64,000 nt of DNA, from the NCBI GenBank assembly GCA_009360885.1, contig SPEL01000004.1, positions 124,001 through 188,000 on the forward strand, read 5' to 3'. A program made the translations under genes and the position numbers. Origin of the DNA: Sphingobium sp. (GTDB lineage: Bacteria > Pseudomonadota > Alphaproteobacteria > Sphingomonadales > Sphingomonadaceae). The stretch's first letter is position 1, and every line of letters begins with the position of its first letter. This document shows positions 1-64,000 of the stretch, piece after piece. The notes below the pieces were generated by a model. That model searched no databases and was not told where the DNA came from. It was given only the letters and a program-made list of their open reading frames with translations.

Positions 1-476
1 CCCAGCCGCCCCGCCAGCCTTTTCCATGTTGGCCGATCAATGGTCAATTTGCATCCATTCACGGCTGTTCCGCGAATATCTGCAGAAAATTGAAGGTGAG
101 ATGAAAGACAACAAAAGAGCGCCCCTGACTTCGATATGAAGATCAAGCCCTTCGTCATCCCCCCTTTGTGACAGTTATGATACAGAGAGAGATGCGTATA
201 GCAAGTGCCATATTATCGGCGAGCATGTGTAGGGTCTGTACCCATTAATTTCATGAACCGTGATGGCCGGTTTGTGGGATGAAATGCAAGGATGTAACGA
301 GCATGCCATGCCGAGGGCATGGCAAAGCGCAGGCACGCGCCCAATGCGGGGTTTACCCCCCGGATAAGCGCTTTGACACCGCAGTTTACCTGCCACCACT
401 GTAACAACAAAAATAAGAACGCCGCCCCGTGTCGTCAGGGTAATAGCTCATGGATAAGAGGTAATCGGCCCTGCCA
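1..476. other. Left-edge non-coding stretch
   Basis: I see no convincing gene here; the short open frames lack ribosome binding sites and recognisable domains. It lies downstream of the minus-strand diguanylate cyclase. The only structure I can point to is an inverted repeat at 304-324, with 9-base arms TGCCATGCC and GGCATGGCA around a 3-base loop. It has no following T-run, so it is not an obvious terminator. Promoters may be present but cannot be recognised by eye. Confidence 0.5.
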
Positions 477-2258
477 TCAAGCCGCAAGGGCGATCCTGTT
501 CCTTCCGGAATTTTTTGCACCATAAAGTGCCTGATCCGCCTGACTGAATAGCTCACGCGCCCTGAGATGACCATCAATCTGTTTTATGCCGACACTCACC
601 GTCATCGAAATCCGGCTGCCGCCGATGGCAATGATCGTCGATGTGGCAAGCTGATGCCGAATACGCTCGCAAATCGTCGCGGCTTCCTTAGCGTCGGCAT
701 TATATAAAATCACGGCAAACTCCTCGCCCCCCAGACGAGCCGCAATATCTTCACCACGGGTGCAGGATTTCAATATCTCAGCAAAATGGGTGAGGGCCAG
801 ATCCCCGCTGGGATGACCATAATGGTCATTCACCGCTTTGAAATGATCGAGATCGAAAATGGCGAGACATGCGGGCGCCCGTTCGGCCGTGACGATGGCA
901 TTTTCAAGGGCCAGATCAAACACCCGGCGATTGACGAGTCCGGTCAGAGGATCGGTGTTAGCACGCAGTTCCAGTTCTACGGCATGCTGATGACGTTCGG
1001 TCACGTCACGCACAACATACACCACACCAGTAACCATAGCGTCTTCGCCTATAATGGCTCTGGCATGGGCCTCAAACCAGCGTGAAGGTTGCCGAACACC
1101 TGCGGTCTGCCATTCTATGGAGAATATCTCGTGGGGTGACACAATGGCAGCAGCATGGGCAGTCATCACTCTGTGCCTGTCATTCTCATGCACCAGTGTT
1201 TCGAACTGCATCCCTTTCAGTTCTTCAGGCGCGGCCACGTCATAGCGCCGAACAGCAGGCGATACATAGTGGATAATGCCATCAAGGCTCAACCGGATGA
1301 TGACATCACTGCTATGGTCAAGGATCAGCCGATTAAGCGCCTCAGCCGTACGCAGCCGTTCATATATACGCCGCCTCGCCTTCAACTCTCCGGCTGTAGG
1401 CAATATGACCAGCACAACAGTCGCAAAATAGAGCTGAAGAACCTGAAGACGGACACCCATACCGCCGGGCACAAGGATTGTCGGGCCAACACCACTGAGC
1501 GAAAATATGCTGGCAACCGCAATGAGGATAACAATCGAAGTCACCGCCCCGAAACGCCCCAGACGCAGCGTAGCCAACATCATTGGTAGGAAAGGCGCGG
1601 CAAGAAGCGGTATCCGGCTTTGTCCAAAGGTTATAATACAAACAGCCAGCACAAAGGCCATGATCGCTACAGTTTCCAGCGCCTTGCTACGGCTGACAGC
1701 ATAGGACCATCGTTTCAGATGCCCTCCCAACAGGAAAATCATAGGCGGGCCAAAAGCAATCATCCCAACAGCATGCGCCGTGAACCAATCCCGCCAGGTA
1801 GCCAGATAGGGCGTGCCCGCCACAAGGTTGACAAACAACGCACCGACCGTCGCAAATATCGCAGGCACTGCAACGCCTGCGATGAGGGTGAACCAGAAGA
1901 TTTCTATGGACGAGCCAAATTGCCCAAATCGCGGGAAAGTCCGCCTGACACACCATGCCGCGACATAGGCCTCCGCCACATTGGCGAGGGCAAGGGGGAC
2001 AGCAACCCGCCAGCCCAGACCAAATAGCAATGTCGATATCACCATGACAGGAATACACCACAGTGACAGGGACAATCTTTGCCGCCGCGGCGCAACCGTC
2101 AAAGCAGCGAACAGGAAGGGGCTGGCTAACCAGACAAAGGCAGCGCCGCCATCATAACGGGTAAAGTGAAGCGCAAGGGATGCCAGAATAAAATAGCCCG
2201 CCGCTACACAGATAGCGAATTGGTGTGTCGCGGGCTGAACGGATAATCTGACGGCCAT
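477..2258 (-). CDS. MASE1-PAS-GGDEF diguanylate cyclase
   Basis: This is an inner-membrane enzyme that would make the second messenger c-di-GMP from two GTP. The N-terminal part is a run of hydrophobic helices matching the MASE1 sensory domain. A PAS segment follows (around SSDVIIRLSLDGIIHYVSPAV), then a GGDEF domain with FDLDHFKAVND and an intact GGEEF active-site loop. The inhibitory I-site RxxD is present as RGED, exactly five residues before GGEEF, so product inhibition is expected. A longer reading to 2339 would need a TTG start; I prefer the ATG at 2258, just before the first membrane helix, though its ribosome binding site is weak. It stands alone, with no c-di-GMP effector beside it. 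The activity assignment is strong; the signal sensed is unknown. Confidence 0.88.
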   Translation of the reverse strand: MAVRLSVQPATHQFAICVAAGYFILASLALHFTRYDGGAAFVWLASPFLFAALTVAPRRQRLSLSLWCIPVMVISTLLFGLGWRVAVPLALANVAEAYVAAWCVRRTFPRFGQFGSSIEIFWFTLIAGVAVPAIFATVGALFVNLVAGTPYLATWRDWFTAHAVGMIAFGPPMIFLLGGHLKRWSYAVSRSKALETVAIMAFVLAVCIITFGQSRIPLLAAPFLPMMLATLRLGRFGAVTSIVILIAVASIFSLSGVGPTILVPGGMGVRLQVLQLYFATVVLVILPTAGELKARRRIYERLRTAEALNRLILDHSSDVIIRLSLDGIIHYVSPAVRRYDVAAPEELKGMQFETLVHENDRHRVMTAHAAAIVSPHEIFSIEWQTAGVRQPSRWFEAHARAIIGEDAMVTGVVYVVRDVTERHQHAVELELRANTDPLTGLVNRRVFDLALENAIVTAERAPACLAIFDLDHFKAVNDHYGHPSGDLALTHFAEILKSCTRGEDIAARLGGEEFAVILYNADAKEAATICERIRHQLATSTIIAIGGSRISMTVSVGIKQIDGHLRARELFSQADQALYGAKNSGRNRIALAA

Positions 2259-2427
2259 CTCTGCGATGTATGCCGGGGAGGTTAAAGAGGCGTTATCTTT
2301 TTGTTCGCATTGACGATTTGACGGAACGAAAGCCCGCAAACGCGACTAGCCCAAGGGCCATCATTCTGACCAACGTCAGATATGCAAACCGCCAATTTTA
2401 AGGTGACTTGTAGATTATGCTGGCCGC

Positions 2428-3633
2428 TTATCCCCGGCGCGGACCGTCGGCCAGCAAAAACATGATCGCCAGCACCAGTAAAAAGCTCGTTCCCAACACA
2501 AACAATAACGGGAACAGGGTGAAAGAAGGAAAAAGTGACACAGATGCACTGGCAATTCCCGTCACCATCAGTTGCAGCGTCCCCAACAATCCAGCCGCCA
2601 GCCCCGCGCCAGAAGAAACCGTATCAAGCGCACTCGTCGCCGCAGGGGTCAGCATCAGGCCAGCAATTGCGAATAACAGCATGGAATAGAGCTGAAACAA
2701 AAACAAAGGTGGCGTATCCATTACCGCCAGCCCTGCTATTATCACCGTAGCGGCACCGGCCACTATCGCGACCATCATTACCAGAAGGCGCGCGCCATAA
2801 CGACGCATGAGCCCCGGCGCGAATTGCGTGACGATAATCGACGCCACCGCATTCATCGCCAGCAGCACACTATATTGATGGCCGTTCAGTTCGTAAATGC
2901 GCGTATAAATAAAGGGAGCCGCCGTCACAAAGGCAAAGGCAACCGTCGTGCCGCATCCCGCAACCAGCGCCCATCCAATAAAGGGCAAATTCGCCAGTAA
3001 TTGCCCGAAATCCACCCATATCTGGCCGAACTGACGGCGACGGCGTGCCTCCGGCAATGTTTCGGGCAGGAACATCGCAACCATCAGGGCCGTTACTAGA
3101 GCCGCCCCGGCCAGCATCAGGAACAAGCCGCGCCATGACGTGATCTCTAACAAGAAGCTGCCAGCCAGCGGTGCCAGAACCGGCGAAATACCAATGACCA
3201 GAAAGGTGAAAGCCATTAGCCGCGCCGCACCATGGCCCTGATGCTGATCCCGGATCATCGCCCGCGCGCTGGATGTGCCGACACAGGCGGCCATGCCTTG
3301 CAAAAAGCGCAGGAAAACAAGCTGCTCTATTGTTTGCGCAAAGGCGCAGGCGAGCGATGTCGCCATGAACAGCAACAGCCCCCCTAATAAAGGCCCCCTG
3401 CGGCCAAAACGATCCCCCAATAGCCCCACTGGAATCTGCGCAATCGCCAGACCAATGAAAAAAGCAGAAAGAGTCCGCTGCACAGCGCCGCTTTCCGCCG
3501 CAAAGCTGCTCGCCATGGCCGGCATTGCAGGCAAATAAAGGTCAATCGCAAATGGCCCGAGAACCGATAAAAACCCCAACGCAATACCAAATGCTAATGT
3601 CGGCGCGGCGCTGGCCTTACTCTCTCTCGACAT
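2428..3633 (-). CDS. MFS exporter, Bcr/CflA drug-resistance family
   Basis: A 401-residue, 12-helix major facilitator protein. The start of helix 1 carries the motif AIDLYLPAMPAM, typical of the Bcr/CflA (DHA1) proton-driven exporters, followed by a GDRFGRR loop between helices 2 and 3. The ATG is preceded by a good purine-rich ribosome binding site (AGGGGGATGG). A perfect copy of the regulon palindrome lies 34 bases upstream, so this exporter is probably co-controlled with the catabolic island. It may relieve toxicity of phenolic intermediates. The substrate is not readable from sequence. Confidence 0.85.
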   Translation of the reverse strand: MSRESKASAAPTLAFGIALGFLSVLGPFAIDLYLPAMPAMASSFAAESGAVQRTLSAFFIGLAIAQIPVGLLGDRFGRRGPLLGGLLLFMATSLACAFAQTIEQLVFLRFLQGMAACVGTSSARAMIRDQHQGHGAARLMAFTFLVIGISPVLAPLAGSFLLEITSWRGLFLMLAGAALVTALMVAMFLPETLPEARRRRQFGQIWVDFGQLLANLPFIGWALVAGCGTTVAFAFVTAAPFIYTRIYELNGHQYSVLLAMNAVASIIVTQFAPGLMRRYGARLLVMMVAIVAGAATVIIAGLAVMDTPPLFLFQLYSMLLFAIAGLMLTPAATSALDTVSSGAGLAAGLLGTLQLMVTGIASASVSLFPSFTLFPLLFVLGTSFLLVLAIMFLLADGPRRG

Positions 3634-3666
3634 CCATCCCCCTTATTTCCTGATCCGTAGATATTT

Positions 3667-3678
3667 TAACGATCGTTA
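3667..3678. promoter_or_regulatory. Regulon palindrome site 1, TAACGATCGTTA
   Basis: Perfect 12-base palindrome 34 bases upstream of the Bcr/CflA exporter start. It is the first of nine copies in this window. It could also act on the AAHS transporter 440 bases away on the other side, which has no nearer copy. Confidence 0.75.
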
Positions 3679-4118
3679 TCGTTTACTGATACAGGACACA
3701 AGGGGAGGATGAAAGGAAGAAGGGGGCGGACAGCTCATTCTACCGCAAGAGCGAAATAATTTGATACAGGGAGGATGTGAATGACGCCCAACCCACAGCG
3801 AATGGACAAAGCAAACCACCAGCATCCACCAACCGCATGAACACAAATAGTTCAGAAACTGCAATGACCCGGCTCTATGGTGCCTCACTCGCCAGACGGT
3901 GAATAGGATGAACCTCAAACCCGGATCACCCAGCCAGACATGGCTTTTTCAACAGCATGCTTGTCACAAGCGCCAAATCGGATAATGTCCCGCACAATAA
4001 TTAGGAGCAGGGAAGAAAGTCAGACCAGCCGCGCCAGCACGCTGTACCATCAGCGGAGCATCCCCATCGCGCACGCCAGTGAGGCTTTCATACCTTCTAT
4101 CATCTGAAGGATAAATAT
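3679..4118. other. Divergent intergenic region
   Basis: About 440 bases between the palindrome and the AAHS transporter start. No gene with a plausible ribosome binding site or domain was seen. It must hold the promoter of the plus-strand transporter, but I cannot place -35/-10 elements with confidence. Confidence 0.4.
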
Positions 4119-5459
4119 ATGGCAACACCTCCCGCCGCCGCATTGCCGGCGGATGACCCGCGCACCATCATCGCCAACAACCCCATGCGGTTGCGGCAAA
4201 TGATCGCCGTTGGCATGTGTTTCCTGCTGAATGCGCTTGATGGTTTCGACGTGTTGGCCATTACCTTTGCCGCCCCCGGCATTGCAAAATCATGGCAGAT
4301 TGAACCGGGCGCGATTGGCTTTGTCATTGCCATTGGCCTTGCCGGGATGGTCGTAGGCTCCCTGACACTGGGTGGTTTTGCAGACCGTATCGGACGGCGC
4401 AAACAGATTATCCTATCCCTTGTGGTCATGACGGCAGGCATGTTTGCATCGGCCTATGCGCCCGACATTATGGTCCTGAGCGCATTGCGCTTCGTCACTG
4501 GCCTCGGGCTGGGGGCCATGCTGGCATCCATTAATGCGATGGCTGCAGAATTTGCGAATAAGGAACGGCGGGATTTATCCGTCAGCATCATGGCTGCTGG
4601 TTATCCGGTTGGCGGCGTACTGGGCGGCGCGATGGCCGCCTATTTGCTGAAAATCCATGGGTGGGAAGCGGTTTTCATTTTCGGCGGTATCGCCACCCTT
4701 GTTACCATTCCTTTGGTCCTGCTGCTTCTTCCTGAATCCATCGGCTGGCTGGCGACCGTCAACCGTTCAGATTCCCTTGCGCGCATCAATACAATCCTGC
4801 GCCGCATTGGCCATCCGGAGGCGAAGCAGATTGCCCCGACTGAAGGGCCAAAAACATCCGCCGCAACACTCTTCAACCCCATTTTTCGTACCACCACCAT
4901 TGCTCTCATCATCATGTATGGCGCGCATATGATTACCTTTTATTATGCGTTGGGCTGGGCTCCTTCGCTGGTGGCATCTCTGGGGTTTGACCAGTCAAGC
5001 GCCAGCATGGTTTCCGTCTATATGAATATGGGCGGCGCAGTAGGCGGTTTTGTACTGGGTTATCTGACACCCCGTATGGGCCTGAAACCAATGTTGATTA
5101 TCGGTATGGGTGGTGCGGCTATCGCCGTCGCGGCCTTTGGCGCCGTACCGCCACAACTGGTGATGTTGCAGGCAGCAGCCGTTGTGCTAGGCTTCCTCTC
5201 CAATGGCTCAGTCGTTGGCCTATATGCCCTGATGGCGCGGGCCTACCCCACCGCCCTGCGCGCAGGCGGGACCGGCATGGTCATTGGCTGTGGTCGTATC
5301 GGTGCCGCATTTGGCCCGCTGATTGCAGGACAATTACTAGCGATGGATGCCGGACGCACTACCACTTCTCTCGTATTAGCACTAGGCTCTGTCGTTGCGG
5401 CGCTCACACTGATCCTGATTCCGGTGCGTGGCCTGCGGCAGGAAGACACCTCCGCCTGA
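4119..5459 (+). CDS. Aromatic acid:H+ symporter (AAHS-type MFS transporter)
   Basis: A 446-residue transporter with about 12 membrane helices. Helix 1 contains LNALDGFDVLAI, the DGFD signature of the aromatic acid:H+ symporter family (PcaK, BenK, VanK). The loop after helix 2 reads GGFADRIGRRKQI. A ribosome binding site AAGGA lies 8 bases before the ATG, and a strong terminator follows the stop. Placed at the edge of the catabolic island, it probably imports an aromatic carboxylate across the inner membrane. A second AAHS transporter is at 18200-19456; the two are different enough to suggest different substrates. Confidence 0.87.
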   Translation: MATPPAAALPADDPRTIIANNPMRLRQMIAVGMCFLLNALDGFDVLAITFAAPGIAKSWQIEPGAIGFVIAIGLAGMVVGSLTLGGFADRIGRRKQIILSLVVMTAGMFASAYAPDIMVLSALRFVTGLGLGAMLASINAMAAEFANKERRDLSVSIMAAGYPVGGVLGGAMAAYLLKIHGWEAVFIFGGIATLVTIPLVLLLLPESIGWLATVNRSDSLARINTILRRIGHPEAKQIAPTEGPKTSAATLFNPIFRTTTIALIIMYGAHMITFYYALGWAPSLVASLGFDQSSASMVSVYMNMGGAVGGFVLGYLTPRMGLKPMLIIGMGGAAIAVAAFGAVPPQLVMLQAAAVVLGFLSNGSVVGLYALMARAYPTALRAGGTGMVIGCGRIGAAFGPLIAGQLLAMDAGRTTTSLVLALGSVVAALTLILIPVRGLRQEDTSA

Positions 5460-5487
5460 CCACGGAAACCACCCAAAGAAACAACGC

Positions 5488-5523
5488 AACCCGGCTTCTT
5501 CATCATATGAGGCCGGGTTTTTC
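5488..5523 (+). terminator. Rho-independent terminator after AAHS transporter
   Basis: Arms AACCCGGC (5488-5495) and GCCGGGTT (5512-5519) are followed by a T-run. It separates the plus-strand transporter from the convergent MarR gene. Confidence 0.85.
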
Positions 5524-5549
5524 ATGATCTTTGAGCGGGGAGGAGGTTG

Positions 5550-6170
5550 TTATTCCGTGGGAGTATCAATAGGCCGGGTATGCTCCAGAAACAGGGAATT
5601 GCCCTGCTCATCCGTGGCCTCCAGCGTATCTATCAGGGTCACGAGGACATGGTTTAATATGTCCGCCTCCCCTTCGCTAAGTGGGGACAGCAGATATTTC
5701 GCCACCAGATCCGTCTGCGGACGCATTACTTTATAAAGCCGCTCCCCCTCAGCCGTCAGCGTCAGAGTCTTACGACGGCGGTTTTGCGGATCACGGTCCA
5801 CATTAATACGCCCATTTTTCTGCAATGCGGAGACCGCGCGCGAAATGCTCATCACATTAACGCCCGTACTCTCTGCCAGCTCGTGGCTGGCCGTCGCCCC
5901 AAAACGACCAATGAACATCAGCAAGCGAAATTCATTGACGCTGATTTTATACTGCCGCTCCAGATAAGTGGAAAACGGGGCCATCAGCCGGTTCGATAAT
6001 TTCAATATCCGGTGCAGGATTTCGGCAGCACGCGGCTCATCAGCCGTCAATATGGTTGAGGCAGCATCAATGCTGGGCGATGGTGTAGATTTCGACACGA
6101 CAGATTTCGACATGGCGCGATGGTTCGCAGCCCCTTGGCCGCAAGTCAAGCGCCCTGCGATGTCCGTCAT
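5550..6170 (-). CDS. MarR-family transcriptional regulator
   Basis: A 206-residue winged-helix protein. The central part (GATASHELAESTGVNVMSIS, then RDPQNRRRKTLTLT) gives the helix-turn-helix and wing of the MarR family. The N-terminal 45 residues are low-complexity and Ser-rich. The ATG at 6170 has AAGGA 8 bases upstream; an internal Met at 6113 is less well supported. It follows GMC oxidoreductase 1 by 32 bases, so the two are probably co-transcribed from a promoter that carries palindrome site 2. This would make the regulator autoregulated. It is the best candidate for the protein that reads all nine palindromes. Such MarR proteins usually release DNA on binding an aromatic ligand; the ligand is unknown. 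Confidence 0.85.
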   Translation of the reverse strand: MTDIAGRLTCGQGAANHRAMSKSVVSKSTPSPSIDAASTILTADEPRAAEILHRILKLSNRLMAPFSTYLERQYKISVNEFRLLMFIGRFGATASHELAESTGVNVMSISRAVSALQKNGRINVDRDPQNRRRKTLTLTAEGERLYKVMRPQTDLVAKYLLSPLSEGEADILNHVLVTLIDTLEATDEQGNSLFLEHTRPIDTPTE

Positions 6171-6202
6171 TGCTTAATCCTTCCAGCCAGTTGGGTTTCC
6201 CC

Positions 6203-7801
6203 TTATCGCACCGCCCGCAATATGTGATCGGCCCCCTTATCGCCGATCATGATGGCAGATGCATTGGTATTCCCTACCGGCAGGCTAGGCATGACAGAGG
6301 CATCGGCCACCCATAAGCCTTCCACGCCCTGCACCTTTAGGTCGGCATCAACCACACCCGTCCCCGGCGCACCCATGCTACAGGTGCCGACAGGGTGATA
6401 GAGCGGGAATCCTGCCATGTGGATGTAACCACGCAGATCATCCCCCTCCAGTGCATTATCAGGCCGCCCTGAATCGGTAACATATCCCCGCATCAATGGA
6501 TGCTGCATGATTTTACGAGCATGACGAATGCCATCGGCAATCTGGTCGACATCATCCTCAACACCTAATAATTCATGATGGATAACCGGCGGGGCAAAGG
6601 GATCCGCCGACCGCAGCGATACCCGCCCTCGTGATTGCGGGCGTGCCAGACACACAACGGTTGTCACCGCCGGGGTACGCCGCATCTTCAGCTTGCCTTC
6701 TTCATCCAGATCAAAGGCAAAAGCGGTAAAGGATATTTGCAAATTAGGCGCAGGGCAGTCTGCTTTCGTACGCAAAAATGTCTGACCATGCGCCATGGAT
6801 GCCGTTAATATACCGCGCCGCCTCACCAGAAAATCCAACCCATTGCGCACCGCCGCAAACCCATGGGCCTCGCTATTGATGGTCGGGCTATTCACGCCAT
6901 TCACTACATGGATGCCGACATGTTCCTGCAAATTGCCACCCACGGCGGGATTATCAATCAATGCGCTTAGTCCATGCTGCGCCAGTTGCCTTGCATCACC
7001 TATACCAGACAGCATCAGCAAGCGCGGCGTATTCATGCTGCCCGCAGACAGAACAACACCCAGCTTCGCCCGCAAAATCTGCCTGCTGCCATCCTTTATA
7101 ATTTCAACACCGACCGCGCGACGGCCTTCAAAAACAATACGCAGCACAGGCGTTTCCAGCCAGACCTGTAAATGCTCCCTTACGCCCGGCATTTTAAGAT
7201 ATTGAATCGATGCGCTGCGTAGCCCGTTCCGCTGCGTTGCCTGCGCATAGGCCGTGCCTTCACCGGGGTTCTGGCCATTATGATCCTGCACCATCGGCTC
7301 GCCAACCTCAGCCGCGGCCTTCACCCACGCGTCCACCACCCGATAGCTGACACGCGGGGCCGAAACACCCACCGGCCCATCCGCGCCGCGCCATGCATCT
7401 GCGCCCTGCTCATAGCTTTCCATCCGGCGGAAATAGGGGAGGCAATCGTCATAGGACCAACCCGTCGCGCCCATATCGACCCAATTCTGATAATCATGGC
7501 GATGGCCACGCACATAGATCATCCCATTGATGGAACTGCCGCCCCCCAGCCGCTTGCCTGCTGGCCAGACATCCGCCCGCCCGCCGATGCTGGCGTCTGG
7601 CTCCGCACGGTAAACCCAGTCAAATTCGGGGTTCTGCACAACTGAGCTAACCAGTGCCGGTACTTTCAGGCGAATATGGTCGCCGGTTTTCCCGGCCTCC
7701 AGCAACAGCACCTTCACGCCTGCCTGCGCGAGTCGACCGGCGACAGCGCAACCGGCGGAACCTCCGCCTACGACAATGATGTCTGCCTGCGTTTCCAACA
7801 T
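6203..7801 (-). CDS. GMC-family FAD oxidoreductase 1
   Basis: An alcohol dehydrogenase/oxidase of the glucose-methanol-choline family. The dinucleotide-binding motif VVGGGSAGCAVAGRLAQ is close to the N-terminus. The GMC signature GGGSSINGMIYVRGH follows. The C-terminal active-site pair is His in YHPVGTCSMG and Asn in GNTNASA. I place the start at 7801 because GGTGGAAAG precedes that ATG; upstream Met codons reach 7822 but run up to the palindrome. It heads an operon with marR. It is most similar to GMC 3 (24584-26191), and the two share segments such as QRNGLR. In Sphingobium SYK-6, GMC enzymes PhcC and PhcD oxidise a side-chain alcohol of a lignin phenylcoumaran (from memory); the substrate here is inferred only. 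Confidence 0.85.
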   Translation of the reverse strand: MLETQADIIVVGGGSAGCAVAGRLAQAGVKVLLLEAGKTGDHIRLKVPALVSSVVQNPEFDWVYRAEPDASIGGRADVWPAGKRLGGGSSINGMIYVRGHRHDYQNWVDMGATGWSYDDCLPYFRRMESYEQGADAWRGADGPVGVSAPRVSYRVVDAWVKAAAEVGEPMVQDHNGQNPGEGTAYAQATQRNGLRSASIQYLKMPGVREHLQVWLETPVLRIVFEGRRAVGVEIIKDGSRQILRAKLGVVLSAGSMNTPRLLMLSGIGDARQLAQHGLSALIDNPAVGGNLQEHVGIHVVNGVNSPTINSEAHGFAAVRNGLDFLVRRRGILTASMAHGQTFLRTKADCPAPNLQISFTAFAFDLDEEGKLKMRRTPAVTTVVCLARPQSRGRVSLRSADPFAPPVIHHELLGVEDDVDQIADGIRHARKIMQHPLMRGYVTDSGRPDNALEGDDLRGYIHMAGFPLYHPVGTCSMGAPGTGVVDADLKVQGVEGLWVADASVMPSLPVGNTNASAIMIGDKGADHILRAVR

Positions 7802-7822
7802 ACTTTCCACCCTCATATTCAT

Positions 7823-7834
7823 TAACGATCGTTA
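7823..7834. promoter_or_regulatory. Regulon palindrome site 2, TAACGATCGTTA
   Basis: Perfect palindrome between divergent GMC 1-marR and ligAB. It is placed to control both directions and to close an autoregulatory loop on marR. Confidence 0.78.
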
Positions 7835-7987
7835 TTATATTGAAGAATGAGAGAAAGCAATCACCACCGAAAGGCTATGCAGGAACAGCTATAGGGCAGT
7901 TTTCTTTTCATGTTTGATCCCGGTCAAAGTCAAATCCCTAAAACAGGGCAATATATCAAATGTTATTGTTCAGGAGAGGCAAAGAAG

Positions 7988-8386
7988 ATGACGACCTCCA
8001 CGCTGGCGCACGCGGATGCCCGCCGCACGATTCCCGGCACCCCTATTTTTGACGGCCCCGCCGCCATGCAGGGCTATGCCCTTAACTCCATGTGCTTTTC
8101 CTTCAACGATCAGGCCAATCGCGAGGCCTTTATTGAAAATGAGGAAGCCTATTTTGACCGTTTCAATCTGAGCGAAGCACAGCGCATTGCCGTGCGTAAT
8201 CGTGACGTGCTTGGTATGATCGCTGCGGGCGGAAATATTTATTATCTCGCCAAATTAGCCGGTATTTTCGGACTAAATGTGCAGGATGTAGGCGCCGCAC
8301 AAACCGGCGTGACCGTTGATGAATTCAAGGCGGGCCTGCTCTCACACCAAGTAACTATTTCCCAGCAGCAGGAGTGCGTGGCATGA
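7988..8386 (+). CDS. ligA: Extradiol ring-cleavage dioxygenase small subunit (LigA-like)
   Basis: A 132-residue alpha subunit of a protocatechuate 4,5-dioxygenase type (LigAB) enzyme. The family pattern is clear: IPGTPIF near the N-terminus, GYALNSM, and GGNIYYLAKL in the C-terminal half. I start at 7988 because GGAGAGGCAAAGAAG precedes that ATG; the open frame extends further upstream without support. The stop overlaps the ligB start (ATGA). The small subunit caps the active site of the LigB barrel and helps set substrate choice. Divergence from the SYK-6 protein leaves open another catechol, such as a methoxylated or side-chain-bearing one. Confidence 0.88.
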   Translation: MTTSTLAHADARRTIPGTPIFDGPAAMQGYALNSMCFSFNDQANREAFIENEEAYFDRFNLSEAQRIAVRNRDVLGMIAAGGNIYYLAKLAGIFGLNVQDVGAAQTGVTVDEFKAGLLSHQVTISQQQECVA

Positions 8387-9237
8387 GCACTGTAGTCGGC
8401 GGCGTTTTCACCAGCCATGTTCCCGCCATTGGCGCAGCCATCGCCAAAGGGTTGCAAAATGATCCTTATTGGAAGCCGTTTTTTGATGGTTTCCCTCCGG
8501 TTCAGCGCTGGCTGCAACAGGTAAAACCTAATGTCGCGGTGGTGTTTTACAATGACCACGGCCTCAACTTCTTCCTCGATAAAATGCCGACTTTTGCAGT
8601 TGGTGCCGCCGCCCGCTATGAAAATGCGGACGAAGGTTGGGGCCTGCCGCTGTTCAAACCGTTCGAAGGCGCAGCGGACCTTAGCTGGCACATCATTGAA
8701 CAGATGGTGGAATCGGAATTTGACCCCACCACCTGCCAGAGCATGCTGGTCGATCACAGCCTCGCCATTCCCTTTGAACTATGCTGGCCAGAGGCCGAAA
8801 CATGGCCGGTAAAGATCGTGCCTATTGCGGTTAACACCGTGCAGCATCCTTTGCCCAGTCCGGCACGCTGCCTTGCCCTTGGCCGTGCTGTTGGCCGTGC
8901 GCTCGATAGCTGGGCCGGTAATGAAAAGATCGTTGTCATGGGGACGGGCGGCCTGTCGCACCAGCTCGATGGCGAACGTGCGGGCTTCATTAACACGCCC
9001 TATGATTTGTTCTGTCTCGACAATCTGGCAACCGACCCTGATGCGTTGGTCAAGCAGAGTTCGCTCGATATTATTGAGCAGGCAGGCAGTCAGGGCGTTG
9101 AATTATTGAACTGGATTGCCGCACGCGGTGCGCTGACCGGACAGGTTGAGGAACTATCGCGCAATTATCATGTGCCGATTTCCAATACAGCGGCAGCGAC
9201 TGTGTTGCTGGAGAATAAGGCGCTGGTCGCCGCATGA
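8383..9237 (+). CDS. ligB: Extradiol ring-cleavage dioxygenase catalytic subunit (LigB-like)
   Basis: Class III extradiol dioxygenase, 284 residues with the start at 8383 (preceded by CAGGAG). Iron ligands are visible: His12 (SHVP), His59 (YNDH) and Glu240 (GVEL). The candidate catalytic base is His193 in GTGGLSHQL, and His125 sits in VDHS. These match LigB residues His12, His61, Glu242 and His195 (from memory). It would open a catechol ring next to the diol, using Fe(II) and O2, in the cytoplasm. It is co-translated with ligA and followed by a terminator. No lactone hydrolase or semialdehyde dehydrogenase for the product lies nearby, so either these are elsewhere or the substrate is a dimer ring rather than free protocatechuate. 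Confidence 0.9.
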   Translation: MSTVVGGVFTSHVPAIGAAIAKGLQNDPYWKPFFDGFPPVQRWLQQVKPNVAVVFYNDHGLNFFLDKMPTFAVGAAARYENADEGWGLPLFKPFEGAADLSWHIIEQMVESEFDPTTCQSMLVDHSLAIPFELCWPEAETWPVKIVPIAVNTVQHPLPSPARCLALGRAVGRALDSWAGNEKIVVMGTGGLSHQLDGERAGFINTPYDLFCLDNLATDPDALVKQSSLDIIEQAGSQGVELLNWIAARGALTGQVEELSRNYHVPISNTAAATVLLENKALVAA

Positions 9238-9294
9238 ATAGAGGCATCAGATGATTACATCTGAGACCCCGATATAGCTGTGGGGCTAGTATGG

Positions 9295-9330
9295 CAGGCG
9301 TGAAGGGAGCAATCCTTTCGCGCCTGTTTT
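9295..9330 (+). terminator. Terminator after ligB
   Basis: Imperfect hairpin from CAGGCG (9295-9300) to CGCCTG (9321-9326), with an extended stem and a TTTT tail. A separate small inverted repeat, CAGATG-atta-CATCTG, lies just upstream at 9248-9263. Confidence 0.7.
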
Positions 9331-9356
9331 CATATGCGCCCTCTTGCGATGATAAA

Positions 9357-9368
9357 TAACGATCGTTA
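9357..9368. promoter_or_regulatory. Regulon palindrome site 3, TAACGATCGTTA
   Basis: Perfect palindrome 52 bases upstream of the first VAO-family flavoprotein. It lies immediately after the ligB terminator, so it marks a new promoter. Confidence 0.77.
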
Positions 9369-9420
9369 TCAATTGAGGCAATGAGAGCAACATATAATGA
9401 TAAACTGAGGATGACCGATA

Positions 9421-10950
9421 ATGACCGCTGCTGCGCTAGATGCCGCCGCCTTTCTGCGCGCTGCGCGGGATATTATTCCTGCTGATCGTATTTTCACGGC
9501 AGAAGAAGATCGCTCTGCCTATGATGACCAGATGGCCTTCCCTTCTGATGCTCACAAGCCAGCAGGAGCTATTGCGCCGGTTTCGGTTGAGGAAGTGCAG
9601 GCTCTCGTTCGCCTTGCCAATCGAACTAAAACACCGCTCTGGCCGATCAGTCGTGGCAAAAATCTGGGCTATGGTGGCTCAGCGCCGGTGATGGCAGGCG
9701 CGGTCATCCTCGATATGTCGCGCATGAACAAGATTATCGAGATTGATAGCGACCGTGCTTATTGTCTCGTTGAACCGGGCGTCGGCTTTTATGATCTTTA
9801 TGATGCGCTGGCACAGAAAAATATGCCGCTGTGGATGTCCGTTCCCGGCAATGCATGGGGCAGCGTCGCGGGTAATGCATTGGAACGCGGCAAGGGGCCA
9901 CAGCCTTATGGCGACCATGGCGCCACTATTTGTGGGCTGGAGGTTGTGCTGCCGGATGGCTCCCTCATTCGTACTGGCACGGGCGCGATGGAGGGTTCGG
10001 CCACATGGAACCTCTCCAAGGATGTTTATGGCCCCGCATGGGACCAGATGTTCTGCCAGTCCAATTTCGGCATCGTCACGAAACTGGGCCTGTGGCTGAT
10101 GCCCGCGCCCGAAGCCACCATGACGCTGAATCTGCAATTGCCCCATGATAGTGATCTGGGGCGCGGCGTTGACATGCTGTATCCATTGCGGCTGCGCGGG
10201 CTGATCGATCATGATCCGGCATGGGTCAGCTATGTCGGCATCGCCTCTTATGTCGGGCCGCGTTCCAACTGGTATGAGGGCGAAGGGCTGCTGCCAGAGG
10301 AAAAAGGGCGCGCCATTCGCGATCAGCTCAAAATCGGCTGGTGGAATTGCCAGCTTAACTTTTATGGCCACGAAAAGGTGATTGCCGCCAAATGCGATGC
10401 GGTGATGGAGGCCATTGGGCAGCATTTTCCGGCAAAGCTGACACCCACGACATGGCGTAAGGGTGACGATTTTGCAGGCAGCAAGGCAGGCATTCCGGGT
10501 ACACTCGATATGGCGATGATTAACTGGTATGGCGGACGCGGCGGGCATATGGGCTTTTCCCCCATTCTCCCCGCCGATGGTAAGGCCGCGCAGGCACAGT
10601 TTGAACGCACCCGCAAACGCTATGCCGAGGCCGGGCTGGATTATTATGGGGCCTTTGCTGTGGGTGCGCGGTCCGTCATCAACATCAACGAGATATTATA
10701 TGATCGCGATGATGAGCGCATGGCCAATGCCGTACCAAGATTGATGGACCAGCTCATTAGCGATGCTGCGGCACAGGGATATAGCGAATATCGCACCCAC
10801 ATCAGCACCATGGACCGGGTCGCCAAAACACTGAATTATGGTAACGGAGCTATGGGCCGCCTGAACAGCCTGCTCAAGGACGCGCTGGACCCTAATGGCA
10901 TAATGGCACCGGGGAAAAGCGGTATCTGGCCCGCCCGCTACCGGTCATAA
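9421..10950 (+). CDS. VAO/4-cresol dehydrogenase-family FAD flavoprotein 1
   Basis: A 509-residue flavoprotein of the vanillyl-alcohol oxidase / p-cresol methylhydroxylase family, which oxidises para-alkyl phenols via a quinone methide. The FAD-binding domain (about residues 45-220) has PISRGKNLGYGGSAP and SVPGNAWGS. The C-terminal cap ends in PGKSGIWP. In the region where VAO carries its flavin-linked histidine (a MHH motif, from memory) this protein reads RSVININE, so that histidine is missing; a nearby tyrosine pair (LDYYGAF) might substitute. No cytochrome gene adjoins it, unlike its paralogue at 28821-30365. It may be an oxidase, or it may share that cytochrome. Candidate substrates are 4-alkylphenols, eugenol-type phenols or lignans such as pinoresinol. 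Confidence 0.86.
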   Translation: MTAAALDAAAFLRAARDIIPADRIFTAEEDRSAYDDQMAFPSDAHKPAGAIAPVSVEEVQALVRLANRTKTPLWPISRGKNLGYGGSAPVMAGAVILDMSRMNKIIEIDSDRAYCLVEPGVGFYDLYDALAQKNMPLWMSVPGNAWGSVAGNALERGKGPQPYGDHGATICGLEVVLPDGSLIRTGTGAMEGSATWNLSKDVYGPAWDQMFCQSNFGIVTKLGLWLMPAPEATMTLNLQLPHDSDLGRGVDMLYPLRLRGLIDHDPAWVSYVGIASYVGPRSNWYEGEGLLPEEKGRAIRDQLKIGWWNCQLNFYGHEKVIAAKCDAVMEAIGQHFPAKLTPTTWRKGDDFAGSKAGIPGTLDMAMINWYGGRGGHMGFSPILPADGKAAQAQFERTRKRYAEAGLDYYGAFAVGARSVININEILYDRDDERMANAVPRLMDQLISDAAAQGYSEYRTHISTMDRVAKTLNYGNGAMGRLNSLLKDALDPNGIMAPGKSGIWPARYRS

Positions 10951-10976
10951 AATGGCGGCGGAGGGCCAAGCACGGT

Positions 10977-11372
10977 TCAGGGGATAATCGCACATCCCAC
11001 GGCGGTGAATTTGCCATTATCGACATGATAATGAATATATTGGCGCATTTCCTGCACTTCGCCCTTTTGTATCGGGAAAAACTGCGTCAGGCCGCGGGCA
11101 GCAAGGGTTTCCGCGTCTAAATCCCGCGTGGCTTCCACCCGGATAATCCCTTCCAGCGCAACCAGTTCATCACTGGCGGCGAAGCGTTCTATGTGCAGGC
11201 TTTCCTCCACATAGCTATGCAGAAACCCATAAAAATCCTTAAATTCCTCGCGTGTTTTCAGTGCAATCCCGAAGAAAGTCAGCACCGCACCCGGCGCATA
11301 AAAATCATAAACCGTGTCATAATCCCGCGCATTAAACGCACTGGCATAACGCTCATAATCGGCCCTGTTCAT
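10977..11372 (-). CDS. SnoaL/NTF2-like protein 1
   Basis: A 131-residue alpha+beta cone protein of the NTF2/SnoaL superfamily. The N-terminal pattern YERYASAFNARDYDTVYDFY is typical of the fold. The start at 11372 is chosen because GGAGAG lies 6 bases upstream. It is clearly paralogous to NTF2-like protein 4 (15462-15875): both contain AFNARDY and end with a short hydrophobic strand. It is convergent with VAO 1 and divergent from the GMC 2 operon, sharing palindrome site 4. Family members include aldol-type cyclases, isomerases, dehydratases and non-enzymatic binding proteins; I cannot assign a reaction. Confidence 0.75.
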   Translation of the reverse strand: MNRADYERYASAFNARDYDTVYDFYAPGAVLTFFGIALKTREEFKDFYGFLHSYVEESLHIERFAASDELVALEGIIRVEATRDLDAETLAARGLTQFFPIQKGEVQEMRQYIHYHVDNGKFTAVGCAIIP

Positions 11373-11423
11373 CGCATTCTCTCCATTCATGTTTATTGCG
11401 CGTTAGGCGCTTGTCTTATTTGA

Positions 11424-11435
11424 TAACGAGCGTTA
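11424..11435. promoter_or_regulatory. Regulon palindrome site 4, TAACGAGCGTTA
   Basis: One-base variant of the palindrome in the 118-base divergent gap between NTF2-like protein 1 and the GMC 2 operon. Confidence 0.7.
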
Positions 11436-11490
11436 CGATCATGCCTAAATTAGCCCTCAAAGAAAAGGGCAAAGCATATGAGGATGAGAA

Positions 11491-13167
11491 ATGGCCGCAG
11501 CCAATGCCAGCGAAGCATTTGATTATATCGTCATCGGTGCGGGTTCCGCCGGATGTGCGGTGGCGGCGCGCCTTTCGGAAAACCCCGCGCATAAGGTGCT
11601 ACTGATTGAGGCAGGCGGCAAAGATAATCACCCCTTTCTCAAAATGCCGCTAGCGTTCCTGAAGGCCGTGATCGACCCACGTTTCAACTGGCCCTATATC
11701 ACCGAGCCGGAACCGCATCTGGGTGGGCGGCAGCTTCCCCTGCCGCGCGGCAAAGTGATGGGTGGCTGCTCCTCAATTAACGGTATGTTCGCGATGCGCG
11801 GCCATCCGGGCGATTATGATGAATGGGCGGCGATGGGCGCGACCGGCTGGTCCTATGCCGACGTCCTCCCCTATTTCCGCAAGTTGGAGACAAGCTGGCG
11901 CGGCGATGGACCCTATCATGGCAATAATGGCCCGATGGAGGTGAACCCGATCAAATCCCCCCTCCTTCATCATGAACGGCTGATGGCGGCCGCAAAACCA
12001 GCAGGATTCTCCACCAGCGAAGACCTTGGCGGGGCCGTGCCAGAAGGTTTCGCGCGCGGCGAAATGAAAATTGACAAGCGCGGGCGGCGCGTCAGTTCCT
12101 CCACCGCCTATCTGAAGGACGCCGCGCAGCGCCCTAACCTGACCATCCGTACCAACACACTCGTGCGGCGACTGGTGATAGAGGAGCGCCGCTGCACCGG
12201 CGTAGAGGTGGACACGCCCAATGGCCCGCAGACCATCCGCGCCCATCATGAGGTGGTCCTCTCCGGCGGCACTTATAACAGCCCGCATCTGCTGATGCTG
12301 TCCGGCATTGGCCCGGCAGAGCAATTGCGAGACCATGGCATTGACGTCATCCTCGATCGCCCCGGCGTAGGGCAAAATCTATCGGAACATGCCAATGTGT
12401 CGATGGAATGGGACGCGACCAAACCCGTTACCTTCATCAACCAACTACGCTGGGATAAAATCGCGTTCAACGCGCTGCGTTGGGCCACCATCGGCGGCGG
12501 GCCGCTGGCGTTACAGCTCAATAGCTGCAATGTCGTTATCCGCACACGGGATCATCTCGACCGGCCTGACATACAGTTCATGGCCAATCCCATAAGATTC
12601 GACGCAAAGCCATGGTTTCCTTTCCTGACTGAACGGCAAAGCCATGTGTTCTGGGCGGGCCTTGTGGCGCTGCACCCCAAGAGCCGGGGCTGGGTCAAGC
12701 TGCGCTCCGCCGACCCGCGCATCGTGCCGTCGGTCACCCTCAATCTGATGGCGGAGGAGGAAGATCTCGCCACCATGCGCGCAGGCATTCGCGCCGCCCG
12801 CAAGATTTACAACACTCCGCCGCAAAGTGACCTGATCGGCAAGGAACGCCTGCCCGGCAGTGCGGTGGAGGAGGATGCAGCGCTCGATGAATTCATCCGC
12901 GCCACCTGTTATGTCGCCATGCACCCCACAGGCACCTGCGCCATGGGCATGGGCGACCAGTCGGTGGTGGACCCGCAACTTCGCGTTATCGGCATAGAGG
13001 GGCTGCGCATTGCGGATTGTTCCGTCATGCCGACGGTGCCGGGGGGGAATACCGGCCTGCCCGCCGTGATGGTCGGCGAGAAATGCGCGGACATGATATT
13101 GGGCCGCACCCTACCAAAAGCGGACCTTCCCGCCCCGAAATCACCCGCCACATCAAAGGCCGCATGA
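11491..13167 (+). CDS. GMC-family FAD oxidoreductase 2
   Basis: A 558-residue GMC flavoprotein. The FAD motif is VIGAGSAGCAVAARLSE. The family signature follows ([20 protein letters not shown]). The active-site His is in MHPTGTCAMG and its partner Asn in GGNTGLPA. It closely resembles GMC 4 (49562-51169) through segments such as EPEPH and GCSSING, and is less like GMC 1 and 3. The stop overlaps the next start (ATGA), and it leads a five-gene run with an NTF2-like protein, SDR, DUF3237 protein and another NTF2-like protein. Expected role: oxidation of a primary alcohol, probably a gamma-hydroxymethyl side chain, to an aldehyde. Confidence 0.85.
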   Translation: MAAANASEAFDYIVIGAGSAGCAVAARLSENPAHKVLLIEAGGKDNHPFLKMPLAFLKAVIDPRFNWPYITEPEPHLGGRQLPLPRGKVMGGCSSINGMFAMRGHPGDYDEWAAMGATGWSYADVLPYFRKLETSWRGDGPYHGNNGPMEVNPIKSPLLHHERLMAAAKPAGFSTSEDLGGAVPEGFARGEMKIDKRGRRVSSSTAYLKDAAQRPNLTIRTNTLVRRLVIEERRCTGVEVDTPNGPQTIRAHHEVVLSGGTYNSPHLLMLSGIGPAEQLRDHGIDVILDRPGVGQNLSEHANVSMEWDATKPVTFINQLRWDKIAFNALRWATIGGGPLALQLNSCNVVIRTRDHLDRPDIQFMANPIRFDAKPWFPFLTERQSHVFWAGLVALHPKSRGWVKLRSADPRIVPSVTLNLMAEEEDLATMRAGIRAARKIYNTPPQSDLIGKERLPGSAVEEDAALDEFIRATCYVAMHPTGTCAMGMGDQSVVDPQLRVIGIEGLRIADCSVMPTVPGGNTGLPAVMVGEKCADMILGRTLPKADLPAPKSPATSKAA

Positions 13168-13568
13168 TGAGTAATCTTGACCCCCGCACGCCAGAAGAAA
13201 GGGCCAATCTGCGCCTCGTCCTCACCATGTTCGATCAGGTGCTGAATGCGATAGATGCTGATGCGGTCGATCGCTTTATCGCGCCGGATTATATTCAGCA
13301 TAACCAGTCCGTCGGGCCAGGGGTAGAGCCACTAAAGGACCTGCTTCGTTTCATCAAAAAGGAAACACCGCAGGCCGTCCATGATGTGAAACGCGCTTTT
13401 GTGGATGGCGATCATGTGATCGTCCATTATCATGTGCGGCGCTGGCCCGATGATCTGGGCTGGGCGGTGATTGATATATTCCGCGTCGAAAATGGGCTGA
13501 TTGCCGAACATTGGGATGTCCTCCAAAACATCGAAAAGGACAGCCCGAACCCCAATTCACCCTTCTGA
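13164..13568 (+). CDS. SnoaL-like protein 2
   Basis: About 134 residues, beginning at 13164 or 13167 where ATG codons overlap the GMC 2 stop. The central pattern YIQHNQSVGPGVEPLKDLL and the ending ENGLIAEHWDVLQ are hallmarks of the SnoaL-like polyketide cyclase group, in which conserved His and Asp residues bind substrate. It is a paralogue of NTF2-like protein 3 (14894-15406), which shares YIQHNPNVVSGVEALEEF. Tight coupling to GMC 2 suggests it acts on the GMC product. The reaction is unknown. Confidence 0.78.
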   Translation: MMSNLDPRTPEERANLRLVLTMFDQVLNAIDADAVDRFIAPDYIQHNQSVGPGVEPLKDLLRFIKKETPQAVHDVKRAFVDGDHVIVHYHVRRWPDDLGWAVIDIFRVENGLIAEHWDVLQNIEKDSPNPNSPF

Positions 13569-13590
13569 ATATTATAAGGAGAGAGGCCCC

Positions 13591-14340
13591 ATGCGGTTCA
13601 GGGATAAAGTGATATTGGTGTTAGGCGGCAATAGCGGCATTGGCCTCGCCAGCGCCCACGCCTTTGCCGAAGAAGGCGGCGTCGTGCGCATCACCGGGCG
13701 CGATCAGGCCACGATAAACGAGGCTGCCGCCAGCATAGAGGGAGCCAAAGGGTATCGCGCTGATATGTCTGACCTCTCTGCGATGGATGATCTGATCGAC
13801 ACCATCAGGGCAGAGGATGGCCGTATTGATGTGCTGTTCGTCAACGCCGGCGTCGGCGGCTTCGCGCCGATACGCGACCTGACACCAGAAGCATGGGATA
13901 CGATTCACAATGTGAACCTGCGCGGTGCGATTTTCGCCATTCAAAAGGCACTCCCCCTCATGGGCAAGGGCGGGTCGATCGTCGTCACAGGCTCCATCGG
14001 TGGTCATGGTGTACTGCCGGGCAATATCGCCTATGGGGCGGCCAAAGCGGGTCTGGCGATGGCCGTCAAGATCATCGCCGCCGAACTGGTGGGCGAAGGG
14101 ATACGCGTCAACATCGTCAGCCCCGGCCCCATTGATACACCGATTATCAACCGTAACCCCGGTATGACGGATGATGCCGTGGACGCCCTGCGGCAACAGA
14201 TGATCGCCGCCGTGCCGATGCACCGGATGGGGCAGGCAGAGGAGGTTGCAAAGGCCGTATTATTCCTCGCCTCTGATGACGCGAGCTTCATTACCGCCGC
14301 CAATTTGTTCGTGGATGGCGGCGCATTAGAACTTGGATAA
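13591..14340 (+). CDS. Short-chain dehydrogenase/reductase 1
   Basis: A classical SDR of 249 residues. The cofactor motif is GGNSGIG, the structural motif NAG is in FVNAGVGG, the catalytic Ser is in VTGSIGG and the Tyr/Lys pair in YGAAK. Arg after the first glycine motif (ITGRD) suggests NADP or NAD use but does not decide it. Start at 13591 follows AAGGAGAGAGGCCCC. It sits 22 bases after NTF2-like protein 2 and 16 bases before the DUF3237 gene, so it belongs to the GMC 2 operon. Likely role: oxidation or reduction of a hydroxyl/ketone on the dimer side chain. Confidence 0.86.
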   Translation: MRFRDKVILVLGGNSGIGLASAHAFAEEGGVVRITGRDQATINEAAASIEGAKGYRADMSDLSAMDDLIDTIRAEDGRIDVLFVNAGVGGFAPIRDLTPEAWDTIHNVNLRGAIFAIQKALPLMGKGGSIVVTGSIGGHGVLPGNIAYGAAKAGLAMAVKIIAAELVGEGIRVNIVSPGPIDTPIINRNPGMTDDAVDALRQQMIAAVPMHRMGQAEEVAKAVLFLASDDASFITAANLFVDGGALELG

Positions 14341-14356
14341 ATTCGGAGAGATTATA

Positions 14357-14872
14357 ATGGACGGCCCTTTCTCATCCCCTTTTTCAACATTCGATAATCC
14401 GCGCCTTGAATTTGTGATGGAGGTTCGCCTCAAATTCCCGCAGGTGCAAATGATCGCCAATACACCATGGGGCGGCAATCGTAGTGCCGTTTATGTGGAA
14501 AGCGGTACGTTCGAGGGGCCTCTGTTGCGTGGCAAGGCGGTTCCCGGCTCCGGCGGCGATTATGCCTATTTCCGCCCGGATGATGTCGCCTGTTTTGACG
14601 CCCGCTATATGCTGGAGGAAGAAGATGGCACGCTGATCCTCCTTAATAACAAAGGTTTCCTGTGGGGGCGTAAGCCGGACACGATGGAACGGCTGCGCGA
14701 TTGGGCTTTTAAAGGTGGTGAACCGGTGGAGCAGCAGGAATATTATCTGCGCGGTCAGCCTAGCTTTGAATGCCCGGTGGGCAAGCATGACTGGCTGACG
14801 AAACATGTGTTTATCGGTGTGGGCGAACGCCGTGCCGATGGTAATGTTCTGCGTTATTACGCGCTGACCTGA
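14357..14872 (+). CDS. DUF3237-family protein 1 (possible lignin-dimer decarboxylase)
   Basis: A 171-residue protein of the DUF3237 family, recognisable by MEVRLKF near the N-terminus, the central ARYMLEEEDGTLILLNNKG and the C-terminal HVFIGVGERR...VLRYYAL. Start at 14357 follows GGAGAG. From memory, the SYK-6 enzymes PhcF and PhcG, which decarboxylate an oxidised phenylcoumaran to a stilbene, belong to this family; that link should be checked by alignment. Its place directly after GMC and SDR oxidoreductases and in the same regulon as a lignostilbene dioxygenase fits that role. A second DUF3237 gene is at 52294-52791 beside another GMC gene. The family call is firm; the reaction is inferred. 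Confidence 0.78.
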   Translation: MDGPFSSPFSTFDNPRLEFVMEVRLKFPQVQMIANTPWGGNRSAVYVESGTFEGPLLRGKAVPGSGGDYAYFRPDDVACFDARYMLEEEDGTLILLNNKGFLWGRKPDTMERLRDWAFKGGEPVEQQEYYLRGQPSFECPVGKHDWLTKHVFIGVGERRADGNVLRYYALT

Positions 14873-14893
14873 ACAAAAAGGACCGCCACGACC

Positions 14894-15406
14894 ATGAGCA
14901 GCAACCGCACAGCCCTTGTCCCTGCGGCGGAGGTCCCCGCAGGGCAAACCCCGCCCATGGTCGCCGCCGATCAGATGGCCTTGCTGCGCAGCGATGACCC
15001 CATAATCGCGGCCAATAAACGGCTATGTTATGATATGTACCGCACGGTTTTGCAGGCCGGACGCGCCGATAAAGTCCGTGATTATATCGGCCCGCAATAT
15101 ATTCAGCACAACCCCAATGTCGTCAGCGGGGTTGAAGCGCTGGAAGAATTTATCCGCAATAGCAGGCCAGAGCGCCCCATTGCCCCGACAATTGAATTGC
15201 CCCTTATCTCCATCATTGCGGAGCGGGATATGGTGCAATTCACCTTTGTACGCAAAGAAGCGGATGAGACAGGCGCGGTCTATTATACCAGTTGGTTTGA
15301 CCTGTTCCGTATCGAAAATGGCAAGATCGTTGAGCATTGGGACCCGGCCCTCAAAAGCCCGGGCATGCTGAAGCTGGACCCCAATGAAAAGCGTCTGAGC
15401 AAATGA
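14894..15406 (+). CDS. SnoaL-like protein 3
   Basis: 170 residues. The SnoaL-like core starts near residue 40 (ANKRLCYDMYRTVLQAG) and includes YIQHNPNVVSGVEALEEF and the ending ENGKIVEHWDPAL. The first 35 residues are a Pro/Ala-rich extension that other NTF2-like proteins here lack. It is the last gene of the GMC 2 operon, 21 bases after the DUF3237 gene, with only a weak ribosome binding site. Paralogue of protein 2. Function unassigned. Confidence 0.76.
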   Translation: MSSNRTALVPAAEVPAGQTPPMVAADQMALLRSDDPIIAANKRLCYDMYRTVLQAGRADKVRDYIGPQYIQHNPNVVSGVEALEEFIRNSRPERPIAPTIELPLISIIAERDMVQFTFVRKEADETGAVYYTSWFDLFRIENGKIVEHWDPALKSPGMLKLDPNEKRLSK

Positions 15407-15414
15407 GAGAATAT

Positions 15415-15444
15415 CCGGGCCTCCTTTTTTACGGGGTGGCCCGG
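15415..15444. terminator. Hairpin between convergent genes
   Basis: Arms CCGGGCC (15415-15421) and GGCCCGG (15438-15444), lengthened by GGAGG-type pairing. The T-run is inside the loop rather than after the stem, so it is only a possible terminator for the two convergent operons. Confidence 0.45.
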
Positions 15445-15461
15445 AACTGCGGCCCGTATTT

Positions 15462-15875
15462 TCAGGGGGCAGGCACCCAGACCGCACCCTTTATATGACG
15501 GATAAGACCTGCATCATTCATGACGTAGAGAATCAAAAATTCCAGATCGACGCAATCACCCTTCCCCACCGGGGTCATTCCGGCAAAGCCCTTCTCCGCC
15601 AATATTTCGGGCGTTAAATCCTTCATCCCTTCAAAGCGGATCGTGACATTGGCCACAAATCCTTCCGTGCCGGGATAAAAGCCCCGAAAAATCACGGTTT
15701 CTTTGAAATAATCGTGGAAAAACGCATAAAAAGCACGGAACTCGGATTTGCCCTGTATCTTGAAACCCGCATTTTCCAATATGAAATCATCGGTAAAATA
15801 AGTTTCCAACGTGGCATAATCCCGCGCATTAAACGCGTCGATATAGTGATGATATTCCGCCTCACTCAGCGCCAT
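15462..15875 (-). CDS. SnoaL/NTF2-like protein 4
   Basis: A 137-residue NTF2-like protein paralogous to protein 1. Both have AFNARDY near the N-terminus, an aromatic-rich FRAFYAFFHDY helix, and an EILAEKG/ETLAARG segment. Start at 15875 follows GGAGAGAGGGTTGAAT. It lies 67 bases downstream of aldehyde dehydrogenase 1 on the same strand, but a strong terminator hairpin occupies that gap, so its expression may depend on read-through. Function unassigned. Confidence 0.75.
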   Translation of the reverse strand: MALSEAEYHHYIDAFNARDYATLETYFTDDFILENAGFKIQGKSEFRAFYAFFHDYFKETVIFRGFYPGTEGFVANVTIRFEGMKDLTPEILAEKGFAGMTPVGKGDCVDLEFLILYVMNDAGLIRHIKGAVWVPAP

Positions 15876-15905
15876 ATTCAACCCTCTCTCCATGCTGTTA
15901 TTATG

Positions 15906-15935
15906 AAAAAGGGCGGAAGTTTCCTCCCGCCCTTT
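15906..15935 (-). terminator. Terminator between aldehyde dehydrogenase 1 and NTF2-like protein 4
   Basis: Arms CCGCCCTTT and AAAGGGCGG (15927-15935 and 15908-15916) followed on the minus strand by a T-run (15906-15910). It falls between two same-strand genes. Confidence 0.75.
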
Positions 15936-15942
15936 CCTATTT

Positions 15943-17412
15943 TCAAAACTGTGAAGGCATTCCATCCAGCAATATCGTCTTGGTTTCCAGGAAGGAGGAA
16001 AGCCCTTCCACCCCGCCTTCGCGGCCAACGCCGGATTGCTTAAACCCGCCGAACGGCAAGCCAAATTCCAGCCTCATACCATTTTGGCCGAAGCCGCCGG
16101 TTTTCATGCCCCGCGCCAGACGATAGGCCGCATCAACATCATTCGTCAGCACTGAGCCATTAAGGCCATAGGCACTTTCATTGGCGATACGCAGTGCATC
16201 TTCGTCATCTTCTGCCGGGATGAGGCAAAGGACCGGGCCGAATATTTCTTCCTGCGCGATGCGGCTATTGTTATCGACATTGGCGAACAGGGTTGGCTCA
16301 ATGAAATACCCTTTATCAAGGCCCGCAGGGCGATTGCCGCCCGTAATCAGATCAGCACTCTGACGGCCAAGAGCGATATATTCCTCCACTCGATCCAATT
16401 GCCGTTTCATCGCCACCGGGCCAAGCTGCGTCGTCATATCCTCGCTATGGCCGATTTTAATGCCCTGCATCACCTTGGCGATAGCATCGGCCAGTTCATC
16501 ATGCCGTTTTTTGGAAACGATAGCGCGGCTCAGCATGGCGCAGACCTGTCCGCTCATGATCGTGATGGTGTTACCAAGGATAGCAGCGGCCACCTCAATC
16601 GGGAAATCATCGCGCACAATCGCGGCAGACTTACCGCCCAGTTCCAGCGTGCAGCGCGCCACACGGCCCGCGCAAACCTCACCAATGCGCTTACCCGCCC
16701 CAGTAGAGCCGGTGAAGCTGACCTTATCCACACCCGGATTCTGTACCAGATGGTCTGACGCATCACGCCCACCACAGGCCAGATTCACGACCCCAGCCGG
16801 GATACCAGCCGCCTCCGCTGCTTCGGCCATGATATAGGCCTCCAGCGGAGTTTCCGGCGATGGCTTCATAATGACGGTGCAACCCGCAACCAGTGCATAG
16901 GCAACCTTGCTGGATAAGATGCCATAAGGCGCATTCCATGGCGCGATGGCGACGGCAACGCCAACGGGTTCCTGCACCACCAATGCCGTATCAACCTGCG
17001 TGCTGGGGCGCCGTTCCACAAAATTATAGCTATCCGCCAGACCCGCAATAAATTCGACGGTGCCAGTTGCACCGCCCGTCATAATCGGTGCGAAACTGGC
17101 GAGACCACCCACTTGCGCTGTCCACGCGCGGGCGAGTTCCGGCTCACGCTTTTTCAGCTCTTCGGCCATTTTGCGCACATAAACGCCGCGTTCCTGCGGC
17201 CCCATGCGGCCCCATGGCCCATTATCGAGGGCATGGCGGGCAGCAGCCACCGCACGGTCCATATCCGCCTCATTCGCTTCCGCCACACGGCCAACGACTT
17301 CTTCGCTATTGGGTGAAACCAGTTCTATCATCCGGCCACTGCTGGCCTCTACCCATTCACCGCCGATGTACAAGCGATCAGGATGCGCGACCGTGATATT
17401 TTCGGGAACCAT
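15943..17412 (-). CDS. NAD(P)-dependent aldehyde dehydrogenase 1
   Basis: A 489-residue member of the ALDH superfamily. Visible motifs are PWNAPYG and KPSPETP (cofactor pocket), FTGSTGAGKRI (glycine motif), LELGGKS (catalytic Glu), GQVCAML (catalytic Cys) and EEIFGPVL. The start at 17412 has GGAGAGGA 7 bases upstream, and regulon palindrome site 5 is 38 bases upstream. Expected role: oxidation of an aromatic or side-chain aldehyde made by the GMC or VAO enzymes to a carboxylic acid. It resembles betaine/phenylacetaldehyde-type dehydrogenases, but the substrate cannot be read from sequence. Confidence 0.88.
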   Translation of the reverse strand: MVPENITVAHPDRLYIGGEWVEASSGRMIELVSPNSEEVVGRVAEANEADMDRAVAAARHALDNGPWGRMGPQERGVYVRKMAEELKKREPELARAWTAQVGGLASFAPIMTGGATGTVEFIAGLADSYNFVERRPSTQVDTALVVQEPVGVAVAIAPWNAPYGILSSKVAYALVAGCTVIMKPSPETPLEAYIMAEAAEAAGIPAGVVNLACGGRDASDHLVQNPGVDKVSFTGSTGAGKRIGEVCAGRVARCTLELGGKSAAIVRDDFPIEVAAAILGNTITIMSGQVCAMLSRAIVSKKRHDELADAIAKVMQGIKIGHSEDMTTQLGPVAMKRQLDRVEEYIALGRQSADLITGGNRPAGLDKGYFIEPTLFANVDNNSRIAQEEIFGPVLCLIPAEDDEDALRIANESAYGLNGSVLTNDVDAAYRLARGMKTGGFGQNGMRLEFGLPFGGFKQSGVGREGGVEGLSSFLETKTILLDGMPSQF

Positions 17413-17449
17413 GTTGTAATCCTCTCCATATTCTCGACAAACAGCATGT

Positions 17450-17461
17450 TAACGAGCGTTA
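17450..17461. promoter_or_regulatory. Regulon palindrome site 5, TAACGAGCGTTA
   Basis: Same one-base variant as site 4. It lies 38 bases upstream of aldehyde dehydrogenase 1 in the divergent gap shared with the NTF2-like protein 5 operon. Confidence 0.72.
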
Positions 17462-17523
17462 TTGTTGTGTGCAACGCCCATAATGATAATCATCCCTGCT
17501 TTACGACCCCCCTCAAATATTGT

Positions 17524-17535
17524 TAACACCCGTTA
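17524..17535. promoter_or_regulatory. Regulon palindrome site 6, TAACACCCGTTA
   Basis: The most degenerate copy: TAAC and GTTA ends are kept but the centre differs. It lies 50 bases upstream of NTF2-like protein 5 and 63 bases from site 5, so each divergent promoter in this gap has its own copy. Confidence 0.6.
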
Positions 17536-17585
17536 TTATAAGGTCGGGCGAACATAAACCATCCGGCCAGTGCCGGAGAGAGAAT

Positions 17586-18203
17586 ATGAACGAGGATATT
17601 GCGGCCCTAAAGGCCGAAATGGCCACGCTGCGCGCAGAGGTCCAGATAGGCAAGTCTTACCGGGAAATCTGCAATCTTCAGGCCAGCTATGGCTATTATG
17701 TCGATAAGGGCCTGTGGGATGCTGCGGCTGATCTGTTTGCCCCCGATGGCACATTGGAAATTGCCGGACGCGGCGTTTATGTGGGGCAGGAACGGGTGCG
17801 CAGCTATCTCCATGCCCTCCCTGCTTATGGCCATGGCATTTTGTTCAACCATATGCAGTTGCAACCGGTCATTCATGTTGATCCATCAGGTGAAACCGCA
17901 CAAGCGCGCTGGCGGACCTTCATCCATATCGCCTTCCTCGACAAGCTCTCTCGCTGGGGAGAAGCCGTCTATGAAAATGCCTATCGCCGCATCGACGGGC
18001 AATGGCGCATAGCCAAGCTTCAGGGCTTTATCACTTATTATTGCGAATATGCTGAGGGGCTGGACAAAGGCGGGGTTCCACTGTTGCGATCCATTGATGG
18101 GTTACAGCCCGATCTGCCACCCACGCATGATTATGAAGCCTTTCCCGAAACCTTCATCCCTCCCTTTCATTATGTTCACCCGGTGACGGGACAGCAGATA
18201 TGA
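17586..18203 (+). CDS. SnoaL/NTF2-like protein 5
   Basis: A 205-residue protein with an N-terminal coiled-coil-like helix (DIAALKAEMATLRAEV) and a SnoaL_4-type domain starting at NLQASYGYYVDKGLWDAAADLF. That second motif is typical of proteins near ring-hydroxylating and lignin-dimer enzymes. Start at 17586 follows GGAGAGAAT. The stop overlaps the start of the second AAHS transporter (ATGA), a sign of tight co-expression. It is the longest NTF2-like protein here, with a C-terminal extension (about 60 residues) rich in Pro and His. Reaction unknown. Confidence 0.77.
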   Translation: MNEDIAALKAEMATLRAEVQIGKSYREICNLQASYGYYVDKGLWDAAADLFAPDGTLEIAGRGVYVGQERVRSYLHALPAYGHGILFNHMQLQPVIHVDPSGETAQARWRTFIHIAFLDKLSRWGEAVYENAYRRIDGQWRIAKLQGFITYYCEYAEGLDKGGVPLLRSIDGLQPDLPPTHDYEAFPETFIPPFHYVHPVTGQQI

Positions 18204-19456
18204 CCGATACCTCAGCAACCATAGATAAAGCCCTCCAACCCGGTCATTTTTCGCCTCGATTAATACTATCGCTATCGCTCTGCGCAGCAGTGATGGTGAT
18301 AGATGGCTATGATCTGGCGGCGATGCCGCTGGCCGTCCCCCATGTTACAAAGGCATTTGGCCTCTCTGCGGCTGACTTTGGTACGGCATTATCCGCCGTG
18401 CTGCTGGGGCTGGGGCTGGGTGCCATCCTGATCGCACCTCTGGGCGATAAATATGGGCGCCGACGGGTAATCGTCATTGCCACCACCATAATCGGGCTGA
18501 TGACGCTGGGCACCGCAACGGGCACGAGCATATGGGAATTCACCCTATGGAGACTGGGCACGGGTATCGCCCTAGGGGCCTGCCTGCCCAATATTACCGC
18601 ATTAACATCCGAAATTGCCCCTCCCGATAAGCGCGCAAGCACCCTCACCATTGTATCACTCGGCATATCATTGGGCGCAATTGTCGCCGGGCTGATAGTG
18701 CCGCAATTGGTGGCGATTGCCGGATGGCACGCCATTTTTACAATTCCCGGCCTGTTTACCTTGATATTAGCGGTCATTCTGCATTTTCTGCTGCCCACCT
18801 CATCCGTTTCGCCGCAGGCCGACACGGCATCCCCCAAAGCGCGCCCACCAATGGCGTTGTTGCAGTTGCTCCGTCCGCCTCTTCTGGTCGCGACAGCAAC
18901 ATTTGCGCTGCTTTATGGTATCAACGCCTTTGCGCTTTACCTAATAACGAGCTGGCTGCCGACCTTGCTTCCTCAGGCTGGCTTCAGCGTGGATATGGCC
19001 GCTCGCTATCTCTCTCTGTTGCAATTCGGTGGATTTCTGATCGGCCTGTTGCTGGCCAGATTACTGGACTATGGCCATGCCACAGCCGCGCTAGCGGGCA
19101 TATATGTACTGATAGCGCTGGCCCTCGCCTTGTTCAGTGTTTTTGCGCCCGATCCAGTCATTTGGGGCGCGCTTATCCTCATCGCCGGAGGGGGCATTAG
19201 CGGCGCGCACCTCGCCATTATGGCAGTGGCGGCAGGCTTTTTCCCGGCTCATTTGTTGTCATCAGCCATTGGCTTTGGGGTAGCGGTGGCCCGCATCGGG
19301 GCCATTGGTGGCCCCTTATTAGGGGGAACCATTATCGGCAGCGGCGCGAGCGTTGCGCATTTCTTCCTGATAGCGGCGATACCAGCCATCGCCTGCCTGC
19401 TCACCACACTGCTCATCCCGATCGCGCAAAGACAGAGCAAATATAATATCGGATGA
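18200..19456 (+). CDS. Aromatic acid:H+ symporter-type MFS transporter 2
   Basis: A 418-residue, 12-helix transporter. Helix 1 reads VIDGYDLAAMPLAVP, a variant of the AAHS DGFD motif, and the helix 2-3 loop has LGDKYGRRRVI. It is translationally coupled to NTF2-like protein 5, and a terminator follows. It probably imports the dimeric or monomeric aromatic acid consumed by the island. Compared with the transporter at 4119-5459 it is shorter and has a shorter central loop. An efflux role cannot be excluded. Confidence 0.85.
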   Translation: MTDTSATIDKALQPGHFSPRLILSLSLCAAVMVIDGYDLAAMPLAVPHVTKAFGLSAADFGTALSAVLLGLGLGAILIAPLGDKYGRRRVIVIATTIIGLMTLGTATGTSIWEFTLWRLGTGIALGACLPNITALTSEIAPPDKRASTLTIVSLGISLGAIVAGLIVPQLVAIAGWHAIFTIPGLFTLILAVILHFLLPTSSVSPQADTASPKARPPMALLQLLRPPLLVATATFALLYGINAFALYLITSWLPTLLPQAGFSVDMAARYLSLLQFGGFLIGLLLARLLDYGHATAALAGIYVLIALALALFSVFAPDPVIWGALILIAGGGISGAHLAIMAVAAGFFPAHLLSSAIGFGVAVARIGAIGGPLLGGTIIGSGASVAHFFLIAAIPAIACLLTTLLIPIAQRQSKYNIG

Positions 19457-19465
19457 GACAGCAGC

Positions 19466-19490
19466 AGCCCGAATGGTCAGCGGGCTTTTT
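19466..19490 (+). terminator. Terminator after AAHS transporter 2
   Basis: Arms AGCCCG (19466-19471) and CGGGCT (19481-19486) followed by TTTT. Confidence 0.75.
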
Positions 19491-19503
19491 GGGGTGCCTC
19501 AAC

Positions 19504-19539
19504 AAAAACTGCCGCAGAAGGACCATCCTCTGCGGCAGT
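19504..19539 (-). terminator. Terminator after DoxX-like gene
   Basis: Perfect 11-base arms (19508-19518 and 19529-19539) with a T-run on the minus strand, ending the DoxX-like gene. Confidence 0.85.
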
Positions 19540-19562
19540 TCATCATGAATGACAGGGAAAAA

Positions 19563-19997
19563 CTAGGGCTTTTTCGAATCAGGATAAAGCTGACATCCAA
19601 AATCTCTTTCCCCGCGCCATGCCGTTATCATAGGCAGGAAATAGGCACGATAAGGCCACATCAGCACCGCATTGAACAGAATCGTAAGGGCACCAAAAAT
19701 GACCTCAACCGTCCCCCATTCCAAAACGAAATTCCAATAACCGATAACGATAGTCAGCGGTACTGACGCGGCGACGCTCAACGGCATCATCCTGTCGGCC
19801 AGCACGGCAACGCCGATGGCGATTTCTGCAACCTTAATCCATGCGAACAGACCGCTGTGGATCAGCGCCAGAGTGAATTCCTGCCCCAGCGGGGTATTGC
19901 CCAATGGTTGCAGATTATAAGGCAGGAAATATTCTATGCCCGAAAATAGATACCACCCGCCATAAATGATACGGCTGATATGATAAAATGTCTTCAT
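19563..19997 (-). CDS. DoxX-like small membrane protein
   Basis: A 144-residue protein with four predicted membrane helices. The first contains SRIIYGGWYLFSGIEYF, a pattern of the DoxX/DoxD family; a charged helix with KVAEIAIGVAVL follows. Start at 19997 follows AAAGGGCAGTC. It sits between the TonB receptor and AAHS transporter 2. A terminator separates it from the receptor gene upstream, so it may have its own promoter or depend on read-through. DoxX-type proteins are linked to membrane redox or quinone chemistry, but this member has no assigned role. Confidence 0.7.
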   Translation of the reverse strand: MKTFYHISRIIYGGWYLFSGIEYFLPYNLQPLGNTPLGQEFTLALIHSGLFAWIKVAEIAIGVAVLADRMMPLSVAASVPLTIVIGYWNFVLEWGTVEVIFGALTILFNAVLMWPYRAYFLPMITAWRGERDFGCQLYPDSKKP

Positions 19998-20022
19998 GAC
20001 TGCCCTTTCGACCATGATAGTG

Positions 20023-20057
20023 AAAAATCACCCCGGAGAGTTTCCTCATCCGGGGTG
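20023..20057 (-). terminator. Terminator after the TonB-dependent receptor
   Basis: Arms CACCCCGG (20029-20036) and CCGGGGTG (20050-20057), with an AAAAA run at 20023-20027 giving the T-tail on the minus strand. Confidence 0.82.
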
Positions 20058-20082
20058 CGCAGGATTATCAGTGTTCAACCGA

Positions 20083-22458
20083 TCAGAAGTTACGCTTGAC
20101 GGTTAGGAACCATTCGCGCGGGCGGGCAACAACACCAGTATTCACACCATAAGCGACCACATTTTCGCTCTTGCCCAGATAATAGAATTTATCGAACAGG
20201 TTGGTGGCACCGGCACTGATCGACCAGTCATTATCCGCCGTCGCATAGGTGACGCGCAGATTAAACAGGCTGCGCCCGTCAATCTTGTTATCAATGCTGT
20301 TGTTGGAATTGAAATAGAAGCTGGACTGATAATTCCAGTCGAGCCGGGGCGTCAGCGTCCCGCTATTTCCCAGATCCGCCTTATACTGCAGGCCCGCAGA
20401 TGCCTGCCAACTGGGGTTGAACGGAGCCTTCATCGCCAGTGTGACGTTGGTGCTGGCGTCGACCTTCTTATAATCAAAATCCAGATAGCCAACGGACGCA
20501 TCAAACATCAGACCATCGACAGGCTGTGCATTCAGTTCCAGTTCAAAACCCAATACCTCAGCATCGCCGGCATTCGCAGGCATAGAACAGGTAACGCTGG
20601 ACGTTTCAGGGCAATAATAGCGGTTGATCTGCAAATCTTTGTAATCATTGAAGAATACAGCACCGTTCAGCCGAACACGGCGATCAAGTAAGTCCGCCTT
20701 AAAGCCCGCCTCATAGGTCGTAATAGTTTCCGGCTTAAACGTGGTGATCTGATCCGGCGTATAGGGGCGCGGGTTAACACCGCCACCCTTATACCCCGTA
20801 GCTACCTGTGCATATACCATCAGCGCAGGATTGAAGCGATAGTTTACGCCCAGACGATAATCGACCCGGTCGCCCTTAAACGTGCCAATCTCACCATCCA
20901 GACCATAAACCAGTCCGTTTATGAATGGCCCCGGCACGGTAATGGCAGAGCCATCGACATTGCGGCGGGAGAACTGATAGCTCTTCTTATCATCGGTGTA
21001 CCGAATACCGCCAATGATGTTGAAATTAGACGATGGATGCAATTCCACATGGGCAAAAACCGACTGGCTGCGGTTCGTCACCGGATCGTTAATCAGGAAA
21101 TCAAACAACGGCAACATGATCTGATTACGGGCCGTCTGCCGGTCATCGGCATCATAATAATAGCCGCCAACCGTATAATCAGCAAAATCGCCAACCTTAC
21201 CAGACAGGCGCAATTCCTGCGTGAACTGCTTATGGCTATAACCAAATTGTTGCAGCACAATATTGAGCGGCGAACCATCAAGATCAACGCCCGTCGTGCC
21301 GCTGGCCTTACGATAAGCAGTGATAGATTTCAGGCTGAGCGTGTCTGAGAGCTGATAATCAATATTACCCGAAATGCCCCAGCTTTCCGCTGTGCTGGTA
21401 GGACGCGTCACAAAATTGCCAGGCGTTACCTGATAAGGTGTGCCAAAGACGGTGGTGTAATTCCCGCCGGAAACATAGCTCGCATAGCTGGTATAGCTTT
21501 TGGAACCAGTGATGAAACGGCTGTCAAACGGCACGCCACCATTAGGATTGGCCGCATCATAGCTGCGGACATTGGGGTTATTGGCATAGAGCAGCTTGGT
21601 CGCCACCTGTTCCGACTTATTCTTGGCATAATCGGCAATCAGGTTGATTTCCAACGGTGACCCGGCAGGCGCGTAACGCAGCGCAGCGCGAATGCCCTGC
21701 ACATCTACGCCGCCTTCTGTCCCTGTCTGGCAATTGCTATCCGACTGTGCGGACGCAATGCCCTGCCCGGGATTGGCGCAGCCATAGTCCAGCAATTTCA
21801 TATAGCCATCGGTGCTCTTAGAAACACCGGAAATACGCGCATAAAGGCCATCGACAATCGTAAAACCAGCGCTGGCACGAATATCAAGCCGGTCATAAGA
21901 CCCGGTGCTGGCTTCAACAAAGCCGCCGCCATTTTCATCGGGCTTGCGGCTGAACAGCTTTACCGAACCGCCAATGGAGTTTTTACCGGACAGCGTCCCT
22001 TGCGGCCCGCGCAATACCTCAACCCGGTCGAGGTCAGTCAAATCAAGAATGGCACCAAAGGTCGTGCCATAATAAACATCATCAATGTAGATACCAACGC
22101 CCGGTTCCAACGCAAAGTTGGAATCATTTTGCCCGACACCGCGAATATAGGCCTGCACCGCGCTGCCATTCAGGCCCGCTGCGGCAGAGAGGTTGACGTT
22201 CGGCGCTACGCCCGTGAGGTCCGTCACGCTCTGGATGTTTTTGGCTTCCAGCGCTTCACCAGTGGTGGCGGTAATCGCAATAGGCGTATCCTGCAGGCGT
22301 TGCCCGCGGAACTGGGCGGTCACAACAATGTCTTCAACCCCGCCTTTTGCCTGTGGCTCGCTCGCTTCCTGCCCAATAGCAGGAGCAGACAGCATGGCCG
22401 CCATCATAGTGGCTCCGGCCGCCCCAAGACGCAGTTTTTTCTTAAGATCAGAACTCAT
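20083..22458 (-). CDS. TonB-dependent outer-membrane receptor
   Basis: About 791 residues with a cleavable signal peptide (GAAGATMMAAMLSAPAIGQ). A TonB box-like segment (EDIVVTAQ) leads into the plug domain with QDTPIAITATTG and VLRGPQGTLSGKNSIGGSV. The C-terminal 22-strand barrel ends in phenylalanine (VKRNF), as outer-membrane proteins do. Start at 22458 follows GGGAGGAAGCAC. The palindrome copy is about 280 bases upstream, an unusually long leader. Sphingomonads often use receptors of this type for large aromatic compounds (DdvT for a biphenyl in SYK-6, from memory), so import of a lignin dimer through the outer membrane is a reasonable inference. Confidence 0.92.
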   Translation of the reverse strand: MSSDLKKKLRLGAAGATMMAAMLSAPAIGQEASEPQAKGGVEDIVVTAQFRGQRLQDTPIAITATTGEALEAKNIQSVTDLTGVAPNVNLSAAAGLNGSAVQAYIRGVGQNDSNFALEPGVGIYIDDVYYGTTFGAILDLTDLDRVEVLRGPQGTLSGKNSIGGSVKLFSRKPDENGGGFVEASTGSYDRLDIRASAGFTIVDGLYARISGVSKSTDGYMKLLDYGCANPGQGIASAQSDSNCQTGTEGGVDVQGIRAALRYAPAGSPLEINLIADYAKNKSEQVATKLLYANNPNVRSYDAANPNGGVPFDSRFITGSKSYTSYASYVSGGNYTTVFGTPYQVTPGNFVTRPTSTAESWGISGNIDYQLSDTLSLKSITAYRKASGTTGVDLDGSPLNIVLQQFGYSHKQFTQELRLSGKVGDFADYTVGGYYYDADDRQTARNQIMLPLFDFLINDPVTNRSQSVFAHVELHPSSNFNIIGGIRYTDDKKSYQFSRRNVDGSAITVPGPFINGLVYGLDGEIGTFKGDRVDYRLGVNYRFNPALMVYAQVATGYKGGGVNPRPYTPDQITTFKPETITTYEAGFKADLLDRRVRLNGAVFFNDYKDLQINRYYCPETSSVTCSMPANAGDAEVLGFELELNAQPVDGLMFDASVGYLDFDYKKVDASTNVTLAMKAPFNPSWQASAGLQYKADLGNSGTLTPRLDWNYQSSFYFNSNNSIDNKIDGRSLFNLRVTYATADNDWSISAGATNLFDKFYYLGKSENVVAYGVNTGVVARPREWFLTVKRNF

Positions 22459-22987
22459 GTGCTTCCTCCCAAGCCGGTCAGAAGACATCAGGCGAGCGAA
22501 ACACTATGCTGCGCAAAATGCACAGCAGCATAATCTGCTTTGGGATAGGAAATATTCCCATCCTCCCCTGATAGCCTTTCTGGCTTTGTTTTCATTTTCG
22601 CCCCCTTGGGGGGCTGGTTCAAAAGAAAGCGTCCCTTACGCTGGCCCCTGCAGGGGGTGCAGCAAATCGCGAAATAGCAATGCTTTTCAGCGAATCCTGC
22701 CCAGAGGAAAGAAGCCTATCCTTTCTACCTTTGATATTAACGATCGTTATAACTGTGTCAAGCGACATTGCAGCATGATCATGCGTGGGGGGGGGGCTGG
22801 TATCATATCACGGTTAGCGACAAAGACCGGGTGCAGCATTTGCCGCAACCGGGGCATATTCTCTTTGCGGAGATGTTAGCCGACACCCATCGGCAAAGAG
22901 ATACACTGATTGCCGATGGGTAGGATGTTACGCTGTCTGGGCTTTATAGAAAGCCATCGATTGCGTCAGACGTTTTGCGGCCTGCTA
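22459..22987. other. Receptor leader and upstream region
   Basis: About 530 bases between the receptor start and the end of the stilbene dioxygenase gene. I see no gene. It holds palindrome site 7, a 12-base palindrome GCATGATCATGC (22773-22784), a run of ten G (22787-22796), and an 11-base-arm inverted repeat at 22885-22921 (ACCCATCGGCA / TGCCGATGGGT) that could end transcription of the dioxygenase operon although it lacks a T-run. Confidence 0.55.
22738..22749. promoter_or_regulatory. Regulon palindrome site 7, TAACGATCGTTA
   Basis: Perfect palindrome about 280 bases upstream of the receptor start, further than at other copies. It implies a promoter well upstream and a long leader, or an unannotated short reading frame. 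Confidence 0.73.
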
Positions 22988-24481
22988 TTATGCGTCTTCG
23001 TTCGCGTTTTCGCCTGCGGTGGCGCGGGCCTGTGCCAGCTTATCCGCAGGCACCCATGTGCCATGGACCTGCGCCCGCATCGGTACAGGCATGGGGACGC
23101 GGGCTATTGGCCCTTTTGCGATGTCGGCGGCCTCCACCACCCACAGCTCCGACGCGAAGCTATTCTCGCCCGTCTGCCTGTCTACCACAGCGAGCAACCA
23201 GCCTTCATGTCCTTCTTGCGTAGAGGGAACATGCACCGGCTCATTAATCGCCATATTCGGCCCCAGCGGCATCATATCAAGCCTGCCATTACCCGGTTCA
23301 ATGCGAAACATGGCGTTAAACGCTATGCCCACCGGCCCACCGGGCAGCGGCGGGCCACCTTGCGGGTTCATCGAAAGATACCATGCCGCGCGATGGTTAC
23401 GGCCCTGATCTTCATCGCGCAGGCGCGGCATATCACCGGGAGGGCCAATCACGCGGGATTCAAAACCATCCCCTTCTTTGGCCATATCAAAGGTCCAGCG
23501 CGTCAGGCCGCCACCAATATCGCGCTGATCCCGCTGCACCCCACCAGCCTCACGCATGAAGCCAAAGGCATTGGTGTCACTGAGGCAGATATCCAGATGG
23601 ACAAGATCACCATCTTCATAGGCGTTGACGAAGTGAAAGGCCGATACGCCCTTTGGTCCTTTGAACCAGCGCATTTCCTCAACCTTGCCATAGCGCGGCA
23701 TGATGCCAACCCAGCTTTCCAGATCCTGCTGATGTGCCCAGTGCGGCCCGCCAGCCTTTAACCGGTCCAGATCAGCCGTGGTCGGAAAAATCGGGAATAC
23801 CGCATAATGTTCGGTAATCGCGAAATCATGAATGGTAGAGCAATAAGGTTGCTGGAACCATTGTTCCGACACCAGAGTACCGTCCTTATCCGCAATGCAA
23901 TAAGCGACATCGAGGCTCGCCAATCCACCAGCCTCATAGCCAAAGAAAAACATCTCCCCCGTTACCGGGTCAATGCGCGGATGGGCGGTGAAGGTTTCTG
24001 ATTTCAGCGCGCCATAATAATCCCACCGGCCAATGGTTTCGAGGGTGTCCGGGTTCACCTCATAGCCCAGACCATCTTCCTTGGTCATGAACAGCCGCCC
24101 GCCATGCCAGACCGGCGTGGTATTGGCGACGGTGCGGTCCTTGCCCTTTACGGATGGATCATCGGTGAAGGGGTTGCGATAGGCACCAAAGAGCGCGTGA
24201 CGCGCTTCCTTCTCCAGCCGATAGCGCTCTGTTTCAACATAGCGAATGGCATAATCCACCACCCCATTATGGATCCTGAACTTCGCCACCATGCCATCGC
24301 CCGACAAAGCAATGTCATCGGCAAACATCGGTGCCTGCGCAGGGTCTGGCACCGCACGGAAAAAGGCCCCGTCAATTTCCGATGGTATCTCACCCACAAC
24401 ATCAAGATTGCGCGCAGACCACTCAATGCCAACCGGAGTGTTCAACCCCGTAAAGTGAACAGTCGATGGATATTTGCTCAT
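22988..24481 (-). CDS. Lignostilbene-type carotenoid cleavage dioxygenase
   Basis: A 497-residue carotenoid-cleavage-oxygenase family enzyme that would split the central C=C of a stilbene with O2 into two aldehydes. The four iron-binding histidines are His167 (FTAHPRI), His218 (STIHDF), His283 (SAFHFV) and His473 (QVHGTW), almost the numbering of the stilbene dioxygenase NOV1 (167, 218, 284, 476, from memory). Tyr101 and Lys134, which bind the 4-hydroxyl of hydroxystilbenes in that group, are in identical positions. The third pocket residue, Phe59, appears to be Leu. Start at 24481 follows GGAGAGGAG. It is the last gene of a minus-strand operon after the NmrA reductase and GMC 3. A phenolic stilbene substrate is well supported. 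Confidence 0.9.
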   Translation of the reverse strand: MSKYPSTVHFTGLNTPVGIEWSARNLDVVGEIPSEIDGAFFRAVPDPAQAPMFADDIALSGDGMVAKFRIHNGVVDYAIRYVETERYRLEKEARHALFGAYRNPFTDDPSVKGKDRTVANTTPVWHGGRLFMTKEDGLGYEVNPDTLETIGRWDYYGALKSETFTAHPRIDPVTGEMFFFGYEAGGLASLDVAYCIADKDGTLVSEQWFQQPYCSTIHDFAITEHYAVFPIFPTTADLDRLKAGGPHWAHQQDLESWVGIMPRYGKVEEMRWFKGPKGVSAFHFVNAYEDGDLVHLDICLSDTNAFGFMREAGGVQRDQRDIGGGLTRWTFDMAKEGDGFESRVIGPPGDMPRLRDEDQGRNHRAAWYLSMNPQGGPPLPGGPVGIAFNAMFRIEPGNGRLDMMPLGPNMAINEPVHVPSTQEGHEGWLLAVVDRQTGENSFASELWVVEAADIAKGPIARVPMPVPMRAQVHGTWVPADKLAQARATAGENANEDA

Positions 24482-24498
24482 CTCTTTCTCCTCTCCTT

Positions 24499-24516
24499 CC
24501 AAATATCATCATTTGG
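24499..24516. repeat. Inverted repeat CCAAAT-N6-ATTTGG
   Basis: Six-base arms separated by six bases, in the 102-base gap between GMC 3 and the stilbene dioxygenase. It may be a small operator or an RNA hairpin. No T-run follows. Confidence 0.4.
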
Positions 24517-24583
24517 TAGAAAATTTTCAAAACGACAAATTCCCATTGCCGCCCCCTCTCAGCAGGATATTTTCTTATTATTT

Positions 24584-26191
24584 CTATCGGCGCAGCGCCT
24601 TCAGCACATGATCTGCGCCTTTATCGCCAATCATAATCGCCGTTGCATTGGTATTACCGGCTGGCAGGGATGGCATGACAGACGCATCCGCAACCCACAG
24701 CCCTTCCATACCGATGACCGCAAGGTCGCTATCCACCACCGCCATCGGGTCATCCTGCGCACCGATTTTCGCAGTACCCACCGGATGATAAAGCGGAATG
24801 GAGGCCATTTTCACATAGCCGCGAAGCTGTTCCGGGTCCGTCAGTGCAGCGCCGGGCCGCACTTCGTTACTGATATAAGGCGCGATGGGGGATTGCTGCA
24901 TAATCTTGCGGGCAATGCCAATGCCCTCGATTATCTGGTCCACATCTTCTTCATTGCCCAATTGCTGATGCTCAATCACCGGCGGAGCGAAAGGATCAGG
25001 CGAGCGAAGCGTTATCTGCCCGCGATAGCTAGGACGCATCAGGCCGATTAAGGTCGATACCGTTGGCGTCTTGCGCAGCATCAGCCGCCCTTTATCATCA
25101 AAATCAAAGGCGAAGGCCGCAAAGCTGATCTGTAAATTGGGCGCAGGCAAATTCTCATGGCTTTTTACCAGCGCATGGGCATGACCAATGGAGGTAGTGA
25201 GCGCCCCTTTACGCGCCAGAGCGAATTGCAGCACCTGCCACGCCCCGCGCAACCCTTGTGCGTCGCTGTTCAGCGTTGGCACGGTTACATCATTCACCAA
25301 ATGGGTGCCGACATGGTCCTGAAGATTCCGCCCGACGCCGGGCAAATCCAGCACCACATCAATGCCTTTGTCCTGCAAATGCTGCGCCGGGCCAATGCCC
25401 GACAGCATCAGCAGGCGCGGCGTATTCATGCTGCCCGCCGATACCACCACACCACGCCGCGCGCGCAGCACCTTATCCTGCCCATTTTGACGATAGATAA
25501 TGCCAACGGCTCGCTTGCCTTCCGTAAGGATACGCAGCACTTGGGCCTCCAGCAGGATTTCGGGCTTCTCTACACCTTTGCGATCCTGCAAATAGCCCCG
25601 CGCTGCGCTGCACCGCAGGCCATTACGCTGCGATACCTGCACATAATCGACCCCTTCGGCGATTTCTCCATTGAGGTCTGATGAGCGCCGGATACCAGCG
25701 GCCTGTGCCGCCTCTATCCAACTATCGGTTATCGGATAACGCGCGCGCCCTTCGGAAACAGAAATTGGCCCGCCAGCGCCGCGCCATGCATCACTGCCTC
25801 GTTCATTATCTTCCATCCGCCGGAAATAGGGGAGGACGGACTGATAATCCCACCCGGTCGCGCCCAGTTCCGCCCAATGGTCATAATCCCACTTATGCCC
25901 ACGAATAAACATCATACCGTTGAGCGAACTGCCACCGCCCAGCAATTTACCCGCTGGCCAGATATCCGCCCGACCGCCAAGGGACGGGTCCGGCTCTACC
26001 TGATAGCACCAGTCATAATCAGGGTTTTGCACAATCGCACTGGTCAATGCAGGGATGCGGGACCGATGGTGCTGGTCGGTTTTCCCGGCCTCCACCAATA
26101 CAACCTTCACGCCGGCCTCTGCCAGTCGCCCGGATAGGGCAGCCCCCGCAGAACCACCACCAATGACGATAATATCCGTTATATCAGACAT
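24584..26191 (-). CDS. GMC-family FAD oxidoreductase 3
   Basis: A 535-residue GMC flavoprotein. FAD motif VIGGGSAGAALSGRLAE, family signature AGKLLGGGSSLNGMMFIRGH, active-site His in YHPVGTAKIG and Asn in GNTNATA. In the His segment, Cys-Ser of GMC 1 is replaced by Ala-Lys. Start at 26191 follows GGAGACTATC. It is a close paralogue of GMC 1 over its whole length. Co-transcribed with the NmrA reductase (upstream) and stilbene dioxygenase (downstream), so it probably oxidises an alcohol of the same dimer, perhaps the opposite enantiomer or ring side chain. Confidence 0.86.
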   Translation of the reverse strand: MSDITDIIVIGGGSAGAALSGRLAEAGVKVVLVEAGKTDQHHRSRIPALTSAIVQNPDYDWCYQVEPDPSLGGRADIWPAGKLLGGGSSLNGMMFIRGHKWDYDHWAELGATGWDYQSVLPYFRRMEDNERGSDAWRGAGGPISVSEGRARYPITDSWIEAAQAAGIRRSSDLNGEIAEGVDYVQVSQRNGLRCSAARGYLQDRKGVEKPEILLEAQVLRILTEGKRAVGIIYRQNGQDKVLRARRGVVVSAGSMNTPRLLMLSGIGPAQHLQDKGIDVVLDLPGVGRNLQDHVGTHLVNDVTVPTLNSDAQGLRGAWQVLQFALARKGALTTSIGHAHALVKSHENLPAPNLQISFAAFAFDFDDKGRLMLRKTPTVSTLIGLMRPSYRGQITLRSPDPFAPPVIEHQQLGNEEDVDQIIEGIGIARKIMQQSPIAPYISNEVRPGAALTDPEQLRGYVKMASIPLYHPVGTAKIGAQDDPMAVVDSDLAVIGMEGLWVADASVMPSLPAGNTNATAIMIGDKGADHVLKALRR

Positions 26192-26212
26192 GATAGTCTC
26201 CATCTCTTATCG

Positions 26213-27127
26213 TCAGGCCGGCCATGCGGACTTGTGCTGTTCCATCACATCCCGCAGCGAGCGGGGACGGCGCCCGCTAATGCGCTCCACATCATCGGTG
26301 AGGCGGTTGAAATAACCGTCGCGGATGGCCTGACCAAAGGTGACCATATCATCGCTGGACCATGGAATGGGACCATCCGGCACAATGTCAGAGGCATGGC
26401 GGGGCACGCCCAGCGAATCGAAATAGGCGAACATGCCTTCATCATCGACCTGTTCCACCGTGATGGGTTTACCGGACATTTCCGAAACCAGCGCCAGCGC
26501 CTCAGGGATCGACCAGAGATCAGGCCCAGTGAGGGTATAGGCCTTGTTGCCATGGCCTTCCTGCGTCAGCACGCCCACGGCCGTTGCAACGCAATCATCG
26601 CGGCTGACAAAGCCCACTTTGCCGTCGCGGCAATTATCCGGCTTATGCCCGGTTATCAGCGCCGGTATTGCCATGGCAGTGGCGATGGCCTCGGCATATT
26701 GGCTGTCACGTAAATGCGTCCATGCCGCACCGGAGCCTTCGATAATTTCCTCTGTCGCGCGATGCTCATGCTTGACGATGGCCGGGTTCCCGGCCTCATT
26801 CGCGGCGATGACCGATGTATAGACGATGTGTCGCACACCCTGCGCCACGGCAGCCTCAACCGCGTTACGATGCTGCCCCACACGCGAACCGACGCGAGCC
26901 GTGCTGATAAGGAGCATGCGTTCACCGCCCTCCATCGCGGCAGGCAAAGTGGACACATCATCAAAATCCGCCGCGCGCACTTCTATGCCGCGATCAGAAA
27001 ATTCCTTCAGCTTTGCCGGGGTACGGGACAGGAATATCAAATCCTCTGGCGCGCACTGCTGCGCCAGTAAATTCGCAGCCGTCCGTCCAAAGGACCCTGA
27101 TGCACCCGTGACGATAATTTTACCCAT
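26213..27127 (-). CDS. NmrA-like atypical SDR (NAD(P)-binding reductase)
   Basis: A 304-residue Rossmann protein. The N-terminal MGKIIVTGASGSFGR holds the glycine motif, with LSRTPAKLKEF after strand 2 suggesting NADP binding. The classical YxxxK is absent, as in NmrA/QOR2-type proteins. Start at 27127 follows AGAGGATAT; the upstream open frame to 27187 runs into the palindrome and is unlikely. It is first in the operon with GMC 3 and the stilbene dioxygenase. SYK-6 pinoresinol reductase PinZ is related to this group (from memory), so benzylic-ether reduction of a lignan or phenylcoumaran is possible. A quinone reductase is the alternative. Confidence 0.8.
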   Translation of the reverse strand: MGKIIVTGASGSFGRTAANLLAQQCAPEDLIFLSRTPAKLKEFSDRGIEVRAADFDDVSTLPAAMEGGERMLLISTARVGSRVGQHRNAVEAAVAQGVRHIVYTSVIAANEAGNPAIVKHEHRATEEIIEGSGAAWTHLRDSQYAEAIATAMAIPALITGHKPDNCRDGKVGFVSRDDCVATAVGVLTQEGHGNKAYTLTGPDLWSIPEALALVSEMSGKPITVEQVDDEGMFAYFDSLGVPRHASDIVPDGPIPWSSDDMVTFGQAIRDGYFNRLTDDVERISGRRPRSLRDVMEQHKSAWPA

Positions 27128-27187
27128 GATATCCTCTGCCCAGATTCTGTTACCGTGATGCCGGTTCATCCGGCTTGCCCACAACAA

Positions 27188-27199
27188 TAACGAGTGTTA
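27188..27199. promoter_or_regulatory. Regulon palindrome site 8, TAACGAGTGTTA
   Basis: Variant copy in the divergent gap between the NmrA-GMC 3-stilbene dioxygenase operon and NTF2-like protein 6. Confidence 0.66.
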
Positions 27200-27240
27200 C
27201 TATTACGTCAATATCAAGCACATAAGGAAGAGGATATAAA

Positions 27241-27735
27241 GTGAGCCTGCCAATCGAAGACCGTATTGCCCTTCAGGATCTGATCGCGGCCTATAGCTGG
27301 GCGCTGGATACCGGCGATGTAGAGGCGCTGGTCGCCTGCTTTACCCCCGATGCGCGCATGGTAGAGGAAGTCTTTGATGATCCAGATATATGGGAAGGCC
27401 ATGACGGCATCAGGGGCATTGCAGAACATTATCGTAACGCCCCCGGCTTTCCGGGGCGCCAGCATCATGTGACGCAGGTGCAATATATGCCGCAGGACGA
27501 TGGTAGCTGCAAAATGCGCTCCTTCGCCTTTGTCACGGAATGCGAAGGGGAACCGCCTTATCTGCTGCGTTTCGCGGGTTGGTATGATGACCACGCCGTA
27601 AAAGGCGAAGATGGCCAATGGCTGTTCCGCCGCCGCACCGTGCGTCTGTGGGATGGCGAAGTGCTGAAAAATTTCCCCGGACGCGGCCAGTGGGTGCCGC
27701 GCAAGCGCCCGGATTCACTGATTATCAAACGCTGA
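27241..27735 (+). CDS. SnoaL/NTF2-like protein 6
   Basis: A 164-residue SnoaL_4-type protein starting with GTG at 27241 (AAGGAAGAGGATATAAA upstream). The N-terminal IALQDLIAAYSWALDTGDVEALVACF is the typical first helix pair of this group, and HHVTQVQYMP marks the beta-sheet region. It stands alone as a single gene, divergent from the stilbene dioxygenase operon and sharing palindrome site 8. It is distinct from proteins 1/4 and 2/3 and nearest in type to protein 5. Reaction unknown. Confidence 0.77.
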   Translation: MSLPIEDRIALQDLIAAYSWALDTGDVEALVACFTPDARMVEEVFDDPDIWEGHDGIRGIAEHYRNAPGFPGRQHHVTQVQYMPQDDGSCKMRSFAFVTECEGEPPYLLRFAGWYDDHAVKGEDGQWLFRRRTVRLWDGEVLKNFPGRGQWVPRKRPDSLIIKR

Positions 27736-27738
27736 TAC

Positions 27739-27769
27739 AAAAAGGGGCGGTCCGCTTATGGCCCGCCCC
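27739..27769 (-). terminator. Terminator after flavocytochrome operon
   Basis: Arms GGGGCGG (27744-27750) and CCGCCCC (27763-27769). AAAAA at 27739-27743 gives a T-tail on the minus strand. Confidence 0.78.
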
Positions 27770-27811
27770 GTAATTGCCATCTAACGCTATTTTCCAACTG
27801 CCGCTGCGGTT

Positions 27812-28357
27812 TCAACCGCGACGCACCAGCACCCAGCTCATCGCCGCTTCTATGGCACCGCGATTATCACCGGTGCTGCATTGCTCTGTCCCGCCCAGCG
27901 CCAGCTCAGCAAAAGCCTCTGGCCAGCGCCCGCCTGCAACCGACGCCACCGTAGCGATAGCCTGCGCAGCGGGCTGGCATTGCGGAACCACGCCGCCATC
28001 TGCCCGGTGCTGAATAAGCGCCAGCGGACGATAGCCAGCCTCCCGCGCAATATCGCTGACCATCAACTGGTCGCTATAGCGCGAGACACCATAAATTGCT
28101 GATGGCTCCTGGCGTAACATATCCCGCATGAAGCGGATACGATCCCCGTTCAGCGCCATGGGCTGCCCCCGCAATATCTGTGCCTGCGCCGCAAAACGAC
28201 GGCCAGCATTCAGATCCTCATCATACAGCAGCAGCGTTCCACCAGTGGATGCCTGCGCCTGCTGCATCAGGGCCGCTCCGCCGATAGCCAGCAAAGGAAC
28301 CGCAACCGCCCCAGCCAATAAGGTGCGACGGCTTGTCACCATAGCATTGTCCATCAT
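27812..28357 (-). CDS. Exported protein of unknown function in the flavocytochrome operon
   Basis: A 181-residue protein with an N-terminal twin-arginine-like signal (SRRTLLAGAVAVPLLAIGGAA), so it is probably periplasmic or membrane-anchored. After cleavage it is a small helical domain containing DRIRFMRDML and ends with AAMSWVLVRRG. Two cysteines (PQC and EQC segments) could form a disulfide. I do not recognise the family. It overlaps the cytochrome gene by four bases, and together with the VAO-family flavoprotein forms a tight unit. It may be a maturation factor, a third subunit or a docking protein of a periplasmic flavocytochrome. Confidence 0.72.
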   Translation of the reverse strand: MMDNAMVTSRRTLLAGAVAVPLLAIGGAALMQQAQASTGGTLLLYDEDLNAGRRFAAQAQILRGQPMALNGDRIRFMRDMLRQEPSAIYGVSRYSDQLMVSDIAREAGYRPLALIQHRADGGVVPQCQPAAQAIATVASVAGGRWPEAFAELALGGTEQCSTGDNRGAIEAAMSWVLVRRG

Positions 28358-28824
28358 TGCCCTGCCTCCCGCTTGCTGGCCTGCGCACCAACCTTTCCTT
28401 CGGCCTGAGCAGCGCTGACCTCTTTCTTATTCACCAGATATTCGGCGATCTGCTTCATATCGGCATCGCTCACTTCGCCGCGTGGAATGGCGGGCATATT
28501 GCCAATACCCATACGTGCCGCCTGAACAACGAAATCCACATCCATATCGGTGCGCTTTTCCAGCAGTGGCTCATCCACACGGCGGGCAAGCAAACCCGTC
28601 CCCATGCCGACAGCACCATGGCACATTGCGCATTTCGCCAGAAACAGCTTTTCCCCCGGCCCCGCCTTGGGCCGTGACGATACCGTTTCAGGCATTGGCA
28701 AGGGCGGCGGCGCAGCAGCAGCTTTATTTTCTGCAGCGTCCTGCCCGCCTTCACGCCCGCCGGAACAAGCCGCGAGGCTGAGTGCCAGCGCACCCGTCAT
28801 CATGAAAATCAGGCCTTTTTTCAT
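28354..28824 (-). CDS. c-type cytochrome lipoprotein, electron acceptor of the VAO-family flavoprotein
   Basis: A 156-residue monohaem cytochrome c. The signal peptide ends in a lipobox (SLAAC, Cys20), so it is probably lipid-anchored. Haem is bound by CAMCH (Cys65, Cys68, His69), and Met110 in GIGNMPAIPRGE is the likely sixth ligand. A Pro/Ala-rich linker lies between the lipid anchor and haem domain. It overlaps both neighbours by four bases. The arrangement matches p-cresol methylhydroxylase and eugenol hydroxylase, in which electrons leave the flavin through a cytochrome subunit. Confidence 0.88.
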   Translation of the reverse strand: MKKGLIFMMTGALALSLAACSGGREGGQDAAENKAAAAPPPLPMPETVSSRPKAGPGEKLFLAKCAMCHGAVGMGTGLLARRVDEPLLEKRTDMDVDFVVQAARMGIGNMPAIPRGEVSDADMKQIAEYLVNKKEVSAAQAEGKVGAQASKREAGQ

Positions 28825-30365
28825 GCCTCCCGCTCCTTTGCATAGCGTCTGGGCCAGATACCACTCTTACCCGGGGCCAATATGCCATCCGGGTCCAGCG
28901 CATCCTTCACCCGTTCATTCAGGCGACGCAGCGCATGGTCGTTAAAATCATAGGTGTTTTCGACCGCATCCATATAATCGAGATGGGTGCGATATTCGCC
29001 ATAGCCTTGTTCGCGAGCGTCCTTGATAAGCTGCCGCAGAAAGGGGTCGACCTTCGCCATCATTTCCGGGTCATCTTTATTCAGCAATACCGCGTTGACG
29101 TTAATCAGGTGCCGTTCACCAAAGGCGAAGCTGGCCTGATAGTCCATGCCATATTCCTTATAGCGATCATAAGTGCGCTTAAACTGCGCCATGGCCGCTG
29201 CACCAGATTGCGGCAGGACCGGTGAAAAGCCGATATGCCCGCCGCGCCCGCCATACCAATTCGCGTTTTGCATCGGGAAGGTCAGCGGCGTGCCGGTCCA
29301 GCCCGTCGCCTCCAGCGGTTCACCCCGGCGCCATTTGGCGGGCTTGAGGCTCATCGGCTTGATGCGGGTCATCGCCTCTTCCAGCACCGCATAGGCCGCC
29401 TTATTGATGCTTTCCCGCCCATAGAGGCGCAGGGATACCCCCCACCAGCCTACGTTGAATTTCTTACGGATGGCCGTGATGACCTCATCAGAAAGCGCCC
29501 CCGGCTTATCCGTCCATTCCCCGCGCGTGGTAAATATATTGGCGGCACGCAGCCAGTTGCCGATAGTAGGGGATTGTTGCAGCACCCCTTCGCGGCGCAG
29601 CGGCGCAATGGCATCAATCAGCGGCCCCAAATCTTCTGGCTTGTCAAATTCCAGATCCATCCCCATCAGCGATTCCGGTTCTGGCATCAGCCACAGGCCC
29701 ATTTTCGTGACGATACCGAAGTTGGATTGCGCAAACATCTGGTCCCATGACGGGCCAAAACCATAACGATAAAGCTGCCATGTGGGGGAACCATCCAGCG
29801 CGCCCATGCCGGTGCGCACCAGCATACCATCCGGCATCACAACCTCCAGCCCGCAAATGCGCGCGGTATGCTCGCCATAAGGGGTATAGCCTACGCCACG
29901 GTCCAGCGCATTGCCCATGACCGAGCCCCAGCTATTGCCCGGCACGGACAGCCAATGTTTCAGCCCCCGGCTTTTCAGGAAATCATAGAGATCGTAAAAG
30001 CTGACACCAGGCTCCACCAGCACCGTGCCATTATGCTCGTCATACTCAATCTTCTGCATCCGGGAGAGGTCAAGAATAACAGACCCCGCGAGCAGCGGTG
30101 CGGACCCGCCATAGCCCAGATTCTTACCCCGGCTGATCGGCCAGAGCGGAACCTTATAACGGCGCGCAATCTGCACAATTTCCTGTATCTGCGCTACCGT
30201 TGACGGGGCAATTGCCCCCGCCGGATGATGGCGTTCATCATCAACCGCAAATTTATCCTGATAGCTTTGCTGGTCCAGTTCATCAAAAAACACATTGGTC
30301 GGGCCTAATATATCTTCAAAGGCCCGCCGGGCGGATGCTATCGCGCTGCTGCTGATCGCTGTCAT
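28821..30365 (-). CDS. VAO/4-cresol dehydrogenase-family FAD flavoprotein 2 (hydroxylase subunit)
   Basis: A 514-residue paralogue of flavoprotein 1, sharing PISRGKNLGYGGSAP, SVPGNSWGSVMGNALDRG and the ending PGKSGIWP. The position of the flavin-linking histidine of VAO is again different (RHLINVNA). The cytochrome gene overlaps its stop, so this one is most likely a dehydrogenase that hydroxylates a para-alkyl phenol using water. No export signal is visible, although the cytochrome and third gene carry signals; the flavoprotein may be exported with a partner or act on the cytoplasmic side. The start at 30365 is 31 bases after SDR 2. Substrates to consider include eugenol-like phenols and pinoresinol. 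Confidence 0.86.
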   Translation of the reverse strand: MTAISSSAIASARRAFEDILGPTNVFFDELDQQSYQDKFAVDDERHHPAGAIAPSTVAQIQEIVQIARRYKVPLWPISRGKNLGYGGSAPLLAGSVILDLSRMQKIEYDEHNGTVLVEPGVSFYDLYDFLKSRGLKHWLSVPGNSWGSVMGNALDRGVGYTPYGEHTARICGLEVVMPDGMLVRTGMGALDGSPTWQLYRYGFGPSWDQMFAQSNFGIVTKMGLWLMPEPESLMGMDLEFDKPEDLGPLIDAIAPLRREGVLQQSPTIGNWLRAANIFTTRGEWTDKPGALSDEVITAIRKKFNVGWWGVSLRLYGRESINKAAYAVLEEAMTRIKPMSLKPAKWRRGEPLEATGWTGTPLTFPMQNANWYGGRGGHIGFSPVLPQSGAAAMAQFKRTYDRYKEYGMDYQASFAFGERHLINVNAVLLNKDDPEMMAKVDPFLRQLIKDAREQGYGEYRTHLDYMDAVENTYDFNDHALRRLNERVKDALDPDGILAPGKSGIWPRRYAKEREA

Positions 30366-30396
30366 CGTCCTCTTTTCACTCTCTTCATCCCGTTCA

Positions 30397-31176
30397 TCAT
30401 CCCTCACCCGCGGCCCAGCGTGTCCGGGCAGGTGGGCGCGTGCCGCCATCAATGCGGATGACTTCCCCGTTCAACATTTCATTACGAATGATGAACATCG
30501 CCAGTTCCGCAAATTCTTCTGCTCGTCCGGGCCGGCGTGGATACTCCACTGTTTCCAGCAATTCATCAACCAGAGTATCGGGTATATCATGGGTGAGCGG
30601 CGTTTCGAAGAACCCCGGTGCAATTCCCATCGCCCGGATATTATGCCGGGAAAGGTCGCGCGCCCATACCAGTACCAGGGCGGCAAGGGCCGCCTTTGAC
30701 GCGGCATAAGGCCCCATGCCTTCCTGCCCTTCATAAGAAGCGATGGAGGCCGTGTTGATGATGATACCGCGTGCGCCATCCGTCCCTTGTGGTTCATTGT
30801 GCATCATATGGTGCGCAGCAAATCGGGTGACATTAACCGCGCCCAGCAGATTCACATCAACAACATGGCGGAATTGGTCCATATCTCCCGGTCCGGCCAA
30901 TGTTGCAATCGGCCCGATGCCACCAATGCCCGCACAATTCAGGCAGATATCAATGCCGCCAAGATCAGCAACGACCTGCCCGATAGCGGCTTCTACATGG
31001 GCATCATTGGTAATATCGCACTCTATAGCCAGCAGGCCCTGCTGTGGCGCGATATGGGCGATATGCCTGTCTAGCACGGCGACCTGCGCCCCTGCCATCA
31101 GTAAGGACTGGACGACAGCCGCACCCAGACCGGATGCTCCGCCGGTAATGACCGCCCTTTTCCCGTTCGGGTCCAT
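30397..31176 (-). CDS. Short-chain dehydrogenase/reductase 2
   Basis: A classical SDR of about 259 residues. It carries ITGGASGLGAAV, Asp after strand 2 (LDRHI) favouring NAD, NCAGIGG, the catalytic Ser in NTASIAS, Tyr/Lys in YAASK and the product-release loop PGFFETPL. It resembles 3-hydroxyacyl-CoA dehydrogenase type 2 (HSD10-like) proteins. An ATG at 31176 or a GTG at 31182 could start it. It leads the operon with flavoprotein 2, the cytochrome and the exported protein, with palindrome site 9 about 41 bases upstream. Probable role: oxidation of the benzylic alcohol produced by the flavoprotein to a ketone. Confidence 0.87.
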   Translation of the reverse strand: MDPNGKRAVITGGASGLGAAVVQSLLMAGAQVAVLDRHIAHIAPQQGLLAIECDITNDAHVEAAIGQVVADLGGIDICLNCAGIGGIGPIATLAGPGDMDQFRHVVDVNLLGAVNVTRFAAHHMMHNEPQGTDGARGIIINTASIASYEGQEGMGPYAASKAALAALVLVWARDLSRHNIRAMGIAPGFFETPLTHDIPDTLVDELLETVEYPRRPGRAEEFAELAMFIIRNEMLNGEVIRIDGGTRPPARTRWAAGEG

Positions 31177-31216
31177 CTCCACCTCGTTCCCGCTTCATCA
31201 TGTGCGGATTTATTTA

Positions 31217-31228
31217 TAACGATCGTTA
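31217..31228. promoter_or_regulatory. Regulon palindrome site 9, TAACGATCGTTA
   Basis: Perfect palindrome upstream of the SDR 2-flavocytochrome operon. It is the last copy; I saw no intergenic match to the right. Confidence 0.76.
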
Positions 31229-31321
31229 CTTTTTCACCCGATCACTCTTTTGTCAAGGCCGCTCCTCATCGAACCGCCCGCTGCATTCAGCATCGCCTTC
31301 TCCCCGGAGACCCCTGCGATT

Positions 31322-31876
31322 TCAGCGTATCTGCCGCTTCTCCAGCTTTCGCGCTAAGGTGCGGCGGTGCATACCCAGTCTGCGGGCGGCCTCAGAAATA
31401 TTGAAATCACATTCCACCAGAGTTTGATGGATATATTCCCATTCCAGCGTTTTGATGGAGGTTTTCCGCCCTTCTACCGGAATAGCGACATTGCCATCCC
31501 CCTTGCCAAAGGCTTCCTCAATATCATCCGTATTCGATGGCTTAGCGAGATAATGCGCCGCCCCCAATTTGATGGCCTCTACCGCTGTTGCGATACTGGC
31601 AAAGCCCGTCAGAACCACGATGCGGGTATCCGCATTTTTCTCATGCAGCGCCTGCACACAATTGAGGCCCGAAGCAGCGCCCAATTTCAAATCCACCACG
31701 GCATAAGCAAAATCATGGGTTTCCAGCAGGCTTTCCACTTCCCTTGGGCTGCTGGCAACGGACACATCATAACCACGGCGCTCAAAAGACCGCTTGAGAT
31801 TACGGGCAAGCGATGCATCATCTTCAACAATCAACAGGGTCGGTTGTTTCTCTGCTGCTTCTGCTTCATCCGTCAT
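31322..31876 (-). CDS. regA: RegA/PrrA/ActR-type redox response regulator
   Basis: A 184-residue response regulator. The receiver domain has acidic residues in LLIVEDD, phospho-acceptor Asp62 in VVDLKLG, Thr in VLTGFAS and Lys in LAKPSNTDD. The C-terminal Fis-type helix-turn-helix (NISEAARRLGMHRRTLARKL) is almost invariant in this family. The start overlaps the regB stop. RegA homologues control respiration, including terminal oxidases, in response to quinone redox state, which suits the neighbouring cyo operon. Confidence 0.93.
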   Translation of the reverse strand: MTDEAEAAEKQPTLLIVEDDASLARNLKRSFERRGYDVSVASSPREVESLLETHDFAYAVVDLKLGAASGLNCVQALHEKNADTRIVVLTGFASIATAVEAIKLGAAHYLAKPSNTDDIEEAFGKGDGNVAIPVEGRKTSIKTLEWEYIHQTLVECDFNISEAARRLGMHRRTLARKLEKRQIR

Positions 31877-33162
31877 AGAGGCCCTCCTGTTTCATAAGCC
31901 AAGGACGCGACCGGTATGGTCAGGCACACGCTAGCCCCGCCTCCCGGCAAATTATCAACCGTAACGGTGCCGCCCAGCTTACGCGCTACATTGCGCACGA
32001 GGAACAGCCCCAGCCCTCCCCCCGGCCTCCCCTTGGTAGAGGAATAAGGCCGGCCAACACTGTGCAGCATATCCTCGGTAAAGCCCGGCCCAAAATCCCG
32101 CACGGTCAGTACCAGCGCATCATCAATACGTGCGGCAGACATAGTAATGCGTTCCGGTGACACCTCCACCGCATTATCAATGATATTACCAATCACCTGT
32201 TTCAGCGCAGTATCGGAAACAATCACCACATCATCACCAAAGCGATTCTCATAATCCAACCGGCCTGACATGCGCGGACGCCACTCGGCGACGATCTGCT
32301 CCAGAAATTGGCACATGGTGGTGACAGTTGGTTTTTCCCCGCGTACCTCACCTGCTGACATTAATATGCCGCTGACGATTGTTTTACAGCGCTGCAACTC
32401 AGATTGTATCTCCCGCACATCATCGGCAAGATCAGCATTATCGGCAATTTCCGGCATACGCGCCCAGTCGCCAAATATCACCGAGAGAGAGGAAAGCGGT
32501 GTGCCCAGTTCATGGGCCGCGCCGGATGCGAGCAAACCCAGACGAACAATATGGTCTTCCTCCATCGCCTGCTGGCGAAAGGCCGCGAGCGCAGCATCAC
32601 TTTCCCGCCGGTTGCGTTCCAGCCGGATCACGAAAAACACCATCAGGCTCGCCACTAAGAAGAAGCATACCAGACTGCCCAGCAGGTAAAGGCGCAGCGG
32701 GTCATCCTGATATTCCAGCGGCACCACCAGCGATTGATATTGGAAAGTCAGGAACAACATGCAAAATCCGGCCACTACGCCAACCAGCCAGCTCCAACGC
32801 GGGTCCAGCAGCATGGCCCCAATCACAATTTGCAGCAGGAACAGGAACGCGAAAGGATTGCGCGCCCCGCCGCTATGATAGAGTTGCCATGCCAGGGCAC
32901 AGACATCCAGCAGAACCACCGCCAACAACTCAGCATTGGTGAAGCTTTCTCGCCGACGCATCACCCCCAAGGTCGCCAGATTAACCAGTACCAGCATGAC
33001 CGGCACCGTCAGCAGGCTGGCAAGCGGTAATGTTATCCCCAGACCGACCTGCACCGCAAAAATAGTGAGTAGCTGGCCAACCACCGCCATCCAGCGCAGT
33101 TGCACCAGCAACGCCATATTACGACGCCCTGCTGCCACACCCTGTGTCGAACTGAGGGGCAT
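31873..33162 (-). CDS. regB: RegB/PrrB/ActS-type redox sensor histidine kinase
   Basis: A 429-residue membrane kinase with about six N-terminal helices. The conserved quinone-sensing loop is HSGGARNPF. The phosphorylated His217 is in GAAHELGTPLSSLS. Cys259 in LQRCK corresponds to the redox-active cysteine of RegB. ATP-binding motifs NIIDNAVE and GGGLGLFLVRN follow. Start at 33162, two bases after the SURF1 stop, fits AAGGGA upstream. It passes phosphate to RegA, and SURF1-regB-regA appear to be one transcription unit. Confidence 0.93.
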   Translation of the reverse strand: MPLSSTQGVAAGRRNMALLVQLRWMAVVGQLLTIFAVQVGLGITLPLASLLTVPVMLVLVNLATLGVMRRRESFTNAELLAVVLLDVCALAWQLYHSGGARNPFAFLFLLQIVIGAMLLDPRWSWLVGVVAGFCMLFLTFQYQSLVVPLEYQDDPLRLYLLGSLVCFFLVASLMVFFVIRLERNRRESDAALAAFRQQAMEEDHIVRLGLLASGAAHELGTPLSSLSVIFGDWARMPEIADNADLADDVREIQSELQRCKTIVSGILMSAGEVRGEKPTVTTMCQFLEQIVAEWRPRMSGRLDYENRFGDDVVIVSDTALKQVIGNIIDNAVEVSPERITMSAARIDDALVLTVRDFGPGFTEDMLHSVGRPYSSTKGRPGGGLGLFLVRNVARKLGGTVTVDNLPGGGASVCLTIPVASLAYETGGPL

Positions 33163-33164
33163 AA

Positions 33165-33950
33165 TCACAAATCCCTTCCCCGTCGGCGCAACCATAGCGC
33201 CATACCAGCGGAAAGCACGGCCATCGCAAACCATGTCAGCGCATAGGACAGGTGATTATTAGGAAAGCTGATAACAGTCAGCCCCGGCACTGGCCCATCT
33301 TGCTGGTTAGCAGAAGAGGACTGCACCGACACATTATTGGCAACAACATTCCCAGCCTTGCTGGCTACCTGCGCATCAACAAAGAAAGGCGCAACATGGC
33401 TGAGACGCCGCGTCTGCGATAGCAGCTCTATGTCGCGGGAATACCATTTGTCGCCCTCCGCATCATTAGAACGCAGAAAGCCACCACCCGGCTCAGGCAA
33501 ACGTAGCAGGCCGGTAATCTGATATTCCCCTTGCGGTGTTCTGGCGCGCTCTGCTTCAACTTTGCTGCCAACCGGCACATAGCCGCGGTTCACATAGATT
33601 AGTCTGCCATCCTCCAGTTTCAGCGGAGTCAGCACCCAATAACCAGCCCCCAATGTCGTCACCGCCCGTACAAGCGCCGTCCCGGATACAACATAATGGC
33701 CCCGCAGTTGCACACGCTGATATTCATGATCGGCGAGGAAAGCAGGCCCGACATCATTGCCCGGCACAGCAACCGGCGCAGCATGTACCCGTTGTTCCAC
33801 CCGCGCAATCAGGTCCTGCTTCCACGCCAGACGCTTGACCTGCCAAATACCGAGAGCTGAGAATAAAAGCGCTGCCAACAACAATAAGACAAACGGTGCA
33901 GACAGGCTTTTGGCTCTGACCTGCGTCTCATGATTTTCGGTCATCATCAT
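33165..33950 (-). CDS. SURF1-family oxidase assembly protein
   Basis: 261 residues with one membrane helix at each end (ALLFSALGIWQVKRLAWK near residue 30 and LTWFAMAVLSAGMALWLRRR at the C-terminus), the hairpin arrangement of SURF1. GIWQ and YVNRGYVP are family motifs. SURF1 assists haem insertion or assembly of haem-copper oxidases. It lies downstream of cyoABCD, separated by a terminator, and directly before regB. One of three adjacent ATG codons (33944-33950) is the start, preceded by CAGGTG. Confidence 0.9.
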   Translation of the reverse strand: MMMTENHETQVRAKSLSAPFVLLLLAALLFSALGIWQVKRLAWKQDLIARVEQRVHAAPVAVPGNDVGPAFLADHEYQRVQLRGHYVVSGTALVRAVTTLGAGYWVLTPLKLEDGRLIYVNRGYVPVGSKVEAERARTPQGEYQITGLLRLPEPGGGFLRSNDAEGDKWYSRDIELLSQTRRLSHVAPFFVDAQVASKAGNVVANNVSVQSSSANQQDGPVPGLTVISFPNNHLSYALTWFAMAVLSAGMALWLRRRGRDL

Positions 33951-34156
33951 CACCTGCGCCGGGGTTTTGCTCTGTATGAGCGGAGGAATATCAGAATAGG
34001 CTTGAAGTCGCCTTTTCCTATCATGGCCAACTTCAATTTTATCCCGCCTGCCCCTCATATCCCGAATGGTCCGGCTTTTTCAAACCGTTGATGCAGGAAA
34101 ACAATGATAGCGGCCAGAGCAGGCAAGGAATTCCTGCAAACGGGCTTTCTCCAAAT

Positions 34157-34183
34157 AAAAATGGGGACCAATACGGCCCCCAT
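34157..34183 (-). terminator. Terminator after cyoD
   Basis: Arms ATGGGG (34161-34166) and CCCCAT (34178-34183), with inner GG/CC pairing and AAAA to the left giving a T-tail on the minus strand. It ends the cyo operon before SURF1. Confidence 0.72.
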
Positions 34184-34213
34184 CATCATTCCATTCATCG
34201 CATCAGGCTATCG

Positions 34214-34600
34214 TCAGCCCATGCCCATATTCGACATGTCATGAATAGGCATCATGTTCGTGGCCAGATGGAACATCACCCACAATACGCCAGCAAGGCA
34301 GATCACCACAACCATGATGGTGAAGAGCAAAGCCATCATGGTCCAGCCCCCTTCAGACTTGCTGTTCATATGGAGAAAATACACCATGTGAACAACGACC
34401 TGCACTGCGGCAAAGGCAACGATTATGATTGCGGCGAGTGATTTATCAGCAATCACATCGCCCATGACCAGCCAAAAAGGGATAGCTGTTAATATAACCG
34501 ACAGAACGAAGCCGATTACATAATCCCGCATGGAGCCATGACCAGCAGCGCCATGATCGTCATGGCCGTGGTGGGCGGTTTCATCATGTGCAGCGCTCAT
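34214..34600 (-). CDS. cyoD: Cytochrome o ubiquinol oxidase subunit IV
   Basis: 128 residues with three membrane helices (YVIGFVLSVILTAIPFWLV, then AIIIVAFAAVQVVVHMVYFLHM and MMALLFTIMVVVICLAGVLWVM). The N-terminus is His-rich. HMVYFLHM and the SEGGWTMMALLFT segment match CyoD. It overlaps cyoC by four bases. It stabilises the quinol oxidase complex in the inner membrane. Confidence 0.93.
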   Translation of the reverse strand: MSAAHDETAHHGHDDHGAAGHGSMRDYVIGFVLSVILTAIPFWLVMGDVIADKSLAAIIIVAFAAVQVVVHMVYFLHMNSKSEGGWTMMALLFTIMVVVICLAGVLWVMFHLATNMMPIHDMSNMGMG

Positions 34601-35235
34601 CGCAGCATTCCCATCAAATAAACAACAGTGAAGACGCCAATCCAGATCACATCAAGGAAGTGCCAGAACAGCGACAGACACATCAGACGGCGCTTATTGG
34701 CAGCAATCAGCCCCTTACGCGATACCTGCACCATCAACGTCACCAGCCAGATGATACCAAAGGTAACGTGCAGACCGTGGGTGCCGACCAAGGTGAAGAA
34801 GGCTGAGAGGAAGGCGCTACGCTGCGGCGTGGCACCGATGTGAAGCAAGTGAGAGAACTCATAGAGTTCAATCGCAAGGAACGCAGCACCAAAAAGGCCC
34901 GTGATCGCCAGCCACATCTGGGTAGCGCCAATCTTGTTCTTTTCCATCGCCAACATGGCAAAGCCATAAGTGATAGATGAAAAGAGCAGCATCGCGGTGT
35001 TAAGCGCAACGAGATCAAGGTCAAACAGCACCTTCGGGCTGGGGCCAGTCGCATAATTAGCGCCCAGAACCCCATAAGCCGCAAAGAGCATGGCGAAGAT
35101 GAGGCAATCGCTCATCAAGTAAATCCAAAAGCCCAGCATGGTGCTGCCGCCTTCGGGGTGGTCATGCTCGTTAAGGTCAAAATAACGAGCAGTAAGGCTC
35201 AGATTTTGTTGCCCTGTTGTCATTGTCTGGCTCAT
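34597..35235 (-). CDS. cyoC: Cytochrome o ubiquinol oxidase subunit III
   Basis: 212 residues with five membrane helices. [20 protein letters not shown], the [12 protein letters not shown] segment and the [14 protein letters not shown] motif identify the COX3/CyoC family. It overlaps both cyoB and cyoD by four bases, indicating coupled translation. Accessory subunit of the proton-pumping quinol oxidase. Confidence 0.94.
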
Positions 35236-37244
35236 GCTGCGCCTCCTGCGGCCTCAAGCTGACGGGTACGCTCAGCTTCGGTTGCGACCACTTCTTCCAC
35301 CGGAATGTGGAAATCGCGCTTATAGTTGAACGTATGGACGATGGAGGTGCCGATTACCCCAAGGAAGCTCAGCGCCGCCAGCCACCAGATATGCCAGATC
35401 AGGGCGAAACCGCAGACCGTAGCAATACCGGCGATGACAATGCCTGCCCATGTGCTGCTCGGCATATGGATCGCACGGAAGCCGCTGGTCGGACGAGGAA
35501 CGTCACGACGCTTCATTTCTTCCCATGCGTCCAGCCCATGTACAACAGGGGTGAAGGCAAAGTTATAATCTGGCGGCGGAGAACTGGTCGCCCATTCAAG
35601 GGTACGGCCATTCCATGGATCACCCGTTTCATCGCGCAGCTTATCGCGGTTCATGATGCTGACACCGAACTGAACGAACATGGCTGCAATACCACAAGCA
35701 ATCAGGACTGCGCCAAAGGCCGCGATACCGAACAATATCTGGAGGCTCGGGTCATCGAACACCCGCATACGACGGGTAACGCCCATGAAGCCCAGAACAT
35801 AGAGCGGCATGAAAGCAAACCAGAAACCAACAACCCAGAACCAGAAGCTCACCTTGCCCCAAAAGACGTTGAGCTTATAGCCGAAGGCCTTGGGCCACCA
35901 GTAGTTGATCGCCGCGAACACACCGAACACCACGCCGCCGATGATCACATTATGGAAGTGAGCGATCAGGAACAGCGAGTTGTGCAACACAAAGTCAGCC
36001 GGAGGCACCGCGAGCATAACGCCGGTCATACCACCAACCACGAAGGTCAGCATGAAAGCAACGGTCCACATCATTGGCAGTTCGTAACGAATACGACCGC
36101 GATACATGGTGAAGAGCCAGTTGAAGAGCTTCGCACCAGTCGGGATCGAGATAATCATCGTCGTAATGCCGAAGAAGCTATTGACGCTGGCACCCGAACC
36201 CATGGTGAAGAAGTGGTGGAGCCATACGAGGTAAGACAACACGGTAATGCACACCGTTGCGTAAACCATCGAGGTATAGCCGAAAAGACGCTTGCCGGAG
36301 AAGGTCGAGGTGATTTCCGAGAAAACACCAAAGAGCGGCAAAATGAGAATGTAAACTTCCGGGTGACCCCAAATCCAGATGAGGTTCACATACATCATCG
36401 GGCTGCCACCAAAGTCATTGGTGAAGAAGTTGGTGCCAACATAACGGTCAAGGCTGAGCAGCGCCAGAACGGCGGTCAGAACCGGGAAGGAGGCAACAAT
36501 CAGCACGTTGGTGCAAAGCGATGTCCAAGTGAACACTGGCATCTTCATCATGGTCATACCCGGCGCGCGCATCTTCACGATCGTAACAATCAGGTTGATA
36601 CCCGAAAGAGTCGTGCCCACACCGGCTATCTGCAAGGCCCAGATATAATAATCGACCCCCACACCCGGGCTATGGGTCAACCCCGACAGCGGCGGATATG
36701 CCAGCCAGCCAGTTTGCGCAAACTCACCAATAAACAGCGACACCATGACCAGCACCGCACCCGATGTGGTCATCCAGAAGCTGAAATTGTTGAGGAACGG
36801 GAAGGAAACGTCGCGCGCGCCAATTTGCAGAGGCACGATATAGTTCATCAGACCCGTAACAAACGGCATCGCCACGAAGAAGATCATAATCACGCCATGG
36901 GCGGTGAACACCTGATCATAGTGGTGCGCGTTCAAATAGCCTTCCGAACCATTAAACGCCATGACCTGCTGAAGACGCATCATGATGGCGTCGGCAAAAC
37001 CGCGCACAAACATGATGAGGCCCAGTATCATGTACATGATACCAATTTTCTTATGGTCTACCGTGGTAAACCATTCTTTCCAGAGATAGCCCCAGAGACG
37101 GAAATAGGTGAGTGCCCCGACAAGACCAATGCCACCCAGAACGACGGCGCAGAAAGTCGCGACAACGATGGGTTCATGCAAGGGGAGCGACTCAAGGCTG
37201 AGGCGTCCAAATATCGGGGACCATGCTTGTGGTTCGGAAGTCAT
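35232..37244 (-). CDS. cyoB: Cytochrome o ubiquinol oxidase subunit I
   Basis: A 670-residue catalytic haem-copper subunit. The His-Tyr motif [14 protein letters not shown] binds CuB, HHFFTMG adds the next two His, and [10 protein letters not shown] carries the haem ligands near the C-terminal third. It reduces O2 to water with electrons from ubiquinol and pumps protons. Length and motifs match E. coli CyoB. The long open frame on the opposite strand (35217-37385) is a mirror of this conserved gene, not a gene. Confidence 0.96.
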
Positions 37245-37259
37245 ATCTGTTCCAGAAGG

Positions 37260-38462
37260 TCAGGAAACGGGAGAGAGCGGCGGAGCGCTCTGGCTGATGG
37301 CGGGCGTGCCCTTATCGAGCGGATTGCGGAGACCGGCACCAACCAAAGGCGCAAGGCTGCGCGGCGCGTAAACGCTGGCGGGTAATACCTGTCCCGGTTT
37401 CAGATCGGCACAGAGCGCACGAACATAGGCAGCATCAACCGAGCGATCATTATCTGATGGGCGGAAGCTGTCACCAGTGCCATATTTATCATGGTTGAGC
37501 ATGGCGACGTTATAAACGCCGGCCAAACCAAGACCGCCCTGCGCATCGATCGCCATAATCTGGCTCATGCACATTTTACCGGGCTGAACGCACATATCGA
37601 CAATCGCATTGAACAATGCGCCGTCAACGCTGGCATAGTGGCGAACTGCTTCTTTTTCGCTGGGCTTAACCAGTTCCTGATACACAGAACGATCAAGCGA
37701 ACCATCCTTGCCCGCTTTCACCTGCTTCACCCACTGACCAAAATCAGCATCGGTCACACCGCGGAAAGCGAAGCGCATGCTGGAGAAACCCGCACCGCTA
37801 TAATTAGCGGAAAAGCCGGTGAACTCGCCCGTGCGGTTGAGAACGCCATGCAGTTTGGTTTCCATACCCGGCATCGCATAAACCTGCCCGGCGAGTGCTG
37901 GCACATAGAAGCTGTTCATCACGCTGGATGACGTAATGCGGAAGTTGATCGGGCGATCCTTCGGCACGACAAGTTCATTGACCGTGGCAATGCCCTGTTC
38001 CGGATAGATGAAGAGCCACTTCCAGTCGAGCGCGACAACATTCACTTCCAGCGGAGCAACTTCAGCCGACACCGGGCGGCCTTTTTCCAGCTGCGTAATC
38101 GGGCGGTAAGGGTCCAACAGGTGAGTCGTCACCCATGTAAGCGCACCAAGGCAGATGATAATCAGCAGAGGCGCAGCCCAGATCACCAGCTCCAACTGAG
38201 TAGAGTGGTCCCAATCCGGCTCATATCGTGCTTCCTGATTGGAAGCCCGATATTTCCACGCAAAAAACACCGTGAGCAACATCACCGGAATGATGATGAG
38301 CAGCATCAGCAGCGTGGACGCTATAACCAGATTCGCCTGTTGTCTGGCAACATCACCGGCCGGGTTCAGCACAATGGCATCACAGGCACCGAGTGGCAGA
38401 GCCAGCGTGGCGAGCATGAGGACACGCGCCATACGACGCGGAAGAGAAAATGCACGGATCAT
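37260..38462 (-). CDS. cyoA: Cytochrome o ubiquinol oxidase subunit II
   Basis: A 400-residue lipoprotein: the signal ends in the lipobox LPLGAC, then two membrane helices and a periplasmic cupredoxin-like domain (DWKWLFIYPEQGIATVNEL, SSSVMNSFYVP). The CuA ligands of cytochrome c oxidases are absent, as expected for a quinol oxidase. The C-terminus is extended beyond the E. coli protein by a Pro/Ser-rich tail. First gene of cyoABCD; its promoter lies in the 208-base gap before the divergent transporter. Confidence 0.95.
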   Translation of the reverse strand: MIRAFSLPRRMARVLMLATLALPLGACDAIVLNPAGDVARQQANLVIASTLLMLLIIIPVMLLTVFFAWKYRASNQEARYEPDWDHSTQLELVIWAAPLLIIICLGALTWVTTHLLDPYRPITQLEKGRPVSAEVAPLEVNVVALDWKWLFIYPEQGIATVNELVVPKDRPINFRITSSSVMNSFYVPALAGQVYAMPGMETKLHGVLNRTGEFTGFSANYSGAGFSSMRFAFRGVTDADFGQWVKQVKAGKDGSLDRSVYQELVKPSEKEAVRHYASVDGALFNAIVDMCVQPGKMCMSQIMAIDAQGGLGLAGVYNVAMLNHDKYGTGDSFRPSDNDRSVDAAYVRALCADLKPGQVLPASVYAPRSLAPLVGAGLRNPLDKGTPAISQSAPPLSPVS

Positions 38463-38500
38463 GCCTGGCGCCTACATGCTGCACTGCATTGAGCGCGATA

Positions 38501-38513
38501 GGACATTTTGTCC
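38501..38513. promoter_or_regulatory. Palindrome GGACATTTTGTCC upstream of cyoA
   Basis: Perfect arms GGACA and TGTCC around three bases, 39 bases upstream of cyoA and between divergent promoters. It is a candidate binding site for an oxygen- or redox-responsive regulator. It does not obviously match the RegA consensus. Confidence 0.45.
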
Positions 38514-38670
38514 AATCCCCTTGACGCGCTGAGCAGACGATAGGGCTGGCGCACCCTGTCCGTATAATATCGGATGGGATCATTTGTCCTGTGCGATGCG
38601 TCATGATACAGCCGGGTTCTCCCGGTAGGCGCATTTGCCCTGATTTATAATGAACAAGAGGCCGAATATT

Positions 38671-40023
38671 ATGACCGCGACCACCTCACCCCCCACTGGC
38701 GGACATGGCGACCCGGGTTCCGCCGTTCAGGGCATGGGGGACGTGCGCGATGTTCGCGAATCTCATGGCAAGATCGCGCCGGGTGAAATCGCTATTGGCG
38801 TCATCATGGGCCGCACATCGGAATTTTTCGATTTCTTCGTTTATGCGATTGCGTCGGTACTGGTGTTCCCCACCGTTATTTTTCCTTATACCGATCCGTT
38901 GACGGGCACCCTCTATTCCTTCGCCATTTTTGCGTTGGCATTCATCGCGCGCCCCTTCGGTACGATCATTTTTACCGCACTGGACCGTCATTATGGCCGC
39001 GGGTTTAAGCTGACGACAGCGTTAGTTTTGCTGGGTGGTTCGACGGCAGCTATCGCCTTTGTGCCCGGTTATCAGAGCATCGGCCATAACGCAGCCATTG
39101 CTCTTGCGGTTTTCCGTATCGCTCAGGGCATTGCACTGGGCGGCTCTTGGGACGGTATGGCCTCTCTCCTCGCGCTCAATGCGCCGGAGAATCGCCGTGG
39201 TTGGTACGCGATGATCCCGCAGCTTGGCGCTCCGCTCGGCCTAATCGTTGCGGCATTGCTTTTCGCCTACCTCACCCGCACCCTGCCTGCTGAAGATTTT
39301 CTGAACTGGGGCTGGCGCTATCCGTTCTTCGTGGCCTTCGCTATCAACGTGGTCGCGCTGTTTGCCCGTCTGCGCATGGTTGTAACGCCCGAATATAATC
39401 ATTTGTTCGAGAGCCGCGACCTGCAACCAACCACCGTCAGCGATACTGTTGCGAATCATGGCCGCACGATCATCATCGGTGCCTTTGCCCCGCTGGCCAG
39501 CTTTGCGCTGTTCCACATGGTTTCGGTTTTTCCGCTCTCATGGGTTTTCCTGTTCTCCACCGAAGAGCCGTCGGGCTTCCTTCTTCTCGAAGCCGCCGCC
39601 GCCGCCGTAGGCGTGGTTGCGATCATCGCATCTGGCCTCATTGCTGATCGCATCGGTCGCCGCTCGTTACTGGGCGTCAGTGCAGTTGGCATCGCTATTT
39701 TCAGTATCTTCGCGCCGTTTGTGCTGGATGCTGGCCCGATGGGCGAGGTGGTCTTCATGCTCACCGGCTTTGCATTGCTCGGTCTGGCCTTTGGCCAATC
39801 CTCCGGCGTGGTCGCATCGGGCTTTCAGACTCGGTATCGCTACACCGGCTCAGCCCTTACCAGCGACCTTGCATGGATGTTCGGTGCAGGCTTTGCTCCA
39901 TTCGTAGCCTTGTGGCTCTCCACCAATTTCGGGCTGATTTCTTCGGGTGCCTATCTTCTGTCGGGTGCGCTCGCGACAATTATCGCCCTGTGGTTCAACC
40001 GCAATCTGGGCCGCAACCTCTAA
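38671..40023 (+). CDS. MFS transporter, metabolite:H+ symporter (MHS) type
   Basis: About 450 residues, 12 helices. The N-terminal GRTSEFFDFFVYAIASVLVFP is the MHS signature (KgtP, ProP, ShiA family), and FIARPFGTIIF, RIAQGIALGGSW and SGLIADRIGRRSLLG follow. I prefer the ATG at 38671 because AAGAGG precedes it; an earlier ATG at 38650 has none. It is divergent from cyoA, and a strong terminator ends it. A small organic acid or osmolyte is the expected substrate; the reason for its pairing with the oxidase is not evident. Confidence 0.86.
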   Translation: MTATTSPPTGGHGDPGSAVQGMGDVRDVRESHGKIAPGEIAIGVIMGRTSEFFDFFVYAIASVLVFPTVIFPYTDPLTGTLYSFAIFALAFIARPFGTIIFTALDRHYGRGFKLTTALVLLGGSTAAIAFVPGYQSIGHNAAIALAVFRIAQGIALGGSWDGMASLLALNAPENRRGWYAMIPQLGAPLGLIVAALLFAYLTRTLPAEDFLNWGWRYPFFVAFAINVVALFARLRMVVTPEYNHLFESRDLQPTTVSDTVANHGRTIIIGAFAPLASFALFHMVSVFPLSWVFLFSTEEPSGFLLLEAAAAAVGVVAIIASGLIADRIGRRSLLGVSAVGIAIFSIFAPFVLDAGPMGEVVFMLTGFALLGLAFGQSSGVVASGFQTRYRYTGSALTSDLAWMFGAGFAPFVALWLSTNFGLISSGAYLLSGALATIIALWFNRNLGRNL

Positions 40024-40046
40024 GACGTGCCAAAACAAACAGCACA

Positions 40047-40082
40047 AAACCCGCAATAGCCCATGGCTGTTGCGGGTTTTTC
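40047..40082 (+). terminator. Terminator after MHS transporter
   Basis: Arms AAACCCGCAA and TTGCGGGTTT with a continuing T-run. Confidence 0.85.
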
Positions 40083-40118
40083 TATGCTTGCGGCCTGCCG
40101 CAGCACATCAGTGTCCCA

Positions 40119-40153
40119 CGGAAAAGCCGCCACTCATCCGAGCAGCGGCTTTC
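40119..40153 (-). terminator. Terminator after ferredoxin reductase
   Basis: Arms AAAGCCGC (40123-40130) and GCGGCTTT (40145-40152); on the minus strand the stem is followed by TTTCC. Confidence 0.68.
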
Positions 40154-40177
40154 CAACAGATCACAATATAGGGAAGA

Positions 40178-41410
40178 TCAGGCCGCCTGCATTTCCTTCA
40201 ACGGGACCGAAGCATCCGCCAGCACCGCCGGATCAATCACCCGTCGATCAACCACCAACGCTTTGCCCTGCACATAATCCTTGACCATATTCACGCAATC
40301 CAGCGCAATCACCCCGCCATTGCGCAGATAAATGACCGAGAAAGACCGCGCAGCCGGATCGCCCCGGACCACCACTGCATCATGCCCGGCGGAAAGGCCC
40401 ACCGTCTGCAAGCGAAGGTCATATTGGTTGGACCAGAACCATGGCACCGCGTCATAATCACTTGCCGTGCCCAATATGGATTTTACCGCAACCTTCGCCT
40501 GATCATTGGCATTCTGCACCGATTCGAGGCGAATGTCCGCGCCATCAGCATAAGCATTGCTATGAAGAGCGCAGTCACCAATGGCATATATATCAGCAAG
40601 GCTGGTGCGGCACTGGCCATCCACTGCAACGCCATTGGCCCCCGTTGCTCCGGCAGTTAGCAAAGGCTCCACTGACGGAATGACCCCAATGCCGACAATC
40701 ACCATCTGCGCGGGAATGATCGATCCATCGCGCATCTTTACGCCCGTCACCTTGCCATCCGCGCCTTCCAACGATTCCATCGCTGCATTGAGGCGAATGT
40801 CGACGCCATGGGCGCGATGCTCTGCCTCATAAAAGCGCGACAAAGGCTCACCGGCAACACGCGCCAACACCCGGTCCTGCGCCTCCAGCACCGTCACTGT
40901 CTTACCAAATTTGCGCAGAACCGCCGCAGCCTCAAGGCCAATATAGCCGCCACCGATGACGACAACATCGGTAACGCTATCCAGCTCTCCCATCATCGCA
41001 TCGGCGTGGGCGCGCGTACGCACAGTATGCACGCCTGACAGATCATGCCCGGCGCAATTCAATGTACGCGGATCACCGCCAGCAGCCCAGATCAACTTGC
41101 CATAGCCGACAACCGTGCCACCTTTCAGCGTCACCTGATGCGCTGACGGATCAACAGAAACCACCCGCTGCCCCAGCAGCATGGATATGCCCCGTTCCTG
41201 CCAGAAGCTCTCAGGACGAATGAGGATACGGTCAAAGCTTTTTTCGCCGGATAAATATTCCTTGGAGAGCGGCGGGCGCTCATAGGGCAATTCCGGTTCA
41301 TCCCCTATTATGGCGATGCTGCCTTCAAACTTCTCCTGCCGCAAAGCTATGGCCGCCTGCGCACCACCATGGCCCCCGCCAACTATCACTATATCATATG
41401 TTTCGCTCAA
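40178..41410 (-). CDS. FAD-dependent ferredoxin--NAD(P)+ reductase
   Basis: A 410-residue flavoprotein of the putidaredoxin/rhodocoxin reductase type. It has the FAD motif [17 protein letters not shown], the NAD motif [20 protein letters not shown], the second FAD motif DIYAIGDC, and a C-terminal domain with [12 protein letters not shown]. It moves electrons from NAD(P)H to a 2Fe-2S ferredoxin for an oxygenase. The Rieske oxygenase at 43193-44245 is the only such oxygenase in the window and a natural partner, but no ferredoxin gene is present. The SYK-6 biphenyl demethylase LigX has such a three-part system (from memory). Confidence 0.9.
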
Positions 41411-41677
41411 GCTCGTCTCCTTGCGTCCCCTTTATCGCCGGGGCCATAACGATCAACTGGCATGAGACATGCCAGAATCCCGCCGATACGCAAATGCCAT
41501 TTTACTGGAAAGACACGGCAAAATTATCAGGGAACATATTTTTCTGTTCATGCGTCAATTTTGCGCTGGGACAAATTATGCTGCCAAGGCCGGTAGTAAC
41601 ATGCTGGTGATAGGAATATGTTCCGCTTATCAATCAGGGCATTTATGTCACTTCTATCGTGCGAAGGAGAGTGAATC

Positions 41678-42475
41678 ATGAAGAATATCCTGCTACCCGT
41701 CCATGATGACGAAGGTCAGGAAGCGCGGCTGCAATGCGCGCTGGACCTCGCCCGGACCCTCGAAGGCCATCTGAACTGCATTGGCGTCACCATGATACCG
41801 ATGGTCACCGCAGATATCAGCAGCGGAGCAGCGCAGGCCATGCTGCTGGAAAATGAGCGGGAACAGGAAAGCCTCAACCGCGCCGCGCTGGAAGCCCGAC
41901 TCGGCAATGAAGATGTTTCGTGGGACTGGACCGATGTTGTGTCCGGCATGGCACCAGCCCTTCTGGATGCGTCCCTATTGTCGGACATCATCGTTCTCAA
42001 TCGCCAGCTCGACACGCCTTCTTATATCGACATGCATGATGTCACCAGCAGCGTGGTAATGAAGGCCCGTTCACCCGTTCTGGCTGTTCCCGAAACGCAG
42101 AAAGGCTTTGCCGCTGGCCGCGCCTTCATCGCGTGGGATGGCGGTGAAGCCTGCTGTTACACCATGCGAGCCTGCGTACCGCTTCTCAAACAGGCAGAGG
42201 AAGTATGCCTGTTCACCGCAGCGGAAAAGGCCAATGGCCTGTCGCCGGAAACAGCAGCGCGCTATCTCTCCCGCCATGCTATCCATGCTACGGTACAAGT
42301 TGTGGAACGCGGCACCGAAACCCCCGATGCCTTGATTCTGCGCGAAGCAGAAGCATGGAAGGCCGATTATGTGCTGATGGGTGCTTATGGCCGTGGCCGT
42401 CTGCGCGAAACCTTCGGCGGCGTAACCAAGCGCCTGCTGGCGTCCAGCCCGCTGCCATTGATATTAGGCCGCTAA
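41678..42475 (+). CDS. Universal stress protein (UspA domain)
   Basis: A 265-residue protein with a degenerate N-terminal Usp-like half (MKNILLPVHDDE) and a C-terminal half carrying the ATP-binding pattern GAYGRGRLRETFGGVTKRLL. Start at 41678 follows GAAGGAGAGTGAATC. The 267-base gap before it holds no other gene. Tandem-domain Usp proteins often respond to oxygen limitation or redox stress; there is no direct evidence of the signal here. Confidence 0.86.
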   Translation: MKNILLPVHDDEGQEARLQCALDLARTLEGHLNCIGVTMIPMVTADISSGAAQAMLLENEREQESLNRAALEARLGNEDVSWDWTDVVSGMAPALLDASLLSDIIVLNRQLDTPSYIDMHDVTSSVVMKARSPVLAVPETQKGFAAGRAFIAWDGGEACCYTMRACVPLLKQAEEVCLFTAAEKANGLSPETAARYLSRHAIHATVQVVERGTETPDALILREAEAWKADYVLMGAYGRGRLRETFGGVTKRLLASSPLPLILGR

Positions 42476-42482
42476 GGAACAT

Positions 42483-42512
42483 ACAGGGCATCGGCTTATT
42501 CCGGTGCCCTGT
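42483..42512. terminator. Hairpin between convergent usp and tetR
   Basis: Arms ACAGGGCA and TGCCCTGT extended by CGG/CCG pairing. There is no real T-run, so it is a probable but unconventional terminator. Confidence 0.5.
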
Positions 42513-42533
42513 GTCTCCACCGCCACGCGCGCT

Positions 42534-43118
42534 TTAATCTGAAAAGCCCCGCACCAAAGCAGCCAGCCCGGTTTCGAAGCTCTCATCAAAACTCAGCATT
42601 TCATCCAGATAGAGATGCATAGAGCCATTGGCTTCAAAACTCGCCCAGCCCAATGCAAACGAAATAACTGATGCCTCAAAGGACAATGCGCGGCTCTGGC
42701 TAAGGCCAAGGGCGACCAAGGGCGCAGCAATTCTCTGCGCGTGATAGGTTATGTCGGCCTTGTCATCAGGCGCTTTCGCTATCGCGCATAGGCGCGCACC
42801 ATCACGATAGGATGCGTAGGTCCGCCGCAATGAGCGGCCAAAGCCAAGCAGCCATGCGCGCCAGTCCGCTTGCTCCCCTACCTCGGCACGTGCCTGCGCA
42901 TATACGACCCGCGCCATCAGGCGAAGCAGCTCAGCCTTATCACCAATGTGCCAGTATAATGCCGGTGCCTGCACCCCCAATTCTGCGGCAAGCGGACGCA
43001 TGCTCAACCCGTCCAGCCCATCCCTTTCCAGCACAAGAAAGGCTGCGCTAATCAGCCGATCTTTATCAAGCTGTTGCCGTGGACGTGCGGTAGCACGAGC
43101 ATGAATATTAGAAACCAT
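42534..43118 (-). CDS. TetR-family transcriptional repressor
   Basis: A 194-residue repressor. The N-terminal helix-turn-helix reads LSMRPLAAELGVQAPALYWHIGDKAELL, closest to the TetR class proper, in which Pro-Ala-Leu-Tyr-Trp-His is typical. The ligand domain is helical. Start at 43118 follows GAGAGAAAG. It is divergent from the Rieske oxygenase with a strong palindrome in the 74-base gap, so it probably represses both itself and the oxygenase until an aromatic ligand binds. Confidence 0.87.
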   Translation of the reverse strand: MVSNIHARATARPRQQLDKDRLISAAFLVLERDGLDGLSMRPLAAELGVQAPALYWHIGDKAELLRLMARVVYAQARAEVGEQADWRAWLLGFGRSLRRTYASYRDGARLCAIAKAPDDKADITYHAQRIAAPLVALGLSQSRALSFEASVISFALGWASFEANGSMHLYLDEMLSFDESFETGLAALVRGFSD

Positions 43119-43129
43119 GCTTTCTCTCA

Positions 43130-43155
43130 TTGACTATTTAACACTGTTAAGTCAA
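43130..43155. promoter_or_regulatory. Probable TetR operator
   Basis: A nested palindrome: perfect core TTAACACTGTTAA (43138-43150) inside outer arms TTGAC (43130-43134) and GTCAA (43151-43155). It lies between divergent tetR and the Rieske gene, the usual place for a TetR operator. Confidence 0.72.
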
Positions 43156-43192
43156 CATCGGCCCTAATGAAAAACAAATGAGGAGACGATGC

Positions 43193-44245
43193 ATGCATTA
43201 TGCGCGAAACGCATGGTATGTGGCTGGCTGGACGCAGGACTTTCTGGCCGAAAAGCCCTTTGCCATCACGATATTGGAAAAGCCTCTGGTCATATGGCGC
43301 ACGAAGGGCGGAACCCTCCACGCGCTGGAGGACCGCTGCGTCCATCGTATGGCGCCTTTATCCCTTGGGCGCTGCGAGGGAGAGAAGCTGCGCTGTATGT
43401 ATCATGGCCTGCTGTTCAACACAGATGGCAAGGTGGTTGAGATACCGGGGCAAGAGTTAATCCCGGCCAATGCACGGGTGAAAAACTATGCCGTGGTGGA
43501 GCGCCATAGCTGGGTCTGGGTTTGGATGGGTGAAGCCGAACATGCCGATCCGTCCCTGATTCCTCCGGCTGTGGGACTGGATGACCCCGATTATATCCTC
43601 GGTCATGGACAAATTGATTATGCCGCCGAAGCCCGACTGATTAACGACAATCTGCTGGATTTCAGCCATTTGACCTATGTTCACGCCAATAGCTTCCAAT
43701 CCGGGCCGGAATTTGCGCAAATTCCCCCTCGTATCATACCACTGGACAGGGGCGTCCGTGTACAACGCTGGATTACCGGCCAGCCGGGCAGTGGCATGCG
43801 CGCCACGGAAGAACCAGTGGATACATGGCAATGCTATGACTTCCTCATTCCCGGTGTCCTCCTGATGTGGAGCGGCCAATATCCTGTCGGCACGGCAGAA
43901 AAGCTCGAACATGGCCCGCCCGCCATGGAAGATGCAATAAGCGGCCTGAACTTCACCAGTCAGGCCGTCACCCCGATGGCCGGGAAAACGGCACGCTATT
44001 TCTTCTCATGGGGACCGCATTGCCGCCACGGAGATGAAAGCAAACGCGACGCGATGATGCAGCTCGCCGCTATGGCCTTTGACGAAGACAAGGTGATGAT
44101 AGAGGCGCAACAACGCGTGATCGATCAGTCACCCGACGCCCGAATCATGCCTACCAGCCATGATCGTAGCGTCACTTTGTTCAACCGCCTCGTTAAGAAG
44201 CTGGCGGCTCAGGATGAGGAAAAGGCGACGCATCAAGCCGCCTGA
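43193..44245 (+). CDS. Rieske non-haem iron oxygenase (aromatic O-demethylase type)
   Basis: A 350-residue oxygenase. The Rieske 2Fe-2S centre is bound by Cys49, His51, Cys68 and His71 (CVHRMAP ... CMYHGL). The mononuclear iron site includes His159 and His164 in DNLLDFSHLTYVH. Start at 43193 follows AGGAGA. The size, and the FSHLTYVH motif, place it with VanA and LigXa type O-demethylases, which remove methyl from methoxyl groups using NADH and O2. VanB-type reductase is absent; the ferredoxin reductase 1.8 kb away is a candidate partner. TetR-controlled. Substrate (vanillate-like or dimer) not determinable. Confidence 0.87.
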   Translation: MHYARNAWYVAGWTQDFLAEKPFAITILEKPLVIWRTKGGTLHALEDRCVHRMAPLSLGRCEGEKLRCMYHGLLFNTDGKVVEIPGQELIPANARVKNYAVVERHSWVWVWMGEAEHADPSLIPPAVGLDDPDYILGHGQIDYAAEARLINDNLLDFSHLTYVHANSFQSGPEFAQIPPRIIPLDRGVRVQRWITGQPGSGMRATEEPVDTWQCYDFLIPGVLLMWSGQYPVGTAEKLEHGPPAMEDAISGLNFTSQAVTPMAGKTARYFFSWGPHCRHGDESKRDAMMQLAAMAFDEDKVMIEAQQRVIDQSPDARIMPTSHDRSVTLFNRLVKKLAAQDEEKATHQAA

Positions 44246-44658
44246 TGGTGCAATGCTGGCAGGCGGGGCGGGAATGTTCCGCCCTGCCTCTATCAGATAG
44301 TCCCGCCAACCGCAGAAATAAAAGCCGGGTAAATATCGCACCATCAAGGATAATGGATGCCCCCCTCACAACCATAATCTGCGCGCGCCCTGCCTCTGTC
44401 GCATTCTCCAGCCTCCGCCTTCAGCCCTGCGCCGTCAGATGTTCCATCTGCCTCGGAAATGCTCGCCTTGTATTTTACCGCATTTCCCAAGCCGTCAGAT
44501 GTTCCATCTGCCTCGGAAATGCGCGCCCTGTATTTTACCGCATTTCCCAAGCCGTCAGATGTTCCATCTGCCTCGGAAATGCTCGCCTTGTATTTTACCG
44601 CATTTCCCAAGCCGTCAGATGTTCCATCTGCCTCGGAAATGCTATAGGGCGCGCATCC
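44246..44658. other. Leader region of the ABC-F gene
   Basis: 413 bases without a separate gene. The right half is taken up by the 60-base tandem repeats, which end about 15 bases before the ABC-F start. The open frames that cross the array are open in several frames only because 60 is a multiple of three. Confidence 0.7.
44431..44643. repeat. 60-base tandem repeat array, about 3.5 units
   Basis: Units at 44431-44490, 44491-44550 and 44551-44610, plus a partial fourth. Units 1 and 3 are identical; unit 2 differs at two bases. Each full unit carries two inverted repeats: CAGATG-ttc-CATCTG (unit positions 6-20) and GGAAATGC / GCATTTCC (25-32 and 50-57). The partial unit keeps only the first. 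If transcribed, the leader would fold into a row of hairpins. Confidence 0.92.
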
Positions 44659-46533
44659 ATGCTAACGATCAATTCCATCACCGTGCGTCTGGGCGGGCGC
44701 GTCATCCTCGATCAGGCAAGCGCCGCTCTGCCTCCCCGCTCCAGCGTTGGCCTGATTGGGCGCAATGGTGCCGGGAAATCCACACTGATGAAAACCATCA
44801 TCGGTCAGATGGACCCCGATGGCGGCAGCGTCGATATGCCGCGCGACACCCGCATGGGCTATATCGCCCAGGAAGCCCCCAGCGGCACCGCAACGCCCTT
44901 TGAAACGGTGCTGGCTGCCGATAAGGAGCGCGCCGCCCTGCTGGAGGAAAGCGAGACCTGCACCGACCCAGACCGTCTGGGTGATATTCATGATCGGCTG
45001 ATCGCTATTGATGCCTACAGCGCCCCGGCCCGCGCCGGACGTATCCTCGTCGGTCTTGGCTTTGACGAGGAAATGCAGAATCGCCCGCTTGATAGCTATT
45101 CCGGGGGCTGGAAAATGCGCGTCGCGCTGGGTGCGCTTCTCTTTTCCGCGCCGGACCTGCTGCTACTTGACGAACCTTCGAACCACCTCGACCTCGAAGC
45201 AACATTATGGCTCGAAAATTTCCTGAAGGATTATCGCGGCACGATTCTCATCATCAGCCACGAACGCGATCTCCTCAATAATGTCGTCGATCATATCCTG
45301 CATCTGGAAGGCGGCAAGATCACGCTCTACCCCGGCGGCTATGATGCGTTTGAACGCCAGCGCGCAGAACGCCTCGCGCAGTTAGAGGTCGCACGAGAGA
45401 AACAGGCAACAGAGCGCGCCAAACTGCAGGATTATGTCGCCCGCAACAGTGCGCGGGCCAGCACCGCAAAGCAGGCCCAGTCCCGTGCCAAGGCGCTGGC
45501 GAAAATGCAACCCATCGCGGCAGCGATTGAAGACCCGACATTGTCCTTCACCTTCCCGGACCCAGAGGCCCTACGCCCGCCGCTCATCACGCTGGATATG
45601 GCCGCCGTCGGCTATGATGAAAAACCCATCCTTCAGCGCCTCAACCTGCGGATCGACCCAGATGATCGGCTCGCTCTCCTCGGCAAGAATGGCAATGGTA
45701 AGACCACGCTGGCCCGACTGCTGGCGGCGCAGCTTCCCCCGATGGAAGGGGAGATGAATGCGTCCGGCAAGATGAATGTCGGCTATTTCACCCAATATCA
45801 GGTCGAGGAACTGGACGTGGACGATACCCCGCTCCAGCATATGACGCGTGAGATGAAGGGCGCAACGCCCGGCGCAGTGCGTGCTCAGCTTGGCCGTTTC
45901 GGCTTCTCTGGCGAACGCGCTACGCAAAAGGTCGGCACCATGTCAGGCGGCGAAAAGGCGCGGCTTGCCCTTGCCCTCATCACCCGCAACGCACCGCATC
46001 TTCTCATCCTCGACGAACCGACGAACCACCTTGATGTGGATAGCCGTGAGGCGCTGGTGCAGGCCCTCAACACCTATACCGGCGCAGTGGTCATCGTCAG
46101 CCATGACCGGCATATGATTGAATTGGCCGCCGACCGCCTTGTGCTGGTCGATAGCGGACAGGCAAAGGAATTTGCAGGATCGCTTGATGATTATACCGAT
46201 TTCGTGCTGGGCAAGGGCAGCTTCTCTGCATCCGGTGACAGCCCGAAAAAGACGGATAAAAAGGCTGACCGCCGCGCCAATGCACAGGCACGCGAACGCT
46301 ATAAGGCTTTGCAGGCTGATCTGAAAAAGCATGAGAAAAAGCTGGCCGATCTCAGCGCCCAACGCTCTGACATTGACCGCGCCTTGTTCGATCCTGCTAG
46401 TGCAGGCCCCAAGGAAAAGGGCAAAACCACAACGGAGCTGATGATCCGTCGGGCGGAGCTGGAAACCGCGATAGAAGAAAGCGAAGCCCTGTGGATGGAA
46501 GCCACAGAGGCGCTGGACACCACCGAAAGCTGA
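44659..46533 (+). CDS. ABC-F family ATPase (Uup/YheS-like)
   Basis: A 624-residue soluble protein with two ATPase domains and no membrane helices, the mark of ABC-F ribosome-acting factors. Domain 1 has GRNGAGKST, the signature YSGGWKMR and LLLLDEPSNHLD. Domain 2 has GKNGNGKTT, MSGGEKAR and LLILDEPTNHLD. The linker between them is charged and helical, and the C-terminus is a Lys-rich coiled coil (LKKHEKKLADL), as in YheS and Uup. I start at 44659 because the ATPase begins there; the frame extends upstream only through the repeats. Such proteins resolve stalled ribosomes or protect against ribosome-targeting antibiotics. Confidence 0.92.
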   Translation: MLTINSITVRLGGRVILDQASAALPPRSSVGLIGRNGAGKSTLMKTIIGQMDPDGGSVDMPRDTRMGYIAQEAPSGTATPFETVLAADKERAALLEESETCTDPDRLGDIHDRLIAIDAYSAPARAGRILVGLGFDEEMQNRPLDSYSGGWKMRVALGALLFSAPDLLLLDEPSNHLDLEATLWLENFLKDYRGTILIISHERDLLNNVVDHILHLEGGKITLYPGGYDAFERQRAERLAQLEVAREKQATERAKLQDYVARNSARASTAKQAQSRAKALAKMQPIAAAIEDPTLSFTFPDPEALRPPLITLDMAAVGYDEKPILQRLNLRIDPDDRLALLGKNGNGKTTLARLLAAQLPPMEGEMNASGKMNVGYFTQYQVEELDVDDTPLQHMTREMKGATPGAVRAQLGRFGFSGERATQKVGTMSGGEKARLALALITRNAPHLLILDEPTNHLDVDSREALVQALNTYTGAVVIVSHDRHMIELAADRLVLVDSGQAKEFAGSLDDYTDFVLGKGSFSASGDSPKKTDKKADRRANAQARERYKALQADLKKHEKKLADLSAQRSDIDRALFDPASAGPKEKGKTTTELMIRRAELETAIEESEALWMEATEALDTTES

Positions 46534-46693
46534 CCCATTAATGACTGCCCCACAATGGGACCAGCACAAATCAGTTATTGCTCTGTTCATATAAAGCGGC
46601 GCAAAGAGGCCCTATAAAGGCCGCCTCCTGTGGATGAGCGGCCCGATCCGATACGGCATCAAACCGTGTCACGATGGAATATAAGGGACTATC

Positions 46694-48766
46694 ATGAAAC
46701 AACTCCTTTTGTGCGCCACCGCTTCCGTGCTGGTGTTGGGCGCTCCTGTTGCACATGCCAAAAATAAGAAAACAGAGGCCTCCGCAGCGACTGCGGCATC
46801 TGCCACGACAGCGACCGCGAGCACCGCAAAGCCCACTTATGGCGATTATGGCTTTGACACTGCTGGCATGGACCTTTCGGTAAAACCGGGCGATGATTTC
46901 TATCATCATGCCAATGGTACATGGGTTAAGAACACACCCATTCCGGCGGATCGTTCCAATTTCGGCGCGTTCAACACGCTGGAGGATTTATCCCGCGACC
47001 GTACCCGCGCAATATTGGAGGAAGCCAGCAAGGATTCCGCCAGCAAAATCGGCGCCGCCTACACCAGCTATATGGATGAAGCGGCGGTAGAGGCGAAGGG
47101 CCTTGCCCCCATTCAGCCATGGCTGAATGACGTGCGTGCCGTTAAGAACAAGGCGGATTATGTCACGCTGACAGCCAGAGCCGCCCGCGCGGGCATTTCC
47201 GGCCCCTTTAGCCATTATGTCGGGCAGGATGATAAAAACCCCGAAACCTATATCGTCTCCATCGGCCAATCTGGTCTGGGCCTTCCCAACCGCGATTATT
47301 ATCTGGAACAGGATGAGAAAATGGCGGGCATTCGCACCGCTTATCTCACCCATCTGGAGAAAGTTTTTGGCCTGATCGGTGAAGCCAATGGCAAGGCGCG
47401 TGCCGCCGCGCTGATGGCGCTGGAAACGGAAATCGCCAAAATCCACTGGACACAGGTGGACAGCCGCGATGCCGACAAAACCTATAATAAAATGACTCTG
47501 GCAGATTTACAGAAATCCGCGCCGGGTTTCGATTTTGCTGCTTATTTCGCGGCCAATGGCATTAAGCCCGAAACGCTGATTGTCTCCCAGCCCAGTGCCA
47601 TTACCGGCATCGCTGCGCTGATTGCAAAAACACCGCTGTCCGTCCTCAAGGACGCGATGTTGATGCGTAGCGTCCACAGCTATGCCGATTATCTGCCCCA
47701 TGCCGTGGCGGATGAAGACTTCGCCTTTTACGAAACCGTGCTGTCCGGCACACCGGAACAGGCAGATCGCTGGAAACGCGGTGTTGATTTCCTCAAGAAC
47801 AGCCTCGGCGAAGAAGTCGGCAAAGTCTATGTTGCCCGCTATTTCCCGCCGGAAACTAAGGCCGCCATGGATGAATTGGTTGGCAACGTCCTGTCCGCTA
47901 TGGGCCGCCGCATAGACAGCCTCGAATGGATGAGCGACGCCACCAAGGCACGGGCGCGCAAGAAGCTCGCCGCCTTCACCCCGAAAATCGGCTACCCCGA
48001 CAAATGGCGCGATTATACCGGCCTCACCATCAAGGCGGATGATCTGTTGGGCAACGCAATGCGGTCCAACCAGTTTGATTATGATTATAACATCGGCAAG
48101 CTGGGCAAGCCGGTGGATCGCGGCGAATGGTTCATGACGCCGATGGAGATCAACGCCTATGCCAATTTCGGCATGGTGGAAATCGTATTTCCTGCCGCCA
48201 TTTTGCAGCCGCCCTTTTTTGACATCAACGCCGATCCGGCGGTCAACTATGGCGGCATTGGTGCGGTAATCGGCCATGAAATCAGCCATCATTTTGACGA
48301 TCAGGGCGCGAAATATGATGAGAATGGCAAGCTCGACCAATGGTGGACGGATGCCGATCTTGCTGCGTTCAAAAAGCGGGCCGACGATCTGGTCAAACAA
48401 TATGACGCCTATGAACCCTTCCCCGGCGTTCATGTGAAGGGTGCCTTCACCCTTGGTGAAAATATTGGCGACCTTGCCGGCCTTGCGCTGGCGCTGGACG
48501 CCTATCACGCATCGCTGGGTGGCAAAGAAGCCCCCGTCATTGATGGCACCACCGGCGATCAGCGCTTTTTCCTTGGCTGGGCACAGGTATGGCGGCGTAA
48601 CTACCGCGAGGCGAACCTGCGTCAGCGTATCGTGACGGACCCCCATAGCCCATCGCAATATCGCACCGACATCGTGCGGAATTTCGATGCATGGTATGGC
48701 GCGTTTAAGCCAGCAGCCAATGGCAAGCTCTATCTCGCCCCCAAGGACCGGGTTAAAATCTGGTAA
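46694..48766 (+). CDS. M13-family zinc metallopeptidase (PepO/neprilysin-like)
   Basis: A 690-residue exported peptidase. The signal peptide ends at GAPVAHA. The zinc motif HExxH is in VIGHEISHHFDDQG, the third ligand Glu is in GENIGDLAGLALALDAY and the substrate motif NAYAN is conserved (INAYANFG). It probably degrades small peptides in the periplasm. Start ATG at 46694 follows AAGGGACTATC. An unrelated housekeeping insert between the two catabolic groups. Confidence 0.94.
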   Translation: MKQLLLCATASVLVLGAPVAHAKNKKTEASAATAASATTATASTAKPTYGDYGFDTAGMDLSVKPGDDFYHHANGTWVKNTPIPADRSNFGAFNTLEDLSRDRTRAILEEASKDSASKIGAAYTSYMDEAAVEAKGLAPIQPWLNDVRAVKNKADYVTLTARAARAGISGPFSHYVGQDDKNPETYIVSIGQSGLGLPNRDYYLEQDEKMAGIRTAYLTHLEKVFGLIGEANGKARAAALMALETEIAKIHWTQVDSRDADKTYNKMTLADLQKSAPGFDFAAYFAANGIKPETLIVSQPSAITGIAALIAKTPLSVLKDAMLMRSVHSYADYLPHAVADEDFAFYETVLSGTPEQADRWKRGVDFLKNSLGEEVGKVYVARYFPPETKAAMDELVGNVLSAMGRRIDSLEWMSDATKARARKKLAAFTPKIGYPDKWRDYTGLTIKADDLLGNAMRSNQFDYDYNIGKLGKPVDRGEWFMTPMEINAYANFGMVEIVFPAAILQPPFFDINADPAVNYGGIGAVIGHEISHHFDDQGAKYDENGKLDQWWTDADLAAFKKRADDLVKQYDAYEPFPGVHVKGAFTLGENIGDLAGLALALDAYHASLGGKEAPVIDGTTGDQRFFLGWAQVWRRNYREANLRQRIVTDPHSPSQYRTDIVRNFDAWYGAFKPAANGKLYLAPKDRVKIW

Positions 48767-48813
48767 GGCAGGGCCGAGCGTTTTCTAATCAGGCAAATCA
48801 CCTGATAATCAAC

Positions 48814-48848
48814 AAAAAGCGCGCGGCTATGATAGCTGCGCCCTTTTT
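48814..48848. terminator. Bidirectional terminator between M13 peptidase and marR2
   Basis: Hairpin with A-run and T-run at opposite ends (AAAAAGCGCGC ... GCGCCCTTTTT) and inner GGCTAT/ATAGCT pairing, suited to both convergent genes. Confidence 0.7.
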
Positions 48849-48883
48849 GCACTCATGATGTCGGCGCTATTCGCCCTCGGCGG

Positions 48884-49450
48884 TCAGTCCTCTTCCTCCA
48901 GCATCAGATGCAAACGACGCGCCATTTTGAGCAAGCTGTCGTCCAGCACCTGCCATTCCTGTGCAGAGAAATCCTGAAGTATTTCCTGATGAAATTCCGC
49001 CCGCCTCTGTTGTTGTTCGCGGAACAGAGCCATGCCCTTACGCGTGCACATTAATATCGGCGTGCGGGCGTCCCTTGGGTTGGCCGTACGGGTGGTAAGG
49101 CCCATTTTCTCCAGCTCGGCAACGGCACGCGACACCTCTGATTTATCAACCCATGCAAGGCCAGCGACTTCCTTCACCGTCATGCCATTGGCCATCGCAA
49201 GGCAGCTCAGCGCCCGCCACTGCGCAAAGGACATGCCGGATTCCTTTGCAAGGCGGCGCACCGTCAGCCGATCCATGATTTTCCCGACCAGCGACAAATG
49301 GAAGGTTGGAAAATCAAAATCCTGTACATGCCAGCCGTTTAATTGACGGTCAGCAACAGTGGCGGCACCATCTGCAGTGGCACCATCACCTGTTTCGGTT
49401 TTCCCAGTGGCCGGGCTATTATCGTCACTGTCCAAGGATTTTCCATTCAT
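48884..49450 (-). CDS. MarR-family transcriptional regulator 2
   Basis: A 188-residue MarR protein. The helix-turn-helix is [29 protein letters not shown] and the wing ends in [13 protein letters not shown]. The first 45 residues are acidic, disordered-looking and rich in Asp/Thr/Gly. It follows GMC 4 by 111 bases on the same strand, so it may be the last gene of the aldehyde dehydrogenase-DUF3237-ligW-GMC run and regulate it. The ribosome binding site is weak. Confidence 0.84.
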
Positions 49451-49561
49451 CCGGTTAAATTGTCTTTATCGTGAAGTCCCTTACCCGATTGTGGATGCTT
49501 TGCTCAATAGCTTCCCTTCGCTCCACCAATCAGGGCCAGCGCCGGCGCTCCTGCATCCGCC

Positions 49562-51169
49562 TCATCCCTTGCGGATCATGTCTGCTGCTTTTTCCGCAAT
49601 CATGATGGCGGGCGCGTTGGTATTGCCACCGACGATTGAGGGCATGATGGAGCAATCTACCACCCGCAGCCCATCCACCCCATGCACCTTCAGCGCGGGG
49701 TCAACAACGCTCATCGAACCGGCGCCCATAGCGCAGGTCGATGTGGGGTGCATGGCGGTGCTGATGCGCGCTCGAACATAAGCGTCCACCTCCGTATCAC
49801 TGTCCACCGCCGGGCCGGGCATGATCTCTGCCGACACCATATCCCGCACCGCAGACGTCCCGAAATAATCACGCGTAAAGCGAATGAACCGGCGGAAGCT
49901 TGCCCGGTCTCCCTCAGTGCTGAGCAAGTTGAAGAATATGCGCGGCTTATCCAATGGGTCGGCACTGCGCAGCGTCACCTGCCCCCGACTTTCGGGATGA
50001 AGCAAGACGTTAGAGACAGAGAAAACATCACCGCGCCGTTTGCGCCACAGGGGGAACCATATCCGCGCATCCATTGCTACCGGACTGACGAGAAACTGAT
50101 CGTCCGGGCGGTCTAGCCCTGCATGCGTGCGAATAAAGCCTTGCGCCCCGACAGGCAAGCCACCGGGCACGCCCCCACCCGTTAATTGCCAGCGCAGCAG
50201 CGACAGCGCGAATTTGTCAGCACGCAATTCCTTATCAAAAGTGAAATTGCCGGATGCGTCATATATTAGCGCAATAGAGGCATGTTCCTGCAAATTCTGG
50301 CCCACGCCGGGCAAGTCCTGCACAACGTCCACGCCCATAGCCCGCAAATGCTCTGCCGGACCAATGCCAGACAGCATCAAAATCTGCGGTGAATTAAATG
50401 CGCCCGCGCAGAGCAGTACCTCGCGGTCGGCCTCTACGCGCTTTACCTCGCCATTTTGCAGATATTCCACGCCGGTTGCGCGACCACCTTTGGTGAGTAT
50501 GCGCAGCGTTTGCGCCCCGATTTCGAGATGGATATTCGCCCGTGTCTTTAACGCAGGTCGCAGGAACCGCGCCGCGCTACTGCCTCGCCTTCCCTTATGC
50601 ACGGTAAAATCCGGCACGGAAAAACCCTCTTGCTGTGGCCCGTTAAAATCATCGGTTTCCGCATAGCCCAGTTCCCGCGCACCAGCGATAAGACGGGGAT
50701 AGACATAATCATCCGCTTTGTGCCGTGAAACCGTCAGCGGCCCGTCCGCACCATGATAGTCGCTCGCCCCACGCCAATTATCTTCCGATTTGCGGAAATA
50801 GGGAAGGACATCGTCATAGGACCAACCGGATGCGCCCATTTGCGCCCATTGGTCATAATCCGACGGGTGCCCCCGCGAATACATCATGCCATTGATGGAG
50901 GAGCAGCCGCCTACCACCTTGCCGCGCGGCATGGGAATGTTGCGATTATCGGCATGAGGTTCCGGCTCCGACATATAGCCCCAGCCCAGTTCAGGCTTTC
51001 GCATCGCGTCAAACCACGCCAGCGGCATAGTGATGAGGGGGCGGCGTTCATCCCCGCCTGCCTCCAACACCAGCACCCGCGCATTTTCATCCTCCGCCAG
51101 ACGCGCCGCCAGCACACCGCCCGATGAACCGGAACCGATGACGATATAATCAAAGCCCTGTGCCATCAT
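49562..51169 (-). CDS. GMC-family FAD oxidoreductase 4
   Basis: A 535-residue GMC flavoprotein. FAD motif [17 protein letters not shown], signature [20 protein letters not shown], active-site His in [10 protein letters not shown] and Asn in GGNTNAPA. Paralogue of GMC 2. The start overlaps the ligW stop (ATGATG), so the two are translated together. The pairing with a 5-carboxyvanillate-type decarboxylase and a DUF3237 gene suggests an alcohol substrate on a lignin-derived dimer or its cleavage product. Confidence 0.86.
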
Positions 51170-52236
51170 CCTGCCCCCTGCCCGTCCAATTTGAATACGC
51201 GCTCAGCATTAGTCTGGAAGAATTTCTTCTTATCCGCCGCAGACATATGCATCGCATCCAGCGCAGCCACTTCCTCCGCCGGGCATTGATAGGGATAATC
51301 CATCGCATACATCACCCGGTCTATGCCTAGATTTTCCTGCGCAAATTTGATCGCGGCTTCCCATGCCATGCCGGAATTGGTGATGGTGTAATTTTCCCGC
51401 AGATAATCGGAGATTTTCTCCTTTTTGAGCGGCTTCATCGCCTCATAGCGGCCAGCCTTAACGCCCGCCCGGTGCATATAATCGAGGCGATACATCCAAT
51501 AAGGCAGTGCCTCCCCCATATGGCCGATGATGATCTGCAATTTCGGGAAACGGTCAATCGTGCCGGTGGTAATAAGGCGCAGGGCATGCATGCCCGTTTC
51601 CACACCGAAACCGAAAATCGCGCCGTCCAGCCCTACATCCAGCATCGGGCGGATCATATCCCGCGATGGTGTATTGGGGTGGATATAGATGGGAATATCC
51701 AGCGCCTCTGCGGCCTCCAGCACCGGGTAGAATTTCGGGTTATCCAGATATTCGCCGTTGATGTGCGAATTGATGATGACAGCGCGCATGCCATATTTAT
51801 GGACGGCGCGCTCAATCTCCTTCGCGGCCTCTGCGCCATCCTGCGGGGCGCAAGCGGCCATGCCGGTGAAACGATCAGGATGCGCGAGACAAGCCTCCCC
51901 CAGTTGATCGTTCGCCAGACGAGCGAGCGCTACGGCCTTGTCCGTCCGCAATATCTGCGTACCAGGGGCGGTGAGCGCAATGATCTGACGGTCAATACCG
52001 CGCGCATCCATATCCGCCAGCCGCCGCGCACCCAGATCAATCAGCGATTCACGAATAAAGCGGGACCGTTCATCCGTCGACCGCAGATAAAAGCCCCATA
52101 GGCTGACAAATCCGGGGTCTGGGTCTGGCCCGTCCAGCACCTCAGCATAGAGGTCAATCGCCTCCTCTGGCATGAAGGCTTCTTCGGTCGCGATACGCAA
52201 ATAACCATGCTGGCCGCCGGTTTTCAGCTCCGTCAT
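51166..52236 (-). CDS. ligW: LigW-type 5-carboxyvanillate decarboxylase (amidohydrolase family)
   Basis: A 356-residue metal-dependent decarboxylase. Its N-terminus (LKTGG-x2-GYLRIATEEAF) and long stretches such as GLDGAIFGFGVETGMHALRL, HMGEALPYW and SAADKKKFFQTNAE are near-identical to the remembered LigW sequences of Sphingobium and Novosphingobium. Metal ligands would be Glu19, His186 and Asp313, with His239 as a further active-site residue. It would convert 5-carboxyvanillate to vanillate and CO2. In SYK-6 5-carboxyvanillate arises both from biphenyl degradation (LigXZY) and from 5-formylferulate released by stilbene cleavage of phenylcoumarans. No ligZ or ligY is here, favouring the second source. 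Confidence 0.88.
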   Translation of the reverse strand: MTELKTGGQHGYLRIATEEAFMPEEAIDLYAEVLDGPDPDPGFVSLWGFYLRSTDERSRFIRESLIDLGARRLADMDARGIDRQIIALTAPGTQILRTDKAVALARLANDQLGEACLAHPDRFTGMAACAPQDGAEAAKEIERAVHKYGMRAVIINSHINGEYLDNPKFYPVLEAAEALDIPIYIHPNTPSRDMIRPMLDVGLDGAIFGFGVETGMHALRLITTGTIDRFPKLQIIIGHMGEALPYWMYRLDYMHRAGVKAGRYEAMKPLKKEKISDYLRENYTITNSGMAWEAAIKFAQENLGIDRVMYAMDYPYQCPAEEVAALDAMHMSAADKKKFFQTNAERVFKLDGQGAG

Positions 52237-52293
52237 ATCTCATCCTCATCCTTGTTTGCGCCCTGTTATTGGTTTTGCGGCGGGCAATTATTA

Positions 52294-52791
52294 CTATCTA
52301 ACTATAAAATAACGGAACAGGCTATGGTCTTGCGGGTCTTCCGGTTTCACCTTTGGCACGCGCTGGCCCACGCCAATGAGAACCGTGCGGTTGAGCCATT
52401 CATGCGGCCCTTCGGGTGCTCGGAAATAAGGGGTGCAACGGAAATAGGGCGGCAGCTTTTCCGGCACATCCTGCCCCGGCTGTCGCCCCTCTATCGGCCC
52501 ATGCACATAGCCCATGTTGCGAATGTAGATGAGGGCACCATCCGACGCCTGAATCATATAATGGGCGTTCAATTCCACCACGCCATCGGGGCGCACGGCG
52601 GGCCAGTCTGCCCCGCTATAATCGACCAGTCGCCCATTCAGCATCGGCCCGGTGACAAGGCAATCCGCGCCCACCGACGTATATCCATAGTTGGTACCGC
52701 CGGGGATTGCGCCGGTCATCCACCTCTTATCAAAATTAATCCTTATATCAAAGGCATGGTCCAGTCGGGGGGCGGTAATCTCGCTCGTCAT
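52294..52791 (-). CDS. DUF3237-family protein 2 (possible lignin-dimer decarboxylase)
   Basis: A 165-residue DUF3237 protein. Recognised by AFDIRINFDKRW at the N-terminus, GRLVDYSGADWPAVRPDG, AHYMIQASDGALIYIRNMG and the C-terminal LNRTVLIGVGQRV...FRYFIV. Start at 52791 follows AAGGAACAGGCT. It lies 57 bases before ligW and after aldehyde dehydrogenase 2. Paralogue of DUF3237 protein 1 but clearly diverged, so the pair may act on different stereoisomers, as suggested for PhcF and PhcG (from memory). Confidence 0.78.
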   Translation of the reverse strand: MTSEITAPRLDHAFDIRINFDKRWMTGAIPGGTNYGYTSVGADCLVTGPMLNGRLVDYSGADWPAVRPDGVVELNAHYMIQASDGALIYIRNMGYVHGPIEGRQPGQDVPEKLPPYFRCTPYFRAPEGPHEWLNRTVLIGVGQRVPKVKPEDPQDHSLFRYFIVR

Positions 52792-52909
52792 AGCCTGTTC
52801 CTTCATCCTCATATATATAGGGCCGTCCCGTACCGCGATGGCAGGATGACCGTTTTCGGCCTTCCCTGCCCGGCATTTTACAAGGCTAGTCAGTTATGGG
52901 GCCAGCCGA

Positions 52910-54409
52910 TTAAAGGGCAACCGTCACCGATTTCAGCTCGGTGAAATTCTCGACACCTGCCTTGCCATTTTCACGGCCCCAGCCTGATTGCTTGAACCCG
53001 CCCAAAGGCATTGCCGGGTCCACCCCGCCGCCGCCATTGATGCGCACCGTGCCAGCCCGCACCCGTCGCGCCATTTTATGCGCAGTCGATATGTCCCGCG
53101 TCCAGATGCTGGCGGCGAGGCCATATTGGCTGGCGTTCGCCTGCGCCGCGATAGCCTCCAGATCATCATCGCCAAAGCGCATGGCGCAGAGGACAGGCCC
53201 GAAAATTTCTTCCTCAACCACTTTCATGCCCGATGCTGTGCCGGTCAGCACCGTGGGCTGCACAAAATAGCCATCACCATCGGCGGCCTGCCCACCAACC
53301 TGCACATTCGCGCCTTCATCTGCCCCGCTATTGATATAGCCCAGTACCCGGCGGCGCTGCTCATCGCTGACAAGCGGCCCCATTTCCGTGGTCGGCAGCA
53401 AGCCGGAACCAAGGCGCAGGGAGGCCGCACGCGCGGATATCCCCTCCACCACGCGGTCGTAAACGCTTTCATGCACGAACAGGCGCGAGCCAGCGGCGCA
53501 AACCTGTCCGGCATTGCCGAATATGCCCATGGCGGCGGCGGGAATGGCACGCTCAACATCGGCATCGCCAAAGATCATCACCGGCGATTTCCCGCCCAGT
53601 TCCAGCGTCACACGCTTGAGGTTCCCCGTCGCAGCGCAGACGATCTTCTTGCCGACGGAGGTGGACCCGGTGAAGGAAATTTTATCGACCAGCGGATGAT
53701 CGACCAAGGCCGCCCCCGCCGTTTCGCCGTAGCCGGTAACGATATTGATGACGCCTTCGGGGAAGCCTGCCTCGGCAATCAGTTCGGCAAGAATGACGGC
53801 GGAAAGCGGCGTCTGTTCCGCTGGTTTCAGTACCACCGTGCATCCCGCAGCCAGCGCCGGGGCAATTTTTGAAACGGCCATTACAAAAGGGAAATTCCAT
53901 GGCACAATCGCGCCGACCACGCCCACCGGCTCCCGCAATGTATAGGCATGCCATTCACCGGGCGAGGAGGGATTAAGCGTTTCGCCCGCCAGCTTCGTTG
54001 CCCAGCCCGCATTATAACGAAGCTGCTCCGCCGCACCCATGACGGCGGCAAACTTCGCCATCATGAAGGGCATGCCGTTATCCAGCGTTTCGGTAAGGGC
54101 AATGCGCTCACCATGCGCTTCGATAAGGTCTGCGAGTTTCAGCATCAGGCGCGCACGGGCCGATGGGTGGGTGCCAGACCATGCAGGACCGTCAAAGGCA
54201 GCGCGGGCAGCGCGCACGGCGCAGTCAATATCCTCTGCCTCACCCGCCGCAACTTGCGCGAAATTCTGCCCCGTCGCCGGGTCTACGACATCAATCAGCT
54301 TGCCGGACGCTGCAGCCTCAAACCGGCCATTGATGAAAAGCTGCCTTGGCGTTTGGGCAAGATCCTGCCGCAATTGTTCCAGCGTGGATGGGGAAAAGGG
54401 GGCGTTCAT
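52910..54409 (-). CDS. NAD(P)-dependent aldehyde dehydrogenase 2
   Basis: A 499-residue ALDH. Motifs: PWNFPF, KPAEQTPLSA, FTGSTSVGKKI, LELGGKSPV with the catalytic Glu, GQVCAAGSR with the catalytic Cys, and EEIFGPVL. Start at 54409 follows AGGAGAGTTGTC. First gene of the run leading to DUF3237 protein 2, ligW, GMC 4 and marR2. It would oxidise an aromatic or aliphatic aldehyde, plausibly the product of GMC 4 or of stilbene cleavage. It is nearest the betaine/phenylacetaldehyde dehydrogenase type. Confidence 0.88.
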   Translation of the reverse strand: MNAPFSPSTLEQLRQDLAQTPRQLFINGRFEAAASGKLIDVVDPATGQNFAQVAAGEAEDIDCAVRAARAAFDGPAWSGTHPSARARLMLKLADLIEAHGERIALTETLDNGMPFMMAKFAAVMGAAEQLRYNAGWATKLAGETLNPSSPGEWHAYTLREPVGVVGAIVPWNFPFVMAVSKIAPALAAGCTVVLKPAEQTPLSAVILAELIAEAGFPEGVINIVTGYGETAGAALVDHPLVDKISFTGSTSVGKKIVCAATGNLKRVTLELGGKSPVMIFGDADVERAIPAAAMGIFGNAGQVCAAGSRLFVHESVYDRVVEGISARAASLRLGSGLLPTTEMGPLVSDEQRRRVLGYINSGADEGANVQVGGQAADGDGYFVQPTVLTGTASGMKVVEEEIFGPVLCAMRFGDDDLEAIAAQANASQYGLAASIWTRDISTAHKMARRVRAGTVRINGGGGVDPAMPLGGFKQSGWGRENGKAGVENFTELKSVTVAL

Positions 54410-54430
54410 GACAACTCTCCTCGGCGCCTT

Positions 54431-54445
54431 TTAACAGGCTGTTGA
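54431..54445. promoter_or_regulatory. Palindrome TTAACAG-G-CTGTTGA
   Basis: Inner arms AACAG and CTGTT around one base, 22 bases upstream of aldehyde dehydrogenase 2. It differs from the TAAC-N4-GTTA family but resembles the core of the TetR operator at 43138-43150. It could be a site for marR2 or that TetR. Confidence 0.5.
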
Positions 54446-54603
54446 TTAGGGGACGATATGTGCAGCTAGGCACCAAATGGAGAGCACCCGTTACAAATAT
54501 CAGAAATCACCCGTTGATTGCGCCGCAGGATGACTCAGCCAGAGTGGCTGCACCGCAACCCCCGGACGTTGACTATCAGTAATGGTGATAAATCATCAAA
54601 TCA

Positions 54604-54640
54604 ACCAAGAAGAAAGGGGCAACTGAAACCAGCGCCCCTT
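54604..54640 (-). terminator. Terminator after the dihydroorotase-like gene
   Basis: Arms AAGGGGC (54614-54620) and GCCCCTT (54634-54640). On the minus strand the stem is followed by TCTTCTTGG, a weak T-rich tail. Confidence 0.65.
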
Positions 54641-54670
54641 CCCTCAACCGTAACTAAGAAAAAACAGGCT

Positions 54671-56017
54671 TCAGCCCGGGTATTCCGTGGTTTCAAACCG
54701 GATGGCCTCACCAATTGCACTAGCAGCAAGGCTATCCTCCCACATCACCCGGTTACCGCGGATGATAGTGCCAATCGCCTTTCCGGTCAGTTCATCCCCT
54801 TCAAAGGGAGACCATTCGCAGCGCGACTGCAACCAGTCAGCGCCAACCGTCCAGCGCTTCTTCAAATCCACCACGGTGAAATCAGCATCATAGCCAAGGG
54901 CAATGCGCCCCTTACCCACAAGGCCAAATACGCGCTGCGGACCGGCACTGGTGAGTTCAATGAACCGCTGAAGCGTCAGGCGGCCATTGGCGACATGGTC
55001 AAGGAACAGCGGCACCAGAGTCTGCACCCCCGGCATACCGCTGGGGCTGGCGGGGTAGACCTTCGCCTTTTCCTCTTTGGTGTGCGGCGCATGGTCAGAC
55101 CCGATCACGTCCGGCACGCCCTGATTGAGATAATGCCACAGACCATCCCTATGCGCACCAGAACGAATCGGCGGGTTCATCTGGGCATAAGTACCAAGGC
55201 GAGGATAGACATCTTCACCGGCCATGGTGAGATGCTGGGGCGTTACCTCGCAGGTCGCAATATCCTTATTCTGGCCGATATAAGCGAGTTCAGTAGGCGT
55301 CGTCACATGCAATATATGGATACGACGTCTGGCGGCGCGAGCCAGCGCGATAATGCGCTTTGTCGCCAGCATCGCGCTCTCATCATCACGCCAGACGGGG
55401 TGGGATGATGGGTCCCCTTCCACGCGATAATCCTTGCGCGCATTCATCCGCGCCTCATCCTCAGCATGGATGGCAACGCGGCGATAACCCGATGCCAATA
55501 CGCGGGCGAGGGCGTTGTCATCATCCACCAGCAAGCTGCCGGTCGACGCCCCCATGAAAATCTTCACCCCCGCCGTGCCGGGAATGCGTTCCAGTTCCTT
55601 GAGCTGTTCGGCATTATCCGCCGTCGCGCCGACATAAAAGGCATGGTCGCACCACATGCGATGATGGGCGCGGTTCAGCTTGTCGGCGACTCGCTCTGCG
55701 CTATCGGTATTGGGGTTGGTGTTGGGCATTTCAAACACCGCCGTCACACCGCCCATTACGGCCGAGCGGCTACCTGACTCCAGATCTTCCTTATATTCCA
55801 GCCCCGGCTCCCGGAAATGGACCTGACTATCGATCACGCCAGGCAAGACATCCAGCCCGGTGCAATCCACCACCTCAGCCGCGTCCCCCAAGGCGTTACC
55901 GATCGCCGCGATTTTGCCGCCAATAACCCCGACACCCGCCTGCACCGGCCCGCCAGGAGTATGCACAGTCCCGTTTTTCAGGATCATATCGAAATTTTGG
56001 GGGGCATATTGGGACAT
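54671..56017 (-). CDS. Dihydroorotase-like cyclic amidohydrolase
   Basis: A 448-residue amidohydrolase of the class I dihydroorotase type. Recognisable are the N-terminal beta sandwich, VKIFMGAS (carboxylated Lys), AIHAED, ILHVTTP and VIGSDHAPHT (metal and catalytic residues). The first metal motif reads DSQVHFREPG: the first His of the usual HxH is Gln. It may be a known subfamily variant, an inactive partner of another dihydroorotase or an enzyme for a related cyclic amide. I start at 56017; a GTG at 56047 is too close to its ribosome binding site. It is divergent from ygfZ. Confidence 0.8.
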   Translation of the reverse strand: MSQYAPQNFDMILKNGTVHTPGGPVQAGVGVIGGKIAAIGNALGDAAEVVDCTGLDVLPGVIDSQVHFREPGLEYKEDLESGSRSAVMGGVTAVFEMPNTNPNTDSAERVADKLNRAHHRMWCDHAFYVGATADNAEQLKELERIPGTAGVKIFMGASTGSLLVDDDNALARVLASGYRRVAIHAEDEARMNARKDYRVEGDPSSHPVWRDDESAMLATKRIIALARAARRRIHILHVTTPTELAYIGQNKDIATCEVTPQHLTMAGEDVYPRLGTYAQMNPPIRSGAHRDGLWHYLNQGVPDVIGSDHAPHTKEEKAKVYPASPSGMPGVQTLVPLFLDHVANGRLTLQRFIELTSAGPQRVFGLVGKGRIALGYDADFTVVDLKKRWTVGADWLQSRCEWSPFEGDELTGKAIGTIIRGNRVMWEDSLAASAIGEAIRFETTEYPG

Positions 56018-56067
56018 TGCGATGGGTTTCCCTTGGAGAAATTTCACTTCCTCCCTAACTAATACGC

Positions 56068-56826
56068 ATGGCTAAGAATACCACCCTTTATGACCGTGCG
56101 CTCATCCTCGTTTCTGGGGAGGAGGCCCGCCCCTTCCTGCAGGGGCTGGTGACGCAGGATGTGCTAACGCTGGCAGAGGGGCAGCCGCGCTGGGCCGGGC
56201 TGTTAACCCCGCAAGGCAAGGCCTTGTTTGATTTCATACTCTGGGCCGATGGGCCGCAGGATGTGCTGATTGATTGCGAAGGGGCGCAGGCCGATGCGTT
56301 ACTGCGCCGCCTGATGCTCTATCGTCTGCGGCGCAAGATCGCGCTGGAAAAGGTTGAGGACCGCCGGGTTCACTGGTCTTTGGACGCCGCTGATAAGCCC
56401 GCAGACCCACGCCTTTCTGCCCTTGGCCATCGCTGGATCGCGCCTGTGGCCGAAGATGATGGGCCAGATAAGAACAATGGGGCAGATGCGGTCTATCGCG
56501 CCCATCGCCTGTCCCTTGGGGTGATGGAAGGCATAGCGGAATTGGGCAGCGACCAGACACTCTGGCTGGAAAGCAATGCCGAGGAACTCAACGGCGTCCA
56601 CTTCGCCAAGGGATGTTATGTCGGGCAGGAAAACACCGCCCGCATGCATTTCCGTAACAAGGTGAGCCGCCGTCTGGTGGTGGTGCCGCTGGCTGTGTCA
56701 GACCCGAAACGCCAGCGAGTCGCGCTGGATGATCTGGCCCTCGCCATTGACCATCGCCGGGTGGAAGATATGACGGACCTTCCCCTGCCCGCATGGCAAG
56801 CCGCTGCCATCGCGCCAGAGGAATAG
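56068..56826 (+). CDS. ygfZ: YgfZ/CAF17-like folate-binding iron-sulfur cluster protein
   Basis: 252 residues with the invariant motif KGCYVGQE (the cysteine that defines the family) and an N-terminal glycine-cleavage T-like fold (LVTQDVLTL). YgfZ assists assembly or repair of particular 4Fe-4S enzymes; the two aconitases a few kilobases away are 4Fe-4S enzymes. Start ATG at 56068, with only a weak ribosome binding site. Followed after 6 bases by the glutaminyl cyclase gene. Confidence 0.9.
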   Translation: MAKNTTLYDRALILVSGEEARPFLQGLVTQDVLTLAEGQPRWAGLLTPQGKALFDFILWADGPQDVLIDCEGAQADALLRRLMLYRLRRKIALEKVEDRRVHWSLDAADKPADPRLSALGHRWIAPVAEDDGPDKNNGADAVYRAHRLSLGVMEGIAELGSDQTLWLESNAEELNGVHFAKGCYVGQENTARMHFRNKVSRRLVVVPLAVSDPKRQRVALDDLALAIDHRRVEDMTDLPLPAWQAAAIAPEE

Positions 56827-56832
56827 GCCGGC

Positions 56833-57579
56833 ATGATGAAGCGCCTTGCCCTATTGCTGGTTGGCTGGCTGATGCTGACTGCCCCGGTTCGCGCCGATAC
56901 CGGGTGGGAACTGGTTGCCACCTATCCGCATGACAGCCGCGCCTTTACGCAGGGGCTGATCTTCCTCGACGGGCATCTTTATGAAAGCACCGGCCAATAT
57001 GGCCGGTCAGAGGTGCGCAAGGTCCGGCTGGAGGATGGCTTTGTACTACACAGTGCGCCTTTACCGGGCACTATCTTCGGTGAAGGCCTGACCCATTGGG
57101 GCGATAAACTGCTCTCGCTTAGCTGGCGCGGGGGCAGTGGCTTTATCTGGGACCGCGCGACATTTAACCAGAAGGGGCAGTTCAGCTATGATGGCGAAGG
57201 CTGGGGCCTGACGCAGGATGGCAAGAGCCTGATCCTCAGCGATGGCAGCAACACCCTGCGCTTTCTTGATCCCAAGGATTATCACGAAACCCATAGCATC
57301 TCTGTCACATGGAATGGCGAACCGGTTCCCCTCCTTAATGAGCTGGAATATGTGAAGGGCGAGATATTCGCAAATGTGTGGATGACGGACAAAATCGCCC
57401 GGATCAATCCGAAAACCGGGGCGGTCAATAGCTGGCTGGACCTGCGTGAATTAGCGCGGCAGAATATGTCGTCCAACCCGGATGCGGTCCTGAATGGCAT
57501 TGCCTATGATGCAGCGAAAGACCGGCTGTTCGTCACCGGGAAGCTATGGTCCAACCTGTATGAAATACGTCTGAAATAA
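56833..57579 (+). CDS. Glutaminyl-peptide cyclotransferase (plant/bacterial type)
   Basis: A 248-residue exported beta-propeller enzyme. Signal peptide LALLLVGWLMLTAPVRA. Family motifs are FTQGLIF, ESTGQYGRSEV, EGLTHWGDKL, DGEGWGLT and LNELEYVKGEIFANVW. It converts N-terminal glutamine of peptides to pyroglutamate in the periplasm. It lies 6 bases after ygfZ, so probably the same transcript. Confidence 0.9.
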   Translation: MMKRLALLLVGWLMLTAPVRADTGWELVATYPHDSRAFTQGLIFLDGHLYESTGQYGRSEVRKVRLEDGFVLHSAPLPGTIFGEGLTHWGDKLLSLSWRGGSGFIWDRATFNQKGQFSYDGEGWGLTQDGKSLILSDGSNTLRFLDPKDYHETHSISVTWNGEPVPLLNELEYVKGEIFANVWMTDKIARINPKTGAVNSWLDLRELARQNMSSNPDAVLNGIAYDAAKDRLFVTGKLWSNLYEIRLK

Positions 57580-57582
57580 ATA

Positions 57583-58284
57583 TCAGAACCGCAGACCCGC
57601 CAGCCATTCGCCAATCATCGCCCGCCCTGCCGAAACCGCAGCAGGACCATGTTCATCATGGTCACGCCGCAGAGCATGGCGGCAGGTTCCCGTCAGTTCC
57701 AGATCAGACCAGAAATGGGTGAGCCATTCCTCAAAGCGGGCATCCATGCCCATTTCCGCATGAAATTGCAGCGCCAGCAGATTCTCATCCCGTCGAAAGG
57801 CCTGATTGGCATAAGTGCCGGTAGAGGCGAGCCGTTCCACGCCATCAGGCAGATCAAATGTATCGCTATGCCAATGCAGCACCGGCACCGATTGCAAATG
57901 CCGCAATGGCGAGCGCGCGCCCGCCTCGTTGAGTTCCACCGGCGCAAAGCCCAGTTCCGTCTTGCCACCGGGGTAAACCCGCGCGCCCATGGCCGCCGCA
58001 ATCATCTGGCTGCCCAGACACACGCCCAAAGTTGGCCGCCCATCCTCCAGCCGCCGCGCCAGCTTTTCAAGCTGCACATCAATCCACGGATGGGCATCCG
58101 CCTCATACACACCCATCGGGCCGCCCATCATGATGAGTAAATCCGGCTCCGACAGGTCTGTTTCCACAAAGCTGGCACAGGAAACATCCACCCGGTCGAT
58201 ATGGAAACCAGCGGCCTCTATCGGCGCAAGATAACCGGCGGCCCCTTCGCGAGGAACATGACGAACAATTAACGCGGATTTCAT
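57583..58284 (-). CDS. Class I glutamine amidotransferase domain protein
   Basis: A 233-residue stand-alone GATase. The nucleophile Cys is in LGVCLGSQMIAAAMGA and the catalytic His in LQFHAEM; the oxyanion loop is MMGGPMGVYE. It resembles GMP-synthase-like amidotransferases of unknown acceptor. Start at 58284 is chosen on homology; upstream frame to 58350 lacks support. It converges on the glutaminyl cyclase gene with 3 bases between stops. Confidence 0.85.
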   Translation of the reverse strand: MKSALIVRHVPREGAAGYLAPIEAAGFHIDRVDVSCASFVETDLSEPDLLIMMGGPMGVYEADAHPWIDVQLEKLARRLEDGRPTLGVCLGSQMIAAAMGARVYPGGKTELGFAPVELNEAGARSPLRHLQSVPVLHWHSDTFDLPDGVERLASTGTYANQAFRRDENLLALQFHAEMGMDARFEEWLTHFWSDLELTGTCRHALRRDHDEHGPAAVSAGRAMIGEWLAGLRF

Positions 58285-58405
58285 CGACACTACCGACTGC
58301 TTCTCATCATTATCAACTCCAGCAATAGAGATTTTCGTGCCGCCGTCCACGCAAACTGTCTTTAGCGCCTGATATTGGGGCTATGCCTGCCCCATTTCAG
58401 CCCAT

Positions 58406-58438
58406 AGCAAAAGGGGCCACCCAGCCGGGCAGCCCCTT
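58406..58438 (-). terminator. Terminator after acnA
   Basis: Arms AAGGGGC (58411-58417) and GCCCCTT (58432-58438). On the minus strand the stem is followed by TTGC. Confidence 0.68.
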
Positions 58439-58461
58439 CACCATCTTAATGACGTCTCAGA

Positions 58462-61131
58462 TCAGGCAGCCAATTTCCGCAAAACATAATGCAGGATGCC
58501 GCCATTATTGAAATATTCCACCTCATTGGCGGTATCAATGCGGCACAGCGCAGTGAAGGAGAAGCTGCTGCCATCCTTGCGTGTCACCTTCACCTCAACA
58601 TCCTGCTGCGGCTTCAGGCCCGCGACACCCAATATGGTGAAGCTGTCATCACCCGTCAGGCCGAGGGTTTCGCGGCTGTCGCCATCCTTGAATTGCAGCG
58701 GCAACACACCCATGCCGACAAGGTTCGAACGGTGGATACGTTCAAAGCTCTCCACAATCACCGCACGCACGCCCAGCAAATTGGTGCCTTTGGCGGCCCA
58801 GTCACGCGAAGACCCCGTGCCATATTCCTTGCCCGCGATGACGACCAGAGGCGTGCCCTGCTCCTTATATTTCATCGCCACATCATAAATGGGCAGAACC
58901 TCTTCGCCATAGCGGCTCATCCCGCCCTCAACACCCGGCACCATTTCATTTTTGATGCGAATATTGGCAAAGGTTCCGCGCATCATCACATCATGATGGC
59001 CGCGGCGCGAACCATAGCTGTTGAAATCCGCCTTGGCGACCTGATGCTCCATCAGCCACTTGCCCGCCGGGCTATCCGCCTTGATGGAACCCGCCGGCGA
59101 AATATGGTCAGTCGTGATCGAATCGCCCAATATCGCGAGCGGCTTTGCCTCGATAATGTCGGCAACCGGGGCGGGGGTCATCGTCATGCCATCAAAATAG
59201 GGCGGGTTGGCAACATAGGTGCTGCCCGCACGCCATTGATAGGTTTCAGAACCGGTGACGTTAATCGCCTGCCAATGCTCATCGCCCTTATACACATGAG
59301 CATAACGGGCGCGGAACATTTCACGGTTCACACAGCCTGCAATGGCGGTGGCAACCTCCTCATTAGTCGGCCAGATGTCCTTGAGGTAAACCGCCTCGCC
59401 ATCTTTGCTGGTGCCGATGGGCGTGGTGGTGAAATCCTCTATCACCGTGCCTTTAAGTGCGTAAGCCACCACCAGCGGCGGGCTGGCGAGGAAATTGGCG
59501 CGCACATCGGGCGACACACGCCCTTCGAAGTTACGATTGCCGGAAATCACCGCCGCCGCGACAAGGCCATTTTCGTTAACCGCCTTGCTGATCGGCTCCG
59601 CCAACGGGCCGCTATTCCCGATACAGGTAGTGCAACCATAGCCCACAAGGTTGAAACCAATATTGTCGAGATGCGACTGTAACCCGGCCTTTTCCAGATA
59701 GTCCGTCACGACCTGAGAGCCGGGGGCGAGAGAGGTCTTAACCCATGGCTTGGGCTTCAACCCATATTCGTCCGCCTTTTTCGCCACCAGCCCCGCAGCC
59801 ACCATGACGCCAGGATTCGACGTGTTGGTGCAACTGGTGATAGCGGCAATCACTACATCGCCATCACCAATGTCGAACGCCTCACCCGTAACCGGCACGC
59901 GCTGCTGCTGCTTTTTATAGCTATTGGCCATGTCCGCATTGAACACATCGTCCACTTCCGTCAGGATAACCTTATCCTGTGGGCGTTTCGGCCCGGCAAG
60001 GGACGGCACCACGGTCCCCATATCCAGTTCCAGCGTACTGGTGAAAATGGGGTCGATGCTGGCATCAATCCAGAAACCCTGTTCCTTCGCATAGGCCTCA
60101 ACCAGTGTAATTTGTTCCTCATCACGGCCCGTGAGGCGCATATAATCGAGGGTTTTATCATCAATGCCGAAGAAACCGCAGGTCGCGCCATATTCCGGCG
60201 CCATATTGGCGAGGGTCGCACGGTCCGCAAGGCTGAGGGACGCAAGGCCGGGGCCATAATATTCAACAAAACGCCCCACCACACCATGGGCGCGCAGCAT
60301 ATTGGTGGCCGTCAGCACGAGATCGGTCGCGGTCACACCTTCCTTCAACGCGCCGGTCAGCTTGAAGCCTACCACTTCGGGAATCAGCATCGACACCGGC
60401 TGGCCCAGCATCGCCGCCTCTGCCTCAATACCGCCCACGCCCCAGCCCAAGACGCCGAGGCCGTTAATCATCGTCGTATGGCTATCCGTGCCGACGCAGG
60501 TATCGGGATAGGCGACGGTTTCGCCCTTTTCATCCACGCTGGTCCAGACCGCCTGCGCGATGTGTTCGAGGTTCACCTGATGACAGATACCGGTGCCCGG
60601 TGGCACAGCGTAGAAATTGGAAAGCGATTTGGAACCCCATTTCAGAAAGTCATAGCGTTCCATATTCCGCTGATATTCGATCTCCATATTGTCCTGAAAC
60701 GCCTTCGGATGGCCAAATTCATCCACCATGACCGAGTGGTCAATGACGAGGTTGACCGGGACCTGCGGGTTGATCTTGCTGGTATTACCGCCCAGTTTCG
60801 CAATGGCGTCCCGCATCGCGGCAAGATCAACCACACAGGGAACGCCGGTGAAATCCTGCAACAGAACGCGGGCCGGGCGATATTGAATTTCATCACCCGT
60901 GGTCGGGTTCTTCTGCCAATCGACAACCGCCTGAATATCTTTGGTGGAAACGGTAAAGCCGCCATCTTCGAACCGCAGCAGATTTTCCAGAAGCACCTTC
61001 ATGGAGAAAGGGAGGCGCGATACATCGCCTAGCTTTTCCGCCGCCTTTTTGAGTGAGTAAATGGCATAGCCCTTACCACCCACCGTCAACGTCTGACGAG
61101 TGCCCAATGTATCCTGTCCGATTGCAGTCAT
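58462..61131 (-). CDS. acnA: Aconitate hydratase A
   Basis: An 889-residue TCA-cycle aconitase. The three 4Fe-4S cysteines are in [11 protein letters not shown] and [19 protein letters not shown] and RNFEGRVSP are family motifs, and the C-terminal swivel domain has [13 protein letters not shown]. Start at 61131 follows GGAGACGCACGCT. It interconverts citrate and isocitrate. It is divergent from a second aconitase, acnB. Confidence 0.95.
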
Positions 61132-61719
61132 AGCGTGCGTCTCCATCACTAAAGCGCTTATTCACCCGCCCCGGAGAATTGAGCAAAAGGAGGAGAATGA
61201 GCAGCACCGGGAGACATGTTAGGGCGATTCCGGTATCCGGTCAGTCTATCCCTCTATTGCTCAATACATAGGCGGTCTAAGCATAAAACTCTACCCAAGC
61301 GAGATAGTGTATAGCAATCAGGAGTCAATGTTTCCCGCCTTATTGCGAGAGCATTTCAATTATCCATCGTCATTGGCAAGACAAATAATAGTCCTGATGG
61401 AAACAGCAGATAAATGCATTGAAATATCAGCTGCCCCTATTTGCGTGAACATAGAGGAGCAAATGAGAAGGGGTAATCATCAATTTTACGAACTGATTAG
61501 CGGGTATATAAAAATCGTAGAAATTATTCTTCTGCAAACGCAAATCAAAATCAGAAATTAATCATTTAGCATTCCCAAATGAGGGCATTATCTCTGCAAT
61601 TGGCTCGCAAATATGGGGATTCCATGTTGCGCTGCCGAATGAATGCGCATAACGGACATTGCTGTTATGGGCTGCATGGCCCAGGCTTTATCTGACCATC
61701 TGCTACGGAGCCCGAACGA
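61132..61719. other. Divergent region between acnA and acnB
   Basis: 588 bases, visibly more AT-rich in the middle (about 61300-61580) than the flanking genes. Apart from one weak short reading frame (61328-61561) I see no gene. It must hold promoters for both aconitases. Confidence 0.5.
61328..61561 (+). CDS. Possible small protein, unrecognised
   Basis: A 77-residue reading frame starting at an ATG with AGGAG only 3 bases upstream. The product (FPALLREHFNYPSSLARQI...) is helical, ends in a short hydrophobic stretch (GYIKIVEIILL) and resembles no family I know. Base composition is AT-rich compared with all neighbours. It could be a recently acquired small gene or chance. Confidence 0.3.
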   Translation: MFPALLREHFNYPSSLARQIIVLMETADKCIEISAAPICVNIEEQMRRGNHQFYELISGYIKIVEIILLQTQIKIRN

Positions 61720-64000
61720 ATGTCCTCGATGCTTCCATCCTATCGTGAACATGTCGCGGAACGCGCCGCCCTTGGCATTCCGCCCCTGCCGCTTTCGGCA
61801 CAACAGACCGCTGATCTGATCGAACTGATTAAATCTCCCCCGGCGGGCGAAGATACCGAATTCCTCCTTGATCTGCTGGTCCATCGCGTACCGCCCGGTG
61901 TGGATGATGCCGCCAATGTAAAGGCGTCCTTTCTCTCCGCCGTCGCCCATGGCGATTTCCCGGTAGACCTCATCAGCCGCGCCCGCGCGACCGAGCTGCT
62001 CGGCACCATGGTGGGCGGTTATAACGTCAAGCCGCTTATCGATCTGCTCAGCGATGCTGAGGTTGGCGCTGTTGCTGCAGAGGGCCTCAAAAAGACCCTG
62101 CTGATGTTCGACTTCTTCCACGATGTCGCTGAACTGGCAAAGGGTGGGAATGAAAACGCCAAGGCCGTTATTCAGTCATGGGCCGACGCGCAGTGGTTCA
62201 CGGACCGTCCCGAAGTCGCCGAAAAGATCACCGTCACGGTGTTCAAGGTAACTGGCGAAACCAATACCGATGACTTGTCGCCCGCACCGGACGCATGGTC
62301 CCGCCCTGACATTCCACTCCACTATCTTGCGATGCTGAAAAATGCGCGCGACGGCATCACGCCGGAAGAAGATGGCAAGCGCGGGCCGATGCAGTTCATC
62401 GAAGACCTGAAGGCCAAGGGCCATCTGGTTGCCTATGTGGGCGATGTGGTTGGCACCGGTTCTTCGCGTAAATCCGCCACCAACAGTGTGATCTGGGCAA
62501 CCGGACAGGACATTCCCTATGTCCCCAACAAGCGTTTTGGCGGCGTTACCTTGGGCGGCAAGATCGCTCCGATCTTCTTCAACACGCAGGAAGATTCCGG
62601 CGCGCTGCCGATCGAGGTAGACGTAACCCAACTCAACATGGGCGATGTCATCGACATCTACCCCTATGAAGGCAAGGTCGTTAAGGACGGCGCAGAAGTC
62701 GCTCAGTTCGAACTGAAGAGTCAGGTTCTGTTCGACGAAGTGCGTGCCGGTGGCCGTATCAACCTCATCATTGGCCGCTCACTGACCGCCCGCGCCCGTG
62801 ATTTTCTTGGCTTGCCCGCATCGGACCTGTTCCGTCAGCCAACCCCGCCGAAGGAAAGCGATAAGGGCTTCACCCTCGCACAGAAAATGGTTGGTCGTGC
62901 TTGCGGCCTGCCAGAAGGTCAGGGCATTCGCCCCGGCACCTATTGCGAGCCGCGCATGACCACGGTTGGGTCGCAGGATACCACCGGCCCAATGACCCGC
63001 GATGAGTTGAAGGACCTCGCCTGCCTTGGCTTCTCCGCCGATATGGTAATGCAGTCCTTCTGCCACACTGCGGCTTATCCGAAGCCGGTTGACGTTAAGA
63101 CCCACCGTGAACTGCCGACCTTCATCGCCAATCGTGGCGGTGTGGCGCTGCGTCCGGGTGACGGCGTTATCCATAGCTGGCTCAACCGCCTGCTGCTGCC
63201 CGATACGGTTGGCACCGGTGGCGATTCGCACACCCGCTTCCCGATCGGCATTTCCTTCCCGGCAGGGTCCGGCCTCGTGGCATTCGCCGCCGCGACCGGC
63301 GTTATGCCGCTCGATATGCCGGAATCGGTCCTCGTGCGTTTCAAAGGCGAAATGCAGCCGGGCATCACCCTGCGCGATCTCGTCCATGCTATCCCTTATT
63401 ATGCGATTAAGGCTGGCCTGCTGACGGTTGAAAAGGCTGGTAAGAAGAACATCTTCTCTGGCCGCGTTCTCGAAATCGAAGGCCTACCTGATTTGAAGGT
63501 TGAACAGGCCTTTGAACTGACCGACGCTTCGGCGGAACGTTCTGCGGCCGGCTGCACCGTGCATCTCAATAAGGAGCCGATTATCGAGTATATGAACTCG
63601 AACATCGTCCTGATGAAGAACATGATCGCTGATGGCTATGAGGATGCCCGCACCCTTCAGCGCCGTATCGACGCGATGGAAGCATGGCTCGCTAATCCGC
63701 AGCTTCTTGAAGCGGATAAGGATGCGGAATATGCCGCCGTCATCGAAATCGACCTTGCAGACATCAAGGAACCGATTCTCTGCGCCCCGAATGACCCGGA
63801 CGATGCCCGTCTGCTGTCTGATGTCGCAGAAACCAAGATCGACGAAGTGTTCATCGGCTCGTGCATGACCAACATTGGTCACTTCCGTGCGGCTTCGCTG
63901 TTGCTGAAGGGCAAGAAGGACATCCCGACCCGTCTGTGGGTTGCCCCGCCGACGAAGATGGATGCCGCCGAACTTACCAAGGAAGGTCATTATTCGACCC
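61720..64000 (+). CDS. acnB: Aconitate hydratase B, partial (runs off the right edge)
   Basis: About 760 codons of AcnB. It begins [11 protein letters not shown] with the HEAT-like domain (about residues 1-150). The swivel domain carries [17 protein letters not shown], and the first catalytic region holds [12 protein letters not shown] and [13 protein letters not shown]. The first cluster cysteine appears in [14 protein letters not shown] near the edge; the last two lie beyond the window. Start at 61720 follows CGGAGCCCGAACGA. TCA-cycle enzyme that also converts 2-methylisocitrate in some bacteria. Confidence 0.94.

Follow-up and report, generated by a model that had tools for sequence, protein, structure and literature searches.

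A 27.6-kb island in the Sphingobium sp. contig under study carries nine copies of the palindrome TAAC-N4-GTTA, and the question raised by this locus is whether these are the operators of a single catabolic regulon and, if so, which protein reads them. From the protein families that it encodes, the island looks built for the breakdown of lignin-type plant dimers such as pinoresinol. The pathway for pinoresinol was elucidated by genetic work in 2025, and the available portion of that report names no regulator (PMC12607616). We consider it likely that the palindromes are the operators of the island's own MarR-family repressor, with the promoter of the repressor's own operon predicted to be among its targets.

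The palindromes and the genes that they face

Within the 64-kb window, which is the whole stretch of DNA that was analyzed, TAAC-N4-GTTA is observed nine times versus 0.27 expected from dinucleotide shuffles, none of 100 of which reached nine. All nine copies named in the original prediction were found in place. Five of them are exactly TAACGATCGTTA, as had been claimed, and the remaining four, namely TAACGAGCGTTA (twice), TAACACCCGTTA, and TAACGAGTGTTA, do retain the TAAC and GTTA ends. From 31.3 to 64 kb, for which the claim had been that no intergenic copy exists, the motif is absent throughout. The assertion that all copies lie at promoters holds insofar as each is at or just upstream of at least one reading-frame start, but the details at 7823, 17524, 3667, and 22738 are amended below. 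Sites were scored with a 22-bp matrix constructed from 69 unique sites of relatives alone, the window being left out, and the nine best window scores are exactly those of the nine palindromes.

The first putative operator, TAACGATCGTTA at 3667..3678 (matrix score 27.5), lies in the promoter of a Bcr/CflA-family efflux MFS transporter (2428..3633, minus strand; NCBIfam TIGR00710, 265 bits, cut-off 200.9). It also faces an MFS transporter resembling the aromatic acid/H+ symporters (4119..5459, plus strand; below the curated cut-off), which begins 440 bp from the site here and is faced by it at short range in relatives. The second, TAACGATCGTTA at 7823..7834 (score 27.1), is the putative site of autoregulation. 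It is common to the GMC1-marR operon on the minus strand, the first gene of which encodes GMC oxidoreductase 1 (6203..7822; profile match), and to ligAB on the plus strand. LigA (7910..8386; NCBIfam NF009918, 180.3 bits, cut-off 161) is an α subunit of the protocatechuate 4,5-dioxygenase type, and LigB (8374..9237; NCBIfam NF009901, 488.7 bits, cut-off 290) is a class III extradiol dioxygenase. The palindrome lies directly against the first ATG in the GMC1 frame (7822); a start at the ATG 21 bases further in, after the ribosome-binding-like GAGGGTGG, looks likelier. This arrangement is repeated in Sphingobium jiangsuense (locus L094).

The third copy, TAACGATCGTTA at 9357..9368 (score 30.2), is positioned in the promoter of VAO1, a vanillyl-alcohol-oxidase-type flavoprotein (9421..10950, plus strand). 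The fourth, TAACGAGCGTTA at 11424..11435 (score 22.5), is common to NTF2-1 (10977..11390, minus strand), an NTF2/SnoaL-like protein whose gene stands ahead of marR in the same operon in many relatives, and to the operon of GMC oxidoreductase 2 (11491..13167, plus strand). On that same strand follow an NTF2/SnoaL-like protein between GMC2 and SDR1 (13017..13568), short-chain dehydrogenase 1 or SDR1 (13501..14340), a DUF3237 protein of the family of PinX, the lariciresinoate decarboxylase (14333..14872), and a further NTF2/SnoaL-like protein (14894..15406). The fifth and sixth copies lie close together: TAACGAGCGTTA at 17450..17461 (score 23.9) in the promoter of an aldehyde dehydrogenase gene (15943..17412, minus strand), and TAACACCCGTTA at 17524..17535 (score 20.0) in that of the NTF2/SnoaL-like protein NTF2-5 (17520..18203, plus strand) and MFS transporter 2 (18200..19456, plus strand). 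The latter copy overlaps the listed NTF2-5 start, a TTG, and the true start is likely the ATG near 17586.

The seventh copy, TAACGATCGTTA at 22738..22749 (score 24.2), is in the promoter of a TonB-dependent receptor (20083..22488, minus strand), the frame of which starts 249 bp away. The eighth, TAACGAGTGTTA at 27188..27199 (score 28.6), is common to the NTF2/SnoaL-like protein NTF2-6 (27241..27735, plus strand) and to three genes on the minus strand. These encode an NmrA-type reductase (26213..27187), a candidate for the pinoresinol reductase PinZ, which we take to be NmrA/isoflavone-reductase-like; GMC oxidoreductase 3, a candidate of the PinY family (24584..26203); and a lignostilbene dioxygenase of the same broad family as PinU (22988..24502), which has PDB relatives and matches the NOV2 equivalog (NCBIfam NF053780, 896.6 bits, cut-off 650). 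The ninth, TAACGATCGTTA at 31217..31228 (score 30.8), is in the promoter of a minus-strand operon for short-chain dehydrogenase 2 or SDR2 (30397..31182), VAO2, a VAO/p-cresol-dehydrogenase-type flavoprotein and PinW family candidate (28821..30452), and a cytochrome c, a PinV family candidate (28354..28824). When Pfam matches are set beside the family descriptions in the available text of PMC12607616, the PinY, PinX, PinW, PinV, and PinU families are found together in the island. An NmrA-family reductase is present as well; the searched portion of that text does not name the family of PinZ.

The motif across the genome

The draft genome counted contains 2,931,146 bases in 8 contigs and is about 80% complete. 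A genome-wide count had been proposed with the original prediction to learn whether the motif is common at random positions, and it is not: TAAC-N4-GTTA occurs 24 times, nine of these within the 27.6-kb island, and TAACGATCGTTA six times, five within the island, such that the regulon claim stands. With 24 copies in 2.93 Mb and nine in 27.6 kb, the island is enriched about 60-fold for TAAC-N4-GTTA relative to the genome. If the 24 copies were placed uniformly, the probability of at least nine falling in 27.6 kb would be about 7e-13. The shuffles, the genome count, and the matrix ranks together rule out chance or simple composition as the source of the island palindromes.

The 15 copies outside the island agree closely with the approximately 12 given by the window shuffle rate (0.27 x 45.8). 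The only exact TAACGATCGTTA among them, C6:16207, faces a gene for a 128-residue cytochrome c. It ranks second by matrix score among all 24 genome copies, with the island copies at ranks 1, 3-9, and 11. As a group the other 14 are unsupported as regulon members, since ten of them score below 4, the lowest score for a relatives' site being 13.9. Three of the five whose surroundings were listed lie inside long or known-type frames (C4:539868, C7:265863, and C8:137869), as do six of eight further off-island copies checked inside stop-free frames of at least 150 residues. Higher scores are seen for three possible members, C4:89133 (20.3; 102 bp before a 438-residue frame and also within a 142-residue frame), C8:137869 (18.2; the frame around it is 745 residues long), and C2:435566 (15.8; between two genes).

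The putative extended operator and its overlap with promoter-like boxes

The palindrome extends over 20-22 bp with the consensus AATAA-TAACGATCGTTA-TTATT, and the part conserved at marR promoters is A-N3-TAAC-RNNY-GTTA-N3-T. Where a site stands immediately before marR (25 loci), the N4 core has drifted through 12 forms, and the A at -3 and the T at +16, neither of them selected by the search pattern, are each conserved in 23.

The final TA of GTTA also belongs to a -10-like box. At this fixed place a match to TATAAT of at least 4/6, the TA being given by the site itself, is observed for 125 of 151 gene-facing promoters and for 12 of the 13 in the window; the match for the GMC1 promoter is only 2/6. 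At a spacing of 16-18 bp, 66 of the 151 promoters display a -35 match of at least 4/6 versus 15.5 ± 3.7 in 300 flank shuffles (maximum 31). The TonB-dependent receptor promoter has TTGACA 16 nt before its -10-like box, and six of the 13 facing promoters in the window have -35 hexamers below 4/6. A generic sigma-70 scan of 3500-11600 returned four promoter-like sites (7.3 in shuffles), none of them at the palindromes. The palindromes overlap -10-like boxes, as expected for repressor sites.

The MarR protein

The proposed reader is encoded on the minus strand at 5550..6170 and has orthologs in other genomes. Its MarR fold is clear from sequence matches to Pfam MarR (PF01047; 37.3 bits, cut-off 24.6), Pfam MarR_2 (28 bits, cut-off 27), and PDB entry 2fa5 (E 9.4e-11). 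The best NCBIfam score, to HpaR, is 37.6 bits (cut-off 121.2), and no NCBIfam score comes near its curated cut-off; the PDB relatives include PcaV. Both HpaR and PcaV are regulators of aromatic catabolism. Proteins of the MarR family bind DNA as dimers and are relieved by ligand, and a palindromic operator at their own and their target promoters is a general feature of the family. The extended palindrome, a putative operator, is present in just that manner at the marR and target promoters. In the island frames scanned (2.4-31.2 kb), no DNA-binding regulator other than MarR was found. On the basis of the comparison with related genomes, described next, MarR is very probably the reader of the palindromes.

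Conservation in related genomes

Among 198 genomes, TAACGATCGTTA is present in 28 of the 29 with a close MarR ortholog versus 16 of the 169 others (Fisher P 1e-21, uncorrected for kinship). Of 52 marR loci, each read over a stretch of 2-3.6 kb, 49 have TAAC-N4-GTTA upstream of marR, and three permuted palindromes used as a control gave five hits in 156 locus tests. Of 119 copies in 41 loci from 22 genomes, 108 lie no more than 400 bp from where a frame with at least 45% identity to an island gene begins. These statistics overstate certainty, since possession of the motif or of MarR was what qualified a locus for study and the sequences share ancestry. A search of related genomes had also been suggested, and it showed that orthologs of the genes that follow the palindrome here have it upstream there too, on different contigs in several of the genomes. 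The claim of a catabolic regulon, one copy heading an operon that includes marR, is thus supported by the orthologous promoters, by the tracking with MarR, and by the marR loci themselves.

Perfect copies are absent from two of the 52 marR loci (L115 and L134), the second of which has a one-mismatch copy downstream of marR. Outside the genus, the exact 12-mer is missing in nine of 30 further MarR genomes, and TAAC-N4-GTTA occurs in 22 of the 24 marR loci read from those 30 genomes. Near two MarR relatives (55-57% identical) only one-mismatch copies are seen. Novosphingobium sp. PP1Y has no perfect copy in the 40 kb read and four one-mismatch copies, two of them at marR and before GMC3; N. mathurense has no perfect copy in 20 kb and a single one-mismatch copy, at marR. 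As a negative control, genome G062 encodes a lignostilbene dioxygenase (76-77% identical) and lacks this MarR; no perfect site was found in 18 kb around that gene, nor any with one mismatch in 4.5 kb. In other genera the palindrome is often flanked by marR on one side and a divergent lignostilbene dioxygenase gene on the other.

Of the 28 genomes with NmrA orthologs (at least 64% identity), 27 also encode MarR; the remaining one, G026, is 60% complete. Given that the two coincide apart from this incomplete genome, MarR could not be separated from the pin genes by way of genomes with NmrA and without MarR. Genomes G080 and G093 lack a close NmrA ortholog yet retain marR together with several sites.

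Comparison with known systems

Saro_0803 of Novosphingobium aromaticivorans resembles the proposed system in that a MarR-family negative regulator controls a lignostilbene-dioxygenase gene through a 22-bp A/T-rich site over the -10 box, from which it is released by the aromatic ligand resveratrol. In the accessible portion of that report a single promoter, that of nov1, was studied, with the inverted repeat GCAATA------TATTGC, whereas nine TAAC-N4-GTTA sites are found here (PMC10046596). These arms are absent both from the nine window sites and from the column frequencies of the relatives' sites, and the Saro_0803 equivalog model (NCBIfam NF053777, cut-off 200) gives the island MarR 20.7 bits, a result that puts this protein outside that family. 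An ortholog of Saro_0803 reading a nov1-type site is ruled out by this score and the different repeat. DesR from Sphingobium sp. SYK-6 is likewise of the MarR type, negatively regulates the catabolism of lignin-derived aromatics, and acts at several promoters, its own among them; its operator, according to the text available, is the 15-bp repeat GTTTGTGTCACATAC or a near copy, and its targets are ligM, desB, and desR (PMC6888825).

The pin pathway of Novosphingobium rhizosphaerae LY is similar to the island by family descriptions for the GMC oxidase PinY, the DUF3237 decarboxylase PinX, the flavoprotein and cytochrome c PinW/PinV, and the lignostilbene-dioxygenase relative PinU (PMC12607616, in part). 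It also includes a reductase, PinZ, of which the NmrA-type reductase of the island is a candidate counterpart. The island further has LigAB, a TonB receptor, transporters, and several NTF2-like proteins, all served by one putative operator. Neither "MarR" nor "palindrom-" occurs in the main text of PMC12607616 as available, which describes no regulator or operator. In the open-licence literature no prior description of the island's MarR-palindrome pair, or name for this MarR, was found. A search there for the exact 12-mer returned one unrelated soybean paper, seen in part. The regulon appears to be real and of a familiar kind, with a regulator-operator pair not found in that literature.

Discussion

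That the palindromes are chance occurrences, or structural or replication repeats devoid of a regulatory role, is vanishingly unlikely; the 15 off-island copies do fit the chance rate, but the enrichment, the promoter position, and the conservation at orthologous promoters of the island copies do not accord with it. A regulator encoded elsewhere might read the palindrome, marR being merely one of its targets. Co-inheritance of marR with the catabolic genes would yield the same co-occurrence, and the 16 genomes having TAACGATCGTTA and no close MarR fit such a scheme. Because MarR is inherited along with the catabolic genes, its co-occurrence with the palindrome is not in itself proof of which protein is the reader. 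We nevertheless regard this alternative as quite unlikely, given that the palindrome recurs at marR in two different arrangements, including the divergent pair of other genera, that G080 and G093 retain marR and sites as noted above, and that the scanned island frames supply no other candidate. An activator or mixed role for MarR would suit the weak -35 hexamers of the window and the failure of the generic scan to detect the facing promoters. It is very unlikely, however, in that the palindrome has bases in common with the -10-like box, so that a dimer bound there would be expected to block the polymerase, and in that DesR (PMC6888825) and Saro_0803 (PMC10046596), both characterized sphingomonad MarR proteins, are described as negative regulators in the accessible parts of those reports.

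The substrate could also be another lignin-type dimer (β-1, β-5, or stilbenoid) rather than a pinoresinol-type lignan, a reading that is a serious contender even if somewhat unlikely. GMC, NTF2-like, and VAO proteins are found in several dimer pathways, and the link between PinZ and the NmrA family is our own assumption. Moreover, because a review table, seen in part, pairs PinU of strain LY with lsdF (SLG_27970) and NOV2 (Saro_2809) with lsdA, the NOV2 equivalog match does not single out PinU. Against this, the pin gene families are present together, including the DUF3237 protein and the flavoprotein-cytochrome pair. In addition, the pinZ homolog (Saro_2808) and NOV2 (Saro_2809) of strain F199 bear neighboring locus numbers in the source available, and the NmrA and NOV2-type genes share an operon here.

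Under the preferred reading, repression by the island MarR, a MarR dimer would occupy the 20-22 bp palindrome within the promoter when inducer is absent, thereby keeping RNA polymerase off about thirteen promoters at nine sites, that of the marR operon included. A phenolic dimer or its breakdown product would then release the repressor, leading to co-production of the outer-membrane receptor, the inner-membrane transporters, the exporter, the pinoresinol-type side-chain enzymes, and the LigAB-type ring-cleaving enzyme. A broader scheme is possible and is offered tentatively, namely that pinoresinol/lignan-type dimer catabolism in sphingomonads has this MarR as its dedicated master repressor. 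An ancestral circuit of marR and lignostilbene dioxygenase, whose divergent pairing persists in several genera, would have spread its operator to up to nine promoters and to the unlinked cytochrome c gene. The arms would be fixed because they are read by MarR and fused to the -10 box, leaving the core free to drift, and the inducer may be the stilbenoid/diguaiacylbutadiene substrate or the product of the dioxygenase.

Three observations extend the original prediction: the likely substrate class of lignan/lignostilbene dimers, the overlap of operator and core promoter, and the outlying copy before a cytochrome c gene. Searches with the operator would allow genome-wide prediction of the genes for uptake and breakdown of lignans and lignin dimers. 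Membership in the operator set would suggest testable roles for the unassigned NTF2-like proteins, the transporters, and the detached cytochrome c, and the operator with its likely repressor constitutes a candidate biosensor for lignan/lignin-type dimers.

Distribution of the palindrome

The original prediction placed nine copies of TAAC-N4-GTTA between positions 3667 and 31228 of the window, and all nine are present there, as compared to an expectation of 0.27 from dinucleotide shuffles. In the assembly of the same genome (G000; 2.93 Mb in 8 contigs, ~80% complete) the palindrome occurs 24 times, nine of these within the catabolic island (~2.4-31.2 kb), and the exact 12-mer TAACGATCGTTA occurs six times, with five copies in the island. 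The whole-genome comparison of densities proposed at the outset yields an ~60-fold enrichment in the island with the 15 copies elsewhere at about the chance level, and a count of zero from 31.3 to 64 kb agrees with the initial note that no intergenic copy was seen there. Given that the draft is ~80% complete, additional regulon members may be missing from it. At the island border, positions 31322-33234 encode a response regulator with a Fis-type HTH and a histidine kinase, presumably RegA/RegB-like, which are adjoined by SURF1 and cytochrome oxidase genes.

With a matrix built on 69 unique sites of relatives, the window being excluded, the nine sites took the nine top places in the window, scoring 20.0 to 30.8 with the next match at 14.4, and ranked 1, 3-9, and 11 among the 24 genomic copies. 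The second rank, with a score of 30.7, belongs to an off-island copy. This exact TAACGATCGTTA (G000:C6:16207-16218; L016:5208) lies 75 bp before the gene for a 128-aa cytochrome c (L016:4747-5133, minus strand) and is overlapped by a TATAAT. The gene is likely an unlinked regulon member controlled in trans, and its product might accept electrons from the flavoproteins. Just past it, as read from translations, lies a second MarR-like gene (L016:9429-10025) divergent from an EmrAB/outer-membrane-factor-like efflux operon (L016:5308-9523). On another contig, TAACTTTCGTTA (G000:C7:293547; L019:5048), with a matrix score of only 11.8, precedes a GntR/UTRA regulator gene; TonB-, SDR-, and GMC-like genes lie nearby, and the surroundings are perhaps another aromatic cluster.

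Occurrence in related genomes

A close ortholog (E <=7.1e-53) of the MarR-family protein encoded at 5550-6170 (minus strand) was found in 29 of 198 relatives, own genome counted in, and three further matches with E ~1e-16 were classed as distant. Twenty-five of the 29 belong to the same genus, and one is Sphingobium jiangsuense DSM 26189. TAACGATCGTTA is present in 28 of the 29 versus 16 of the 169 others. The sole close-MarR genome lacking it, G162, carries TAACATTTGTTA, TAACTTTTGTTA, and TAACATATGTTA in the same neighbourhood. Among the 16, G026 has the site at its TonB and dioxygenase genes (L112), and since its assembly is 60% complete, its MarR may be absent from that assembly. In G168 and G195, likewise without a close ortholog, TAACGATCGTTA occurs as close pairs (C18:117461/117517, 56 bp apart, and C24:8161/8190, 29 bp apart, respectively), possibly sites of some other regulator.

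The same operons were surveyed at 41 loci, selected for holding the motif or MarR, from 22 genomes, namely 20 of the 28 other MarR genomes, G026, and the Novosphingobium sp. RL4 plasmid (stretches L016-L021, L070, L071, and L072 were excluded). The motif recurs there. Of 119 copies, 108 have a frame start no more than 400 bp away, in each case of a frame that shares 45% identity or more with a gene of the island; these related genomes are not independent. Site-bearing orthologs were those of NmrA, NTF2-6, and the dioxygenase (17 genomes each), NTF2-1 (15), the exporter (14), TonB and MFS1 (13 each), SDR2 (11), SDR1 (10), and VAO2 (9), with fewer for the remaining genes. In several genomes the orthologs are on separate contigs or reordered, and thus the conservation is not that of one copied block.

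Relatives also carry a PQQ-dependent dehydrogenase with a C-terminal cytochrome between GMC3 and NmrA (L078:8801-10990, L069:7561-9756), which the window operon lacks. In many, the DUF3237 gene is followed, on the other strand, by a gene for an acyl-CoA synthetase-like protein of 713-723 aa that combines CoA-binding and ATP-grasp domains (L079:17076-19244). The S. jiangsuense island has a second lignostilbene-dioxygenase-like gene behind ligB (L094:11379-12836; 37% to that of the window).

MarR as the candidate reader

A family-wide search found MarR in 36 of 397 genomes and 12 of 96 genera, six of the 36 being known from the 198-genome search; the exact 12-mer TAACGATCGTTA is present in 21 of the 30 newly found genomes and absent from nine. 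Within the stored stretches, TAAC-N4-GTTA lies upstream of marR at 49 of 52 loci (28 from the 198-genome and 24 from the family-wide search), whereas three permuted palindromes gave 5 matches in 156 locus tests. At L023 (S. jiangsuense) the site heading the marR operon falls just past the stored stretch (L094), at L115 the sole copy upstream of marR has one mismatch, and at L134 the sole copy, likewise with one mismatch, is downstream. In one arrangement, mostly in the same genus, a single site is followed by NTF2-1 and then marR. In the other, seen in other genera, the site lies between marR and a divergent lignostilbene dioxygenase gene.

Where a site stands immediately before marR (25 loci), the N4 core takes 12 forms. 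The arms are invariant through pattern selection, but the remaining positions were unselected: R at +5 and Y at +8 occur in 25/25, and A at -3 and T at +16 each in 23/25. The recognition-helix region of MarR, TGVN-x-MS-x-SRAV, is conserved in the alignment. In the TGVS relatives (PP1Y and N. mathurense), TAACGGTCGTGA takes the place of a perfect copy around the start of marR, as does TATCGCACGTTA 29 bp before GMC3 in PP1Y. These two related sequences, with uncertain starts, hint at co-variation.

The control genome G062 (99% complete, no MarR match in the 198-genome search) has a dioxygenase of 76-77% identity and an NTF2 gene of 68% identity, yet 18 kb of its sequence lack a perfect site, and the 4.5 kb surrounding the dioxygenase lack even a one-mismatch site. 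No perfect site was found at 28 of 30 dioxygenase loci from genomes without a close MarR, only four of the 30 being at least 59% identical. The two exceptions are G026 and G095, the latter with a distant MarR (32% identical) ~16 kb away.

Promoter architecture

Alignment in gene direction of 151 unique promoter-facing sites, of which the window contributes 13, gave the extended palindrome AATAA-TAACGATCGTTA-TTATT. A -10-like hexamer starting at the TA of GTTA matches TATAAT at four or more of six positions, two of which are fixed by the site itself, in 125 of 151 cases (12 of 13 in the window). At a spacing of 16-18 bp, a -35 hexamer agreeing at 4/6 positions or more is present in 66 of 151, versus 15.5 ± 3.7 with flanks shuffled (maximum 31 in 300), and in seven of the 13 window promoters, that of TonB being TTGACA. 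When 3500-11600 was scanned for generic sigma-70 promoters, four sites were found, below shuffles and with zero at operators; the operator promoters are therefore not strong E. coli-type. A site covering the -10 element should obstruct the polymerase, which makes repression the likely mode of action.

Relation to known systems

An ortholog of Saro_0803 was excluded, for MarR scores 20.7 bits on that equivalog (cut-off 200). As given in the portions of the sources covered, the nov1 repeat of the Saro_0803 system (PMC10046596) and the DesR repeat (PMC6888825) are unlike TAAC-N4-GTTA. The term "regulator" has no counts in the main text of PMC11323797 or PMC8191317, and the exact 12-mer is listed in one unrelated paper. 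In the open-licence literature searched, no description of the regulator-operator pair and its regulon was found. Judged from sequence, the pair and regulon would be new to the print searched; their kind is well known.

The island (2.4-31.2 kb) encodes a Bcr/CflA-type exporter, three GMC oxidoreductases, a LigAB-type extradiol dioxygenase, two VAO-type flavoproteins (one paired with a cytochrome c), five NTF2/SnoaL-like proteins among the scanned frames, a DUF3237 protein, two SDRs, an aldehyde dehydrogenase, two aromatic-acid-type MFS transporters, a TonB receptor, an NmrA reductase, a lignostilbene dioxygenase, and two proteins without a Pfam match. The NmrA reductase is a candidate counterpart of PinZ, an enzyme of the pinoresinol pathway below that would be NmrA-like. 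The lignostilbene dioxygenase passes the NOV2 equivalog model (896.6 bits, cut-off 650) and is matched by solved lignostilbene dioxygenase structures. According to a 2026 review, the homologs of pinZ and NOV2 in F199 have adjacent locus numbers; its passages covered here treat dimer-pathway regulation for beta-O-4 dimers only (PMC12997858). In Novosphingobium rhizosphaerae LY, pinoresinol is broken down by the enzymes PinZ to PinU, and the families described for PinY, PinX, PinW, PinV, and PinU, in the part of that paper covered, are all found in the island; the term NmrA has zero occurrences in its text (PMC12607616). The match of the island to the pin pathway is one of family and clustering, with the LY proteins compared by description only; substrate and inducer are inferred.
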